Under the pieces are notes generated by a model that worked only from the letters and a program-made list of their open reading frames with translations, had not been told where the DNA came from and did no database searches. Below are positions 1 through 64,000 of a stretch of 64,000 nucleotides of DNA, piece by piece (positions within the stretch are counted from its first letter, which is position 1; the number at the start of each line of letters is the position of its first letter). The position numbers and the translations under genes were made by a program. Source of the DNA: Odontesthes bonariensis (taxonomy: Eukaryota; Chordata; Actinopteri; Atheriniformes; Atherinopsidae); NCBI RefSeq assembly GCF_027942865.1, contig NC_134508.1, positions 37,755,466 through 37,819,465 of the forward strand. The letters run 5' to 3'.

Positions 1-1407
1 AAGTAGATAACAAAATCTCAAGTATTCACAGGAGTGAAAATCTTGTAACTATCATAGTTTTTGGATTCAGATTGTTTTATATTAACATCAAACTATTCAA
101 GTTGACCAAATCTTTTTTTACTACACTGTACGACACTGTACTAATTTTTCCTTTAGTTTGTCTGTCATGGGACGGGGGATGTCTCTGTTCATGGTATTTA
201 ACCCATTATGACATAGGATCTTGATTTATATAAACCTTCCAAAACCTGAGGGTTTTCAGAAAAGCTAAAGGCTAAATTTAGGGTTAAAATTTCTACTTTT
301 ATTCTACCAACTTTGCCTTCATGTTAGTATTTCTTTTTAGTTAAAATATTATCACTTGAAAAGACTGAAGTCATGTGCGTTGCTCTTGGATTGAAAGGTA
401 AAAGCACGTCACAACAGGTTGTAATGGCTTAACTGTACTGCATTAATAGCTGGAACAGGGAAAGGTGAAGAAAAGCCATATTTCCCAAATGTTCAATGAT
501 CCATAAAGAATTTGGCACATATAATGATGACTTTAAAAGGTTTAATTCCACAGACATAAATTCATATAAAGTCACATGAAAAGACATTCATCTTCGGATA
601 GTTATTTTCTTAAAATATGCCCAACACAAAAACAAATTAAAATCCACTTTGGATGAATAAAAACAAAATTGATGAGTCAAACTAAATATGCATACACAGC
701 ATACACAAAACAATAATGAATCCCTTTCCAGAAAAAAAGGTTGGTACTTAAGGATATATAAGGACAATACCTTGAAACAAGGTGGTAAGATACAAATATA
801 GTGTGTAATCACACAATGTTAGGCTAGTCAGTATTTTCACAGGAATTATAGTTAACATTGCACTGTTTGGCAATGTTACCGTTGAATCAAGTTTAATGGT
901 TCAATTCTGATGGTAAAATTAAAGTAATATAAAAAATGTTGCCAAACAACAACAACCTAAAAAAAAAACTTGCATAGATAAGAGACTGGATATCTCTTGT
1001 GGTCTTATCTAAACAGAAATTACAGCTACAAGAATCATAGATCTCACAAATAGCAGCACATCATGAGTCAGTTGGTGCTCTGCACAGGCAGTATCCTCTT
1101 CACTGTGACTCTGAATCCAATAATCTCTCTCTGGCAGCTGTTAAGATTAGAATAAAACCACGTCATACATGTGGAACAGGTTTTTTCATGACCTAAGAAA
1201 ATAGTCTTCTGCAAAATGTCTGAAATGAGCCTTCTGAGTATCAGTATATTTGCTTGTCATAATGCAAATAATGCATTTCTCTATAATGAGCACGTTTTCA
1301 ACACACAAATGCAAGTGGCATCATGTAAATTTGTACTTCACTGTTCATAAAACTGAAGCAGCTTCATTCTGGTCTCCAGGTGATTTTCTATTGTCCATCT
1401 CTGGTTG
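1..1407. other. AT-rich stretch downstream of the small gene
   Basis: No convincing coding region is visible on either strand. Part of it is probably the 3' UTR of the small minus-strand gene that ends at 1408. A minus-strand AATAAA is present near 297-302, which would give a 3' UTR of about 1.1 kb, but nothing ties that signal to the gene. No array repeat blocks were recognised here, so this looks like unique flanking DNA. Confidence 0.4.
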
Positions 1408-1832
1408 TTAAAAGCACAGTGGAACCACATCTTCCTCTTCATCAGGAAACAAACGTAGAATGTCCCTTGAATATTTGGAGTAGCCGTTGTGTGACAGCAA
1501 AGCTTTTCTCAAGGTGAGGAAAGACTTTGTTTTCTCCAGGATTTCTGAAATAGGAAAACCATTTTGCAAGTGCTCCTCAATGAGTGCCTTCAGCTTCTCC
1601 ACTCCTGTGCAGCATTTCCTCTCCAGCATGTGAAGTTTACACCTGAAAGAAACAAAGTCACATGTTTTTTTTAGTTTATATTGAAGAATTTTTTATAACC
1701 TCATGAAATAAAAACTTCAACATACACATTATAAACAAAAAACAAAGTATTTAGAGGAAATATAAGTTTAGCTCACCTGAAGAGTTCCTCCTTCATGGTG
1801 TCCTGAAGAGCGAGGTCTGTGTAGAAAGCCAT
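1408..1832 (-). CDS. Unrecognised 96-residue protein, two exons
   Basis: Exon 1 runs 1832-1777 and exon 2 runs 1642-1408. The donor reads AG|GTGAGC and the acceptor TTTCTTTCAG|G, and the join restores an in-frame arginine codon. The product starts MAFYTDLALQDTMKEEL and ends DEEEDVVPLCF. It is cysteine-containing and mostly predicted helical, with no signal peptide, membrane segment or WRPW. A TATA-like ATAAATA at 1931-1925 and a CCAAT box near 1964 lie upstream, as expected for a real promoter. An earlier ATG in another frame lies close to the expected transcription start, so I chose the ATG at 1832. I do not recognise the family. It sits beside an array of Notch-target genes, but a functional link is only inferred. 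Confidence 0.6.
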
Positions 1833-1919
1833 ATCGAGGTTTGTTTCTTCTGTTCTGAGGAAGTTCTGCTGTTGCTTCCAAAGGTTCAGATGATGTCTGT
1901 GTTTTCATCTGTGTCGCTG

Positions 1920-1970
1920 CTCTGTATTTATGCTGCCCGTCCGGAGCTCTCTCTGCCGCTTGGCCAATCA
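1920..1970 (-). promoter_or_regulatory. TATA and CCAAT promoter of the 96-residue gene
   Basis: On the minus strand, ATAAATA lies at 1931-1925 and ATTGG (an inverted CCAAT box) at 1968-1964. Their spacing of about 35 bases, and the position about 90 bases before the chosen ATG, fit a core promoter. Further upstream (2060-2160) three TGGGAAA-type sequences occur. These resemble CSL half-sites, but none matches the YGTGRGAA consensus fully. Confidence 0.5.
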
Positions 1971-2472
1971 GGAACATCAAAACTCCAGACAATGGACTGA
2001 ATTTAATGGCTGTCATGAAGAACAGGTGGGATGCTTTATCTGAATGCCACTCATCAGTGAGGTCAGTGGGAAAATCTTTTCCATGAGGTGGACACGGGAA
2101 AATTTTGTTTCCTTCTGTGACTCTTAAACTTTGACACTGACCATGAGAATAGGTGGGAAAGACCCTTTAATAAAATAAAATGAAAAGAATACGAAAAATA
2201 CTGCAAATTATGGAAACATGCTGCAAATAATAACAGGGCCAGTTTCAGATTCATACTGAAAAAAGCAACACAAATTCCAGTGAATGAGTAGGCTATTGCT
2301 AAGTTATAACACTTTTTCCTATGATAAAAAAAAGTTTTCTGACAGTTCTTTCCCACCATGAATTAAAGATAAAACCTTATCAACTTATATGACAGAATAA
2401 TGTTTTAATATTTTAATATTCTGTCTCTATATATCTCAGCAGTGAGCTAGAGCCAAACCAGATGGTTTATCT

Positions 2473-2838
2473 GTGAAGTGGCCTTCTGTGCTCTCCCTGC
2501 CTGAGAACGGGTCCCAAGGCTTTTCAGGAGCAGACACACTTCCATTGTGTGTGCTGAGCAGGCTGCATACAGAAGTGTGGGAAGCCGTGTGTCTCTGTGG
2601 CTCCCAGCAGCAGAGAAAGAGGAGGGCGTGCGACTGGGGCACGTTCAGCCTTGTGCAGGGAGCCGTGGGGCTCAGAGGAGGGGAAATGGGAAACCTGAGC
2701 CTCTATGTAGACAGCAGATTGACCCAGAGACAAATGGAGGAGATAAGCAGTAAGATAAACCCACCTGAGACTGGCTGCATGCCAGTTTCCAGTTGTTTTG
2801 TGGTGCCCACATTTAATATGTATCAAAGCATAAACTGA
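2473..2838 (+). other. GC-richer island with a doubtful open frame
   Basis: This segment is clearly richer in G and C than its surroundings and is open in two plus-strand frames and one minus-strand frame. One reading begins MGNLSLYVDSRLTQRQMEEI at about 2686, followed by a GTAAGA that could be a donor site. MGN would be a possible N-myristoylation start. No following exon is visible before the palindromic element at 3228. It could be a first exon, an exon relic or a CpG-type regulatory island. Confidence 0.25.
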
Positions 2839-3227
2839 AGGCAGAAAGTTACAAAAGAACATGTCAGTTATCACAGTACATGCTTACAGCATAATTACTT
2901 ATATGAAATACTTTAATTTCACTTTACTCTTTATTTAATTTTTTTTTAAAAAGGACTTTATGATTGCTTTGCTTGACTTGTTTTAATGTTTTAAAGGACT
3001 GGTTCAAAGAATTTACTCATATGACCACTGGAGCAAGCTTTGCTTGGACCCATCATGTTATTGGCCTTTTTCATACTTTAATGAAATGGATAGTGGAAGG
3101 AAACAGGAAAAAGACATATTAATGACATGAAATAAACGGTTCAACGTGTTTAGATTGAAACTAGGGATTTACTGCTAAATGTATTAGCATCCATGTGGAA
3201 CGTGTCTAAATCACATGCTTTCCTTAA

Positions 3228-3881
3228 AGGATAAGACCGGTTTTTTGACATTGGGCCCTTGATTTCACATTATAACATGATGTTCTACTCACCCCTGCTT
3301 GTTGTTGGTAATTTGGAGCTGTTCCGAAGATATTCGCGAGGCGTCTGGCTGCTCTCTTGAGATATTCGGCCATGAAACGGTTTCCCATGGGCAAGCTTAT
3401 ACAGGCACAAACTATGCTGTTTATAATTTATTAATTACTGTACACTAGCACTGATAACGTGGAGGTGCGTCGCTTACTTAAAAAAATCCGGGTTACTAAT
3501 TTTGAATTTTAGCCGAATGAATAAATAGGCAGCAGGTCTGTGGGCTGTCTGTGGCAGTAGCAGACGAGGACGTCAGTAACACCCACTTTATGACAAAAAA
3601 ATCAAAATTACAGTAACCCGGATTTTTTTAAGTAAGCGACGCACCTCCACGTTATCAGTGCTAATGTACAGTAATTAATAAATTATAAACAGCATAGTTT
3701 GTGCCTGTATAAGCTTGCCCATAGGAAACCGTTTCATGGCCGAATATCTCAAGAGAGCAGCCAGACGCCTCGCGAATATCTTCGGAACAGCTCCAAATTA
3801 CCAACAACAAGCAGGGGTGAGTAGAACATCATGTTATAATGTGAAATCAAGCGCCCAATGTCAAAAAACCGGTCTTATCCT
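3228..3881. mobile_element. Palindromic TTAA-flanked DNA element, long inverted arms
   Basis: The element begins AGGATAAGACCGG and ends CCGGTCTTATCCT, with TTAA directly on both sides (3224-3227 and 3882-3885). The two arms (about 3228-3505 and 3598-3881) are near-perfect inverted copies, so the whole element could fold into one hairpin with a loop of about 90 bases. It has no coding capacity. TTAA target duplications are known for piggyBac-type transposition, so a non-autonomous foldback element of that kind is likely, but the family is inferred. Confidence 0.8.
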
Positions 3882-3885
3882 TTAA

Positions 3886-4460
3886 CATCCTGCTTTACCA
3901 ATTGGTGGAGCACATTTTTCTCTGACTATGCTCTTTCTTATAAAAAAAATAGTAGTAATGAACCTACCTAAAACTTGCTTTAAGGATGTGATGCTATTAA
4001 AAAAAAACTTTGTACTATGACTTTGTTTTTTCAAAATGTCATATTTTACCAGAAAATGTACCCCCAACTTTTTGTGAGAAAGGCATTTATTCAACTTATT
4101 TTTGCTCCAGGGAAATAAAAAAAAACATTTTAACTTTTTTCTTTCTCAGTGCGGAAATTAAAGGGTTAAGTAGAAGTAAAGTTAAGCTCAAGAAGTTTGA
4201 TTCACATAGATCAGGGTGGGTTAGGGTTAAGTTTATGATAGGATGAATGATCACAGCAAGCCAAGATCATTGTTCCAATGGGCTTCCCACCTCAGTTTGA
4301 GTAAAATAATATGAATTTGAACATGTTGAATTTCTTGTAAAATTATTCATAATAAAAAAACATTGATTTAATTTTGTTTGTTTGAGAGAACTCCCATCAC
4401 TCATTCTGCAAACAACATGGAGTTAAAATAAGAAGAGCAAAAAGGTTTTTATCTGGTTTG
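3886..4460. other. AT-rich spacer, nothing recognised
   Basis: No gene, block or element was recognised. It lies between the palindromic element and the poly(A) signal of her4-like copy 1. Confidence 0.4.
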
Positions 4461-4466
4461 TTTATT
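4461..4466 (-). promoter_or_regulatory. Poly(A) signal AATAAA of copy 1
   Basis: AATAAA on the minus strand, about 620 bases past the stop of copy 1. The surrounding sequence (tttgtttattcaacaagg on the plus strand) recurs at the same place for copies 2 and 6. Confidence 0.65.
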
Positions 4467-5088
4467 CAACAAGGGACAATGAGTCACATAAAGAATGAAA
4501 AAATAAGCAAAAAGTAATGATACATCACAAAACAACTTCTATCTTTTAAACAGAGCTCCACTTAGACCGAGGAAATAAACAGATGTCTTGATAAAAGACC
4601 AACAATACACCATTTGCTTTTAATAAACCAAAGCAGTGAGAAAGAAAATATCTTAAAATAGATCAGAACTTCTCGTTGTAGTGTGATCACATACATGAAT
4701 ATTCATTGAATAGATAATGACGGTCACTGGAAAAATGTGGCAGAAAGATATTAAAAAGAAAGCCTCAAGAAAGATAGAATAAAGATTTTGCAATGTGTCA
4801 CTTATGATGGATGAAATGAAACAGGAGCAATTTATGTTTCTGAGCAAACTGATCAAAATATATTCAACACAGTCATATTCATGAAATACCGTACTATGAA
4901 TAATATTAATTACGGATGTAATCAGATTTTGGTCATGCAATATGCATTTTAACATGTTTTCTTCGTTAACTTGGAAGAAAATATACAAATAGTCTTCTGT
5001 ATGTACAGAAGAATGACGAATGGTGATTAATGTCACAGCAGTCAGTCCAGTGACCTGGACTCCTGGTTGGAAGTTGTGTCCATGGAGT

Positions 5089-5690
5089 CTACCACGGCCT
5101 CCAGAGAGCCTCAGTGCCTGGACTCTTCTCTTTGGTGAGGCTGGTCTGGACTGTGGAGCTCAGAGGAGAGAAGTCAGACTCTTTTAGGTTTGTATCAGGT
5201 GAAGACTGCAGCTGGTTGAAGTGGTTCAGCAGTTTTTTCTGCTGTTGGTTCTGCTGCTGCAGTTGTCTGAGGATGCAAACGGTCATCTCCAGGATGTCTG
5301 CTTTCTCCAGCTTGGACTCTGGCTGCTGTTTGAGGAACTCTGGACCCAGGAGAGACTTGAGCTGCTCGATGTGGCTGTTGATTCTCTCTCTACGTAACTT
5401 CTCCACCAGCGGCTTTCTGAGCTGCAGAGACAAGTAAATAGCTATTAATTAACTTGTTCAAGAGTGCACGTTTGCATGGACAAGGGCATTATATGGGTTA
5501 AAAGCAGAGGACAAATTTTGTGTGTATGCATGTATGCATGACAATAAATCTGATCTTAATCTGAATCTTAATCTTAATCTTAATTATTTGCACTATACAA
5601 CTGTGTCTCCATGAATTTTCAGTTTACCTTGTGGTCCAAAGCAAGATGCTCCTGAGAGCTGGTCATAGCTGGAGTGATTGTGGGTGCCAT
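5089..5690 (-). CDS. her4: her4-like copy 1: bHLH-WRPW repressor lacking part of Orange (131 aa)
   Basis: Hes5/her4-type Notch effector. Exon 1 is 5690-5628 (21 codons, start MAPTITPAMTSSQEH) and exon 2 is 5421-5089, with a phase-0 intron of 206 bases (AAG|GTAAAC, CTGCAG|CTC). Residues 22-78 are the bHLH. The basic helix LRKPLVEKLRRERINSHIEQ has the proline typical of Hes proteins, and helix 2 begins SKLEKADILEMTV. The C-terminus is WRPW, which in this family recruits Groucho/TLE. Compared with copy 6 it lacks 30 residues between helix 2 and the LLNHF segment, an exact in-frame loss of 90 bases that removes the front half of the Orange domain. It should bind DNA and Groucho but may choose partners differently. 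Confidence 0.85.
5555..5590. repeat. Short TTAATC-type simple repeat in intron 1 of copy 1
   Basis: Four imperfect units of six bases (cttaat, cttaatct) lie in the intron. This partly explains why this intron is about 90 bases longer than those of the other copies. Confidence 0.7.
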
Positions 5691-5754
5691 GTTTGGATCT
5701 CTGTGCTGTAGAGGTCTCAGTGAGAGAGGATCTGATCTCTTCTGCTTCCATTCC

Positions 5755-5960
5755 TCCCATTTATAGTCCCACATCTCCATTGAATGTGTGGGTCTTGGTT
5801 TAGCTGGAGTTTCCCACAGTCTGAGCCAATCACAGAGCTCTATGAGACAATAAAGATTGTAGGACAGCAGCATGCTATCATTATTGCCTGGGGGATAATG
5901 ACTGGGTCTCAGGGGAGCAGATGGAGCAGACACACAAAGCTCTATGTGACTCTGGGAAAA
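5755..5960 (-). promoter_or_regulatory. Promoter of copy 1
   Basis: On the minus strand a CTATAAATG TATA box lies at about 5767-5759. A CCAAT motif on the plus strand is at 5826-5830, and a perfect CSL/Su(H) site TGTGGGAA is at 5818-5811. A further TGGGAAAA occurs near 5953. This set of elements recurs at every intact copy, which supports direct Notch input to the core promoter. Confidence 0.7.
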
Positions 5961-6244
5961 CGGTGACCCTGCAGAGAAAGCTTATCTAAGGCCTGATGCT
6001 GAGATCAATGACTTTGACTGAGCACACGCCCATCATTACAGCACACACGTGAGACATGATCATTTATTATGTCTTTTACACATGGAATGAAAATTTGAAT
6101 GCAGACAAAGTGGGACCATTTTACGTGTGTGTAGTGCTTATTGAGCCCAAACCTAAAATATAACATACATCTATAAAATGTTTCTGATTGATGTTTACTT
6201 TCATACAACTTTTTAAACTTGGTGTCCAAATGCTGTTGAGTATT

Positions 6245-6424
6245 TTGGCACGTGCCCTGTTCTGTGTGTGAGTAATGAGCACATCTCTGTTTCCCACACT
6301 GACTCCCAGTGTAGTGATCAATAAGCCACAAAGAGACTTCTGTGACAGATGCTGGCCGTGTGTTGTTAGAGAAACAGAGCCTTGCATCATCAGCCATCTG
6401 GAGGGAAAGTATCCCATTGGCTGG
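6245..6424 (-). promoter_or_regulatory. Block A of copy 1: GGCACGTGCC plus paired CSL site
   Basis: A GGCACGTGCC box at 6247-6256 is the preferred E-box of E(spl)/Hes proteins. It is followed at 6267-6298 by TGTGAGTA, 16 bases, then TTCCCACA. This is the head-to-head geometry of Su(H) paired sites, on which two Notch-CSL-Mastermind complexes dimerise. The block ends with CATCTGGAGGGAAA and ATTGGCTGG. It lies about 0.6 kb upstream of the start codon. Confidence 0.75.
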
Positions 6425-6585
6425 TTCAGAGTTAGTAAAATCTTAATGTATGGGGAAATGTGTGTTAATTAATGACTTGACATATCATATTTCCAGTTAT
6501 GAATGCAGTCCTAAAGATGGTCCACTCATAATTCTCACTTGATAATGAATCAAAATTTGAGCTATGGGAGCGAGAGGGTTCCTTG

Positions 6586-6650
6586 CAGGCAGTAGTTTCC
6601 ATAAGTGTGCCAAATCCCTTTGGAGAATTAGTTACATGGTGGCTGTCCTT
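6586..6650. promoter_or_regulatory. Block B of copy 1, no CACGTG
   Basis: Recognised by AAGTGTGCCAAATCCC followed by TGGAGAATTAGTT. The E-box CAGCTG found in other B blocks is changed to CAGTAG here. It lies about 0.3 kb beyond block A. Confidence 0.5.
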
Positions 6651-6659
6651 TCTAGATTT

Positions 6660-7580
6660 TACCCTTAATCTATGATTACATTTTTGACACATCTAATGCT
6701 ATCTACTTTTTAAAATCTTTTATTTTTCAGGGTTTTTTTCACTGTTCAAATTAATCTTAAACATTTTGTATAGTTTTTTACCATCATAGTCCATTTATAT
6801 TTAATTTGAAAATAGTGTGAAATACTATTTATCCATTGACCTGAGGATCCTGTTTGGTACAACCAGTGTGAGAAACCTCTTCGGAATATTTATTTGAAAA
6901 TATTTTTGAATGAATCCTTTTGTTACACAATTTTAAGAAAACTCCCCAAAAAAGGAAAAAGAAAAAAGAGAAAACAACCAGACTCACCAGCATCCTTCCT
7001 GATGATTTATTTTTAGCACCAACCTTGCTTTAGCAAGTTCTGTCCAAAAACATCAAATTAGAAAACTATAGTGTAAAATGAATTATGAAAGATATTGCAT
7101 TACATAAAGAAACATTTGGAAGTTCAGGAAAATCTAATGATTGAAGAAATCAAGCACCTGTGCAGCCAACAGCTTGATTATCGTGCCGACAGGTGACTGT
7201 TGGTCAAGTTTAGATGTCATTGTAATTCTTGCATCCTTTGATATATTGTTCTGTGGGTCTCTGTAGGTATATCTGCCACTATACAGATAATCATCTTGGG
7301 ATTAATACACAAAATTTTGTGTAGTTATCATTTACACAACAGGCAGAAGAAAAGGAATCGACGCAAATCTCTCTAAAACTATTGCAGATTAAATGGTTCT
7401 GCACAAACTCTGCTTCTTGTACACCAGTGAATAACTCTTACCTTAAGATCTGTCTTTTTCCACTGGCTTTATTTCTCTTTTATTTGGTAGCGTTGTAGCC
7501 TTGTTCTAATACTTGGCATAAATTTTCAAATCTGTCAAAAAACTTAATCTTTTTACAATCAGACCTCAAAACCTCTGTCC
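6660..7580. other. Spacer between blocks B and C
   Basis: AT-rich and without coding potential. No repeat family was recognised. Confidence 0.4.
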
Positions 7581-7583
7581 CTT

Positions 7584-7738
7584 CAGGTAAAGGTCTTGAG
7601 GTAATGTTCCACAGCCGCTCTGTGATTGAGTCTTTTCTGATTTCCTACACTGTTGTCTTTTCACTGTTTTCAATGGAGGAACAATATAAGGGTGTCTTAC
7701 ATTACCTCACATTGGATGCAGTGTGTGACCTCCTTTAA
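7584..7738. promoter_or_regulatory. Block C of copy 1, degraded
   Basis: It matches the later C blocks from CTTCAGGTAAAGGTCT through to the ATAAGGGTGTCTTACATTAC region. The CSL-like core has changed from TTTCCCACAC to TTTCCTACAC. Confidence 0.5.
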
Positions 7739-9312
7739 GAAAATATGATTAAATCAACTGAAACTGATTTCCATACCAGCGTAATGGTGCATCAGTAACT
7801 GTCTCTGATCTATATAAGTTCACCTGGTGCAATGACATGAAGCAATCAAGTAACATGAGATTTATTAACCCTCTTAATCCATTATAGAGTTTTGCTCTAA
7901 ACACCTCAATTATGGTTCAATTTTGGTTATGTGTGTTTAAGGCAGGGACAATAATAGGGACAAGAGAGAAATTGACTAAAAATGAACTACATTTGTCTTT
8001 CACCATAATAAAGAAGGTAATGAAAACATACACAAAAGAAAGTACATTTTAGCTGGCTGTGTTTGTTTATTCAACAAGGCACAATGGTTCTCCAAATGAC
8101 ATGATAATACATCACAACAGCAACTTGTAAATATCTTCAAGACACAGTTTACTCAAAGAGAGCAAAGGAACAGCATCTTTATGAAAGACAAACACTGTAC
8201 AGTGTTTAAAGACAGCACTCACTGTCCTTTAATGGAGTAAAGAAATATATTGATCTTAAAACAGATCATATCATTCGTCATAACCACTAAATTTAGTAGA
8301 TTCTCAAAAGGTAAATGTGAAATTGTTGCAGTAAAACTGTGACAAACTCACATTAAACAAACCTTTTACACTGAAAGATTAAACATACAGATCTTCAAAA
8401 TTGATCATATTTCAGTAATCCCACAATGCAAGGTATATTTTGACAAAATATCCAAAGAAAAGTTTTCTAAATTACTTGATCAAAATAATCTATGTTAATC
8501 AAAAGATACGTATCACCATCGCACCATGTTTCACTTACAGTGAAGCATAAAAGTAATTATACTTACAAACAGTAATAACAAGAAGCATACCTTTAAGAAT
8601 TAAAGTATAAGTGTTTGTATCTTAGAACAGATCACAGTTAATCACTCAAAGTATAATGGGAAAGTTTGACCATAAAAGAGACATTTGTGTTTTTGATCAC
8701 AAATTAGAGCCCCACAATATTAGGAAACCATGTAATATACAAGATTTTTGAATGAGTATTTCAATTATGACATGACATGCAATTTACTTCAATAAAGGGT
8801 AATGATCTTAGGTGTATCAACGAGTGTTGCATTCTGTTTCTACACCTGTGCATGCTGGTAAGTTGTAGTTACACCAAAGCTGAACTCTGGTTGAAGGTCC
8901 TCATTGATACTCCTGTGTTTGTCCTGTCTCAAGTCAAAATGCCTTTTACATTGTCTTTGTGTTATTTTGCATGCTGATGCTGCAATAACGATACATTTTC
9001 AATATATTGTGCAGCTCTCAACACAATGATAACTAACCATCAAAGATGATAAATGTTGCCATAGCATTATTAGTACTTAAAGTACAACAAAAAATAATTG
9101 CTAATGCAATCAGATTAGGTTCATGCAACATGCATGTTAAAAGATTTTCTTTCTTAACATGAAAGATATTGTTGTGGGGAAAATAATCACAAAATAAACC
9201 TTCTGTTCAAACAGAATACTTAATAGAAAATGAACAGAGAATTAATTCCAGTAATCTTTGACCAATATGATCTTCTCACTTTGTCTTTCTTCTCACTTCA
9301 GTCTCTAGGGTC

Positions 9313-9800
9313 AACCATGGCCTTCAGAGAGCACTGTTGTCTGGAATCTTCTCTTTGGTGATACTGATCAGGACTGAGGAGCTCAGAGGAGAGAAGTCAG
9401 CCTCTCTCAGGTAGAGTGCATCTTGTTGAAGAGGTCCAGCAGTCTTCTCTGGGACTGTGTGTTCACATCATCCTTTGACAGGAAGTGCACCATCTCTTGG
9501 ACATAAATGGAGTTCTGCTCAAAAGCCCTTGTTGTTTGAGGAACTCTGGACCCAGGAGAGATTTAAGCTCCTCAATGCTGCTGTTGATTCGCTCTCTGCG
9601 TAACTTCTCCACCAGCGGCTTTCTGAGCTGCAGAAACAACAACAAAGTCATTAATAAACTTATTCTAGAGTTGAGTGTTGATATCAACAAGAACCAACTA
9701 TTGTGATCAAAAATAGGATTTTCTCACTATTCATATTTACCTTGTGGTTCAGAGTCAGATGCTCCTGAGAGTCTGTCATTGATGCAGTGATTGGTTGGAT
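9313..9800 (-). pseudogene. her4: her4-like copy 2, pseudogene
   Basis: Exon 1 (9779-9741) keeps the MTDSQEHLTLNHK end, but the first ATG is lost to a deletion of about 11 bases. Exon 2 begins normally at 9627 and reads well through the basic helix and helix 1 to KQQ. A deletion then removes all of helix 2, and the frame shifts. The Orange region and the LLDLF segment can still be traced, so unlike copies 1 and 4 this copy descended from an Orange-containing gene. The WRPW codons are mutated. The promoter keeps a TATA box near 9850, and a poly(A) signal remains at 8066-8071. Confidence 0.85.
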
Positions 9801-10410
9801 CTCTGTGCTGTAGAGAATCTGATCTCTGCTGGCTTCATCCTTCATATTTATAGTCCCGCATCTCCATATGAATGTGTGGGTCTTGGTTTGGCTGGAGTTT
9901 CCCACACTCTTAGCCAATCGTTGTGCTCTGCAAGACAATAGGGCATGTGAGGCTGCAGCCCACTGCCATTATTGCCTGGAGGATAATTGTTAGGTTTTGA
10001 GGAGCAGGTGGAGCACACTCTAAGAGGTCTAAGTGAATCTGGGAAAGTGGTGACCCTGCAGATACAGCTGAAGTGCTACCTGACGCTGAGGTCAATTACT
10101 TTTACTGACCACATGCTAATCATCCCAACACACATGTGGGAAACAACATTTAGAGCTTTATGATATGATATGGATTTTGCATACAGAATGAAATATTAAA
10201 TGTAGATATTTTAAACATTTATGTAGTCTTGTGTGATTTTCATAAAGGAAGAAATTGGTAGGTTTTCTAAAATGGAAGTAAATTTATTTTCAATCAAAAG
10301 CTTACAGTTCTGTGAAATTGTGTTGTAGGATGGGAAAGTGTGTTCCCCGTTAATCTAATTTAAATGACCCCACACAAAGACGTTGATGTCTGGATGCAGA
10401 CATGTCTGCT

Positions 10411-10588
10411 GGCACGTGCCGTGTAGTCAGTGTGAGTAATAGGTTAATCAGAGTTTCCCACACTGACTCCCCGTGCTGTAGTCAATGAAGAACAAAGGGA
10501 TTTCTGAGACAGATGCTGGCTAAGTGTTCTTACAGAAACTGATTATAACATCACGTGCCATCTGGAGGGAAAGGATCCCATTGGCTGG
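10411..10588 (-). promoter_or_regulatory. Block A of copy 2
   Basis: GGCACGTGCC at 10411-10420 is followed by TGTGAGTA, 16 bases, TTCCCACA at 10431-10462. The paired site is as good as those of living copies although its gene is dead, so it may have been kept to serve neighbouring genes. Confidence 0.75.
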
Positions 10589-10760
10589 CCCTGAAAGACT
10601 GTAACTTCTGAAAGTATGGTGAAAAACATACTTTAATTTACAATCAAATTTATTTATAACATCCTATTTTTAGTTTGTAGAGATTTCCATAGACAGTATT
10701 TAATCTTTAATTATTGATTATCATCAGGACACTTCAGCTCAGAATGTGAGTTATCGTAGG

Positions 10761-10830
10761 TCACAGTTTTATGAAGTTTGCCAGATCGCTGTGGAGAATT
10801 AGTTGGCTGCTGGTGGAGTGGTTGTAATCC
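10761..10830. promoter_or_regulatory. Block B of copy 2, degraded
   Basis: Recognised by GAAGTTTGCCAGAT and GGAGAATTAGTTGGCTGCTGGTGG. The CACGTG form and the CAGCTG box are both absent. Confidence 0.45.
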
Positions 10831-11556
10831 AGTTCCAATGTATGCTCATATTCGTTCATTTGGCAGAGATTAAACTTGTGTCGCTATGCATGCACTTTTT
10901 ATCTCTTTGGCATAAGCAGAGTTTCATCCATACAATACATACATGATATTCTAGTTCCACAATGTTATCCATTAAGGACATTCAGGGCATGTAGATATTG
11001 GATATCACCCTTTCAGCCAAAATTGTGTCAACTCATTTATATTATCTATTTTTGGGACTATAGTTATATTGTCTTCTTTTGACAGTACAGAATATAATCA
11101 ATATAGTTGATAAAAAAAAAGAATGAAGATGAGGAGTGTACTGTTGCTTGAGGTAGTTTTTCCATACTGATAGTTCTTGATTTCTCTACACGTCTTTAAG
11201 GCCTACATTAAACACATAGTGGTCTTATACTGTATATAAGTTTTTTCATGTTGAACATCTCTTCATGTGAAGTGTGTGGAGTAATTTTCTGTTTTAGCTG
11301 CGTCCTTTTAAAAGCACAAAGTTCAAAGTTGCGCATTATTTTTTGTCAAGTTATAAATCCATAAATCTATATAAATCTATAAAATGTAAAAAAAAAATAG
11401 AATAAGAATTATTCAGCTATGATTGAAATAGTTAAATGTTATTTTTCAATTGTTGAAGTGTCAGCTGCTTCTAGATAAATTCACATCATCCTAAAAAAGT
11501 GATGATCGTGCCTTGAACAGTTTCAACCTATGGCATGACTGGAAACAGGTCCGTCC

Positions 11557-11705
11557 TTCAGGTCAGAAGTCTGGATCTATTGTGCCTCAGCAGCTCTGTG
11601 ATTGAGTTTGACCTGGTTTCCCACACTCTGTCCTTTCACTGCTTTCACTAAAAAAGCAATATAATTGTGCTTAATTGTGTCATACCATTATTAACCTCCT
11701 TTCAT
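11557..11705. promoter_or_regulatory. Block C of copy 2
   Basis: It starts TTCAGGTCAGAAGTCTGG and keeps a perfect CSL site in GGTTTCCCACACTCTG near 11618-11625. The later ATAATTGTGCTTAATT part is weaker than in other copies. Confidence 0.55.
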
Positions 11706-12832
11706 TGAAAACGTTTGTTGACCCATGTCACCGTGCTTTGTTTTAATCTCAAAAGTAGGTTTCTAAAAATTTACTGAACAACTGAATAATTATTTTCTCA
11801 GTCAAATATAGGAAAATCTATTTACCTTTTGAAAGTAAAGCAAAAAAGGGACATCTATGATCTATAAATATAAAGAACACGATCAAAACATAACAAGACA
11901 ATGTTTCAGCTCTCTGTTTTCGTTTATTAAAAAAAGGAACAAAGCGCCACATGAGCTGTGAAAGCTCCAATTAGTGATGATGATACATCACAACAGCAAC
12001 TTGTAGATTTCTACAAGACACAGTGTACTCATAGAGAGTAAAGGAACAGTGTCTTTATAAAAGACAAACAACTTTTACCATGTGAGGACATAATTTACTG
12101 TCCTTTCAGATTTTTCCAACTGGTGTAAAACTGTTACGGATCATAAACAGATCACATCCTTCTTAACTACTAAATTATTTTGAATCTGAAAAGGAAAATG
12201 TAGTCAGAATCAAACAAGCCTATTGATCTTTAAACAGATCATCTTTCAGTAATCACACAGAGATTATTACAAAGTATCTTCAGAAAAAGAAGAATTAAAA
12301 GATTGGATCAAAATGATCAATGCTAATCATAAGGTGGTAAATATCACATGTTCACTGTGTTTAATCCACAGCGAAGCATCTAATTAAGAAATCTGTCATA
12401 TCAAACAAACTTTTTAGAATAAAAGGATACACATTTGGATTCTTGTTCAGATCAGCTTTGAGAAGTCAAAGAGATTAGATATCCATCCATTATGACAATT
12501 TGCCAATAAAAGTAACATGTACATTTTTTCATAACAATGACCAATTGCAATTAAAGCATAACAACTGTTACTATAATGTTACTAGTAATTGTAGTACGGT
12601 GAGAAAAAGTAATAACTGCAGCTGCAATTAGATCTTCTACAAGATGTTTTCTTTCTTAAAATGAAAGATATTTGCTGCCGACATTTCTACAGGAAATGTT
12701 ATCTCAGAAAATCATTTAAGCCTTTTGTAAAAAACAGAAGAACAGTCCATAAAAACTCTTTTGTATTCAGACAAGTAATCTTTGACCAATGTGGTCTTCT
12801 CAGTTTGTCCAATGTCTTCAGTCTGTAGCTGT

Positions 12833-13332
12833 CTACCATTGCCTCCAGGGGGTGCTGTTGACCATAGTCTTGTTTTCAGCAATGCTGGTCTGGACTATGA
12901 AGCCCAGTGGTGAGAAGTCGCATAGTGGTTGTCAGAGACAGAATGGAGCTTGGTGTGGTGGTTCAGCAGTGTTCTTTGTCGTTTGTTTTACTGCAGCAGT
13001 CATCTTGGAAAACAAACTGTCATCTCCAGGATGTCTGCCTTCTCCATCTCCATGTGTGGTTGCTGTTTGAGAATTTCTGCACCCAGAAGAAACCTGAGCT
13101 ACCCAGTGTTGCTATTGATTCACTTTCTGAGTATATTCTCCACCAGAGGCTTTCTGAGCTGCAGAAACAAGAGCTAAGTTATTAATAAACTTGTTCAGGA
13201 GTGCAGTGTAGGTTTAAAAAAGCAAACTGTTTTGAATGATTACTGACCCTACACAAATCTCATATTTACCTTGTGGTTCAGAGTCAGATGCTGCTGAGAG
13301 TTGGTCATTGCTGCAGTGATTGTAGGTGCCTT
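12833..13332 (-). pseudogene. her4: her4-like copy 3, pseudogene
   Basis: The start codon in exon 1 has become AAG (13332-13330), although the rest of that exon is intact to its GTAAAT donor. Exon 2 opens at 13158 as LRKPLVEN, then a small deletion and a stop follow within the basic region. The C-terminal motif reads WRQW instead of WRPW. The helix-2 to C-terminus spacing shows that it belonged to the short, Orange-reduced form like copies 1 and 4. A TATA box (near 13398) and a poly(A) signal (11923-11928) persist. Confidence 0.85.
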
Positions 13333-13993
13333 GGTTGGATCTCTGTGCTGTAGAGGTCTCTGTAGAGAATCTGATCTCTGCTGGCTTCATCCCTTCTATT
13401 TATAGTTCTACATCTCCATATGAATGTGTGGGTCTTGGTTTGCTGGAGTTTTCTCACAGTTTGAGCTAATCATGAGCAATTGTGAGATGATAAGAGCATG
13501 CTGCCACTTATTCTTGGGAATGATGGTTAGATCTCAGGGGAACAGGTGGAGAGCTGGAGGAGATAAAGAGAGACTCACAGAGCTCTGTGTGAATCTGGGA
13601 AAGTGGTGACCCTGCAGAGGGAGCAGATTTTCAGCTTGATGCTGGCATCCTTGTGTCTACTTGAGCATGCACTCATCATCCCATCTTACGTGTGAAAGAG
13701 TGTAATTTATTATGTAGAGTATGAGTTCAGTATAGGAGGAAATGATTAGGTGTACTAAATTGGAAGTGTATTTTAATTTGTGTGTGCTTATACATAGTAA
13801 AAATCCAAAATGTAACAGGAAGCAGTATTCCATTCAAAACTGATGGTTTATTGAGATGTTTAACCATAAACCTTTACACTATATTTGCTCAACAAAAACA
13901 CTCTGTGTAAAACTGTGCTGTTGATTGAAAGTGTAGTAGTCCTTATTATTTATGAAGAGTTTTTTTTTTCTTCTGGAAGCAGACATGTCTGCT

Positions 13994-14170
13994 GGCACGT
14001 GCCATGTCCTCAGTGTGAGTAGCGGGTTGATCAGAGTTTCCCACACTTGCTCCCCGTGCTGTGGTCAGTGAAGCACAAAGGGCCTCCGAGACAGATGCTG
14101 ACCATGTGTTGTTATAGAAACAGAGCATTACATCACTAGCCATCTGGAGGGAAAGGATCCCATTGGCTGG
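13994..14170 (-). promoter_or_regulatory. Block A of copy 3
   Basis: GGCACGTGCC lies at 13994-14003 and the paired CSL site at 14014-14045, again with exactly 16 bases between TGTGAGTA and TTCCCACA. The gene it belonged to is a pseudogene. Confidence 0.75.
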
Positions 14171-14360
14171 CTCTGAAAGACTGTATCATTTGAAAGTATA
14201 GTGAAAAACATCCCATATTTCACAATCAAAATGATTCATCTTATCCTATTCCTCATTTGTATTTATTTTCATAGATTTTAGTGGTCAGTAATCAGCTCTG
14301 ATTATTGATCATCTGGACATTTCAGCCTTAAGAGTGAAAGTGTTCTAGTTTCCTTGGTTA

Positions 14361-14430
14361 GGTAGCAGTTTCATGAAGTGTGCCAATTCCCTTTTGAGAA
14401 CAACTCAGCTGCTGTTGCAGTGGTTGTTAT
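14361..14430. promoter_or_regulatory. Block B of copy 3
   Basis: It contains GAAGTGTGCCAATTCCC, with a CAGCTG E-box displaced to the right side (near 14406) rather than to the left. Confidence 0.45.
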
Positions 14431-14783
14431 TCATTTCCAACATTTCCTCACACGCCTTCCTTCAGCTGAGAAGAAGCATTTGTCACCCAACAAACTAGAT
14501 TTTTTTAAGCTCTTTTGGGACACAAAAAGCTTTCTTACATTCAGTTTTACATCAACAACTTTCAGCACAGCATAAAACTTCACCACCATCTCTCCCCTTG
14601 AAATTGCACTGTTGCAACTATTTTGGATCTTCACTCAAAATATAATCTTTGTAGGTTAGTTTTCATCTGTTCAAAGCAAAAGTGTCATGGTTGTAAATTT
14701 ATTTTAGGTGCAATGATAATTATTTTCACTATCCATGAAAAATATGAAATTTTCAAATTATTATTTAATTGATCAATTAAATA

Positions 14784-14912
14784 ATCCATCCATCCATTTT
14801 CTATACCGCTGAATCCGTCGGTCGGGTCGCGGGGGGGCTGGAGCCTATCCCAGCAGTCAATGGACGAGAGGCGTTGTACACCCTGGACAGGCCGCCAGTC
14901 CATCGCAGGGCC
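14784..14912 (-). mobile_element. L2-type LINE 3' end, minus orientation
   Basis: It carries ATCCATCCATCC, then TTTTCTATACCGCTGAATC and CCTGGACAGGCCGCCAGTCC. This is the reverse of a 3' tail shared in fish by L2-clade LINEs and the SINEs that use their machinery. It is flanked by a CAATTAAATA target duplication at 14774-14783 and 14913-14922. It could be a truncated LINE or a short SINE with the same tail. Confidence 0.7.
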
Positions 14913-15089
14913 CAATTAAATACATAACAAAAGAAAATAAATGATAATGCTATGATTGAGGGATGGCTGGTGTTCAATAGACTGACATAAACCGAGAAAG
15001 CGTTGATAGCGATTGTGATAGTTATAATCTAACAGTTTAATCTAGTTTCATGATTTCAAACGAGTTTTAAAAGACCGGCTCCCCTTTGA

Positions 15090-15190
15090 CCTCTGTTCTT
15101 TCAGGGTATTGGGCCTGGATTTGTGGATTGGTTCCCATGCTCTGGCCTTTCACTTCTTTCATTGGAAGAACATTGTGATCCAACATCATT
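15090..15190. promoter_or_regulatory. Block C of copy 3, strongly degraded
   Basis: Recognisable from TTTCAGGGTATTGGGCCTGG and the position just before the poly(A) site of copy 4. The CSL core is lost (GGTTCCCATGC). Confidence 0.4.
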
Positions 15191-15433
15191 TTTCCCCTTT
15201 CATCAGAAATAGATGATCCGTGTCCCCATGCTTTGTTTTATACTTAACGGGTATGTATGTTTTGAATCATGAAATTATTTTCTCAATCCAATTTTGGAAT
15301 AATGACGATGTGAATGTCTACTAACTACTGAAAATGTAGGAATGTAGAATAGAAAAGAGGACATCTGCTGTACATGATTATAACGAATGCAGTCAAGACA
15401 TAAAATGGTAACATAATGTTTCGGCGTTCTGTG

Positions 15434-15439
15434 TTTATT
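15434..15439 (-). promoter_or_regulatory. Poly(A) signal of copy 4
   Basis: AATAAA on the minus strand, about 940 bases past the stop codon. The 3' UTR between is rich in GATC words and matches those of copies 2 and 3. Confidence 0.65.
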
Positions 15440-16379
15440 AGATCAAAAAGGAACAAAGCGCGACATGAGCTGTGAAAGCTCCAATTAGTGGTGAAAATAC
15501 ATCACAACAACAACTTGTAGATTTCTACAAGACAACAGTGTACTCAGAGAGAGTAAAGGAACAGTGTCTTTATAAAAGACAAACAACTTTTACCAAATGA
15601 GAACAGAACTCACTGTCCTTTAACATTTTTCCAACCTAATGAAGAAAATAAACTGTTACGTCTGACCTTAAAACAGATCACATCCTTCTTAACGACTAAA
15701 TTAATTTGATTCTGAAAATGAAAATGTAGTCAGAATCAAACAAACATATTGATCTTTAAACAGATCATCTTTCAGTAATCACACAGAGATTATTACAAAA
15801 TATCTTTAAAAAAAAAGATAATTTAAGATATTGGATCAAAATGATCAGGGTTAATCATGAGGTAGTAAATATCACATGAGAACTATGTTCAACCCACAGC
15901 GAAGTATCAAATACAAAGAAAACTGTGACATTAAACAACCCTTTCAGACTGAAAGGATAAACATTTTGATCTTAGAACAGACCAGTTTTGAGCAATCAGA
16001 AAGATTAAATGGAGCTAAAGTCCATTGTGACAATTTGTCCATAAAAGGAACATTTACATTGTTGACCACAGTGATCAATAACAATTCAAAGGCAACAAAT
16101 GCTACCACAGAATTACCATACTACAAGTACAGTGAACATAACTAATTGCTGATGCAATCAAATTTGCTTCATGCAATATGTATGACATGATATGTTCTTT
16201 CTTAATATGAAAGATATTGATGCTGTCTTTTCTCCAGGAAATGGCATCTTTGAAAATTACTAAAACCTTCTGTACAAACAGAAGAACAAGTATGTACATA
16301 TTCGTAGAATTCAGTTCAGTACTTTTTGACCAATATGGTCTTCTCAGTTTGTCTGGTCATAACATCAGTCTGTAGGTGT

Positions 16380-16887
16380 CTACCACGGCCTCCAAAGAGC
16401 GCTGGTGAACAGGCTCTTGTCTTTGCTGATGCTGGTCTGGACTGTGGAGCTCAGAGGAGAGAAGTCGGCCTCTCTTAAGTTGTCCTCAGAAAAAGACTTT
16501 GGCTTGTTGAGGTGGGTCAGCAGTTTTTCCTGCTGTTTGTTCTGCTGGAGCAGCTGTGTCAGGAAGCAAACTGTCTTCTGCAGGATGTCTGCTTTCTCCA
16601 GCTTGGACTCTGGCTGCTGTTTGAGGAACTCTGGACCCAGGAGAGACTTGAGCTGCTCAATGCTGCTGTTGATTCGCTCTCTGCGTAATTTCTCCACCTG
16701 AGGCTTTCTGAGCTGCAGAAACAACAACAAAAATCATTAATTTACTTATTCAGGAATGTCTTCTTAGTAACAACAAATGCATTCTTTACATTTTTGATTA
16801 ACTTGTCATGAATCTCATATTTACCTTGTGGTTCAGAGTCAGATGCTCCTGAGAGTCGGTCATTGCTGCAGTGATTGTAGGTGCCAT
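16380..16887 (-). CDS. her4: her4-like copy 4: divergent, Orange-reduced (131 aa)
   Basis: Exon 1 is 16887-16825 and exon 2 is 16712-16380, with a 112-base intron. The frame is open from MAPTIT to WRPW. Like copy 1 it lacks the 30 residues that include GYSSCVQ of the Orange domain. It has unusual changes at conserved places: the basic region reads LRKPQVEKLRRERI (Q for L), and helix 2 reads ADILQKTVCFLTQL where the others have ADILEMTVCFLRRL. It is either an intact but functionally shifted repressor or an early-stage decaying gene. TATA, CCAAT and CSL elements are all present upstream. Confidence 0.8.
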
Positions 16888-16944
16888 GGTTGGCTCTCTG
16901 TGCTGTAGAGGTCTCTGTAGAGAATCTGATCTCTGCTGGCTTTA

Positions 16945-17175
16945 TCCCTCCTATTTATAGTCCCACATTTCCATATGAATGTGTGGGTCTTGGTCTTCTT
17001 GATGTTTCCCACACTCTGAGCCAATCAGGCAGCTTGACAAGACAATGGGGCATGTGAGGCAGCAACATGCTGTCGTTAAAGCCTGGGGGATAATTCATAG
17101 ATTTCAGAGGAGCAGGTGGGACAGACTGACAAAGCTCTGTTTGATTGTGGGAGAGTGGTGACCTTGAGAGCTAAT
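16945..17175 (-). promoter_or_regulatory. Promoter of copy 4
   Basis: A CTATAAATAG TATA box (minus strand) lies at 16960-16951. The CSL site TGTGGGAA is at 17013-17006, within GTGTGGGAAAC, and CCAATC lies just beyond near 17021. Confidence 0.7.
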
Positions 17176-17535
17176 ATGCTGCCTGATGCAAAGATCAATG
17201 ACTCTGGTGGAGCATACACTCATCATCCTTGCACAAGTTTATATAACAAATGTGAAAAACATATTTATGATGTAGTGTGATTTACATGCAGACTGAATTA
17301 TGGCGTAAGGACTAAGAGGCATGTTTTGTGTTCAGTTTTTTTTATATCAAATTTAGAATTATAAAAAAATAAATTTGAATTTGGATTTAAAAAAATAGTT
17401 GATACAACTTTTACACATTTCCCAAAATTCAGAAACTCTATGATAAAATAGAGATTTGCCATGAGTACTCTATTATAGTACAGTGAGTACTCAAGATATT
17501 AATGATGCTGATGTCCAGATGCAGTTGAGTTTTTT

Positions 17536-17757
17536 GGCACGTGCCTCGTTGTCGGTCTGGAGCATAATTATCATCTTTGACACGTGCCTTGTAGTCAGTG
17601 TGAGTAACAAGTTGGTCTCTGTTTCCCACACCGACTCCCTGTGCTGTGATCAGTCAAGCACAAAGGGACGTCTGTGACAGGTGTTGGCTTTGTGTCTTCA
17701 CACAGGCCATTACATCATCACCAACCATCTGGAGGGAACAGATCCTATTGGCTGGCT
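17536..17757 (-). promoter_or_regulatory. Block A of copy 4, with two CACGTG boxes
   Basis: GGCACGTGCC at 17536-17545 is followed 33 bases later by a second box, GACACGTGCC, at 17579-17588, so this block carries a local duplication of the Hes-type site. The paired CSL site lies at 17599-17630 with the standard 16-base spacer. Confidence 0.75.
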
Positions 17758-17950
17758 CGGAGATTCTGTATCATTTGAAGTTATGTTGAGAAATCTTTCA
17801 TGAAGTAGATCAAAATGACTTGGGATGCCATGTTTTAAAATTGATGTCATTTTCTAACAGTGCTACCCTGCAGTTGTAGTCATAACTGATAACTAACTAC
17901 CAACTAAACTGATATTTTACCTCTGAGAGTAGGATGTTTCCTATGGGGAC

Positions 17951-18015
17951 AGGACAGCAGTTTCCTGAAGTGTGCCTACTCCCTCTGGAGAGTTAGTTGG
18001 CTGCTTGAGTGGATC
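17951..18015. promoter_or_regulatory. Block B of copy 4
   Basis: Recognised by GAAGTGTGCCTACTCCC and GAGAGTTAGTTGGCTGCT. Confidence 0.45.
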
Positions 18016-18029
18016 CAATACAATGATTT

Positions 18030-19300
18030 TTGCCATCCAGAGTTATCTCACGTGGCCACCCTGTAAAGGGACTAAAGGAGTCTGGCACAAGCAGCGTGGA
18101 GATGGCTTTGAAAAAGTTTCCCCCTTAGATTAAAAAATGGGTACTTCAGCAGCATGTCAGCAATAAAATGAACAAAAATATTTTTTGTTCTGTATCAGAG
18201 CAGAACAAGCGCAGAATGATTTCTGTTCACCCCTGCATGTTATTCATACATTTTACTCAGGAAACTTTTTTCAACTTCTGACTATCTAAAAGTTATGAAT
18301 GCTTGGGTCTTGACTCAACTTTATTAAAGTAACAACTATAGTCAAGTACCAGTTAGGGTTTTGGTGAAAACAAAGTATTTTGGTGAAATTTTGTTTTTTT
18401 CATAGCCAATAAGAATATGACATATAGCTATTTTGAAAATATATTAAGTGGAAGGACTAATATAAATCTGTCACTATTTGTATACCTATAGAATTTAAAA
18501 TAAACAAGGTACAGTCAAATTATCTTAAAGGTCTAGTGTGAAGGAGGTAGTGACAACATTCAACAATAACTGTTATGTTGAAAGTTATCCAGAAACGTTT
18601 AATGAGAGTTCTGTACAAACTAAAATGTAAACAAGTGCAAAATGGGTAACCGGCGTTGCAATAATTGCAGAGATGCTGAAATTTCAGTTTGATCAGGCAA
18701 ATTTATAGTTCATGAATTAAAAAAGAACACGTTTTTTTAGCTCAAAGATTTTTACAATGTTCCACAAACTTGATAAAAGTTTTAAGATTAATTTTACTTT
18801 AGAAAAAAACAATATGAGAACAAAGGTTAACTCAAAGTTTACATCAGAAATCGGGGGAGGGACTGCTGCACCTTTGTTGGTCCAGTAAAGGTGAAGTCAG
18901 GAAAATATTCACCAGTGAACCTTTTATGTTACACTTTATTGTTACAGTTTAACCTAATGTCCATCTTATGCCCTATTATATTTTTGGGCTGTTTTTATAG
19001 ATGTTACATTCAGTAGTTTTGAACAAAGATTCAGTTGATGGGCTGGTAAATTGCTGGATACACATTGGTGTGGTCTGGGTATAGTTGAGGTTTTTCCTTT
19101 ATCTTTTATGATATTGTGGTCATGAGTTCAGGATCCACCCAAAAGCTTTGTCAAAGATATCATGTTGAAAAACTGACAACAATTCAACTTTTTTAAACAA
19201 GTTGATGCAGATTTATATGATAACGTTACAACAGTTAGAACCAATGATATAATTGAAAAGAAGTTCAGTTTTTGGAGCCAGTCTCGCTTCTATTCTCTGT
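18030..19300. other. Spacer, possibly with a worn DNA-element fragment
   Basis: No gene is seen. At 18527-18560 the words AAAGGTCTAGTGTGAAGGA resemble the start of a short DNA element common in fish, but the other end is not found, so this is weak. Confidence 0.3.
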
Positions 19301-19306
19301 GCCCAC

Positions 19307-19445
19307 AGGGCAAAGGACTGGCTGTATTGTCCCAAAGTTGCTCTGTGAGTGAGCCTTTTCTGGTTTCCCACACTATATCTATTCACTGGAGGAACAATAG
19401 AAGTGTGCCTCATTATGCATCACATGAGACATGCATGACCTCTTT
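19307..19445. promoter_or_regulatory. Block C of copy 4
   Basis: It shows CTCTGTGAGTGAGCC, GGTTTCCCACACT and AATAGAAGTGTGCCTCATTATGCATC. The two CSL-like halves here are about 13 bases apart, not the 16 of block A. Confidence 0.55.
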
Positions 19446-19577
19446 AAGGAGGACAATTGTTAACATTAACCTTTACACTTAAAAAGACCTACGATGGTGC
19501 GGCAAAAATACCTTTTAACTATGCATTTTTCATGTTGTTTGAAGCCTTTAATTAATCCCTTTAAATGGTATGACATG

Positions 19578-19720
19578 ACTGTGTTAGAGTCAGATGCTCC
19601 TGAGAGTTGCTGCTGTGGTTGTCGGTGTCATGGTTGGATCTCTGTGCTGTTGAGGTCTCTTTAGAGATTCTGACCTCCGCTGGCTTCATCCTTCAATTTC
19701 TAGCCCCACATTTTGAAGAT
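19578..19720 (-). pseudogene. her4: her4-like copy 5, exon-1 and leader relic
   Basis: The minus strand reads ATGACACCGACAACCACAGC from 19631, close to the MAPTITAA start of living copies, followed by a frame-breaking loss and the remains of the codons for SQEHL. The leader GGTTGGATCTCTGTGCTG and the TATA region (now TTTCTAG) are also traceable. No exon 2 or 3' UTR follows, because block C of copy 4 begins directly. The unit was therefore truncated by deletion. Confidence 0.75.
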
Positions 19721-20279
19721 GAAGAGAGACTCACTGGGGTCTTCATGAATTTGAGAAAACAGTGACTCTTTGGAAAGGGCAGATCTGCTACCTGTTGCTT
19801 TGATAAGAGTATTAGCTACTGCTCAACTTTGTAAATGGCAATTTCACATGTAATTCTGATTATTACTATATTAATTTTGGATTAATCTGGTAAATATTTC
19901 CTCAATTACATGTTTTACCTATTAGTGTGTAAGATCATTAAAAAAAAGAAAAAAGACTTCGCTGTTCAAGACTGATGCATGATATATTGAAATGTTTGAG
20001 TCCAAATATATAGTCTATTGTCACATAAAAGAGAGAAACATAGAAAGGCTTCTTATTTGAAAGTATTGACACAGACAATGTAAGGCACGTGTTCACGACA
20101 GATTAATTGATCTATAAATTGATTTCATATTGTTTTTCTAATGGCTAATTGATCATATTCCACTATACATGCAACACAGTTTGTCTTACAAAGTGTCACA
20201 CTCACACTTTGTTGGATATTCAAAAAATATTCAATATTGCCAAAAGAAAATGTGATATTCTTCAAAGTGATGAAGTTTT

Positions 20280-20345
20280 TTTGTGTCAGTGTGTCATTCT
20301 CTAAGTTTCACTGCTTTCACCGGAGGAGCAATAGAAGTGTATTTT
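20280..20345. promoter_or_regulatory. Block C remnant of copy 5
   Basis: Only the part TTTCACTGCTTTCACCGGAG and CAATAGAAGTGTA is left, just before the copy 6 poly(A) site. Confidence 0.4.
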
Positions 20346-20570
20346 CTTTGTATTATATATGTGTGTTTCCCCCCTAAACTTTTAAATATCCGTTTAAATT
20401 GTACCAAAGGGTATGGGAAAAATTTAACATTTTAAATGTTAATTTCCTTGTTTGATTTTGTGGCTTGACTTTAAAAACTTGAAACTGGATTATGTCCACA
20501 ACTCATCATAATGAAGCGACCACGACATACAATAACATGAGAACACAACATTTTAAACAGGCAGCGTTTG

Positions 20571-20576
20571 TTTATT
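20571..20576 (-). promoter_or_regulatory. Poly(A) signal of copy 6
   Basis: AATAAA on the minus strand, giving a 3' UTR of about 1.1 kb. Within that UTR, at 21275-21600, a segment with TTTTCTTTCTTA and CATTTC-AGGAAAT is present twice in tandem. Confidence 0.65.
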
Positions 20577-21666
20577 CAGATAAGGCACCATGAGCCAAAT
20601 CAAAGTGCTAAGCTTCAGTTAGAGGTGGTGTGATATCACAACATCACAACAAGAACTTACTCAGAGAGAGTAAAGGAACAGAATCTTTATAAAAGACAGT
20701 TTACAAAGTTTAAGCACAGTAATTTGATCGTAAAAGTATAAAAATGATGCTCTTAAAAGAGGTCATTTTCAGTTATTGCATGAAGTCAGTTAGATTTTGA
20801 CAAAAAAATTTTACTTAAATGGAAAATTTAGCTATTTGATCAAAATGATCAATGCCCATCAAGAGGTGAGACAAATATCCCCACTACAATGTTTTTAACC
20901 CACAATGAAGCGTAAAAGTGATAACATTTGAATATAGATAAACATTTGGATCTTAGAACAGATCAGTTTTGAGTAATCAGAGAGATTAATTGAAGGTAAG
21001 GTCCATGACACAAACCTTTCTCCATGTTTGATCAATAAAAATCAAGAGATGTAAAATCACAGGGTCATTAAAACCACCTTTTAAAGTAAAAGGATAAATA
21101 TTTTAAACACTTACAAAAGATAAGTTGGATTATTCAGACACTGAATAAGGTAAAGTCTGTTATAACATTTTGATCACAACGATCAGTAAGAAACACAATA
21201 ACGAATGTTTCCATGGCAATACCGGCACATTCCAGCACAGAAAAACAGTTATTGCATTCATATAGGGTTCATGCTGTATGCATGACAAAATGTTTTCTTT
21301 CTTAAAAAGATTTTATCACTGTCATTTCCACAGGAAATATTACTTGGAACAAAAAAAATTAAACCTTCTGTACAGAAGAACAAGTTCATATGAGCTCATT
21401 TCATCGTATTATTTTAAAATAATGTTGGACCAACATGGTCTTTATAACTTCAGTCTCATGACTTCTTTCTTAGCTTGAAAGATATTGTTGTTGTCATTTC
21501 ATCAGGAAATATCGTACTGTGAAAAAAAATCACAAAATGAAGTTTTCTGGAGAAACAAAAGAAGAAGAAGTCCCACCAAAAACAAATAACTAGAATTTCA
21601 GTTCAGTGATCTTTGACCAATGTGGTCTTCTCAGGTTTTCTGGTAGTAACTTCAGTCTGTGAGTGT

Positions 21667-22267
21667 CTACCAGGGCCTCCAGGGGGCGCTGTTGTCTGGA
21701 CTCTTCTCTTTGGTGATGCTGGTCTGGACTGTGGAGCTCAGAGGAGAGAAGTCAGCCTCTCTCCGGTTCTTATCAGAAGAAGACTGCAGCTTGTTGAAGT
21801 GGGTCAGCAGTCTTCTCTGGGACTGTGTCTCCTCATCCTCCTTTGACAGGAAGTGACTCATCTGTTGGACACAGCTGGAGTAGCCCTGATCAACAGCTGC
21901 TGAGTGCACAGCTTGATGCTGCTGCTGCAGTCGTCTCAGGAAGCAAACGGTCATCTCCAGGATGTCTGCTTTCTCCAGCTTGGAGTCTGACTGCTGTTTG
22001 AAGAACTCTGGACCCAGGAGAGACTTGAGCTGCTCAATGCTGCTGTTGATTCGCTCTCTGCGTAACTTCTCCACCAGCGGCTTTCTGAGCTGCAGAAACA
22101 ACAACAAAGTCATTAATAAACATATTCAGCAGGGTAGTGTTGGTTTAATAAAAAAAACAATCTGTCATGACTGCTGACTGACTCTTCATGAATCTCATAT
22201 TTACCTTGTGGTTCAGAGTCAGATGCTGCTGAGAGTTGGTCATTGCTGCAGTGATTGTAGGTGCCAT
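21667..22267 (-). CDS. her4: her4-like copy 6: full-length bHLH-Orange-WRPW repressor (161 aa)
   Basis: Exon 1 is 22267-22205 (21 codons) and exon 2 is 22089-21667 (140 codons plus stop), with a 115-base intron. Layout: short N-terminus; bHLH at residues 22-78 with the Hes proline in LRKPLVEKLRRERINSSIEQ; a glutamine run LQQQHQ; Orange at about residues 87-122 (VDQGYSSCVQQMSHFLSKED, then RRLLTHFNKL); a serine-rich linker; WRPW at 158-161. It would act in the nucleus as a Notch-induced repressor of proneural genes, as her4 does in zebrafish. Its protein is identical to that of copy 12, which lies 34 kb away. The her4 name rests on the Orange and linker sequence; Hes5-like is the safe alternative. 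Confidence 0.9.
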
Positions 22268-22324
22268 GGTTGGATCTCTGTGCTGTAGAGGTCTCTGTAG
22301 AGAATCTGATCTCTGCTGGCTTCA

Positions 22325-22560
22325 TCCCTCCTACTTATAGTCCCACATCTCCATATGAATGCGTGGGTCTTGGTCTGGTTGAAGTTTCTCACAGTTCGGA
22401 CCAATCAGAGTGCAGAGCAAGAGAGAATAGAAGTCTGTCCTGCCACATGTTCAGTGGTCATAAATAGTAGGGGACAATAGTTAGATCTCAGGGGAACAGG
22501 TGGAGGACTGGGGGGAGATAAAGAGAACTCACTGAGATCTGTGGGAAACTGGAGAAGTTC
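22325..22560 (-). promoter_or_regulatory. Promoter of copy 6
   Basis: Minus-strand CTATAAGTAG lies at 22340-22331. The CSL site TGTGAGAA is at 22393-22386 and CCAAT (plus strand) at 22401. A second CSL site TGTGGGAA on the plus strand is near 22541. In this copy the proximal CSL site is of the GAGAA type; most younger copies have GGGAA. Confidence 0.7.
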
Positions 22561-23040
22561 ATATTTTCTTTCGAGAGCTAACCAGATCTCAGTACAAAAC
22601 GTATAATATCTTCGTTGGTACATTGAAAAAGTTACCCATTTCCCATTTCACAACAAAGGTTAAAAAACTGAAAATTACAACACTTTCTGGTCTCCAAAAT
22701 CATTAAATGCATTTACAATTTTGCATTGTACAAAACTGTCACAAATCTGTTATTGCACATCTATAACACCCAAATCCATCATTCCAGAAAACTAATACTG
22801 AGCCATATTCAACCCTATATTTTCCAGCAAATTTCAGTTTTGGTGCTTTAGGGCTTGGCCCAATAAACTTGTTTGGAGTTAGATATAAAATATATAGATA
22901 AATAGATGAAAACACATGGGTGGGCTTAAATACATATATGGAAACAGATTAGCATCACTGTGCCTGAACGCTGCCCTATACAGATCAACAGGTGTACGAC
23001 ATATTACCAATTTACAGTTTCTATGTCTTTACTGTGAAGA
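22560..23040. other. Spacer upstream of copy 6
   Basis: AT-rich, with no gene or element recognised. Confidence 0.35.
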
Positions 23041-23059
23041 CATATAACTTTTGAGCATA

Positions 23060-23210
23060 CTTTCTCACACTCAGTCTTTTAATGACGTAGTCAGTGCACT
23101 ACAAAAGGTCTTACAAAGTAGCTTTTGTGATGGATATTGGTCGCGTGCGTTAACAGACACAGAGACTGACGTTATCAACCATCTGGAGGGAAACTACATG
23201 ATTGGCTGCC
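23060..23210 (-). promoter_or_regulatory. Block A of copy 6 with a damaged paired site
   Basis: The right half TTCTCACA (23062-23069) and the block body (CAGTGCACTACAAAAGG, CATCTGGAGGGAAACTACATG, ATTGGCTGCC) are kept. The left CSL half and most of the 16-base spacer are deleted, and no CACGTG box is present. The paired site is therefore broken although the copy 6 gene is intact. Confidence 0.6.
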
Positions 23211-23362
23211 TCAAATGCTTCTTAAAATCTTGAGATTTTATTATGAATGTTAACACCTGTCAACATTCAAACTATATGTGCACCTATAAAATTTCTAGCT
23301 TCAGAAAAGGTAAAAATTGCATATCATTACCTCATTCAATGTCACTGTTTCATAAGTGAGGG

Positions 23363-23430
23363 TGAAGGGTTGAGACAACTGGCTCTGAAAAGTGACAAAT
23401 ACCACTGGACTAACTTAACTCTGCAGTTGT
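23363..23430. promoter_or_regulatory. Block B of copy 6, degraded
   Basis: Recognised by GGTTGAGACAACTGGCT and CTGCAGTTGTT. The AGTGTGCCAAAT core is worn to AGTGACAAAT. Confidence 0.35.
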
Positions 23431-23691
23431 TAAGTTAGTCCATCAAGTTTATTGAAGACTACCAAAATAAGGAAGGTGTGCATTGCTAAAACAGCATTAT
23501 TTTTGGTCCGCGTGATATTTAAAACAATTATCACTGCCGCTTCAACTCATATTTGTAAAACTATTAGTTAGTTAGTTTAATAAATGTTTATACTGACTGA
23601 ACATCCTTCTATATCAATAGTTAGTATGTTACTCGTAAGCAGGGGTTCCCTTTGACCCCAGCATATTGCCCCTGACCCTGATGCATCTCTT

Positions 23692-23822
23692 CAGGACAGA
23701 GGTCAGCATCTATTACCCTGCTAGAGCTTTGTGAGTGAGCTCCATCTGGTTTCCCACACTCCGTCCCTCAACTCATAACAATACAAGTGTGCCTCATTAT
23801 GCATGTCATGAGGAGACAATAG
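23692..23822. promoter_or_regulatory. Block C of copy 6
   Basis: It opens with TTCAGGACAGAGGTCAGC, a variant shared with the C blocks of copies 7 and 8. It keeps TTTGTGAGTGAGC and GGTTTCCCACACTCCG. Confidence 0.55.
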
Positions 23823-24368
23823 TTCTCCTTAACATTTTTGGCATTCCCCCACATGGTAGAAAAGACTGTTCAATGACGCAAAAATATCCCCACTGCACCT
23901 TTTCTCTGAAGCCAGTACCCTTGTCCATGTAAGAGATTACAACAGTTCATTATTATTCCTCATTAATCCATTTGAAAATGCAATATTCTCCAATTTTATC
24001 TATAATAATTCTACATGTGTATTTGTGAAATGACATTGATATTTCAGTTGTGAATGCTAATATTTTTTTTTGTTTTTAGCTTTTATGTATCTGCAAAGTA
24101 CCTTGTATCACAGTCACCAGCAGAAGTTAAGTTAATGGTCTGTGGCACAGTACTGGAAGCCATGTTTCAGATGGGCTGCAGTTGAGTGTGCTCTTCAACT
24201 GAAAGGCTTGCCCAGTACTGCTGTACTAACAACTGGTAGATATTGCCTGTTATTCCTCATAGAAATGATGAATTAAAGTCATATTTCTAACTAAATCTCA
24301 TGCTGTCACCATTGTGTTGATTGCTTATTCTCACTCAATTAAGATAACTTTTTATTCTATATTCTTAA

Positions 24369-24861
24369 AGGATAAGACCGGTTTTTTGACATTGGGCCCT
24401 TGATTTCACATTATAACATGATGTTCTACTCACTAACGTGGAGGTGCGTCGCTTACTTAAAAAAATCCGGGTTACTAATTTTGAATTTTAGCCGAATGAA
24501 TAAATAGGCAGCAGGTCTGTGGGCTGTCTGTGGCAGTAGCACGACGATGACGTCAGTAACACCCACTTTACGACAAAAAAATCAAAATTACAATAACCCG
24601 GATTTTTTTAAGTAAGCGACGCACCTCCACGTTATCAGTTCTAGTGTAGAGTAATTAATAAATTATAAACAGCATAGTTTGTGCCTGTATGAGCTTGCCC
24701 ATAGGAAACCGTTTCATGGCCGAATATCTCAAGAGAGCAGCCAGACGCCTCGCGAATATCTTCGGAACAGCTCCAAATGACCAACAACAAGCAGGGGTGA
24801 GTAGAACATCATGCTATAATGTGAAATCAAGGGCCCAATGTCAAAAAACCGGTCTTATCCT
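24369..24861. mobile_element. Second palindromic TTAA-flanked element, one arm shortened
   Basis: Same termini and TTAA flanks (24365-24368 and 24862-24865) as the element at 3228. The left arm lacks about 180 bases (CTACTCAC joins directly to TAACGTGGAGG), so only the inner and outer parts of the hairpin can still pair. The right arm is complete. It sits where the coding part of copy 7 should be. Confidence 0.8.
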
Positions 24862-24989
24862 TTAAGCTTTTTTAAAAGCCTATACTTGAGAACGATAATT
24901 GTAATGATTTATCACAAAAGTAAATTGGTACCATCTTACAGACTCAAAATAGGTTTTTCAGAATATGCAAATGCAATGAGAAGAATCAT

Positions 24990-25215
24990 TATTCAGTCCT
25001 CCATAGAACATTTGTCCATCTGTGCTGGCTGCATCCCTCCAAGGATCCACATGTCTATAGGAATGCGTGAGTCTCATTGTGTTTGTAGTTTCTCACAATC
25101 TCGACCAATCACAGAGCCACACAAAAGGATATAGAAATCTGTCCTGCCTCATGCTCAGTAGTCATATTAGTAGATGACAATAGTTAGGCCTCAGGGGAAC
25201 AACTGCAGGACTTGG
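24990..25215 (-). pseudogene. her4: her4-like copy 7, promoter relic only
   Basis: TGCTGGCTGCATCCCTCC, GGAATGCGTGAGTCTCATTG, a CSL-like TTTCTCACAA and CGACCAATCACAGAG align in order with the promoters of living copies. The TATA box is broken, and the exons are gone. Blocks A, B and C of this unit still stand to the right. Confidence 0.7.
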
Positions 25216-25764
25216 GGGAGATATAACAAGACTCGCAGAGCTCCATATAAATCAGTTTGCACAGTTTGCATTATATGTATAAATATAAAGGGATATTTTG
25301 AATTATTGATAAACATTAGGGTAAAGTTAATCATTTACAATAAAAGCTGAAGACTAAACTGCCCAGATGGTTTTTTATAGTCTTTAGTTGTTTCAGAAGC
25401 TGAGAAAAATAAACGGTTTTATCAAACAGTTTTAAGATAAAAAAAAAAAAACATTCAGGATTTCGAAGGCTTTTTCAAATTAAGCTTTAAGTGTCGTGGG
25501 TTAAACCCAAAAATCATCCCATTATAAGTAGATGAAGTGCAATGCAAATTTAAAACAAATGTTTCAACTTTAAATATCTTCTGTCCAGTATTACGAGGTA
25601 ATTTTGATCATTACAGTGTTTGTGGAAAATCACTTCTTTGCTTTCATTTTCAAATGTAAGGTTTTGTCACCTTCTTAAAGCTGCAGGACATAGAAACAGA
25701 AGTCACTGATATTTTCTTGAATTATGCAGTAATGATTTCAACTCAGAATGTTTTGCTGATGCCA

Positions 25765-25980
25765 GGATGTAGCAGGTGTGTTCTCTGTCTTGTTAATTGT
25801 TGTTGGTGTGAGTAGAAAGTTGCTCTCAGTTTCCCACACTCAGTTTCTGAATGATGTGGTCAATGCACCACAAAAGGACTTTGAGGGGAGCTTTTGTAAC
25901 AGCCGCCGGTCTTACGATCTAACAGACACAGAGACTGACGTCATCAACCATCTGGAGGGAAACTACACGATTGGCTGCCT
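25765..25980 (-). promoter_or_regulatory. Block A of dead copy 7, paired site intact
   Basis: TGTGAGTA, 16 bases, TTCCCACA lies at 25807-25838. A CRE-like TGACGTCA follows near 25937, then CATCTGGAGGGAAACTAC and ATTGGCTGCC. There is no CACGTG box. The associated gene is deleted, so any present role would be on other copies. Confidence 0.7.
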
Positions 25981-26149
25981 TACAAATTTGATAATACCTA
26001 AAAATATAATCTAACAAAACCATTTGTGAACAACAATACTCAACTGGCTTCCTCTTCAGTTTACAGTTGTGGGAAATCTACATTTTCAATCAGCGAGAAT
26101 CTTTTTTTTTGTCATTAGGTTATTCAAACGGTGTCTTTGATTTCAAGAG

Positions 26150-26275
26150 AGGTTAAGACAGCTGTTTTGTGAAGTGTGCCAACTTCGTCTGCACAATAGT
26201 TGGTTGCTGCTGTTGTTAAAAATGCAAATTAATGTGAACTTTGACTCTCCTTCGCAGAGCTTTCCCACACTCTTT
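26150..26275. promoter_or_regulatory. Block B of copy 7
   Basis: A CAGCTG E-box is at 26159-26164. GAAGTGTGCCAACTTC follows, then TGCAAAT, and a CSL site TTCCCACA at 26262-26269. Confidence 0.55.
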
Positions 26276-26480
26276 TCATTATTGAAAGTTTGGCAGATTT
26301 CTAAAGTTGGCAACTAAAGTGTTACCGTGACCATAAATTGAATTAGATTTTTCATATTGCATTTTATATTCTAAGAAAGAAAAATTAGTTTGGACACATG
26401 CAGATAATTACTAAATCCCTTAAAACTGCAGACATCTGGAGCACTGTTCAAAGATAGTCTGAATAAGAGTAACAGTCAGT

Positions 26481-26962
26481 GGGTCTACATGATGAGATTA
26501 ATTCGATTATAGCTATAGTTGGATTATGCTCCTTATTTGGGCAAGGGCAATTATCCAAGTATATATGGTGGTGAATAAATGGAATCATTGGCACAGTTGA
26601 CCTCTTCACCACCAACAACAACAAACTCAGGCATTCGAGAAAGATGGCGAGCGAAGAGCAAGATGGTGCTATGTCCCTCTACATTTTGTCTGTGATGAGC
26701 TGCTTATTGCGCAAACGTGATGCACAACGGCGCATTCTCCATCGCGTTGTTTGTTTCTTTCCGACAGCGGCGACAACAACAGTAATATCGTCTCCTTCGA
26801 CTTCCAGGTAGCGACTCTGGGGAAAAAATCTCGAGCATGCGAATGCTTCATCGTCTACAAGCACGTTTAGTGCGACTATCAACCGAGTTATCTCGGGGTC
26901 TTAATCCGTCTGCGAGTAACCCGTTCCAGTCCAATTTTTAGTCAAACTAAGGTGTGTACATG
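26481..26962. mobile_element. Possible short DNA transposon (Harbinger-like guess)
   Basis: The segment is richer in G, C and CpG than its surroundings. It begins GGGTCTACATGATGAGATT and closes with a roughly inverted GGTGTGTACATGAAC. Both ends resemble the TACATG-containing ends of short DNA elements in fish. Its inside carries a brief open frame, MASEEQDGAMSLYILS, with no domain I can name. The ends match only loosely, so the family is a guess. Confidence 0.35.
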
Positions 26963-26969
26963 AACTATA

Positions 26970-27750
26970 TAACTCAGTCTCATTGTAATTTAGCCATTAA
27001 TTAATTCTTTCAGTGCCATGTAACCCCACTGATTGTCAACTCAACATAAGTTAATGGGACCTTTCATTTGCACACTTAAATCCCAACACATTTGAATAGT
27101 GCGATCATGACAATGCTATGTTTGAAGGAGCTTTATGGACCTTTTTAATTACCATTATACATAAGAGTAATAGTTTGTGTTTTATGTAAACAAGAAGGCC
27201 AATGTTCTCATTCACTGAACATGTCATCGTTGTAAATTATGTTGTAGATAGACAGGATTGGGGTTTGTGATGTGTTCAAGCACAGTGTTTTAACTGGGTT
27301 AAAGTCTATTCACATCTGAAATCTGATTTCCAGTTATTGAAAGACATTCTCATGGACAGTACTGTGATTACCTCACACCACTACACAGACATGTGGAACA
27401 GCATTACTTATTCAAGATCACTTGAGTTGAGAGATGGGTCTTTTCACAACATTCTTTACTGAGGTCTGGGGGTATTTAGTATGATAAATAAAAGGTAATG
27501 TTGAGTTGGTAAAGTATGCAAGTTTTCTTCCTTGATTTGAAACTTTAGTGATCTTTTAGAGCTCCTCCACAAGAGACCATTCAAAAATCTTCTTTAAGAA
27601 AACTGTAGAGAGAAAATACTCTTGATCATTTGGCAATGTGACTGCAATCATTTTAACTTGTTAATCATTTAAACTGAAGAATAGATTTGCAAGACTGATT
27701 TCTGACATGTATAGATATAGTTATTGGGCTGTTACCTTATATAATGTTTG
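26970..27750. other. Spacer, nothing recognised
   Basis: AT-rich sequence between the possible DNA element and block C of copy 7. No open frame or array block is visible. Confidence 0.35.
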
Positions 27751-27752
27751 TT

Positions 27753-27880
27753 CAGGACAGAGGTCAGCATTGATAGTCCCACTGGTGCTCTGAGAGTAAG
27801 TCTTCTCTGGTTTTCCACAATCTGCCCTATACTGCTTTTACTATAGGACCAATTCTCTATATACATCACACAAGAAATGT
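27753..27880. promoter_or_regulatory. Block C of copy 7, weakened
   Basis: TTCAGGACAGAGGTCAGCAT is preserved. The CSL core reads TTTTCCACAATC, a mismatch at a critical base. Confidence 0.45.
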
Positions 27881-28225
27881 GTGGCCTTTTTAAAAGACAT
27901 GACAACTTATAAAGTTTCCAAATCCCAACATGTCAGACTGAATCGTCTTATATTCTAAAAAAATGAATACAGACATCCTCATGTAGTTGCACGACATGCC
28001 TTTATGCTTCTTTACAAACCACTGCATTACGGAATGCATGTGACGAGCTTTGCTAGTTTATCAAAATTAGTTTCAATCAGTTTCAAATGACTTGAAACTC
28101 ATTTTTAAGTTTTGAATGATGTAGTATATTTTTGTTATAAGTATCAGAGAGGAAAACATGGTATATCTGTGCATTACGAGAAGAAACACACAAACACAAA
28201 TGCAGCTGATGGTGCAAAATTTTTG

Positions 28226-28231
28226 TTTATT
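28226..28231 (-). promoter_or_regulatory. Poly(A) signal of copy 8
   Basis: Minus-strand AATAAA within GTTTGAAATAAAC, a context shared with copies 9-13 and different from copies 1-6. Confidence 0.65.
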
Positions 28232-29155
28232 TCAAACAATCTCAGTCAAATCTATAAAAACACCAAAAGGAGTCACAAACATGTGATAATACATCACACA
28301 GTATAACATGAATCATCATTCTGTTTTTCATAAAACATTTCCAAAAGAGTACAATCTGCACTTTATAAAAATCATAAGAAAAAACTGACCCTGGAACAGA
28401 TCATGTTGAGATCATCACAAAGGGATGTGAGCAGGTTTATAATATTTTCATTGAAAATAAGAATTCATTCTCTTTGCAGACAGAGTCATGCTGATAAGCT
28501 CTCCTTTAGACAAAGGCTTATTTTTACCTGATCTGATAACAGATAAATACTAAGTTATTAAGAAGTAACACATTCCCTTCCATCATGTATCATCAGAAAG
28601 TGATTTACCATTTTACAAACAATAACAACAAAACTTTGTTTGCTTTACTTTTAATCACATTTCTACACCAATTTGATGAATGTTATTTCTTAAAATGAAA
28701 GTCAGTATTGACTATTTCCATAGGAAATGTTTTTTTCACGTATAAAAGGCAGAGTATATAAAATAGAATTTTCTGAACATAGAGAAGATAAGTCCTTAAA
28801 ATTAGAATAATTCAGTTCACAAAACTGTGAATTCATAGTAAATGAACCAACTCTCTGTACATAGAGATGAATGAGTCCTTAACCTTTCATAGAAATTAGT
28901 TCCAATAATCTCTGACCAACATGGTCGTTATAACTTGTCAGTCCCATGACAAAATGTTTTCTTTCTTAACTTGAAAAATATAGTTGTTGTCATTTCCTTA
29001 GGAAACGTCATGTTGTGAACAAAAATCACAAAATAAAGTCTTCTGTACAAACAGAAACATTAGTCCAACGAAAACCTGTTAAAAATTCAGTCATGTTATC
29101 TTTGACCAATATGGTCTTCTCAGGTTTTCTGGTAGTAACTTCAGTCTGTGAGTGT

Positions 29156-29755
29156 CTACCACGGCCTCCAGGGGGCGCTGTTGTCTGGACTCTTCTCTTT
29201 GGTGATGCTGGTCTGGACTGTGGAGCTCAGAGGAGAGAAGTCAGCCTCTCTCCGGTTCTTATCAGAAGAAGACTGCAGCTTGTTGAAGTGGGTCAGCAGT
29301 CTTCTCTGGGACTGTGTCTCCTCATCCTCCTTTGACAGGAAGTGACTCATCTGTTGGACACAGCTGGAGTAGCCCTGATCAACAGCTGCTGAGTCCACAG
29401 CTTGATGCTGCTGCTGCAGCCGTCTCAGGAAGCAAACGGTCATCTCCAGGATGTCTGCTTTCTCCAGCTTGGAGTCTGACTGCTGTTTGAAGAACTCTGA
29501 ACCCAGGAGAGACTTGAGATGCTCAATGCTGCTGTTGATTCGCTCTCTGCGTAACTTCTCCACCAGCGGCTTTCTGAGCTGCAGAAACAACAACAAAGTC
29601 ATTAATAAACATATTCAGCAGGGTAGTGTTGGTGTCAATAAAAAACAATCTATCAATATTGCTGACTGACTCTTCATGAATCTCATATTTACCTTGTGGT
29701 TCAGAGTCAGATGCTGCTGAGAGTTGGTCATTGCTGCAGTGATTGTAGGTGCCAT
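29156..29755 (-). CDS. her4: her4-like copy 8: full-length repressor (161 aa)
   Basis: Exon 1 is 29755-29693, exon 2 is 29578-29156, and the intron is 114 bases. The frame is intact from MAPTIT to WRPW, with bHLH and Orange as in copy 6. It differs from copy 6 at three residues: Q41H at the end of helix 1, P48S in the loop and H83D between helix 2 and Orange. Q41H lies next to the helix-1 face and could affect dimer choice. Its 3' UTR is about 0.93 kb. Confidence 0.88.
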
Positions 29756-29814
29756 GGTTGGATCTCTGTGCTGTAGAGGTCTCTGTAGAGAATCTGATCT
29801 CTGCTGGCTTCATC

Positions 29815-30050
29815 CCTCCTACTTATAGTCCCACATCTCCATATGAATGCGTGGGTCTTGGTCTCGTTCAGGTTTCTCACAGTTTTGACCAATCAGAGTG
29901 CAGGGAAATAGAGAATAGAAGTCTGTCGTGACACATGTTCAGTGGTCATACTAGTAGGGGACGATAGTTAGATCTCAGGGGAACAGGTGGAGGACTGGGG
30001 GGAGATGGAGACTCACTGAGATCTGTGGGAAACTGAGAACCACGTGACTC
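29815..30050 (-). promoter_or_regulatory. Promoter of copy 8
   Basis: The TATA box (minus-strand TATAAGT) lies at about 29828-29821, the CSL site TGTGAGAA at 29881-29874 and the plus-strand CCAATC near 29889. A plus-strand TGTGGGAA lies near 30025, shortly before a CACGTG at about 30040 (CCACGTGACTC). Confidence 0.7.
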
Positions 30051-30349
30051 TTTACAAAGAGCAGATTTGCTGCCTGATGCGAAGATTGAATACGTTCACT
30101 GAGCCTTCTCACATCATTCCATCACTTATTTTAAACCACATACGATTTGTATAAATTTGTTTTAAAGAGAACGTTGTCTGAATAAAACACTCATCCAGAA
30201 CTTTGTGGCTGCAATCAGTGACAGTGTTTTGTACTCTGATGGGTGTTTTAACTGCTCTCTATCATATATGAATTCCATCTTGTGTTTTAACAGTTTGCAA
30301 ATCATTGGAGAACATCTGTATGTTTACTTGAAAACTGAGGCGGTCCTTA

Positions 30350-30570
30350 TGTCCAGATGTGGTAGGTGTGTCCTCTGCCTTGTGTTTAATAGTTTAGTGG
30401 GAGCAGAATGTTTCTCTCAGTTTCCCACCCTTAGTCTTTGAACGATGTGGTCTGTACTTTGAATGGACTTTGAAAGGAGCCTTTATGACTGGTGCTGGTT
30501 GTGTGCTGTGACAGAGCCTGACAATACCAACCATCTGGAGGGAAACTACATGACTGGCTGCCTCACAGAT
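30350..30570 (-). promoter_or_regulatory. Block A of copy 8, left CSL half weakened
   Basis: The halves at 30398-30405 (TGGGAGCA) and 30422-30429 (TTCCCACC) keep the 16-base spacing, but both have drifted from consensus. The block body with CATCTGGAGGGAAACTACATG is well kept. Confidence 0.6.
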
Positions 30571-30644
30571 TTCATTCAAACTTTTGGCTGGAGGGAACTT
30601 ATAGATTGATGCCATCAACCCATTCAACATTCCCGCTTCATAAA

Positions 30645-30725
30645 GGTGCTGACACTGCTGGTTGTGAAGTGTGCCAAATCCCACCAGACAAATGTCTCCT
30701 GCTGTGGTTGTTAAAGATGCTCATG
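30645..30725. promoter_or_regulatory. Block B of copy 8, first
   Basis: It contains GAAGTGTGCCAAATCCCACC and TGCTGTGGTTGTTAAAG. No CACGTG is present. Confidence 0.5.
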
Positions 30726-31171
30726 AAACTCAGTTATCCAGAACATTTACACTCTTCCTACTGACTTTGTATGCCTGTCATATCAAAACAGGAGTTAATT
30801 TTTTCATTTCACAGTTTTTTTCGATAGATCCTCAAAGAGTTGAACGTCAATCCTTTACCTTACATTTTAAATATCATCAAACATGCCGAGATTAACAAAA
30901 TGGCAAAATATTTCTTCACTGTTTACAATCATCACTGTGCACTCCCTGTGCATTCATGGTGAACATTATTTTGGTTTCTTTCACTGTTTTTTCATTTTCA
31001 TAATATTATAGTTTTAAACTCGAATTTTCTTTTTTCATTTAATTTATCTTGTCATGTCACGTACCTAAATATTAGTTTTTCCGAATCTGAAGACATGTCT
31101 TCTATACAGGATAAATGTAGTTGAGTTAGGACTAACTCTAGTTTCACTTCAGTTTTTCTTACCTTGCGTTT

Positions 31172-31300
31172 CTTCATGACAGAGGTCAGCATCTATTGTC
31201 CTGCAGGGGCTCTGTGAGTGAGTTTCCTCTGGTTTCCCACACTCTGTTCTTTCACTGCTTTCACAAGAGAAAATCAATAGATGTGTGTCTCCTTGCCCAG
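31172..31300. promoter_or_regulatory. Block C of copy 8, first
   Basis: TCTGTGAGTGAGTTTCCTC and GGTTTCCCACACTCTG are well preserved. The halves TGTGAGTG and TTCCCACA are separated by 13 bases (31213-31241). Confidence 0.6.
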
Positions 31301-31309
31301 CATATTTTA

Positions 31310-32120
31310 ATAGAATAGTTCCCCCAAAGGTTTTGGTATTTCACCACCTGGAACTGAGGACAGCTCTAACGTGGTGATTAAGCAATTTGTTTATCTTCAG
31401 TGCTCAAGTTAAGATGCTATGAAAACATATCCATCACCAACTTTTATCACTTTGAGTTGTGTCATCAGCAGGTGGATGAATAAGAGAAAAATGAAGAAAG
31501 ATTTTCAGGAGTTTGTCACCGCTGTTTACATTTGGATTATTCCTTTATATTGGTAAGTATTACCTGAGTTAATTCTGTAGAAACAGATTACTTTTCATCT
31601 GCTAAGTTTTGTGATATTGCTACATCACAATTTAATAACAATTGCTGTTTTCATCTGCTCTCATTGCATGAACATTTTTTTAAATGCATTACACACCTCA
31701 AGAGAGTGTAAAACCTTTAAAAAATGCATCCAAAACACAGATGATGAGAAGAGTTTCACATTTCTTCATCACCAAAATTGTAGGTATAAATTCTGATTTT
31801 TATCATTGAATTACAGAAATATTAAAAGATGTAGCAAAGCTTCATGGAATTTGTAAGAAGCAATAAAGAATGCTTCTACAGGATGCTGATGACACTAAAC
31901 ATTAAAATAGAAAACTGGTTGCACATCCAAGATTTTTTACTCATAATTCCTGAGTTGAAGAGCAGTCACGTTACAATTTACACTTCACCAACCAAATTAG
32001 GGGAAAGGTACGAGTACAAGTGACTTTTTTTTGTAGCTCTTAATTACCATCAAAACTATGTAAATATCGACAAGACACTCAAAGCATGGAATAGAGCATG
32101 GTTAAGTTTAAGCTAAGGGT
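31310..32120. other. Spacer, nothing recognised
   Basis: AT-rich, without genes or elements I can name. Confidence 0.35.
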
Positions 32121-32124
32121 GGGA

Positions 32125-32240
32125 GAGTGAAGCAGCTGCTTTTTGACACGTGCCAAATCCCTTTGGAGAATGGTTGACTGCTGGTGGGGTTGAAGGGGCT
32201 AATCATCCTCAGTTCTGCTCTCCAGAGCTTTCACTGTCCA
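32125..32240. promoter_or_regulatory. Block B with near-palindromic CACGTG site
   Basis: A CAGCTG E-box (32133-32138) is followed by TTTTGACACGTGCCAAATCC (CACGTG box at 32145-32154). It differs by one base from the perfect TTTGGCACGTGCCAAA of the younger units, so it is either their precursor or a worn copy. Confidence 0.6.
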
Positions 32241-32259
32241 ATAAATGACATAAAGGCTT

Positions 32260-33030
32260 GCGCTTCAATCCAAATTGATATTTTGAGGATTATTATTTTG
32301 ACACATTGAATGAGTTTGTTTTGCATTTTACAGCAAAACAAATTCTAATTTGAAAAAAATAGATGGACAAGTTGTGGACAACAGAAACAGGGATTCATCC
32401 ATTTAGATTAAATGCTTGATAGATTTTCATTGTTAATTTCTCATTTTTATCATCAAAGGTCTAAGTATAATAACCGATTACAGTCATGTTCTATCAGCAG
32501 AACACTGACCTGCAACGTTGTCCAGTACTTTTCCAATACTGTAATCCCAGAACATGTCATTGACGATCACCAACTTAAACAGTAAAATTTGAAAATCAAA
32601 AAAATGTTTCTATATTTTTTTCATTTGACCTCACTGACAGATATGTCACCAAATAAAAGTTAATAGTTCTTATTCATAATTTCAAGTTTCAATGTGCTTT
32701 TCATGAACCAAAATAAAAAGAGAAGTGAATGAAATAACAATAGGATGAATGAATGGAATATTAAAGTATGAATAATCTAAAATAAACTGTGAAACAGTTA
32801 ACATCTGAATTGAAAACATGGACACAAACTACCATGAATTACATAAAAGTGAATTTTTGTTTAAACAAGTATATTTTCAGAAGAGCTATATTCTGTTATG
32901 ATATGGAAATAATGCCTTTGTAAAGGTACAGCTTTAACAAATAGAAAAAAATTACAAACTTAATATGTTTTCTGTCCTGGAAAAAAGGAACTTGACGGAA
33001 GTTTCCATTTTGGAGATCAGCCTCACTGTT
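32260..33030. other. Spacer, nothing recognised
   Basis: Very AT-rich, with no gene or known element. Confidence 0.35.
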
Positions 33031-33042
33031 AACATGCTTCTC

Positions 33043-33190
33043 TTCAGGTCAAAGGTCTGGATCTATTGTCCCACAGCGGCTCTGAGAGTGAGCTTCCTCT
33101 GCTTTCCCACAATCCTTTTCATTGCTTTCACAATAGAAGTGTGCCTCATTATACATCACATTAGATACACTGTCAAGCCTCTCGAATGAC
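33043..33190. promoter_or_regulatory. Block C, second in this interval
   Basis: CTTCAGGTCAAAGGTCTGG to CCTCATTATACATCACATT is almost the same as the block at 35380, so this piece was copied recently. The CSL core reads TTTCCCACAATCC. Confidence 0.6.
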
Positions 33191-33370
33191 GGAAACTAGG
33201 TGGAGCAGGTTTTTTTAACATCATATTATTCTTTTAGGAGGTGTGATCATGTGATCATTTCAGTCAGTGAAGATGTTACATTTAGGCCCTTTAACTGAGT
33301 TAGTCAAGTCACTACTATGGATAGTTCCCACTGTATACACCTTCATTATCCGCTTTGAATGCAGCATAGT

Positions 33371-33551
33371 ACCACAGACACCCCTTATACAGAGTCTGTA
33401 GTCCTCGCTGCAGCTGGCTCCGGTTCAAACCCCAGATCGGACGGCCCTTTGCTGTGTGTTATTCCCCCTCTCTCTGCCCCCTGCTTCCTGTCTCTCTCCA
33501 CTGTCCTATACAATAAAGGCATAAAAAGCCCCCCCCCCCAAAAAAAAAAAG
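33371..33551 (+). mobile_element. tRNA-derived SINE, 5' truncated by a duplication junction
   Basis: Box B GGTTCAAACCC lies at 33422-33432. The body closes in CAATAAAGGCATAAAAAGCC and a C-run and A-run. Its 5' part with box A is missing: the sequence enters the SINE at ACCACAGACA directly from DNA homologous to 35680-35709. The complete sibling is at 41083. Confidence 0.75.
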
Positions 33552-34084
33552 AAAAGTAGGTATACTTGGCTCAAGACCCCATTTTTATTTTATGAAAAAG
33601 CACCAGCTCTGTCAGAAAGGACATGAATTGATAAATAATGGATCTTATTATCTTATTAAAAATATTTTATTTTTGCTAGAATGCGTCATTTGAACCACAA
33701 TAAAGTAACTTTTGAACTCATTGATTTGAGTTTTCATTCAGAAAACTTTAGATTTCAACTCTCATACCAATTAAAACATTTTTTATGAAAGATATTTGGC
33801 CCACATTCGTTCTGTTACTAACATACTTACATAGAAGGTGGAACCAGTTTCTCACAATAGCTCCCAGATATCTCTGGTCATTGAACCAAAACTGGAATTC
33901 AGTGGATCATTTGTGAATGAGTTTTAGATATTTTATAAACATATTCTGATAAAAAGAAACATGAAATGAAGAAAAAACATTTGTATAGTTTGGAAATGTT
34001 CTTCTGATGAGGTGACATTTTGACCATCCAATCCAAACTGTATGTTTGAACCAGAAACTGACTCTAAACTCCAGCTGCATATGT

Positions 34085-34215
34085 GAGGGAGGGAGGATGA
34101 GGCAGCTGCTTTTTGGCACGTGCCAAATCCCTGTAGAGAAAAGTCGACTGCTGGTGGGGTTGATGGTGCTGATAGGACTAAACTCTGATCTCAAAAGCAT
34201 TCCCACACTCTGTCC
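34085..34215. promoter_or_regulatory. Block B with perfect Hes-site palindrome
   Basis: A CAGCTG E-box (34103-34108) is followed by TTTGGCACGTGCCAAA (34112-34127), a perfect 16-base palindrome. The CSL site TTCCCACA is at 34200-34207. CACGTG flanked by GG and CC is the best in-vitro site of E(spl)/Hes dimers. Confidence 0.7.
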
Positions 34216-34570
34216 ATTTAATGTCATTGAGATACGTTTCTACAGCCAGATGGATATTTTGAGATTATTACTTTAATACATAAAGGCTACAAGTTTCTTT
34301 GTTTTTGCAGTTTACACCTTATCAAAGAAAACTGTATGTAATGACAACGAGCCAAAATAAGCTGTCACTGAAACGTTTGGACAAACTTATAGTGTAACTA
34401 CAGATTAAACTCTATGCTTTATGACTATATGTGATACCTGGTTGGAGTCTTACCTGTGCTGCATCATTATTTAACATTTTCTCTTTCTTAGTTGTTCAGT
34501 TTCAAGGAAGTTTAACAGGAATCTCGAAGTGTCAATGATACCAACCAGCTTAATGTGACACCTAATGAAT

Positions 34571-35216
34571 TACTCACTGAGTCTGGTCCTTTATTTTATT
34601 ATTTATTTTTTCGTTAGCACAAGTTTCTTGTTTTTACCTTGAATAGGGATGGCTCAGGTAATCCTGAAACATCCCATAGTTAAGCTGCTATAGGCCTAGA
34701 CTGCTGGGGGGCCTCATCTGTCACACCTTTCCTCACTTTACTCTCTTTATGTATATGTGATATTATTGTGGTCATTAACTCGTGTTTCCCTGTTCCAACA
34801 GATATCCTTTGAATGGTGTTACAGTGCTGCCGCCGCTGCGGCCCTCCCCCCCTTTCTGCCTTCTCAAACCCCAGCTGGTCGAGGCGGATGGCCACCCTTC
34901 CTGAGTCTGGTTCTGCCAGAGGTTTCTTCCTGTTAAAAGTGAGTCATTTCTCTCCACAGTCGCCTCAGGCACGCTCAGGCCGGGATATTGGACCGAAAAA
35001 CAAAAAGTTTTCAGTGCAATCTGTTGGTTTTCTTAGCTAGGAAATTGTTTTTGAATTGGCTCTATATGAACGAATTGGATTATTTTATGAATTATGATTA
35101 TTATTAATTAATTGAATTCCAATTGGCTTGAATTGCACTTACTATCTAAGTGCCTTGAGATGACATTTGTTGTATTTGGTGCTATATAAATAAAAATGAA
35201 TTGAATTGAATTGAAT
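34571..35216. mobile_element. Teleost interspersed element ending in GAATT repeats
   Basis: It carries GAGTCTGGTTCTGCCAGAGG, TTCTTCCTGTTAAAAGTGAG, GTGCTATATAAATAAAAATG and a closing AATTGAATTGAATTGAA, words of a very common non-autonomous element of fish genomes. The empty site is visible at 39040 and 57433 (AATGAATAATATG), so the boundaries and a short TGAAT target duplication are clear. The short open frames inside are not genes. Confidence 0.75.
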
Positions 35217-35379
35217 AATATGTTTGCATTTTATATTTTATATTTCTGAAAAACCTTCAGTAAGGAAAAAAAAAACTTAGCATGATTTCTATCATTTGAA
35301 ATATGAGCTTAAATCTGGGAATTGACCAAAGTCTGGATTTTTCACTGTGATCTTTAGGCTCACTGTTAACATGCTTCTC

Positions 35380-35530
35380 TTCAGGTCAAAGGTCTGGATC
35401 TATTGTCCCACAGCGGCTCTGAGAGTGAGCTTCCTCTGCTTTCCCACACTCCTTTTCATTGCTTTCACAATAGAAGTGTGCCTCATTATACATCACATTA
35501 GATACACTGTCAAGCCTCTCGAATGACGGA
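35380..35530. promoter_or_regulatory. Block C upstream of the copy 9 3' end
   Basis: Full-length version with CTTTCCCACACTCC. The duplicate lies at 43113. Confidence 0.6.
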
Positions 35531-35732
35531 AACTAGGTGGAGCAGGTTTTTTTAACATCACATTCTTCTTTTAGGGGGTGTGATCATGTGATCATCTCAG
35601 TCAGGGAAGATGTTACATTTAGGCCCTTTAACTGAGTTAGTGAAGTCACTGCTATGAATAGTTCCCACTGTATACACCTTCATTATCAGCTTTGAATGCA
35701 GCATAGTATTCTAATGCAGATAAAAAATCCTC

Positions 35733-35865
35733 AGGACTGAGGACTGCATCTATTATCCCACTGGGGCTCTGAGAGTGAGTTTTTCTATGGTTTCCCAAAA
35801 ATCTATCTTTGTGATGCTGTGATAGGTGCATCCCATTATGCATCAGATTAGCTGATAAATGTGTC
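35733..35865. promoter_or_regulatory. Second, diverged block C
   Basis: CCTCAGGACTGAGGACTGC and CTCTGAGAGTGAGTTTT match block C, but the CSL core is broken (GGTTTCCCAAAAATC). It stands directly beside the previous block, so this unit carries two. Confidence 0.5.
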
Positions 35866-36082
35866 ATTTTAAAGTTACACTATGCCATGTTTAATTTTAG
35901 TATTTAACAATAAGGGAGACATGTTTTAGATTGAAGCCTTGCAGTGTTGACAGAGCACAATATCAGTGTCAGATAAAAGAGAATAATCACTGACTGAACC
36001 AGTCCTTTCATACTGCAGAATAGCTGTGCGTTTAAAGAAGAAACGTTCAAACACAAGAGCAGCTGATTGGATTGTGTTGTTG

Positions 36083-36088
36083 TTTATT
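36083..36088 (-). promoter_or_regulatory. Poly(A) signal of copy 9
   Basis: Minus-strand AATAAA in GTTTGAAATAAACAAC. Confidence 0.6.
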
Positions 36089-37102
36089 TCAAACAAACTC
36101 AGTAAAAACAATAAAAACTCCAAATGGAGTCACAAACATGTGATGATACATCACAACATTAACTTGGTCAAATCTCCAAGACACTTTACTCAAAGAGAGT
36201 GGAGGAAGATTCGTCTTTACAAAAGACACAAACATCATGACATGAATCATCATTCTGTTTTACATTAAACATTTTCAAATGAGTACAATCTGCACTTTAT
36301 AACAAAGGGAAAGAAAAGAAACTGACCCTGGAACAGATCATGTTCAGATCATCACACAGTGATGTGAGCAGGGTCATTATAAGTCAACTCAAAATATTTT
36401 CTTTCAAAATAAGAGTTCACTGCCTTCACAGTCCAGACTCAGTCCAGAATCATGCTGATAAGCTTAACTTTTAGATAAAAGTAATGAAAGATATTTAGAT
36501 CAGATAATGGATCAATAGTGAATCAGAGATTAAAATAACAACAGTTCAGGAAAAATGTCCAGCCAAAGGACAATTAAATGATCAAAATGATAAAACCAAA
36601 GAAGTAACAAACTTCCTATCATCATATATCACCACATCATGTGGCTCACACGTTTACATACAATCACAGTAAAACACCTGTTTTCTTTACTTTTGATTTC
36701 CTTGCACATCAAGGATAATGAAGGCTCTTTCATTGTCTGATGCCTCTTCAGGAGTTGGTTCTTACACAAAACTGTGAATTCATAGTAAATGAACCAACTC
36801 TCTGTACATAGAGATGAATGAGTCCTTAACTTTTCATAGAAATTAGTTCCAATAATCTTTGACCAACATGGTCGTTATAACTTGTCAGTCTCATGACAAA
36901 ATGTTTTCTTTCTTAACTTGAAAGATATAGTTGTTGTCATTTCCTTAGGAAACGTCATGTTGTGAACAAAAATCACAAAATAAAGTCTTCTGTACAAACA
37001 GAAATATTAGTCCAACGAAAACCTTTTAAAAATTCAGTCATGTTATCTTTGACCAATATGGTCTTCTCAGGTTTTCTGGTAGTAACTTCAGTCTGTGAGT
37101 GT

Positions 37103-37702
37103 CTACCACGGCCTCCAGGGGGCGCTGTTGTCTGGACTCTTCTCTTTGGTGATGCTGGTCTGGACTGTGGAGCTCAGAGGAGAGAAGTCAGCCTCTCTCC
37201 GGTTCTTATCAGAAGAAGACTGCAGCTTGTTGAAGTGGGTCAGCAGTCTTCTCTGGGACTGTGTCTCCTCATCCTCCTTTGACAGGAAGTGACTCATCTG
37301 TTGGACACAGCTGGAGTAGCCCTGATCAACAGCTGCTGAGTGCACAGCTTGATGCTGCTGCTGCAGTCGTCTGAGGATGCAAACGGTCATCTCCAGGATG
37401 TCTGCTTTCTCCAGCTTGGAGTCTGACTGCTGTTTGAAGAACTCTGGACCCAGGAGAGACTTGAGCTGCTCAATGCTGCTGTTGATTCGCTCTCTTGCGT
37501 AACTTCTCCACCAGCGGCTTTCTGAGCTGCAGAAACAACAACAAAGTCATTAATAAACATATTCAGCAGGGTAGTGTTGGTGTCAATAAAAACAATCTAT
37601 CAATATTGCTGACCGACTCTTCATGAATCTCATATTTACCTTGTGGTTCAGAGTCAGATGCTGCTGAGAGTTGGTCATTGCTGCAGTGATTGTAGGTGCC
37701 AT
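37103..37702 (-). pseudogene. her4: her4-like copy 9, one-base insertion in the basic region
   Basis: Exon 1 (37702-37640) and both splice sites are intact, and exon 2 spans 37526-37103. One extra T near 37492-37497 (GCTCTCTTGCG where siblings have GCTCTCTGCG on the plus strand) shifts the frame after LRKPLVEKLR and leads to a stop some nine codons later. The remainder of exon 2 stays open to WRPW, with no other damage, so the break is very recent, allelic or an assembly error. If real, the product would have no helices, Orange or WRPW. Confidence 0.8.
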
Positions 37703-37764
37703 GGTTGGATCTCTGTGCTGTAGAGGTCTCTGTAGAGAATCTGATCTCTGCTGGCTTCATCCCT

Positions 37765-37990
37765 CCTACTTATAGTCCCACATCTGCATATGAATGCGTG
37801 GGTCTTGGTCTCATTGAAGTTTCCCACAGTTTTAACCAATCAGAGCGCAGAGCAAGAGAGAATAGAAGTCTGTCCTGCCACATGTTCAGTGGTCATACTA
37901 GTAAAGGACAATAGTTAGATCTGAGGGGAACAGGTGGAGGACTGGGGGGAGATAAAGAGAACTCACTGAGATCTGTGGGAAACTGGAGAA
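37765..37990 (-). promoter_or_regulatory. Promoter of copy 9
   Basis: The TATA box is at 37776-37768, the CSL site TGTGGGAA at 37828-37821 and the plus-strand CCAATC near 37837. A plus-strand TGTGGGAA is near 37975. It is as complete as those of the coding copies. Confidence 0.7.
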
Positions 37991-38565
37991 GTGACGACTC
38001 TGTAGAGAGAGACGATCTGCTGCCTGATGCTGAATCACTCTCACTGAACACACGCCATTCAACACGTGTGAGAATAAAAATGGATCTTACATCTGATAAA
38101 ATCAACAGTATAAAAGCAGGAGTTAAGACTTATATTTTATTTTATCTAGAATGTGTCATTTGAACCACAATTTAAATAAAGTACCTTTTGAACTCATTAA
38201 TTTGAGTTTTCATTTCGAAAAACTTTAGATTTCAACTCTCATGCCAATTAAAACATTTTACATGAAAGACATTTGGCCCACATTCGTTCTGTTACTAATA
38301 TACTTACATAGAAGGTGGAACCAGTTTCTCACAATAGCTCCCAGATATATTCGGTCATTGAACCAAAACTAGACTTCAGTGGATCTTTTGTGAATGAGTT
38401 TTTGATATTTTATAAACATATTCTGATAAAAAGAAACATGAAATGAAGAAAACACATTTGTATAGTTTGGAAATGTTCTTCTGATGAGGTGACATATGAC
38501 CATCCAATCCAAACTGTATGTTTGAACCAGAAACTGACTCTAAACTCCAGCTGCATATGTGAGGG

Positions 38566-38692
38566 AGGGAGGATGAGGCAGCTGCTTTTTGGCACGTGCC
38601 AAATCCCTGTAGAGAAAAGTCGACTGCTGGTGGGGTTGATGGTGCTAATAGGACTAAACTCTGATCTCAAAAGCATTCCCACACTCTGTCCA
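38566..38692. promoter_or_regulatory. Block B with perfect palindrome, upstream of copy 9
   Basis: TTTGGCACGTGCCAAA lies at 38588-38603 and the CSL site TTCCCACA at 38676-38683. It is about 0.9 kb from the start codon, the place block A holds in older units. Confidence 0.7.
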
Positions 38693-39206
38693 TTAAATGT
38701 AATTGAGACACATTTCTACAGCCAGATGGATATTTTGAGATTATTACTTTAATACATAAAGGCTACAAGTTTCTTTGTTTTTGCAGTTTACACCTTATCA
38801 AAGAAAACTGTATGTAATGACAACGAGCCAAAATAAGCTGTCACTGAAACGTTTGGACAAACTTATAGTGTAACTACAGATTAAACTCTATGCTTTATGA
38901 CTATATGTGATACCTGGTTGGAATTTTAGCTTTGCTGCATCAATATTTAACATTTTCTCTTTCTTAGTTGTTCAGTTTCAAGGAAGTTTAACAGGAATCT
39001 TGAAGTGTCAATGATATCAACCAGCTTAATGTGACACTTAATGAATAATATGTTTGCATTTTACATTTTATATTTCAGAAAAACCTTCAGGAATGAAAAA
39101 AACTTAACATGATTTCTATCATTTGAAATATGAGCTTAAATCTAGGAATTAACCAAAGTCTGGATTTTTCACTGTGATCTTTAGGCTCACTGTTAACATG
39201 CTTCTC

Positions 39207-39330
39207 TTCAGGTCAAAGGTCTGGATCTATTGTCCCACAGCGGCTCTGAGAGTGAGCTTCCTCTGCTTTCCCACACTCCTTTTCATTGCTTTCACAATAG
39301 AAGTGTGCCTAATTATACATCATACTTTCA
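39207..39330. promoter_or_regulatory. Block C upstream of copy 9
   Basis: GGTCAAAGGTCTGGATC to AGTGTGCCTAATTATAC, with an intact TTTCCCACACTCC. Confidence 0.6.
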
Positions 39331-39705
39331 TGCCTCTTTAAAGAGAGAAATTTTTTTAAGTTTAATTTTCATTTACAAACAGCCACAAATTGAGGCTGCT
39401 CATGATATCATGTGGCATCAAAAATGATTATAAGTTCTCTGAATCTGATTGATTTCATTCATACAGAGTGCCGTGCAATCAATTAAACCCCTTTATGAAA
39501 CATACTGACGGACGTGCCCAACGTTTGCAGTTTTTAGGTAAGTTATCGATACACAGTTAGATTCTGTGATAAGTTTGAAAATCGTCACTTTGTTTCAAAC
39601 ACTGGAGGAATTAATTGAGAGGATAAGGGATCTCATTCTGAGATAAATTACAAAGGCTCACAACTCCATCACACATTTGAAATTCAGTCTTCTGACTTAA
39701 AACTT

Positions 39706-39829
39706 CTGATGGACTGGCGGCCTGTCCAGGGTGTACCCTGCCTCTCGCCCATTGACCGCTGGGATAGGCCCCAGCCCCCCCGCAACCCAACCGACGGATT
39801 CAGCGGTATAGAAAATGGATGGATGGATG
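39706..39829 (+). mobile_element. L2-type LINE 3' end or SINE, with target duplication
   Basis: It reads CTGATGGACTGGCGGCCTGT and onward, closing AAAATGGATGGATGGATG. The flanks GACTTAAAACTT at 39694-39705 and 39830-39841 are the target duplication. The sibling positions near 47411 and 52605 are empty (CTTAAAACTTTTCCAGG), so this copy inserted after those units separated. Confidence 0.85.
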
Positions 39830-39934
39830 GACTTAAAACTTTTCCAGGATTGATGTGCAGAGGTTTAAAGATCTGCTCAACATGAAGCATATCTTTGATA
39901 AGTTGGCTCAAATTTCCCATGCCCCTTCAAGTGA

Positions 39935-40065
39935 GAAGGGAGGTTAAAGCAGCTGTTTCATCAAGTGTGCCAGCCTCTTCTGGACAATAGTCGGGTGCTG
40001 GTGCTTTTTAAAATGCAAATGAACTTGAACTGTGACTCTCTTCTTCAGAACTTTCTCACACTCTT
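39935..40065. promoter_or_regulatory. Second block B of this unit
   Basis: A CAGCTG at 39950-39955 is followed by CAAGTGTGCCAGCC, TGCAAAT and a CSL site TTCTCACA at 40053-40060. No CACGTG is present. The same piece recurs at 47515 and 52715. Confidence 0.55.
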
Positions 40066-40099
40066 TCTACCATTGAGAGTGTGGCAGATTCTGTCTTAA

Positions 40100-41065
40100 G
40101 TAAGCACATGCACTGACCGTTAACCTGATCTTTTTCATGGTTTTTATTCATTTCTGAGAGAAAAGCTCCTCAAGATTTCTTTTGGAAATGTGTGAAAAGA
40201 ATTCAGGCTGTCGCCCATATTTTGAAAGTTTATCATAAACAGATGATTATTTGAAGTGAACATGTTTTCTACAACTGTAATCATGTCAGATATCCCCATA
40301 TGTCTTAGTGGTATTAGAACTCTTCTTTTGTCAGATTTTAATGTTCAGTCATACAACTTCTTCAATTAACTATTATCTCCCTATTTCAGGCTGCTATTAG
40401 ACTATTGGCTATTGATCCTTTTATTATACATCCAATTGTTTGGAAAAATATTGGCAATTCATTTGAAATAAATATAGAAACTCCTCGCCTTTTAGGTTTT
40501 CTAAACCAAAATTGCACATTGCAGATACAACATGTTCACTGCAGAAGACATGAATGCAGTGAGATCCCGTCTTTAAAAGGCTTAATGACATCACTGAAAG
40601 GTTTCACGTTCCACAGGACAAGCTGAGTAAATTTTAAAAAATATTGTTACACACACAAAAAAATATTCTAACTCGTTATGATGACTCGTTTTGACTCTGC
40701 ATTTTTATTTATTTACTTAATGACTTTTATTTATGCAGGTAATACCATTGAGTCGCTGAGTCTAGTTCTCAGAGAGACCTGTTTCAAACAGACAGTTTAA
40801 GAAATTGGTTTTAAACAAGCATGATGATCAATACAGACTATACAAGGTTTAAATTAAATGTACCAAGTAAAATGACACAATTTGACGGTAAAGTGACGCA
40901 AACCTTTTTTAAAGTAAACAGTTATTGAACAGAGAGAATAGTGCTCCAGTTTTCCACCGTGTGTCACACACATTAATATTTGGTCACATTATGTTATGTG
41001 TTTCTTTCACTTGTTTTGTGTGAAGACGATTTCTCCTTGTAAGTCTTTAAAATAAGGTTTTATGT
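40100..41065. other. Unit spacer, repeated three times
   Basis: This non-coding stretch recurs at about 47650-48640 and 52850-54150, and in a worn form at 62100-62660. It contains a 73-codon open frame at 40405 that is kept only because the DNA is duplicated. Confidence 0.6.
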
Positions 41066-41082
41066 AAAAGTAGGTCAACTTT

Positions 41083-41285
41083 GGGTGGTCTGTGGCGTAG
41101 TGGGTACCACAGACACCCCTTATACAGAGTCTGTAGTCCTCGCTGCAGCTGGCTCCGGTTCAAACCCCAGATTGGACGGCCCTTTGCTGTGTGTTATTCC
41201 CCCTCTCTCTGCCCCCTGATTCCTGTCTCTCTCCACTGTCCTATACAATAAAGGCATAAAAAGCCCCCCCCCCCCAAAAAAAAAG
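41083..41285 (+). mobile_element. tRNA-derived SINE, complete
   Basis: Box A lies in TGGCGTAGTGGGTACC and box B GGTTCAAACCC at 41157-41167. The tail is CAATAAAGGCATAAAAAGCC with a C-run and A-run. The target duplication AAAAGTAGGTNNACTT lies at 41066 and 41286. The empty site stands near 48627 (AAAAGTAGGTTAACTTGG). Confidence 0.85.
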
Positions 41286-41819
41286 AAAAGTAGGTATACT
41301 TGGCTCAAGACCCCATTTTTATTTTATGAAAAAGCACCAGCTCTGTCAGAAAGGACATGAATTGATAAATAATGGATCTTATTATCTTATTAAAAATATT
41401 TTATTTTTGCTAGAATGCGTCATTTGAACCACAATAAAGTAACTTTTGAACTCATTGATTTGAGTTTTCATTCAGAAAACTTTAGATTTCAACTCTCATA
41501 CCAATTAAAACATTTTTTATGAAAGATATTTGGCCCACATTCGTTCTGTTACTAACATACTTACATAGAAGGTGGAACCAGTTTCTCACAATAGCTCCCA
41601 GATATCTATGGTCATTGAACCAAAACTGGACTTCAGTGGATCATTTGTGAATGAGTTTTAGATATTTTATAAACATATTCTGATAAAAAGAAACATGAAA
41701 TGAAGAAAAAACATTTGTATAGTTTGGAAATGTTCTTCTGATGAGGTGACATATGACCATCCAATCCAAACTGTATGTTTGAACCAGAAACTGACTCTAA
41801 ACTCCAGCTGCATATGTGA

Positions 41820-41948
41820 GGGAGGGAGGATGAGGCAGCTGCTTTTTGGCACGTGCCAAATCCCTGTAGAGAAAAGTCGACTGCTGGTGGGGTTGATGGT
41901 GCTGATAGGACTAAACTCTGATCTCAAAAGCATTCCCACACTCTGTCC
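41820..41948. promoter_or_regulatory. Block B with perfect palindrome
   Basis: GGCACGTGCC lies at 41848-41857 inside TTTGGCACGTGCCAAA. CAGCTG and TTCCCACA flank it in the usual order. Confidence 0.7.
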
Positions 41949-42303
41949 ATTTAATGTCATTGAGATACGTTTCTACAGCCAGATGGATATTTTGAGATTA
42001 TTACTTTAATACATAAAGGCTACAAGTTTCTTTGTTTTTGCAGTTTACACCTTATCAAAGAAAACTGTATGTAATGACAACGAGCCAAAATAAGCTGTCA
42101 CTGAAACGTTTGGACAAACTTATAGTGTAACTACAGATTAAACTCTATGCTTTATGACTATATGTGATACCTGGTTGGAGTCTTACCTGTGCTGCATCAT
42201 TATTTAACATTTTCTCTTTCTTAGTTGTTCAGTTTCAAGGAAGTTTAACAGGAATCTCGAAGTGTCAATGATACCAACCAGCTTAATGTGACACCTAATG
42301 AAT

Positions 42304-42949
42304 TACTCACTGAGTCTGGTCCTTTATTTTATTATTTATTTTTTCGTTAGCACAAGTTTCTTGTTTTTACCTTGAATAGGGATGGCTCAGGTAATCCTGA
42401 AACATCCCATAGTTAAGCTGCTATAGGCCTAGACTGCTGGGGGGCCTCATCTGTCACACCTTTCCTCACTTTACTCTCTTTATGTATATGTGATATTATT
42501 GTGGTCATTAACTCGTGTTTCCCTGTTCCAACAGATATCCTTTGAATGGTGTTACAGTGCTGCCGCCGCTGCGGCCCTCCCCCCCTTTCTGCCTTCTCAA
42601 ACCCCAGCTGGTCGAGGCGGATGGCCACCCTTCCTGAGTCTGGTTCTGCCAGAGGTTTCTTCCTGTTAAAAGTGAGTCATTTCTCTCCACAGTCGCCTCA
42701 GGCACGCTCAGGCCGGGATATTGGACCGAAAAACAAAAAGTTTTCAGTGCAATCTGTTGGTTTTCTTAGCTAGGAAATTGTTTTTGAATTGGCTCTATAT
42801 GAACGAATTGGATTATTTTATGAATTATGATTATTATTAATTAATTGAATTCCAATTGGCTTGAATTGCACTTACTATCTAAGTGCCTTGAGATGACATT
42901 TGTTGTATTTGGTGCTATATAAATAAAAATGAATTGAATTGAATTGAAT
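42304..42949. mobile_element. GAATT-ending interspersed element, duplicate of 34571
   Basis: It looks the same as the copy at 34571, at the same place in the unit. It was copied by the segmental duplication, not by a new insertion. Confidence 0.75.
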
Positions 42950-43112
42950 AATATGTTTGCATTTTATATTTTATATTTCTGAAAAACCTTCAGTAAGGAA
43001 AAAAAAAACTTAGCATGATTTCTATCATTTGAAATATGAGCTTAAATCTGGGAATTGACCAAAGTCTGGATTTTTCACTGTGATCTTTAGGCTCACTGTT
43101 AACATGCTTCTC

Positions 43113-43263
43113 TTCAGGTCAAAGGTCTGGATCTATTGTCCCACAGCGGCTCTGAGAGTGAGCTTCCTCTGCTTTCCCACACTCCTTTTCATTGCTTTCA
43201 CAATAGAAGTGTGCCTCATTATACATCACATTAGATACACTGTCAAGCCTCTCGAATGACGGA
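43113..43263. promoter_or_regulatory. Block C, duplicate of 35380
   Basis: Sequence and position match 35380-35530, including CTTTCCCACACTCC. Confidence 0.6.
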
Positions 43264-43465
43264 AACTAGGTGGAGCAGGTTTTTTTAACATCACATTCTT
43301 CTTTTAGGGGGTGTGATCATGTGATCATCTCAGTCAGGGAAGATGTTACATTTAGGCCCTTTAACTGAGTTAGTGAAGTCACTGCTATGAATAGTTCCCA
43401 CTGTATACACCTTCATTATCAGCTTTGAATGCAGCATAGTATTCTAATGCAGATAAAAAATCCTC

Positions 43466-43600
43466 AGGACTGAGGACTGCATCTATTATCCCACTGGGGC
43501 TCTGAGAGTGAGTTTTTCTATGGTTTCCCAAAAATCTATCTTTGTGATGCTGTGATAGGTGCATCCCATTATGCATCAGATTAGCTGATAAATGTGTCAT
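43466..43600. promoter_or_regulatory. Second block C, duplicate of 35733
   Basis: It shares the broken core GGTTTCCCAAAAATC, so that loss predates the duplication. Confidence 0.5.
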
Positions 43601-43815
43601 TTTAAAGTTACACTATGCCATGTTTAATTTTAGTATTTAACAATAAGGGAGACATGTTTTAGATTGAAGCCTTGCAGTGTTGACAGAGCACAATATCAGT
43701 GTCAGATAAAAGAGAATAATCACTGACTGAACCAGTCCTTTCATACTGCAGAATAGCTGTGCGTTTAAAGAAGAAATGTTCAAACACAAAAGCAGCTGAT
43801 TGGATTGTGTTGTTG

Positions 43816-43821
43816 TTTATT
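43816..43821 (-). promoter_or_regulatory. Poly(A) signal of copy 10
   Basis: Minus-strand AATAAA, about 1.0 kb past the stop of copy 10. Confidence 0.6.
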
Positions 43822-44835
43822 TCAAACAAACTCAGTAAAAACATTAAAAATTCCAAATGGAGTCACAAACATGTGATGATACATCACAACATTAACTTGG
43901 TCAAATCTCCAAGACACTTTACTCAAAGAGAGTGGAGGAAGATTTGTCTTTACAAAAGACACAAACATCATGACATGAATCATCATTCTGTTTTACATTA
44001 AACATTTTCAGATGAGCACAATATGCACTTTATAACAAAGGGAAAGAAAAGAAACTGACCCTGGAACAGATCATGTTCAGATCATCACACAGTGATGTGA
44101 GCAGGGTCATTATAAGTGAACTCAAAATATTTTCTTTCAAAATAAGAGTTCACTGTCTTCACAGTCCAGACTCAGTCCAGAATCATGCTGATAAGCTTAA
44201 CTTTTAGATAAAAGTAATGAAAGATATTTAGATCAGATAATAGATCAATAGTGAATCAGAGATTAAAATAACAACAGTTCAGGAAAAATGTCCGGCCAAA
44301 GGACAATTAAATGATCAAAATGTAAAAACCAAAGAAGTAACAAACTTCCTATCATCATATATCACCACATCATGTGGCTCACACGTTTACATACAATCAT
44401 AGTTAAACACCTGTTTTCTTTACTTTTGATTTCCTTGCACATCAAGGATAATGAAGGCTCTTTCATTGTCTGATGCCTCTTCAGGAGTTGGTTCTTACAA
44501 AAAACTGTGAATTCATAGTAAATGAACCAACTCTCTGTACATAGAGATGAATGAGTCCTTAACCTTTCATAGAAATTAGTTCCAATAATCTCTGACCAAC
44601 ATGGTCGTTATAACTTGTCAGTCTCATGACAAAATGTTTTCTTTCTTAACTTGAAAGATATAGTTGTTGTCATTTCCTTAGGAAACGTCATGTTGTGAAC
44701 AAAAATAACAAAATAAAGTCTTCTGTACAAACAGAAACATTAGTCCAACGAAAACCTGTTAAACATTCAGTCATGTTATCTTTGACCAATGTGGTCTTCT
44801 CAGGTTTTCTGGTAGTAACTTCAGTCTGTGAGTGT

Positions 44836-45435
44836 CTACCAGGGCCTCCAGGGGGCGCTGTTGTCTGGACTCTTCTCTTTGGTGATGCTGGTCTGGACTG
44901 TGGAGCTCAGAGGAGAGAAGTCAGCCTCTCTCCGGTTCTTATCAGAAGAAGACTGCAGCTTGTTGAAGTGGGTCAGCAGTCTTCTCTGGGACTGTGTCTC
45001 CTCATCCTCCTTTGACAGGAAGTGACTCATCTGTTGGACACAGCTGGAGTAGCCCTGATCAACAGCTGCTGAGTGCACAGCTTGATGCTGCTGCTGCAGC
45101 CGTCTGAGGATGCAAACGGTCATCTCCAGGATGTCTGCTTTCTCCAGCTTGGAGTCTGACTGCTGTTTGAAGATCTCTGGACTCAAGAGAGACTTGAGCT
45201 GCTCAATGCTGCTGTTGATTCGCTCTCTGCGTAACTTCTCCACCAGCGGCTTTCTGAGCTGCAGAAACAACAACAAAGTCATTAATAAACATATTCAGCA
45301 GGGTAGTGTTGGTGTCAATAAAAAACAATCTATCAATATTGCTGACCGACTCTTCATGAATCTCATATTTACCTTGTGGTTCAGAGTCAGATGCTGCTGA
45401 GAGTTGGTCATTGCTGCAGTGATTGTAGGTGCCAT
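44836..45435 (-). CDS. her4: her4-like copy 10: full-length repressor (161 aa)
   Basis: Exon 1 is 45435-45373 and exon 2 is 45258-44836. The frame is intact with WRPW at the end. It differs from copy 6 by G47S and F50I in the loop between the helices and F71I in helix 2; copy 9 shares the last change (VCILRR). The promoter has TATA, CCAAT and two CSL sites. The predicted role is the same as for copy 6. Confidence 0.88.
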
Positions 45436-45496
45436 GGTTGGATCTCTGTGCTGTAGAGGTCTCTGTAGAGAATCTGATCTCTGCTGGCTTCATCCC

Positions 45497-45725
45497 TCCT
45501 ACTTATAGTCCCACATCTCCATATGAATGCGTGGGTCTTGGTCTCATTGAAGTTTCCCACAGTCTTAACCAATCAGAGCGCAGAGCAAGAGAGAATAGAA
45601 GTCTGTCCTGCCACATGTTCAGTGGTCATACTAGTAAAGGACAATAGTTAGATCTCAGGGGAACAGGTGGAGGACTGGGGGGAGATAAAGAGAACTCACT
45701 GAGATCTGTGGGAAACTGGAGAAGA
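45497..45725 (-). promoter_or_regulatory. Promoter of copy 10
   Basis: The TATA box is near 45509-45501, the CSL site TGTGGGAA at 45561-45554 and CCAATC near 45570. A plus-strand TGTGGGAA is near 45708. Confidence 0.7.
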
Positions 45726-46289
45726 GACGACTCTGTAGAGAGAGACGATCTGCTGCCTGATGCTGAATCACTCTCACTGAACACACGCCATTCAACACGT
45801 GTGAGAATAAAAATGGATCTTACATCTGATAAAATCAACATTATAAAAGCAGGAGTTAAGATTATTTGTTTTTAGTAGAATGCGTCATTTGAACCACAAT
45901 TTAAATAAAGTACCTTTTGAACTCATTGATTTGAGTTTTCATTTAGAAAACTTTAGATTTTAACTCTCATGCCAATTAAAACATTTTTTATGAAAGATAT
46001 TTGGCCCACATTCGTTCTGTTACTAACATACTTACATAGAATGTGGAATCAGTTTCTCACAATAGTTCCCAGATATCTCTGGTCATTGAACCAAAACTAG
46101 ACTTCAGTGGATCTTTTGTGAATGAGTTTTAGATATTTTATAAACATATTCTGATAAAAAGAAACATGAAAGGAAGAAAACACCATTTGTATAGTTTGGA
46201 AATGTTCTTCTGATGAGGTGACATATGACCATCCAATCCAAACTGTATGTTTGAACCAGAAACTGACTCTAAACTCCAGCTGCATATGT

Positions 46290-46420
46290 GAGGGAGGGAG
46301 GATGAGGCAGCTGCTTTTTGGCACGTGCCAAATCCCTGTAGAGAAAAGTCGACTGCTGGTGGGGTTGATGGTGCTAATAGGACTAAACTCTGATCTCAAA
46401 AGCATTCCCACACTCTGTCC
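46290..46420. promoter_or_regulatory. Block B with perfect palindrome, upstream of copy 10
   Basis: GGCACGTGCC lies at 46320-46329 within the 16-base palindrome. The CSL site is in GCATTCCCACACTCTG. Confidence 0.7.
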
Positions 46421-46929
46421 ATTTAATGTTATTGAGACACGTTTCTACAGCCAGATGGATAATTTGAGATTATTACTTTAATACATAAAGGCTACAAGTT
46501 TCTTTGTTTTTGCAGTTTACACCTTATCAAAGAAAACTGTATGTAATGACAACGAGCCAAAATAAGCTGTCACTGAAACGTTTGGACAAACTTATAGTGT
46601 AACTACAGATTAAACTCTATGCTTTATGACTATATGTGATACCTGTTTGGAATTTTAGCTGTGCTGCATCATTATTTAACATTTTCTCTTTCTTAGTGTT
46701 CAGTTTCAAGGAAGTTTAACAGGAATATCGAAGTGTCAATGATATCAACCAGCTTAATGTGACACTTAATGAATAATATGTTTGCAAATTTTACATTTTA
46801 TATTTCTGAAAAACCTTCAGGAAGGGAAAAAACTTAACATTATTTCTATCATTTTAAATATGAGCTTAAATCTATGAATTGACTAAAGTCTCACTGTGAT
46901 CTTTAGGCTCACTGTTAACATGCTTCTCT

Positions 46930-47050
46930 TCAAGTCAAAGGTCTGGATCTATTGTCCCACAGCGGCTCTGAGAGTGAGCTTCCTCTGCTTTCTCACAATC
47001 CTTTTCATTGTTTTCACAATAGAAGTGTGCCTAATTATACATCATAGTGT
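46930..47050. promoter_or_regulatory. Block C upstream of copy 10
   Basis: The core has changed to TTTCTCACAATCC. This is still close to the TGTGAGAA form of a CSL site on the minus strand. Confidence 0.55.
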
Positions 47051-47514
47051 CATGCCTCTTTAAAGAGAGAAATGTTTTTAAGTTTAATTTTCATTTACAA
47101 ACAGCCACAAATTGAGGCTGCTCATGATATCATGTGGCATCAAAAATGATTATAAGTTCTCTGAATCTGATTGATTTCATACAGAGTGCCGTGCAATCAA
47201 TAAGACCCCTTTATGAAACATATTGATGGACGTGCCCAACGTTTGCAGTGCTTAGGTAAGTTATCGATACACAGTTAGATTCTGTGATACGTTTGACAAT
47301 CGTCACTTTTTTTCAAACACTGGAGGAATTAATTGAGAGGATAAGGGATCTCATTCTGAGATGAATGACAAAGGCTCACGACTCCATCACACATTTGAAA
47401 TTCAGTCTTCTGACTTAAAACTTTTCCAGGATTGATGTGCAGAGGTTTAAAGATCTGCTCAACATGAAGCATATCTTTGATAAGTTGGCTCAAATTTCCC
47501 ATGCCCCTTCAAGT

Positions 47515-47645
47515 GAGAAGGGAGGTTAAAGCAGCTGTTTCATCAAGTGTGCCAGCCCCTTCTGGACAATAGTCGGGTGCTGGTGCTTTTTAAAATGCAA
47601 ATGAACTTGAACTGTGACTCTCTTCTTCAGAACTTTCTCACACTC
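47515..47645. promoter_or_regulatory. Second block B upstream of copy 10
   Basis: CAGCTG, CAAGTGTGCCAGCC and a CSL site TTCTCACA at 47635-47642, as at 39935. Confidence 0.55.
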
Positions 47646-48994
47646 TTTCTACCATTGAGAGTGTGGCAGATTCTGTCTTAAGTAAGCATATGCACTGACC
47701 ATTAACCTGATCTTTTTCATGGTTTTATTCATTTCTGAGAAAAAAGCTCCTCAAGATTTCTTTTGGAAATGTGTGAAAAGAATTCAGGCTGTCGCCCATA
47801 TTTTGAAAGTTTATCATAAACAGATGATTATTTGAAGTGAACCTGTTTTCTACAACTGTAATCATGTCAGATATCCCCATATGTCTTAGTGGTATTAGAA
47901 CTCTTCTGTTGTCAGATTTTAATGGTCAGTCATACAACTTCTTCAATTAACTATTATCTCCCTATTTCAGGCTGCTATTAGACTATTGGCTATTGATCCT
48001 TTTATTATACATCCAATTGTTTGGAAAAATATTGGCAATTCATTTGAAATAAATATAGAAACTCCTCGCCTTTTAGGTTTTCTAAACCAAAATTGCACAT
48101 TGCAGATACAACATGTTCACTGCAGAAGACATGAATGCAGTGAGATCCCGTCTTTAAAAGGCTTAATGACATCACTGAAAGGTTTCACGTTCCACAGGAC
48201 AAGCTGAGTAAATTTTAAAAAATATTGTTACACACACAAAAAAATATTCTAACTCATTATGATGGCTCGTTTTGACTCTGCATTTTTATTTATTTACTTA
48301 TTGACTTTTATTTATGCAGGTAATACCATTGAGTCGCTGAGTCTAGTTCTCAGAGAGACCTGTTTCAAACAGACAGTTTAAGAAATTGGTTTTAAACAAG
48401 CATGATGATCAATACAGACTATACAAGGTTTAAATTAAATGTACCAAGTAAAATGACACAATTTAAACCTTTTTTAAAGTAAACAGTTATTGAACAGAAG
48501 GAATAGTGCTCCAGTTTCCCACCCTGTGTCACACACATTAATGTTTGGTCACATTATGTTATGTGTTTCTTTCACTTGTTTTGTGTGAAGACGATTTCTC
48601 CTTGTAAGTTGAATTTAAGGTTTTATGTAAAAGTAGGTTAACTTGGCTCAAGACCCAATTTTTATTTTATACCACAAGAGGGCCTCAGCTCCTGAATGAA
48701 AGGGTTGTGAAGCAACAGCCAGCTCTTCTCCTCAGACAGAAAGAGAGAAAGAAGGAAGCACGCTTCCTGTTGTCTGTCTCGTTATTTTCCTCTTCTTTAC
48801 AGAACCAAAACTTAATTTGGCGACAGGCTTCAGATCAGGGACCTGTTACACATGCAGTGATAAAAAAGCACCGACTCTGTCAGAAAGGACATGAATTAAT
48901 AAATAATGGATCTGACAATTATCATTTCATCATAACTGTGCATTACAAGAAGAAGCAGACAAACACATATGCAGCTGATTGGATTGTGTTGTTG

Positions 48995-49000
48995 TTTATT
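48995..49000 (-). promoter_or_regulatory. Poly(A) signal of copy 11
   Basis: Minus-strand AATAAA in the same context as copies 9 and 10. Confidence 0.6.
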
Positions 49001-50014
49001 TCAAACAAACTCAGTAAAAACAATAAAAACTCCAAATGGAGTCACAAACATGTGATGATACATCACAACATTAACTTGGTCAAATCTCCAAGACACTTTA
49101 CTCAAAGAGAGTGGAGGAAGATTCGTCTTTACAAAAGACACAAACATCATGACATGAATCATCATTCTGTTTTACATTAAACATTTTCAAATGAGTACAA
49201 TCTGCACTTTATAACAAAGGGAAAGAAAAGAAACTGACCCTGGAACAGATCATGTTCAGATCATCACACAGTGATGTGAGCAGGGTCATAATAAGTCAAC
49301 TCAAAATATTTTCTTTCAAAATAAGAGTTCACTGCCTTCACAGTCCAGACTCAGTCCAGAATCATGCTGATAAGCTTAACTTTTAGATAAAAGTAATGAA
49401 AGATATTTAGATCAGATAATAGATCAATAGTGAATCAGAGATTAAAATAACAACAGTTCAGGAAAAATGTCCGGCCAAAGGACAATTAAATGATCAAAAT
49501 GATAAAACCAAAGAAGTAACAAACTTCCTATCATCATATATCACCACATCATGTGGCTCACACGTTTACATACAATCATAGTAAAACACCTGTTTTCTTT
49601 ACTTTTGATTTCCTTGCACATCAAGGATAATGAAGGCTCTTTCATTGTCTGATGCCTCTTCAGGAGTTGGTTCTTACACAAAACTGTGAATTCATAGTAA
49701 ATGAACCAACTCTCTGTACATAGAGATGAATGAGTCCTTAACCTTTCATAGAAATTAGTTCCAATAATCTCTGACCAACATGGTCGTTATAACTTGTCAG
49801 TCTCATGACAAAATGTTTTCTTTCTTAACTTGAAAGATATAGTTGTTGTCATTTCCTTAGGAAACGTCATGTTGTGAACAAAAATAACAAAATAAAGTCT
49901 TCTGTACAAACAGAAACATTAGTCCAACGAAAACCTGTTAAACATTCAGTCATGTTATCTTTGACCAATATGGTCTTCTCAGGTTTTCTGGTGGTAACTT
50001 CAGTCTGTGAGTGT

Positions 50015-50614
50015 CTACCATGGCCTCCAGGGGGCGCTGTTGTCTGGACTCTTCTCTTTGGTGATGCTGGTCTGGACTGTGGAGCTCAGAGGAGAGAAGT
50101 CAGCCTCTCTCCGGTTCTTATCAGAAGAAGACTGCAGCTTGTTGAAGTGGGTCAGCAGTCTTCTCTGGGACTGTGTCTCCTCATCCTCCTTTGACAGGAA
50201 GTGACTCATCTGTTGGACACAGCTGGAGTAGCCCTGATCAACAGCTGCTGAGTGCACAGCTTGATGCTGCAGCTGCAGTCGTCTCAGGAAGCAAACGGTC
50301 ATCTCCAGGATGTCTGCTTTCTCCAGCTTGGAGTCTGACTGCTGTTTGAAGAACTCTGAACCCAGGAGAGACTTGAGCTGCTCAATGCTGCTGTTGATTC
50401 GCTCTCTGCGTAACTTCTCCACCAGCGGCTTTCTGAGCTGCAGAAACAACAATAAAGTCATTAATAAACATATTCAGCAGGGTAGTGTTGGTGTCAATAA
50501 AAAACAATCTATCAATATTGATGACTGACTCTTCATGAATCTCATATTTACCTTGTGGTTCAGAGTCAGATGCTGCTGAGAGTTGGTCATTGCTGCAGTG
50601 ATTGTAGGTGCCAT
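50015..50614 (-). CDS. her4: her4-like copy 11: full-length repressor (161 aa)
   Basis: Exon 1 is 50614-50552, exon 2 is 50437-50015, and the intron is 114 bases. Intact frame. Changes against copy 6 are P48S in the loop (shared with copy 8) and Q77L in the glutamine run after helix 2 (LQLQHQ). The rest, including Orange and WRPW, is the same. Confidence 0.88.
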
Positions 50615-50675
50615 GGTTGGATCTCTGTGCTGTAGAGGTCTCTGTAGAGAATCTGATCTCTGCTGGCTTCATCCC

Positions 50676-50905
50676 TCCTACTTATAGTCCCACATCTCCA
50701 TATGAATGCGTGGGTCTTGGTCTGGTTGAAGTTTCCCACAGTCTTAACCAATCAGAGCGCAGAGCAAGAGAGAATAGAAGTCTGTCCTGCCACATGTTCA
50801 GTGGTCATACTAGTAAAGGACAATAGTTAGATCTGAGGGGAACAGGTGGAGGACTGGGGGGAGATAAAGAGAACTCACTGAGATCTGTGGGAAACTGGAG
50901 AAGTG
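50676..50905 (-). promoter_or_regulatory. Promoter of copy 11
   Basis: The TATA box is at 50688-50680, the CSL site TGTGGGAA at 50740-50733 and the plus-strand CCAATC near 50749. A plus-strand TGTGGGAA is near 50886. Confidence 0.7.
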
Positions 50906-51471
50906 ACGACTCTGTAGAGAGAGACGATCTGCTGCGTGATGCTGAATCACTCTCACTGAACACACGCCATTCAACACGTGTGAGAATAAAAATGGATCTT
51001 ACATCTGATAAAATCAACAGTATCAAGCAGGAGTTAAGACTTATATTTTATTTTTGCTAGAATGCGTCATTTGAACCACAATTTAAATAAAGTACCTTTT
51101 GAACTCATTGATTTTAGTTTTCATTTCGAAAAACTTTAAATTTTAACTCTCATGCCAATTAAAACATTTTTCATGAAAGATATTTGGCCCACATTCGTTC
51201 TGTTACCAATATACTTACATAGAAGGTGGAACCAGTTTCTCACAATAGTTCCCAGATATCTCTGGTCATTGAACCAAAACTGGACTTCAGTGGATCTTTT
51301 GTGAATGAGTTTTAGATATTTTATAAACATATTCTGATAAAAAGAAACATGAAAGGAAGAAAACACATTTGTATAGTTTGGAAATGTTCTTCTGATGAGG
51401 TGACATATGACCATCCAATCCAAACTGTATGTGTGAACCAGAAACTGACTCTAAACTCCAGCTGCATATGT

Positions 51472-51603
51472 GAGGGAGGGAGGATGAGGCAGCTGCTTTT
51501 TGGCACGTGCCAAATCCCTGTAGAGAAAAGTCGACTGCTGGTGGGGTTGATGGTGCTAATAGGACTAAACTCTGATCTCAAAAGCATTCCCACACTCTGT
51601 CCA
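51472..51603. promoter_or_regulatory. Block B with perfect palindrome, upstream of copy 11
   Basis: GGCACGTGCC lies at 51502-51511, with the CAGCTG box to its left and GCATTCCCACACTCTG to its right. Confidence 0.7.
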
Positions 51604-52121
51604 TTAAATGTCATTAAGACACGTTTCTACAGCCAGATGGATAATTTGAGATTATTACTTTAATACATAAAGGCTACAAGTTTCTTTGTTTTTGCAGTTT
51701 ACACCTTATCAAAGAAAACTGTATGTAATGACAACGAGCCAAAATAAGCTGTCACTGAAACGTTTGGACAAACTTATAGTGTAACTACAGATTAAACTCT
51801 ATGCTTTATGACTATATGTGATACCTGGTTGGAGTCTTAGCTGTGCTGCATCATTATTTAACATTTTCTCTTTCTTAGTATTCAGTTTTAAGGAATTTTA
51901 ACAGGAATCTTGAAGTGTCAATGATATCAACCAGCTTAATGTGACACCTAATGAATAATAAGTTTGCATTTTACATTTTATATTTCTGAAAAACCTTCAG
52001 TAAGGAAAAAAAAAACTTAGCATGATTTCTATCATTTGAAATATGAGCTTAAATCTGGGAATTGACCAAAGTCTGGATTTTTCACTGTGATCTTTAGGCT
52101 CACTGTTAACATGCTTCTCTT

Positions 52122-52250
52122 CAGGTCAAAGGTCTGGATCTATTGTCCCACAGCGGCTCTGAGAATGAGCTTCCTCTGCTTTCCCACACTCCTTTTCATT
52201 GTTTTCACAATAGAAGTGTGCCTCATTATACATCATAGTGTCATGCCTCT
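52122..52250. promoter_or_regulatory. Block C upstream of copy 11
   Basis: Intact TTTCCCACACTCC core. The left half reads GAGAATGAGC instead of GAGAGTGAGC. Confidence 0.6.
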
Positions 52251-52714
52251 TTAAAGAGAGAAATGTTTTTAATTTTAATTTTCATTTACAAACAGCCACA
52301 AATTGAGGCTGCTCATGATATCATGTGGCATCAAAAATGATTATAAGTTCTCTGAATCTGATTGATTTCATTCATACAGAGTGCCGTGCAATCAATTAAA
52401 CCCCTTTATGAAACATACTGATGGACGTGCCCAACGTTTGCAGTGCTTAGGTAAGTTATCGCTACACAGTTAGATTCTGTGATAAGTTTGACAATCGTCA
52501 CTTTTTTTCAAACACTGGAGGAATTAATTGAGAGGATAAGGGATCTCATTCTGAGATAAATTACAAAGGCTCACAACTCCATCACACATTTGAAATTCAG
52601 CATTCTGACTTTAAACTTTTCCAGGATTGATGTGCAGAGGTTTAAAGATCTGCTCAACATGAAGCATATCTTTGATAAGTTGGCTCAAATTTCCCATGCC
52701 CCTTCAAGTGAGAA

Positions 52715-52845
52715 GGGAGGTTAAAGCAGCTGTTTCATCAAGTGTGCCAGCCCCTTCTGGACAATAGTCGGGTGCTGGTGCTTTTTAAAATGCAAATGAA
52801 CTTGAACTGTGACTCTCTTCTTCAGAACTTTCTCACACTCTTTCT
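52715..52845. promoter_or_regulatory. Second block B upstream of copy 11
   Basis: CAGCTG, AAGTGTGCCAGCC and TTTCTCACACTC, with no CACGTG. Confidence 0.55.
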
Positions 52846-53664
52846 ACCATTGAGAGTGTGGCAGATTCTGTCTTAAGTAAGCACATGCAATGACCATTAA
52901 CCTGATCTTTTTCATGGTTTTATTCATTTCTGAGAAAAAAGCTCCTCAAGATTTCTTTTGGAAATGTGTGAAAAGAATTCAGGCTGTCGCCCATATTTTG
53001 AAAGTTTATCATAAACAGATGATGATTTGAAGTGAACCTGTTTTCTACAACTGTAATCATGTCAGATATCCCCATATGTCTTAGTGGTATTAGAACTCTT
53101 CTATTGTCAGATTTTAATGTTCAGTCATACAACTTCTTCAATTAACTATTATCTCCCTATTTCAGGCTGCTATTAGACTATTGGCTATTGATCCTTTTAT
53201 TATACATCCAATTGTTTGGAAAAATATTGGCAATTCATTTGAAATAAATATAGAAACTCCTCGCCTTTTAGGTTTTCTAAACCAAAATTGCACATTGCAG
53301 ATACAACATGTTCACTGCAGAAGACATGAATGCAGTGAGATCCCGTCTTTAAAAGGCTTAATGACATCACTGAAAGGTTTCACGTTCCACAGGAAAAACT
53401 GAGTAAATTTAAAAAAATATTGTTACACACACAAAAAAATATTCTAACTCATTATGATGGCTCGTTTTGACTCTGCATTTTTATTTATTTACTTATTGAC
53501 TTTTATTTATGCAGGTAATACCATTGAGTCGCTGAGTCTAGTTCTCAGAGAGACCTGTTTCAAACAGACAGTTTAAGAAATTGGTTTTAAACAAGCATGA
53601 TGATCAATACAGACTATACAAGGTTTAAATTAAATGTACCAAGTAAAATGACACAATTTGACAG

Positions 53665-53944
53665 AATTCAAATCAAATCAAATTAAATCAAATTTATTTG
53701 TATAGCACATTTTATGTACAAACAATTCAAAGTGCTTTACATAAAATAAAAGCATTGAAGCAGGGAAGCATTAACAATACATAAAAGAATATAAAGAGAA
53801 ACAAATAAAAAAATTTAAATCAATTTAAAAACAAGCAACAGTGTAGATAAGTTAAAAGATACCGTGCAGATTTCATGCATAGACACATGAGAAAAGAAAT
53901 GTTTTGAACCTGGATTTAAAAATATCTAGTAAAATGTCTGTCTG
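53665..53944. mobile_element. Interspersed element starting AAATTTATTTGTATAGCAC
   Basis: AT-rich insert with AATTTATTTGTATAGCACAT and AATTCAAAGTGCTTTACAT, words of a very common short element in fish. The sibling near 40876 is uninterrupted (AATTTGACGGTAAAGTGACG), so it inserted only in the copy 11 unit. No clear target duplication is seen. Confidence 0.6.
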
Positions 53945-54485
53945 TAAAGTGACGCAAACCTTTTTTAAAGTAAACAGTTATTGAACAGAAGGAATAGTGC
54001 TCCAGTTTCCCACCCTGTGTCACACACATTAATGTTTGGTCACATTATGTTATGTGTTTCTTTCACTTGTTTTGTGTGAAGACGATTTCTCCTTGTAAGT
54101 TGAAATTAAGGTTTTATGTAAAAGTAGGTCAACTTGGCTCAAGACCCAATTTTTATTTTATACCACAAGAGGGCCTCAGCTCCTGAATGAAAGGGTTGTG
54201 AAGCAACAGCCAGCTTTTCTCCTCAGACAGAAAGAGAGAAAGAAGGAAGCACGCTTCCTGTTGTCTGTCTCGTTATTTTCCTCTTCTTTACAGAACCAAA
54301 ACTTAATTTGGCGACAGGCTTCAGATCAGGGACCTGTTACACATGCAGTGATAAAAAAGCACCAACTCTGTCAGAAAGGACATGAATTAATAAATAATGG
54401 ATCTGACAATTATCATTTCATCATAACTGTGCATTACAAGAAGAAGCAGACAAACACATATGCAGCTGATTGGATTGTGTTGTTG

Positions 54486-54491
54486 TTTATT
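54486..54491 (-). promoter_or_regulatory. Poly(A) signal of copy 12
   Basis: Minus-strand AATAAA, about 1.0 kb past the stop of copy 12. Confidence 0.6.
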
Positions 54492-55506
54492 TCAAACAAA
54501 CTCAGTAAAAACAATAAAAACTCCAAATGGAGTCACAAACATGTGATGATACATCACAACATTAACTTGGTCAAATCTCCAAGACACTTTACTCAAAGAG
54601 AGTGGAGGAAGATTCGTCTTTACAAAAGACACAAACATCATGACATGAATCATCATTCTGTTTTACATTAAACATTTTCAAATGAGTACAATCTGCACTT
54701 TATAACAAAGAGAAAGAAAAGAAACTGACCCTGGAACAGATCATGTTCAGATCATCACACAGTGATGTGAGCAGGGTCATTATAAGTGAACTCAAAATAT
54801 TTTCTTTCAAAATAAGAGTTCACTGCCTTCACAGTCCAGACTCAGTCCAGAATCATGCTGATAAGCTTAACTTTTAGATAAAAGTAATGAAAGATATTTA
54901 GATCAGATAATAGATCAATAGTGAATCAGAGATTAAAATAACAACAGTTCAGGAAAAATGTCCGGCCAAAGGACAATTAAATGATCAAAATGATAAAACC
55001 AAAGAAGTAACAAACTTCCTATCATCATATATCACCACATCATGTGGCTCACACGTTTACATACAATCATAGTAAAACACCTGTTTTCTTTACTTTTGAT
55101 TTCCTTGCACATCAAGGATAATGAAGGCTCTTTCATTGTCTGATGCCTCTTCAGGAGTTGGTTCTTACACAAAATTGTGAATTCATAGTAAATGAACCAA
55201 CTCTCTGTACATAGAGATGAATGAGTCCTTAACCTTTCATAGAAATTAGTTCCAATAATCTCTGACCAACATGGTCGTTATAACTTGTCAGTCTCATGAC
55301 AAAATGTTTTCTTTCTTAACACTGAAAGATATAGTTGTTGTCATTTCCTTAGGAAACGTCATGTTGTGAACAAAAATCAAAAAATAAAGTCTTCTGTACA
55401 AACAGAAACATTAGTCCAACGAAAACCTGTTAAACATTCAGTCATGTTATCTTTGACCAATATGGTCTTCTCAGGTTTTCTGGTAGTAACTTCAGTCTGT
55501 GAGTGT

Positions 55507-56106
55507 CTACCACGGCCTCCAGGGGGCGCTGTTGTCTGGACTCTTCTCTTTGGTGATGCTGGTCTGGACTGTGGAGCTCAGAGGAGAGAAGTCAGCCTCT
55601 CTCCGGTTCTTATCAGAAGAAGACTGCAGCTTGTTGAAGTGGGTCAGCAGTCTTCTCTGGGACTGTGTCTCCTCATCCTCCTTTGACAGGAAGTGACTCA
55701 TCTGTTGGACACAGCTGGAGTAGCCCTGATCAACAGCTGCTGAGTGCACAGCTTGATGCTGCTGCTGCAGCCGTCTCAGGAAGCAAACGGTCATCTCCAG
55801 GATGTCTGCTTTCTCCAGCTTGGAGTCTGACTGCTGTTTGAAGAACTCTGGACCCAGGAGAGACTTGAGCTGCTCAATGCTGCTGTTGATTCGCTCTCTG
55901 CGTAACTTCTCCACCAGCGGCTTTCTGAGCTGCAGAAACAACAACAAAGTCATTAATAAACATATTCAGCAGGGTAGTGTTGGTGTCAATAAAAAACAAT
56001 CTATCAATATTGATGACTGACTCTTCATGAATCTCATATTTACCTTGTGGTTCAGAGTCAGATGCTGCTGAGAGTTGGTCATTGCTGCAGTGATTGTAGG
56101 TGCCAT
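55507..56106 (-). CDS. her4: her4-like copy 12: full-length repressor (161 aa)
   Basis: Exon 1 is 56106-56044 and exon 2 is 55929-55507. The protein is identical to that of copy 6. It is the last complete gene of the window. The upstream region shows TATA at 56180-56171 and a CSL site at 56232-56225. A palindromic block B (56989) follows, and 2 kb upstream there is a real block A (58197), which copies 9-11 do not have. Copy 12 may therefore respond to Notch more strongly than its young siblings. Confidence 0.9.
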
Positions 56107-56164
56107 GGTTGGATCTCTGTGCTGTAGAGGTCTCTGTAGAGAATCTGATCTCTGCTGGCTTCAT

Positions 56165-56400
56165 CCCTCCTACTTATAGTCCCACATCTCCATATGAATG
56201 CGTGGGTCTTGGTCTCATTGAAGTTTCCCACAGTTTTAACCAATCAGAGCGCAGAGCAAGAGAGAATAGAAGTCTGTCCTGCCACATGTTCAGTGGTCAT
56301 ACTAGTAAAGGACAATAGTTAGATCTCAGGGGAACAGGTGGAGGACTGGGGTGAGATAAAGAGAACTCACTGAGATCTGTGGGAAACTGGAGAAGTGACG
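56165..56400 (-). promoter_or_regulatory. Promoter of copy 12
   Basis: TATA ACTATAAGTA is at 56180-56171, CSL TGTGGGAA at 56232-56225 and CCAATC near 56241. A second CSL site on the plus strand is at 56378-56385. Confidence 0.7.
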
Positions 56401-56960
56401 ACTCTGTAGAGAGAGACGATCTGCTGCCTGATGCTGAATCACTCTCACTGAACACACGCCATTCAACACGTGTGAGAATAAAAATGGATCTTACATCTGA
56501 TAAAATCAACAGTATAAAAGCAGGAGTTAAGACTGATATTTTATATTTAATAGAATGTGTCATTTGAACCACAATAAAGTACCTTTTAAACTCATTGATT
56601 TGAGTTTTCATTTTGAAAATGTTAGATTTTAACTCTCATGCCAATTAAAACATTCTTTATTAAAGATATTTGGCCCACATTCGTTCTGTTACTAACATGC
56701 TGACATAGAAGGTGGAACCAGTTTCTCACAATAGCTCCCAGATATCTCTGGTCATTGAACCAAAACTGGACTTCAGTGGATCTTTTGTGAATGAGTTTTA
56801 GATATTTTATAAACATATTCTGATAAAAAGAAACATGAAAGGAAGAAAACACCATTTGTATAGTTTGGAAATGTTCTTCTGATGAGGTGACATATGACCA
56901 TCCAATCCAAACTGTATGTTTGAACCAGAAACTGACTCTAAACTCCAGCTGCATATGTGA

Positions 56961-57090
56961 GGGAGGGAGGATGAGGCAGCTGCTTTTTGGCACGTGCCAA
57001 ATCCCTGTAGAGAAAAGTCGACTGCTGGTGGGGTTGATGGTGCTGATAGGACTAAACTCTGATCTCAAAAGCATTCCCACACTCTGTCCA
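56961..57090. promoter_or_regulatory. Block B with perfect palindrome, upstream of copy 12
   Basis: GGCACGTGCC lies at 56989-56998 within the same 16-base palindrome. CAGCTG precedes it and GCATTCCCACACTCTG follows. Confidence 0.7.
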
Positions 57091-57627
57091 TTTAATGTTA
57101 TTGAGATACGTTTCTACAGCCAGATGGATATTTTGAGATTATTACTTTAATACATAAAGGCTACAAGTTTCTTTGTTTTTGCAGTTTACACCTTATCAAA
57201 GAAAACTGTATGTAATGACAACGAGCCAAAATAAGCTGTCACTGAAACGTTTGGACAAACTTATAGTGTAACTACAGATTAAACTCTATGCTTTATGACT
57301 ATATGTGATACCTGGTTGGAGTCTTAGCTGTGCTGCATCAATATTTAACATTTTCTCTTTCTTAGTGTTCAGTTTCAAGGAATTTTAGCAGGAATCTTGA
57401 AGTGTCAATGATATCAACCAGCTTAATGTGACACCTAATGAATAATATGTTTGCAAATTTTACATTTCTGAAAAAACTTTTTCAAGGAACTTCCAAGTCC
57501 TGCACAATTCTCAGACAATAAGCAAACAGCTTAACATGAATCCTATCACTTGAAATAAATAAATGTATGAATTGACCAAAGTCTGTGTTTCATTGTGAAT
57601 TTCAGGCTCACTGTTAACATGCTTCTC

Positions 57628-57770
57628 TTCGGGTCAAAGGTCTGGATCTATTGTCCCACAGCGGCTCTGAGAGTGAGGTTCCTCTGCTTTCCCACACTCT
57701 GCCCTTTCACTGCTTTCACTGGAAGAACAATGGAAGTGTGCATCATTATACATTATGCTGTCATTCCTCT
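57628..57770. promoter_or_regulatory. Block C upstream of copy 12
   Basis: CTTCGGGTCAAAGGTCTGG, then TTTCCCACACTCTGCCC, an older-looking version with the ACTGGAAGAACAAT segment that young units lack. Confidence 0.6.
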
Positions 57771-58139
57771 TTGCAGAGGAGAATTGTTTAGGCTCAATTT
57801 TTATCTACAAACAGCCACATCCAATGCTGTTCATGATTAAGTTTAGCAGCAAATGTTGACAGACGTTTTCTAAATCTCACTAATCGTATTCATACAGAGC
57901 GTCATGCAATGAATAATACCACTTCATGAAACTTACTGATGAAAGTGACGCAAAGTTTTCTTCGGTAACTTTTTTTATTATTTGTGCTCATCTCACACTC
58001 AGACGCAGGTTTGTAGTCAAAAGAATACACACGTGTAATTTCCATAATTCAAAATTTTGTTTCAAAATCATACCAGTTTTTCTTTCATCATTGCTTCATA
58101 ACAGAATGAAGTCTCTCTTATAATTTTTATTAAAATTTA

Positions 58140-58365
58140 ACACGGTCTTTTTGTCCGGACATAGTGGGTGTGTCCTGTCTTGTGGTTTGTAGTTGCTGTG
58201 AGCAGAAAGTTGCTCTCAGTTTCCCACACTCCTTTGAATGATGTGGTCAGTGCACTACAAAAGGACTTTGAAAGGAGCTTTTGTGACAGACGTTCGTCGT
58301 GTGCTCTGACAGAGACGGAGCCTGACGTCACCACCCATCTGGAGGGATATAACCTTATCGGTTGA
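58140..58365 (-). promoter_or_regulatory. Block A, 2 kb upstream of copy 12
   Basis: TGTGAGCA, 16 bases, TTCCCACA lies at 58197-58228. It is followed by TTTGTGACAGACG, a CRE-like TGACGTCA (near 58323) and CATCTGGAGGGA. No gene relic stands directly next to it. Confidence 0.7.
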
Positions 58366-58494
58366 CTCAAAAGTCTGATCAAATCTTGAAATACACTCAA
58401 ATGTGAGCAATCCCTAATCTCCTTTTATCAATCAAACTGGGCCGGATAAAATTCACACTATCTACGTGTTCAACATTCCAGCTTCATGAAGGGC

Positions 58495-58615
58495 CTGAGA
58501 CAGCTGGTTGTTAAGTGTGCCAAATCCCTCCGGACAACAGTCTGCTGCTGCAGTGGTTAAAGGTGCTAATTACACTCAAATATGACCCATTTCTCAAGAG
58601 CTTTCACACACTTTG
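58495..58615. promoter_or_regulatory. Block B right of the 58.2 kb block A
   Basis: A CAGCTG at 58501-58506 is followed by TAAGTGTGCCAAATCCCTCC and TGCTGCAGTGGTTAAAG. Confidence 0.5.
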
Positions 58616-58694
58616 TCCGTTCACAGAGTGATTAGTGAATACCAAGTTAAAACACGGTTGTCTTTGAATAAGCAGGAGAATTTTTTAATTCAGT

Positions 58695-58788
58695 TTGCAT
58701 GTTCTCCCCGTGTATGCGTGGGTTCTCTCCGGCTTCCTCTCACAGTCCAAAAACATGCATGTTAGGTTAATTGGTGTCTCTAAAAATT
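58695..58788 (+). mobile_element. Fragment of a fish LINE/SINE family
   Basis: GTTTGCATGTTCTCCCCGTG, GGTTCTCTCCGGCTTCCTCT and CAAAAACATGCATGTTAGGT are words of a very common fish repeat related to L2-type elements. It replaces the left part of a block C, whose end (CCCACACTCTGACC, AATATAAGTGTGTCTCC) remains at 58789-58840. Confidence 0.6.
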
Positions 58789-59181
58789 GTCCCACACTCT
58801 GACCTGTCACTGGAGGATCAATATAAGTGTGTCTCCCCTCGGCTGTAAAGTTTTGGCATTCCATTGCCCAAAACCGAGACTTGATCAGAAATTTGTAATA
58901 AGTGCTCTTTGATGCTTAAATAGACATCCCAAAAATATATCCATGAGCAAATTTGAGCAATAACATTAAACCTCTGCATATGAATACCATGACATACAGA
59001 ACGAGAATTGATCACAGTCCATTTTAATGTGCTATTTTGAGATATTGTCTGAAATGATTCTGTTCATTTCAGGAAAACACACTTGTTCTTCATGTCAGAA
59101 TGCTGATGTTGTCATTGAAATATTGAGAGATATTGCATCTCTCAGTTATGTATGTGAGGAATATGCTAAAACAGACATGCT

Positions 59182-59243
59182 GCCCCTGCGACCTGATCCC
59201 CAGAGAAGCGGCAGATGATCGATGGTTGGATGGACATGAATGG
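59182..59243 (+). mobile_element. Short L2-type tail fragment
   Basis: CCTGCGACCTGATCCCCAGA and GATGGTTGGATGGACATGA look like a worn 3' tail of the same repeat family. Confidence 0.45.
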
Positions 59244-59702
59244 ATTATTTGTCATTGTAATACAGGTATAGATAGACAGAAATGATGTTAATAAAAAAAT
59301 CTTAGTTGTACGGAGCCCCTTGAGTCTTAAGGTGAAATATATTGGGGTGTCGAGAAAGCGTGCACCCGTTTTAAAAAGCGCGCTCTCATTTAACCAAACC
59401 GTGCTCTCCTTAAAATATAGCAAGCGCACGTTTACCTAAATCGTGCGCTCGAATTACTAATGTCGTGTACTCGCTGTAATACAGTCGTACTCACGTTATA
59501 TCCCTCGTGAGCACAATTTACTGAAACGTGTCTTCACTTTGCAAAGTGCGCTCTCATTTAACCAAAACGTGCTCTCGTTGAAATACAACGCTCGATTTAG
59601 TAGTTTCGTGCTCTCGTTGTAGTAACAAAGTTATATACCTCGTGACCACAATTTACTAAAGCGTGGTCATGATTCACAAAACGTGTTAACGTTATTTAAG
59701 AA

Positions 59703-59984
59703 ATGTATAGCCTAATTAAAATGGGCACAAGTAAGCAAAGCGTGGCCACGATTCCACACTCTCATAACATCATGAGCCAAATTTACCAGCAGGATATGAT
59801 TCTTCACCATTTTGAAATGGACTTAATCAGGGTTTACCATGGGCTAGGTATGGAATACAAGAATATTCTTTCAACCTTGGCGTCCAGTCATGGCATCATC
59901 ATGAGCCTAGTTGACTCAAAGTACTTCACACACCCTCACCTGTTCTCAAGGCTGCCTTGTAAGGCGCCCAAGTCAGGGCTGTAG
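59703..59984 (+). pseudogene. Transposase N-terminal exon, relic
   Basis: The part from MSQIYQQDMILHHFEMDLIR through YHGLGMEYKNILSTLASSHG looks like the helix-turn-helix N-terminus that opens such integrase-core proteins. After GIIMS the similarity stops where the next helix should follow, so the reading beyond is not part of the original protein. Confidence 0.5.
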
Positions 59985-60035
59985 CCAAAAGAAAATCCTA
60001 AAATATTTATTTGCATTCGTTAATTTTTTCCCCAG

Positions 60036-60368
60036 GATGAATTGAACAGCATCCAAGACACACGGAATGCACATCGCATCCGTCCGTCCAGAAACCCAGG
60101 TGTTCCGGCTGGAATACCGGATATAATGCACCTGGCTCCGCATCTGTGGGGGGCTGAAGATCATCTCTTTCCTCTCGATGAAGCCAATCTGACCGTCTGC
60201 AAGAGGAAATGCACCTTCCTCGACTCCATACCATGCGACATCGATGTATTTGATTTTTGCACAGGCATAATGCAAGAACGAGGGTTACAGTTGACAAACA
60301 GTCCAGACCAAGCACTTGAATTATACATTACATTAAGGGACACTGTTCGTCCCATAATACTTGCTTAG
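60036..60368 (+). pseudogene. Transposase C-terminal exon, relic
   Basis: TTTTTTCCCCAG (acceptor) precedes codons for DELNSIQDTRNAHRIRPSRN, followed by a GIPDIMHLAPHLWG segment and a C-terminal QALELYITLRD. The HRIRPSRN and G-PDIMH words are typical of the C-terminal end of integrase-core (rve-type) proteins encoded by DNA transposons in fish. The exon is open to its stop, but the DDE-bearing exons that should lie before it are gone, so the element cannot move by itself. Confidence 0.6.
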
Positions 60369-60974
60369 GCATACATTCGCCATAGCACAATGCACTTACT
60401 GTTCCATTCCAAGCAACTTCCAAATAGATTAAAAAGGTGAGATGCTCACACTGTAATGGTAACAGATTTCGTGGCCACAATTAATACAACGTGCGAACGT
60501 TTCAAGCAATTTGGATTTATTGTTGCCATACAGAATGTCGTGGGCACGTCTTACAGATCGTGGGCACACTTTTGTTTATTGTGCTCACAAGGTATATAAT
60601 GTGGGCACGACTGAGGGGCAGTGAGCGCACGGTTTTAGTAAGACGAGCGCACGGTTTATGTATACGCGCGCACGCTTTATTTAGACGAGCGCACGATTTA
60701 ATAAAGCGAGGGCACACTTTGAAAAGTGAGAGAACGCTTTCTTGAAACCCCCTGAAAAAGATATTGTTTGATCTCCACCGGGCTCCGTAGAAGAGTGACT
60801 TAAGTGGAGTCAAAAACTGTACTTGTAAATCAAAGTTTAAACATTCTCAGTGCATTGTAATCAGGGTTTTGGTGTAGTCATTTCTTTTTAAATAACAATG
60901 ACTTTGTCACAGAACCAGTGTAACTAAAGTTTTGCTGGAATATATTAAAGCTGAAACTCCTCAAAGTTTTCCTG

Positions 60975-61195
60975 GAGGGCAGATGCAGCAGGTGTGTTCT
61001 TTGTCTTCTGGTTTGTACTGGTGAGCAGAAAGTTGCTCTCAGTTTCCCACACTCAGTCTTTGAATGATGTGGTCAGTTCACTACAAAAGAACTTTGAAAG
61101 GAACTTTTGTGATGGACATTGGTCGTGAACAGAGGCAGAGCCTGACGTCACCAACCATCTGGAGGGAAACCACATGATTGGCTGCCTCAAATGTT
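60975..61195 (-). promoter_or_regulatory. Block A, orphan
   Basis: GGTGAGCA, 16 bases, TTCCCACA lies at 61020-61051, with one base off in the left half. TGACGTCA and CATCTGGAGGGAAACCACATG follow. There is no her4-like gene between this block and the one at 58.2 kb; the transposon occupies the interval. Confidence 0.65.
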
Positions 61196-61354
61196 TGATC
61201 GTATTTAGGACTATAACCATTATCAAAACCTTTGTTAACTATCACACAAGAGTGGCTTCCTCCTCAGTTCGCAGTTGCTGAGGATTTAAATAGTCAGTCA
61301 TCATGAATCCTTTCTTTCTTCAGGTGGTTCGAATTTCATATATATTGTCAAGAA

Positions 61355-61425
61355 GGGGAGGCTGAGGCAGTTCTTTCCAGTGTGCCAAATCCTTCTTTAA
61401 AACATTCAGCTGCTGGGTTTATTTG
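61355..61425. promoter_or_regulatory. Block B right of the orphan block A
   Basis: CAGTGTGCCAAATCCTTC and a CAGCTG placed on the right side, near 61407. Confidence 0.45.
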
Positions 61426-62014
61426 CGATGCAGTTGATGCAAATAAACTTGAACTGGCATTTGCTTCTATAAGTTGGTACATTTCATTGATTTCATTGAT
61501 TCTAGACTAAAGACTTGTCGAGAATTTATTCAGGAACATAGCAATATAATGATGGGCAATTAAGAGTGCGGGTTTAGATTAATCAAACCAGAAAGTTGAT
61601 GACCAGCCCGTATAAGAGTAAAATGGGGATGTTGGAACCGTATACAGAAAATATTCTGTACAAAAATTGTAACTGGCTGTTAATAATTACAAGTGAAGAA
61701 AAGAGTTACAGGACTTTTATGCAGATATAGGGTAATTAATGTATTATTATTGCAATCCATTTGTTACTTACATAGGGCCGCGTTTATTATCCCTCTTTTG
61801 CTCTCGACCATCTTCAGGGAAACTACATGAATGGTCATATAAAACGTCTGATAAAATCTTGAAATACAGTCAAATTACATCAGTCATCACTAATTATACC
61901 ATATCAATTTCAACTTTTCAAGTATTGATGTGCAGAGGGTTTAAAGATCTGCTCAACATGAAAGATTTATTTCATTAGATGGCTCAAATTTCCCGTGCTC
62001 CTTCAAGTGAGAAG

Positions 62015-62085
62015 GGGAGGTTATAGCAGCTGTTTTATCAGGTTTACCAGGTCCTTCTGGACAATAGTCGGGTGCTGGTGTTTTT
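62015..62085. promoter_or_regulatory. Second block B, worn
   Basis: AGCAGCTGTTTTATCAGG and TTCTGGACAATAGTCGGGTG match the second B blocks at 39935, 47515 and 52715. The AGTGTGCC core is lost. Confidence 0.45.
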
Positions 62086-62099
62086 TTAATAAATTTTAT

Positions 62100-62660
62100 C
62101 AAGTCAGCACATGCACTGATCATTTAATTTTGTATTTTTTTTATTCTTGTCCAATTTCTAAGAGAAAAGCTCTCCAAGTAGGCTATTCCTTTGAATATGT
62201 GTTAAAAGAATTCCTGGAGTCATCCACATATTTTAAAAGTTTATCACAAACAGATAATGAAATACACTGAAAGTCATTTTTGTGAGACTTTAATGGTCGG
62301 GAAGTTTGCTCTAAATCAGTTCTGTGAGATTCAGTTCTTTAATGTGATTAATGTTTGGCACATGAAAGTGAAAGTGTATGATTTCGTCAGATTTACAACT
62401 TGTAAATGGTTACAAGAAAAGAAAAAAACTGCAACACTAATTTAACAAAAACACTAGTTACAACAATTTAATTGTCTCTTTATTTAAGGCTGCTATCACA
62501 CTATTGGATAATAATCATTTCTCTAATTCTTTGGAAGAATACCGGCAATTTACTGGAAACAAACACAGGATTTCTTCACCTTTTCGGTTTCAGAAACAAA
62601 AATTGCACCATGCAGATGTAACATGTCCACCACAGAGGACAGGAATGCAGTGAAATGATG
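62100..62660. other. Worn copy of the unit spacer
   Basis: Matches 40100-40620 in order (GGCTGCTAT, TGGAAGAATA, AAAATTGCAC, AGGACAGGAATGCAGTGA), with many indels. The open frame seen in the younger copies is not kept here. Confidence 0.5.
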
Positions 62661-62881
62661 TGATTAACATGGCGCGACCGCATCCAATTATAGAAAACAA
62701 TGTGGAAATATAGCAATTCCACCAGTTTCATCCAGCTGTTTTCAAACAGGTGAATGAAGGCGAGTGAAGTAATGTTATATTTCTTTTGTGGGTCTCATTC
62801 TGCATCATATGACCCATAATGTGTGTGCTTTAAGATGAAAAAAATACAAAGACAAATACAGTTGAATATTTTACATTTTTG

Positions 62882-64000
62882 TTTATTTCAAACAAACTCA
62901 GTAAAAGAATAAAAACTCAAAATGCAGTCCCAGACATGTGATGATACGTCACAACATTAACCACGTAAAATCTCAACAAGACACAAACATCATGACATGA
63001 ATCATCATTCTGTTTCACATTAAACCTTTCCAAATGAGCACAATCTGAACTTTAGAACAAAAGTAAAGAAAATAAACTGACCCTGAAACAGATCATGTTA
63101 ACATCATCACACAGTGATGTGAGCAGGGTCATAACAAGTGAACTCAAAACATTTTCTTTCAAAATAAAAGTTGACTGTCTTTACAGTCAAGGCATGCTGA
63201 TTATTATGCTGATGAGCTCTCCTTTTAGGAATAATTTTTACAAAAACAACTTTTAGATCTGATAATAGATCGATACAGAGTCATTATAGATTAAAAAAAA
63301 AAACAATAGTTCAAAAAAATGTCCAGCCAAAGAACAATTAAATATGTTTTATCAAAATGATAAAACCAAAAAAGTAACAAGGATGACATATCGTTTTAGA
63401 TGAAGAATGCTTCCTTTTGATTTCATGTATATATCAAGAATGACGAAGGTTCTTCCTCAATATGAAAGATAATGTTGCATTTTTTTGTTTGTTTTGTTGC
63501 ATCTCTGACCAATATGGTCTTTATAACTTGTCAGTCTCGTGACAAGATCTTTTCTTTCTTTACTTATAAGTTATTGTTTGTGACATTTCCTCAGAAAATA
63601 CCATGTTGTAAATAAACTAAACATAAAATACAACCTTCTGTATAATCAGAAAATGTAGTCCATATCTTTGCCCGATATCTTTGTAACTTTTCTGTCTCAT
63701 GACAAAATGTTTTCTTTCTTAACTTGAATGATATTGTTGTCATTTCCTCAGGAAATGTCATGTTGTGAAAAAAACCTCACAGCATCAAGTCTTCTGTACA
63801 AACAGAAATATCAGTCCAGAGAAAATTTTAAAAATTCAGTCATATATTCTTTGAACAACATGGTCGTTATAACTTGTCAGTCTCATGACAAAATGTTTTC
63901 TTTCTTAACTTGAAAGATATAGTTGTTGTCATTTCCTTAGGAAACGTCATGTTGTGAACAAAAATCACAAAATAAAGTCTTCTGTACAAACAGAAACATT
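62882..64000 (-). other. 3' UTR of a 13th her4-like copy, cut by the window end
   Basis: A poly(A) signal AATAAA (minus strand, 62887-62882) is followed rightward by the conserved 3' UTR words of the array. The last bases (AAATCACAAAATAAAGTCTT and so on) match 29022-29068, which in copy 8 lies about 90 bases before the stop codon. The stop of copy 13 should therefore lie near 64090, outside the window. The piece 63500-64000 holds three tandem copies of a UTR segment of about 170 bases. Confidence 0.75.
63500..64000. repeat. Tandem triplication inside the 3' UTR of copy 13
   Basis: The series GGTCNTTATAACTTGTCAGT, TTTTCTTTCTTAACTTGAA, CATTTCCTCAGGAAAT, CTTCTGTACAAACAGAAA appears three times, starting near 63505, 63665 and 63850. 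The first two are worn and the last is close to the copies in the other units. Confidence 0.65.

Follow-up and report, generated by a model that had tools for sequence, protein, structure and literature searches.

The her4 genes restrain nerve-cell formation and are known targets of Notch in fish neural stem cells. Zebrafish Hes5-type genes are described as clustered and as having two coding exons, with two such clusters in teleosts (PMC8320183, PMC10112928), and the zebrafish her4.1-4.5/her12 and her2/her15 genes have been reported to be Notch-dependent (PMC10112928). Mammalian Hes5 carries an SPS with a 16-nt gap and a cryptic partner, and dimer dependence was not seen for the isolated SPS (PMC7685452); the proximal promoter of mammalian and chick Hes5 is described as containing TATA, CCAAT, and two conserved CSL sites (PMC3201213). 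In the Drosophila E(spl)-C, bHLH repressor genes are clustered and some have an inverted CSL pair together with proneural sites (PMC2686717).

This article describes a tandem her4-like array of Odontesthes bonariensis contained in a window of 64,000 nt (NC_134508.1, positions 37,755,466-37,819,465), in which the genes lie on the minus strand. The cluster has the features of a tandem array of her4/Hes5-type bHLH genes with a WRPW end and two coding exons, whose products are putative repressors: the her4-like protein has an HLH domain in Pfam, WRPW ends and tandem copies are present on this contig, and a single intron could be read in eight units. The Pfam Orange domain was matched neither by the her4-like protein nor by one protein of a paralogous cluster on another contig (C15), and a second C15 protein scored 19.2 bits, below the cut-off of 25.3. 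Left of the cluster lies a 95-aa frame that has no Pfam relatives and does not align to the her4-like protein.

The original prediction held that each gene is followed by its promoter and by three regulatory blocks in the order A-B-C. That observation is confirmed, and the arrangement is richer than first described: the order holds in the left units, but a fourth block, D, had been overlooked between B and C (Table 1). Mapping with iterated nucleotide profiles across the window and 20 kb on either side yielded 13 copies of block A and one relic split in two pieces, 16 copies of B (10 full-length and 6 truncated), 22 copies of D, and 20 matches to C, short ones among them; matches to B, D, and C are more numerous than the genes. 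The order A-B-D-C, in the same minus-strand orientation as the genes, is found in units U1, U2, U4, U5, and U6, in the gene-less set g5 (25.0-27.9 kb), and, with the same orientation, in U11 directly right of the window. In U3, the profiles found A-B-D, and a decayed C that they did not report (~15.08-15.19 kb; leave-one-out score 17.3 bits) was spotted by eye. In the old units, A lies ~0.16 kb upstream of the ATG, B ~0.65-0.85 kb, D ~0.9-1.1 kb, and C ~1.5-2.5 kb. In the right half, each of the four units (U7-U10) has a truncated B. The claim that each gene travels with its own set was too strong. The pseudogenes U2 and U3 retain A, B, and D (U2 retains C as well), g5 is a full set without a gene, and two further sets, comprising B, D, and partial C (58.2-58.8 kb) or B and D (61.0-62.1 kb), have neither gene nor A. 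At L0, an intact gene left of the window, A is present, no block B was detected by profiles within the window and its 20-kb flanks, and the nearest C and D are inverted, so that the order is broken.

Table 1. Genes and blocks of the her4-like array (positions within the window).
Feature	Position	Strand	Basis
U1 her4-like gene, shortened open frame, 119 aa around bHLH exon	5090..5690	-	
U1 block A, promoter, CSL pair at 16-bp gap	5725..6000	-	profile
U1 block B: CCAAT, CAGATG, CSL pair at 16-bp gap, GGCACGTGCC	6242..6429	-	profile
U1 block D	6587..6637	-	profile
U1 block C, CSL altered to TGTAGGAA	7581..7694	-	profile
U2 her4-like pseudogene, fragmented match, TGA within	9300..9790	-	
U2 block A	9808..10087	-	profile
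U2 block B	10406..10592	-	profile
U2 block D	10763..10816	-	profile
U2 block C, CSL intact	11556..11670	-	profile
U3 her4-like pseudogene, 4 stops in matched stretch	12830..13346	-	
U3 block A	13360..13643	-	profile
U3 block B	13989..14175	-	profile
U3 block D	14360..14419	-	profile
U3 decayed block C, no CSL site	15080..15185	-	placed by eye
U4 her4-like gene, shortened open frame, 117 aa	16370..16887	-	
U4 block A	16915..17189	-	profile
U4 block B	17578..17760	-	profile
U4 block D	17946..18011	-	profile
U4 block C	19304..19408	-	profile
Lost-unit relic: exon 1, block A pieces 19661-19713, 19716-19799	19590..19800	-	exon by eye, A by profile
U5 her4-like gene, frame intact	21667..22266	-	
U5 block A	22295..22583	-	profile
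U5 block B, CSL-partner gap 21, not 16	23015..23214	-	profile
U5 block D	23366..23428	-	profile
U5 block C	23689..23792	-	profile
g5 (gene-less) block A	25018..25253	-	profile
g5 block B, CSL pair at 16-bp gap	25784..25982	-	profile
g5 block D	26145..26214	-	profile
g5 block C, CSL altered to TGTGGAAA	27751..27853	-	profile
U6 her4-like gene, frame intact	29156..29756	-	
U6 block A	29783..30080	-	profile
U6 block B, degenerate pair, 16-bp gap retained	30374..30566	-	profile
U6 block D	30639..30709	-	profile
U6 block C	31172..31287	-	profile
Extra D 32121-32188, extra C 33042-33144	32121..33144	-	profile
Gene-less extras: truncated B, D, C, C	33832..35832	-	profile
U7: gene, frame broken in basic region, and its blocks	37103..39307	-	
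U7 blocks: A 37730-38031, truncated B 38309-38397, D 38564-38634, C 39206-39307		-	profile
Gene-less extras: D 39929, truncated B 41566, D 41821, C 43112, C 43462	39929..43565	-	profile
U8: gene, A 45463, truncated B 46037, D 46293, C 46928, D 47511	44836..47586	-	
U9: gene, A 50642, truncated B 51220, D 51475, C 52119, D 52706	50015..52781	-	
U10: gene, A 56134, truncated B 56706, D 56962, C 57627	55507..57741	-	
No gene, no A: full B 58171-58370, D 58485-58555, partial C 58790-58831	58171..58831	-	profile
No gene, no A: full B 60998-61190, D 61349-61416, D 62005-62081	60998..62081	-	profile

Block A and most full-length copies of B carry a head-to-head pair of CSL sites, in which the first site fits the consensus and the partner matches it at 6-7 of 8 positions. 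When gaps of 6 to 30 were scanned for a partner in reverse orientation that agreed with YGTGRGAA at six or more of its 8 positions, 12 of the 25 YGTGRGAA sites in the left half were paired at a gap of exactly 16, as against three pairs at most for any other gap (background chance 0.013); the units are related, so that approximately two ancestral sites, and those of C15, lie behind the spacing result. With the generic consensus, the left-half pairs occupy all seven A blocks and five of seven B blocks, and across the whole cluster, using partner forms derived from the alignments, they occur in 13/13 A blocks, bearing out the paired CSL sites ascribed to A, and in 7/10 full-length B blocks. The gap length is constant, yet 12 of 16 gap columns in A and 11 of 16 in B are variable among distinct gaps. 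A and most B copies thus have the SPS arrangement of head-to-head CSL sites at a gap of 15-17 (best 16), which C lacks, a partner standing at gap 13 in three C sites. From this geometry, the A and B pairs should correspond to the "cryptic"-partner SPS of mammalian Hes5 and are predicted Notch-dimer sites.

Between 5050 and 33400, the motif TGTGGGAA has 18 occurrences where 1.3 would be expected, and 15 of them are inside A, B, or C. Block B had been credited with an E-box and a Hes site. The E-box CAGATG is present in every full-length copy (10/10), as is an invariant TCCCTCCAGATGG, and B has a conserved CCAAT/E-box core; the Hes-type site GGCACGTG is confined to U1-U4 (4/10), and the CSL pair, which places an SPS and a proneural E-box in one module, had not been ascribed to B. 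No CSL match was found in the B of U11. Block C has, as proposed, a CSL site and a conserved body in most copies, the site being single and the body containing SOX- and POU-like motifs, but TGTGGGAA is absent from the C of U1, U3, and g5 and, with U7b included, is lost or altered in 4 of the 13 C instances examined. Few known motifs are present in D, and E-box or Hes-type sites occur in some of its copies.

Conservation beyond the motifs was assessed in eight old units (28 pairs, with the C of U3 placed by eye) by global alignment against mononucleotide shuffles, a test that is partly circular since the blocks themselves were defined by similarity. Mean identity was 0.70 for A, 0.67 for B, 0.61 for D, and 0.65 for C (shuffled 0.47-0.49), in contrast to 0.49, 0.49, and 0.38 for the A-B, B-D, and D-C spacers (shuffled 0.48, 0.47, and 0.38). 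Scores of z>4 were reached by 28, 28, 22, and 24 of the 28 pairs for A, B, D, and C, and by 10, 6, and 4 pairs for the respective spacers, in keeping with the view that the block bodies are conserved between old units while most spacer similarity has been lost. The comparison of the recent copies U7-U10 is more independent and provides modest support for block constraint. In these units, truncated B, D, and C together have 17 variable columns of 263 versus 141 of 1222 in spacers (Fisher p=0.015); this difference is driven by D (0/71; B 7/89), C (10/103) is scarcely less variable than the spacers, and gap rates do not differ between blocks and spacers (p=0.87).

Searching the genome at the DNA level with B, C, and D gave matches, as lower bounds, only in the her4 cluster. 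A pattern for the B core matched 11 times in the genome, ten of them in the cluster and the eleventh at the 3-mismatch limit, and its reversed control gave no match. At the paralogous C15 cluster, an A-like element scored 107.7 bits (best null 7.9), and two C-like elements scored 36.7 and 23.4 bits against 12.8 for the best of 31 null sequences, while the B and D profiles scored at null level. When nine B copies (U11 omitted) were locally aligned to C15:14.7020-14.7062 Mb with 40 resampled controls each, one exceeded all of its controls (U1, 46 vs 37) and U3 tied (36 vs 36). A CSL pair with a 16-bp gap and a TACTCACA partner lies in that stretch (c15 15436); with the generic consensus, 2 of 14 C15 CSL sites pair at gap 16, the same number as at gap 18. 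Homology of B at the paralogues is suggestive only.

We consider it probable (roughly 70%) that the blocks are duplicated Notch-responsive enhancer modules, four in order per old unit and probably partly shared among the her4 genes, their functions being read from motifs. The CSL pairs of A and B, 16 bp apart in most copies, would load a Notch transcription complex dimer, and the E-box in B would add proneural activator input following SPS+A logic; D has E-box or Hes-type sites in some copies, and C has, in most copies, one CSL site in a SOX/POU-like body. Tandem duplication would have multiplied modules and genes together, and the modules would have been retained while the spacers drifted until they could no longer be aligned. 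Since modules persist beside broken genes and without genes, part of their activity is probably that of enhancers which adjacent her4 genes share. Notch-type sites are consistent with the response part of the proposed response and feedback cassette, but since a Hes-type site is found in only 4/10 full B blocks, Hes feedback is no constant property of B. In a bolder version that we advance tentatively, the selected unit would be the module array itself, with B-D-C sets amplified and kept with or without a gene as a shared, copy-number-graded array of Notch-dimer enhancers for the whole her4 cluster, and with a C-type element that predates the split between the her4 and her2/her15 clusters.

The earlier view of a private cassette, whereby every gene owns an A-B-C set providing its own Notch response and Hes feedback, is a weaker candidate. 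It would account for the fixed order and similar distance of A-B-D-C upstream of U1, U2, U4, U5, U6, and U11 and for the decay of C in the pseudogene unit U3; it sits poorly with the excess of B, D, and C over genes, their persistence with pseudogenes (U2, U3, and U7) or without genes (g5, 58.2 and 61.0 kb), and the lack of B at L0. Furthermore, the gene-less full B copies have the top three leave-one-out scores of the ten (171.9, 177.6, and 167.1 bits vs 120.8-153.4), although related sequences used in training may favour them. That the islands are tracts of patchy gene conversion, or have persisted by chance since duplication, in either case without selection, is unlikely. In the recent copies, the intron and 3' region are nearly as uniform as the exons and C is not clearly less variable than the spacers, and the introns of U2, U3, U4, and U5 are 64-78% alike, about the same as the blocks, which suggests that the gene body is homogenised or under splice constraint. 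Against conversion, the same islands are found in old units, the CSL pairs keep a constant gap around variable gap sequence, A and C recur at the paralogous cluster on the other contig, and the U1 intron has diverged (43-45% like the others) while the U1 B has not.

Action of another kind, for instance in boundary or chromatin function or through transcription into RNA, appears improbable: the conserved CCAAT/E-box core of B and the paucity of known motifs in D would suit it, whereas CSL pairs at dimer spacing point to direct Notch reading, and the RNA-gene reading was rejected, there being no Rfam family at the gathering threshold within the window. The least plausible explanation is a mobile or simple repeat family inserted beside each gene, for which only the multiple copies within 64 kb speak. 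Presence at many unrelated loci had been named in advance as the outcome that would mark the blocks as a repeat; the restriction of B, C, and D matches to the cluster (as lower bounds), ten of the eleven B core matches included, makes a dispersed repeat unlikely, and the order and ATG distance are fixed.

If the duplicated enhancer modules work as proposed, the locus shows a Notch response preserved through repeated gene duplication, with as many as two Notch-dimer sites in an old unit, plus one or more distal modules of greater age, retained even at broken genes. A single locus offers a natural series of intact, altered (the 21-bp gap of U5; the U11 B without CSL), and gene-less modules, making direct tests of SPS spacing and enhancer sharing possible.

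The component parts are of known kinds. The clusters on this contig and on C15 fit the teleost pair her4.1-4.5/her12 and her2/her15.1-15.2. No description of an ordered distal module array was found in the literature: the accounts of zebrafish and frog hes5 clusters cited here cover genes, synteny, and function rather than ordered distal modules, and the word "promoter" does not occur in the main text of one of them (PMC8320183). Block A resembles the mammalian and chick Hes5 promoter as described, with a CSL site and a degenerate head-to-head partner 16 nt away; the sites described for Hes5 are proximal, whereas the old units here have a second 16-bp pair in B, and D and C further upstream. 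Block B carries both kinds of site that make up the SPS+A arrangement described for E(spl)-C. Unlike E(spl)-C, however, this is a vertebrate-type cluster with a degenerate partner site, with B positioned upstream of the promoter block and one CSL site in C, and synergy with proneural factors is putative.

The window contains a minus-strand tandem array of her4/Hes5-type bHLH genes with ten gene positions (U1-U10, left to right), and one intact copy flanks it on each side, L0 on the left and U11 on the right. Long frames are intact in U5, U6, U8, U9, and U10; those of U1 (119 aa) and U4 (117 aa), around the bHLH exon, are shorter, and stops break the pseudogenes U2 and U3. In U7, which otherwise resembles its neighbours closely, the frame of exon 2 is interrupted within the basic region, reflecting either true pseudogenisation or an error of assembly. 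At the left edge, two putative exons would together encode a 95-aa protein (MAFYTDLALQDT...), and GTGGGAAA sites lie close by; the protein had no Pfam match and no BLASTP alignment to a her4-like protein, and the locus could be a small gene. Between U10 and U11, GTGCTCTCG-like repeats around short open frames look like a mobile element.

Positions of features in window coordinates, or on contig C3 (with the window) or C15 (with the paralogous cluster) where stated
Feature	Position	Strand	Remark
Window	C3:37755466-37819465		genome 945 Mb
L0 gene	C3:37753459-37753893	+	94% like U5 protein
Two putative exons	1420-1832	-	by eye
Fold-back element, first copy	3223-3885		
A relic	19.7 kb		split in two pieces
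Fold-back element, second copy	~24369-24866		
TTTCCCACACT-type stretch	26262	-	
TTTCCCACACT-type stretches	~52830, ~57070		variants, by eye
75-bp stretch over D	34088, 38564, 41821, 46293, 51475, 56962		100% identical
U7 gene	37103-37545	-	
Gene-less full B	58.2 kb, 61.0 kb		
GTGCTCTCG-like repeats	59330-60720		by eye
Paralogous cluster	C15, 14.698-14.707 Mb		
Gap-16 CSL pairs at C15	19031, 15436, 9491		19031 in A

Iterated nhmmer searches of 104 kb, each seeded with one copy of a conserved upstream block, returned 13 matches to A (the promoter block), 16 to B, 22 to D, and 20 to C, some of the last being short fragments. The original prediction of an ordered block series upstream of every left-half gene is borne out in U1, U2, U4, U5, U6, and a set lacking a gene (g5), all of which carry A-B-D-C on the gene strand throughout, block D standing between B and C; in the pseudogene unit U3, A-B-D is followed by a decayed C without a CSL (Notch-complex) site. 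The order is also complete in U11. Measured in seven units from coordinates entered by hand, the distance between the ATG and the middle of a block is 155-177 bp for A, 645-848 bp for B, 918-1131 bp for D, and 1473-2469 bp for C. The right half is unlike the left: U7-U10 hold A, a truncated B of roughly 90 bp (B'), D, and C, and additional D, B, and C pieces lie in intergenic stretches. The TTTCCCACACT-type stretches, which come after block D in several units, are perhaps a short C-like fifth element. The C and D blocks nearest to L0, a gene oriented opposite to the array, are inverted relative to it, which suggests an inversion at the cluster edge.

That the blocks are more conserved than the spacers between them was supported by global alignment of eight units (28 pairs) against shuffled sequence. 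Mean identity was 0.70 for A, 0.67 for B, 0.61 for D, and 0.65 for C (shuffled, 0.47-0.49), whereas the spacers A-B, B-D, and D-C averaged 0.49, 0.49, and 0.38 (shuffled, 0.48, 0.47, and 0.38); z exceeded 4 in 28, 28, 22, and 24 of the 28 block pairs, respectively, vs 10, 6, and 4 of the spacer pairs. Because the blocks had been picked for likeness, variability was also compared among the recent copies U7-U10, where 17 of 263 columns of B', D, and C vary vs 141 of 1222 in the spacers (p=0.015), a contrast mostly owed to the invariant D (0/71; B' 7/89, C 10/103); gap rates did not differ between these blocks and spacers. U7-U10 hold four of the six right-half D copies that share the identical 75-bp stretch. 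Their introns (3/101 variable columns) and 3' regions (12/338) come close to exon 2 (9/435) in uniformity, and introns are 64-78% alike among U2, U3, U4, and U5, with that of U1 just 43-45% alike to the others. Conversion may therefore homogenise the gene body; this would weaken the conservation argument more for A, since A adjoins the gene body and mostly unalignable spacer separates B, D, and C from it.

A repeat family scattered over unrelated loci is made unlikely by whole-genome BLAST with one copy of each block, which placed at least 7 matches to B, 13 to C, and 7 to D, all within the her4 cluster, these counts being lower bounds (the B search recovered 7 of 16 profile matches, and the C15 elements escaped the C search). 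When as many as three mismatches are allowed, the B core pattern occurs at 11 places, 10 of them in the her4 cluster, and its reversed control at none.

Between 5050 and 33400, TGTGGGAA occurs 18 times vs 1.3 expected, with five occurrences each in A, B, and C and three elsewhere. The C block had been described as a CSL site plus a conserved body; the body is conserved above shuffles, but TGTGGGAA is present in 9 of the 13 instances examined rather than in every copy. In some C copies it is flanked by ATTGT and ACAATA, which we take to be SOX-like, and by TGCATAATGA, presumably POU-like. For B, described as an E-box plus a Hes site, the E-box stands within the invariant TCCCTCCAGATGG, whereas the Hes-type GGCACGTG is found in 4 of 10 full copies, all from U1-U4; CCAAT is present in eight of the ten. 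Some D copies contain CAGCTG or CACGTG. Among the 25 YGTGRGAA sites of the same interval, 12 have a reverse partner (at least 6/8 matches) at a gap of 16, vs at most three at any other gap from 6 to 30 (background chance 0.013). These pairs comprise all seven A and five of the seven B blocks of the left half; the B of U5 has a pair at gap 21, and that of U6 keeps gap 16 with degenerate sites. Cluster-wide, with partner forms taken from alignments, gap 16 is found in 13/13 A and 7/10 full B, its length constant even though the distinct gap sequences differ at 12 of their 16 positions in A and at 11 of 16 in B. The same spacing is described for the dimeric Notch complex structure and for the cryptic SPS (head-to-head CSL pair) of mammalian Hes5 (PMC7685452). 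Notch dimers may use the her4-cluster pairs, which we put no more strongly because that paper saw no dimer dependence for the Hes5 SPS in isolation.

The idea that every gene is accompanied by its own set goes too far, since the intact L0 has no B detected by profile search and the modules of g5, 58.2 kb, and 61.0 kb have no gene. The gene-less full B copies have the top three leave-one-out scores of ten (171.9, 177.6, and 167.1 bits; the remainder, 120.8-153.4), scores possibly raised by relatives in the training set. C is strong in the pseudogene unit U2 (100.1 bits), nearly lost in U3 (17.3), and altered at its CSL site in g5 (66.7). Modules kept without genes or with pseudogenes, together with an L0 lacking a detected B, therefore favour, without proving, shared enhancers over strictly private cassettes. 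A fold-back inverted-repeat element, probably a MITE, has two copies about 97% alike, the second occupying the expected gene place of g5.

Trees of A and of B, built without U7-U9, each contain two old groups, U1-U4 (plus L0 in A) vs U5 onward, and the A-B-D-C set is present in both. The C15 cluster has two tail-to-tail genes with nearly identical second exons and a third gene closer to her4 (55% vs 45% identity). Upstream of the third gene lies an A match that scores 107.7 bits, vs 7.9 for the highest of 31 null sequences. C has two matches there (36.7 and 23.4 bits, vs 12.8 for the null): one begins some 2.5 kb before exon 2 of a her15-like gene and shares that gene's orientation, and the other is about 1.2 kb before exon 2 of the second her15-like gene and runs against it. 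B and D profiles scored at null level at C15. An element of type C therefore probably predates the divergence of the two clusters, and the distal 16-bp CSL pair may do so too; by a generic consensus, 2 of 14 CSL sites at C15 are paired at gap 16, the same count as at gap 18.

Among open-licence papers listed on her4, hes5, her15, SPS, and E(spl), no title or abstract opening mentions ordered distal modules. The component parts are already known: paired CSL sites at Hes5 promoters (PMC3201213, PMC7685452), SPS+A (an SPS plus a proneural site) in the E(spl)-C (PMC2686717), and the clustering of Hes5-type genes in frogs as well as fish (PMC8320183, PMC10112928). With gene names given here by inference, the C3 and C15 clusters fit the zebrafish her4/her12 and her2/her15 pair as set out in PMC10112928 and PMC8320183.
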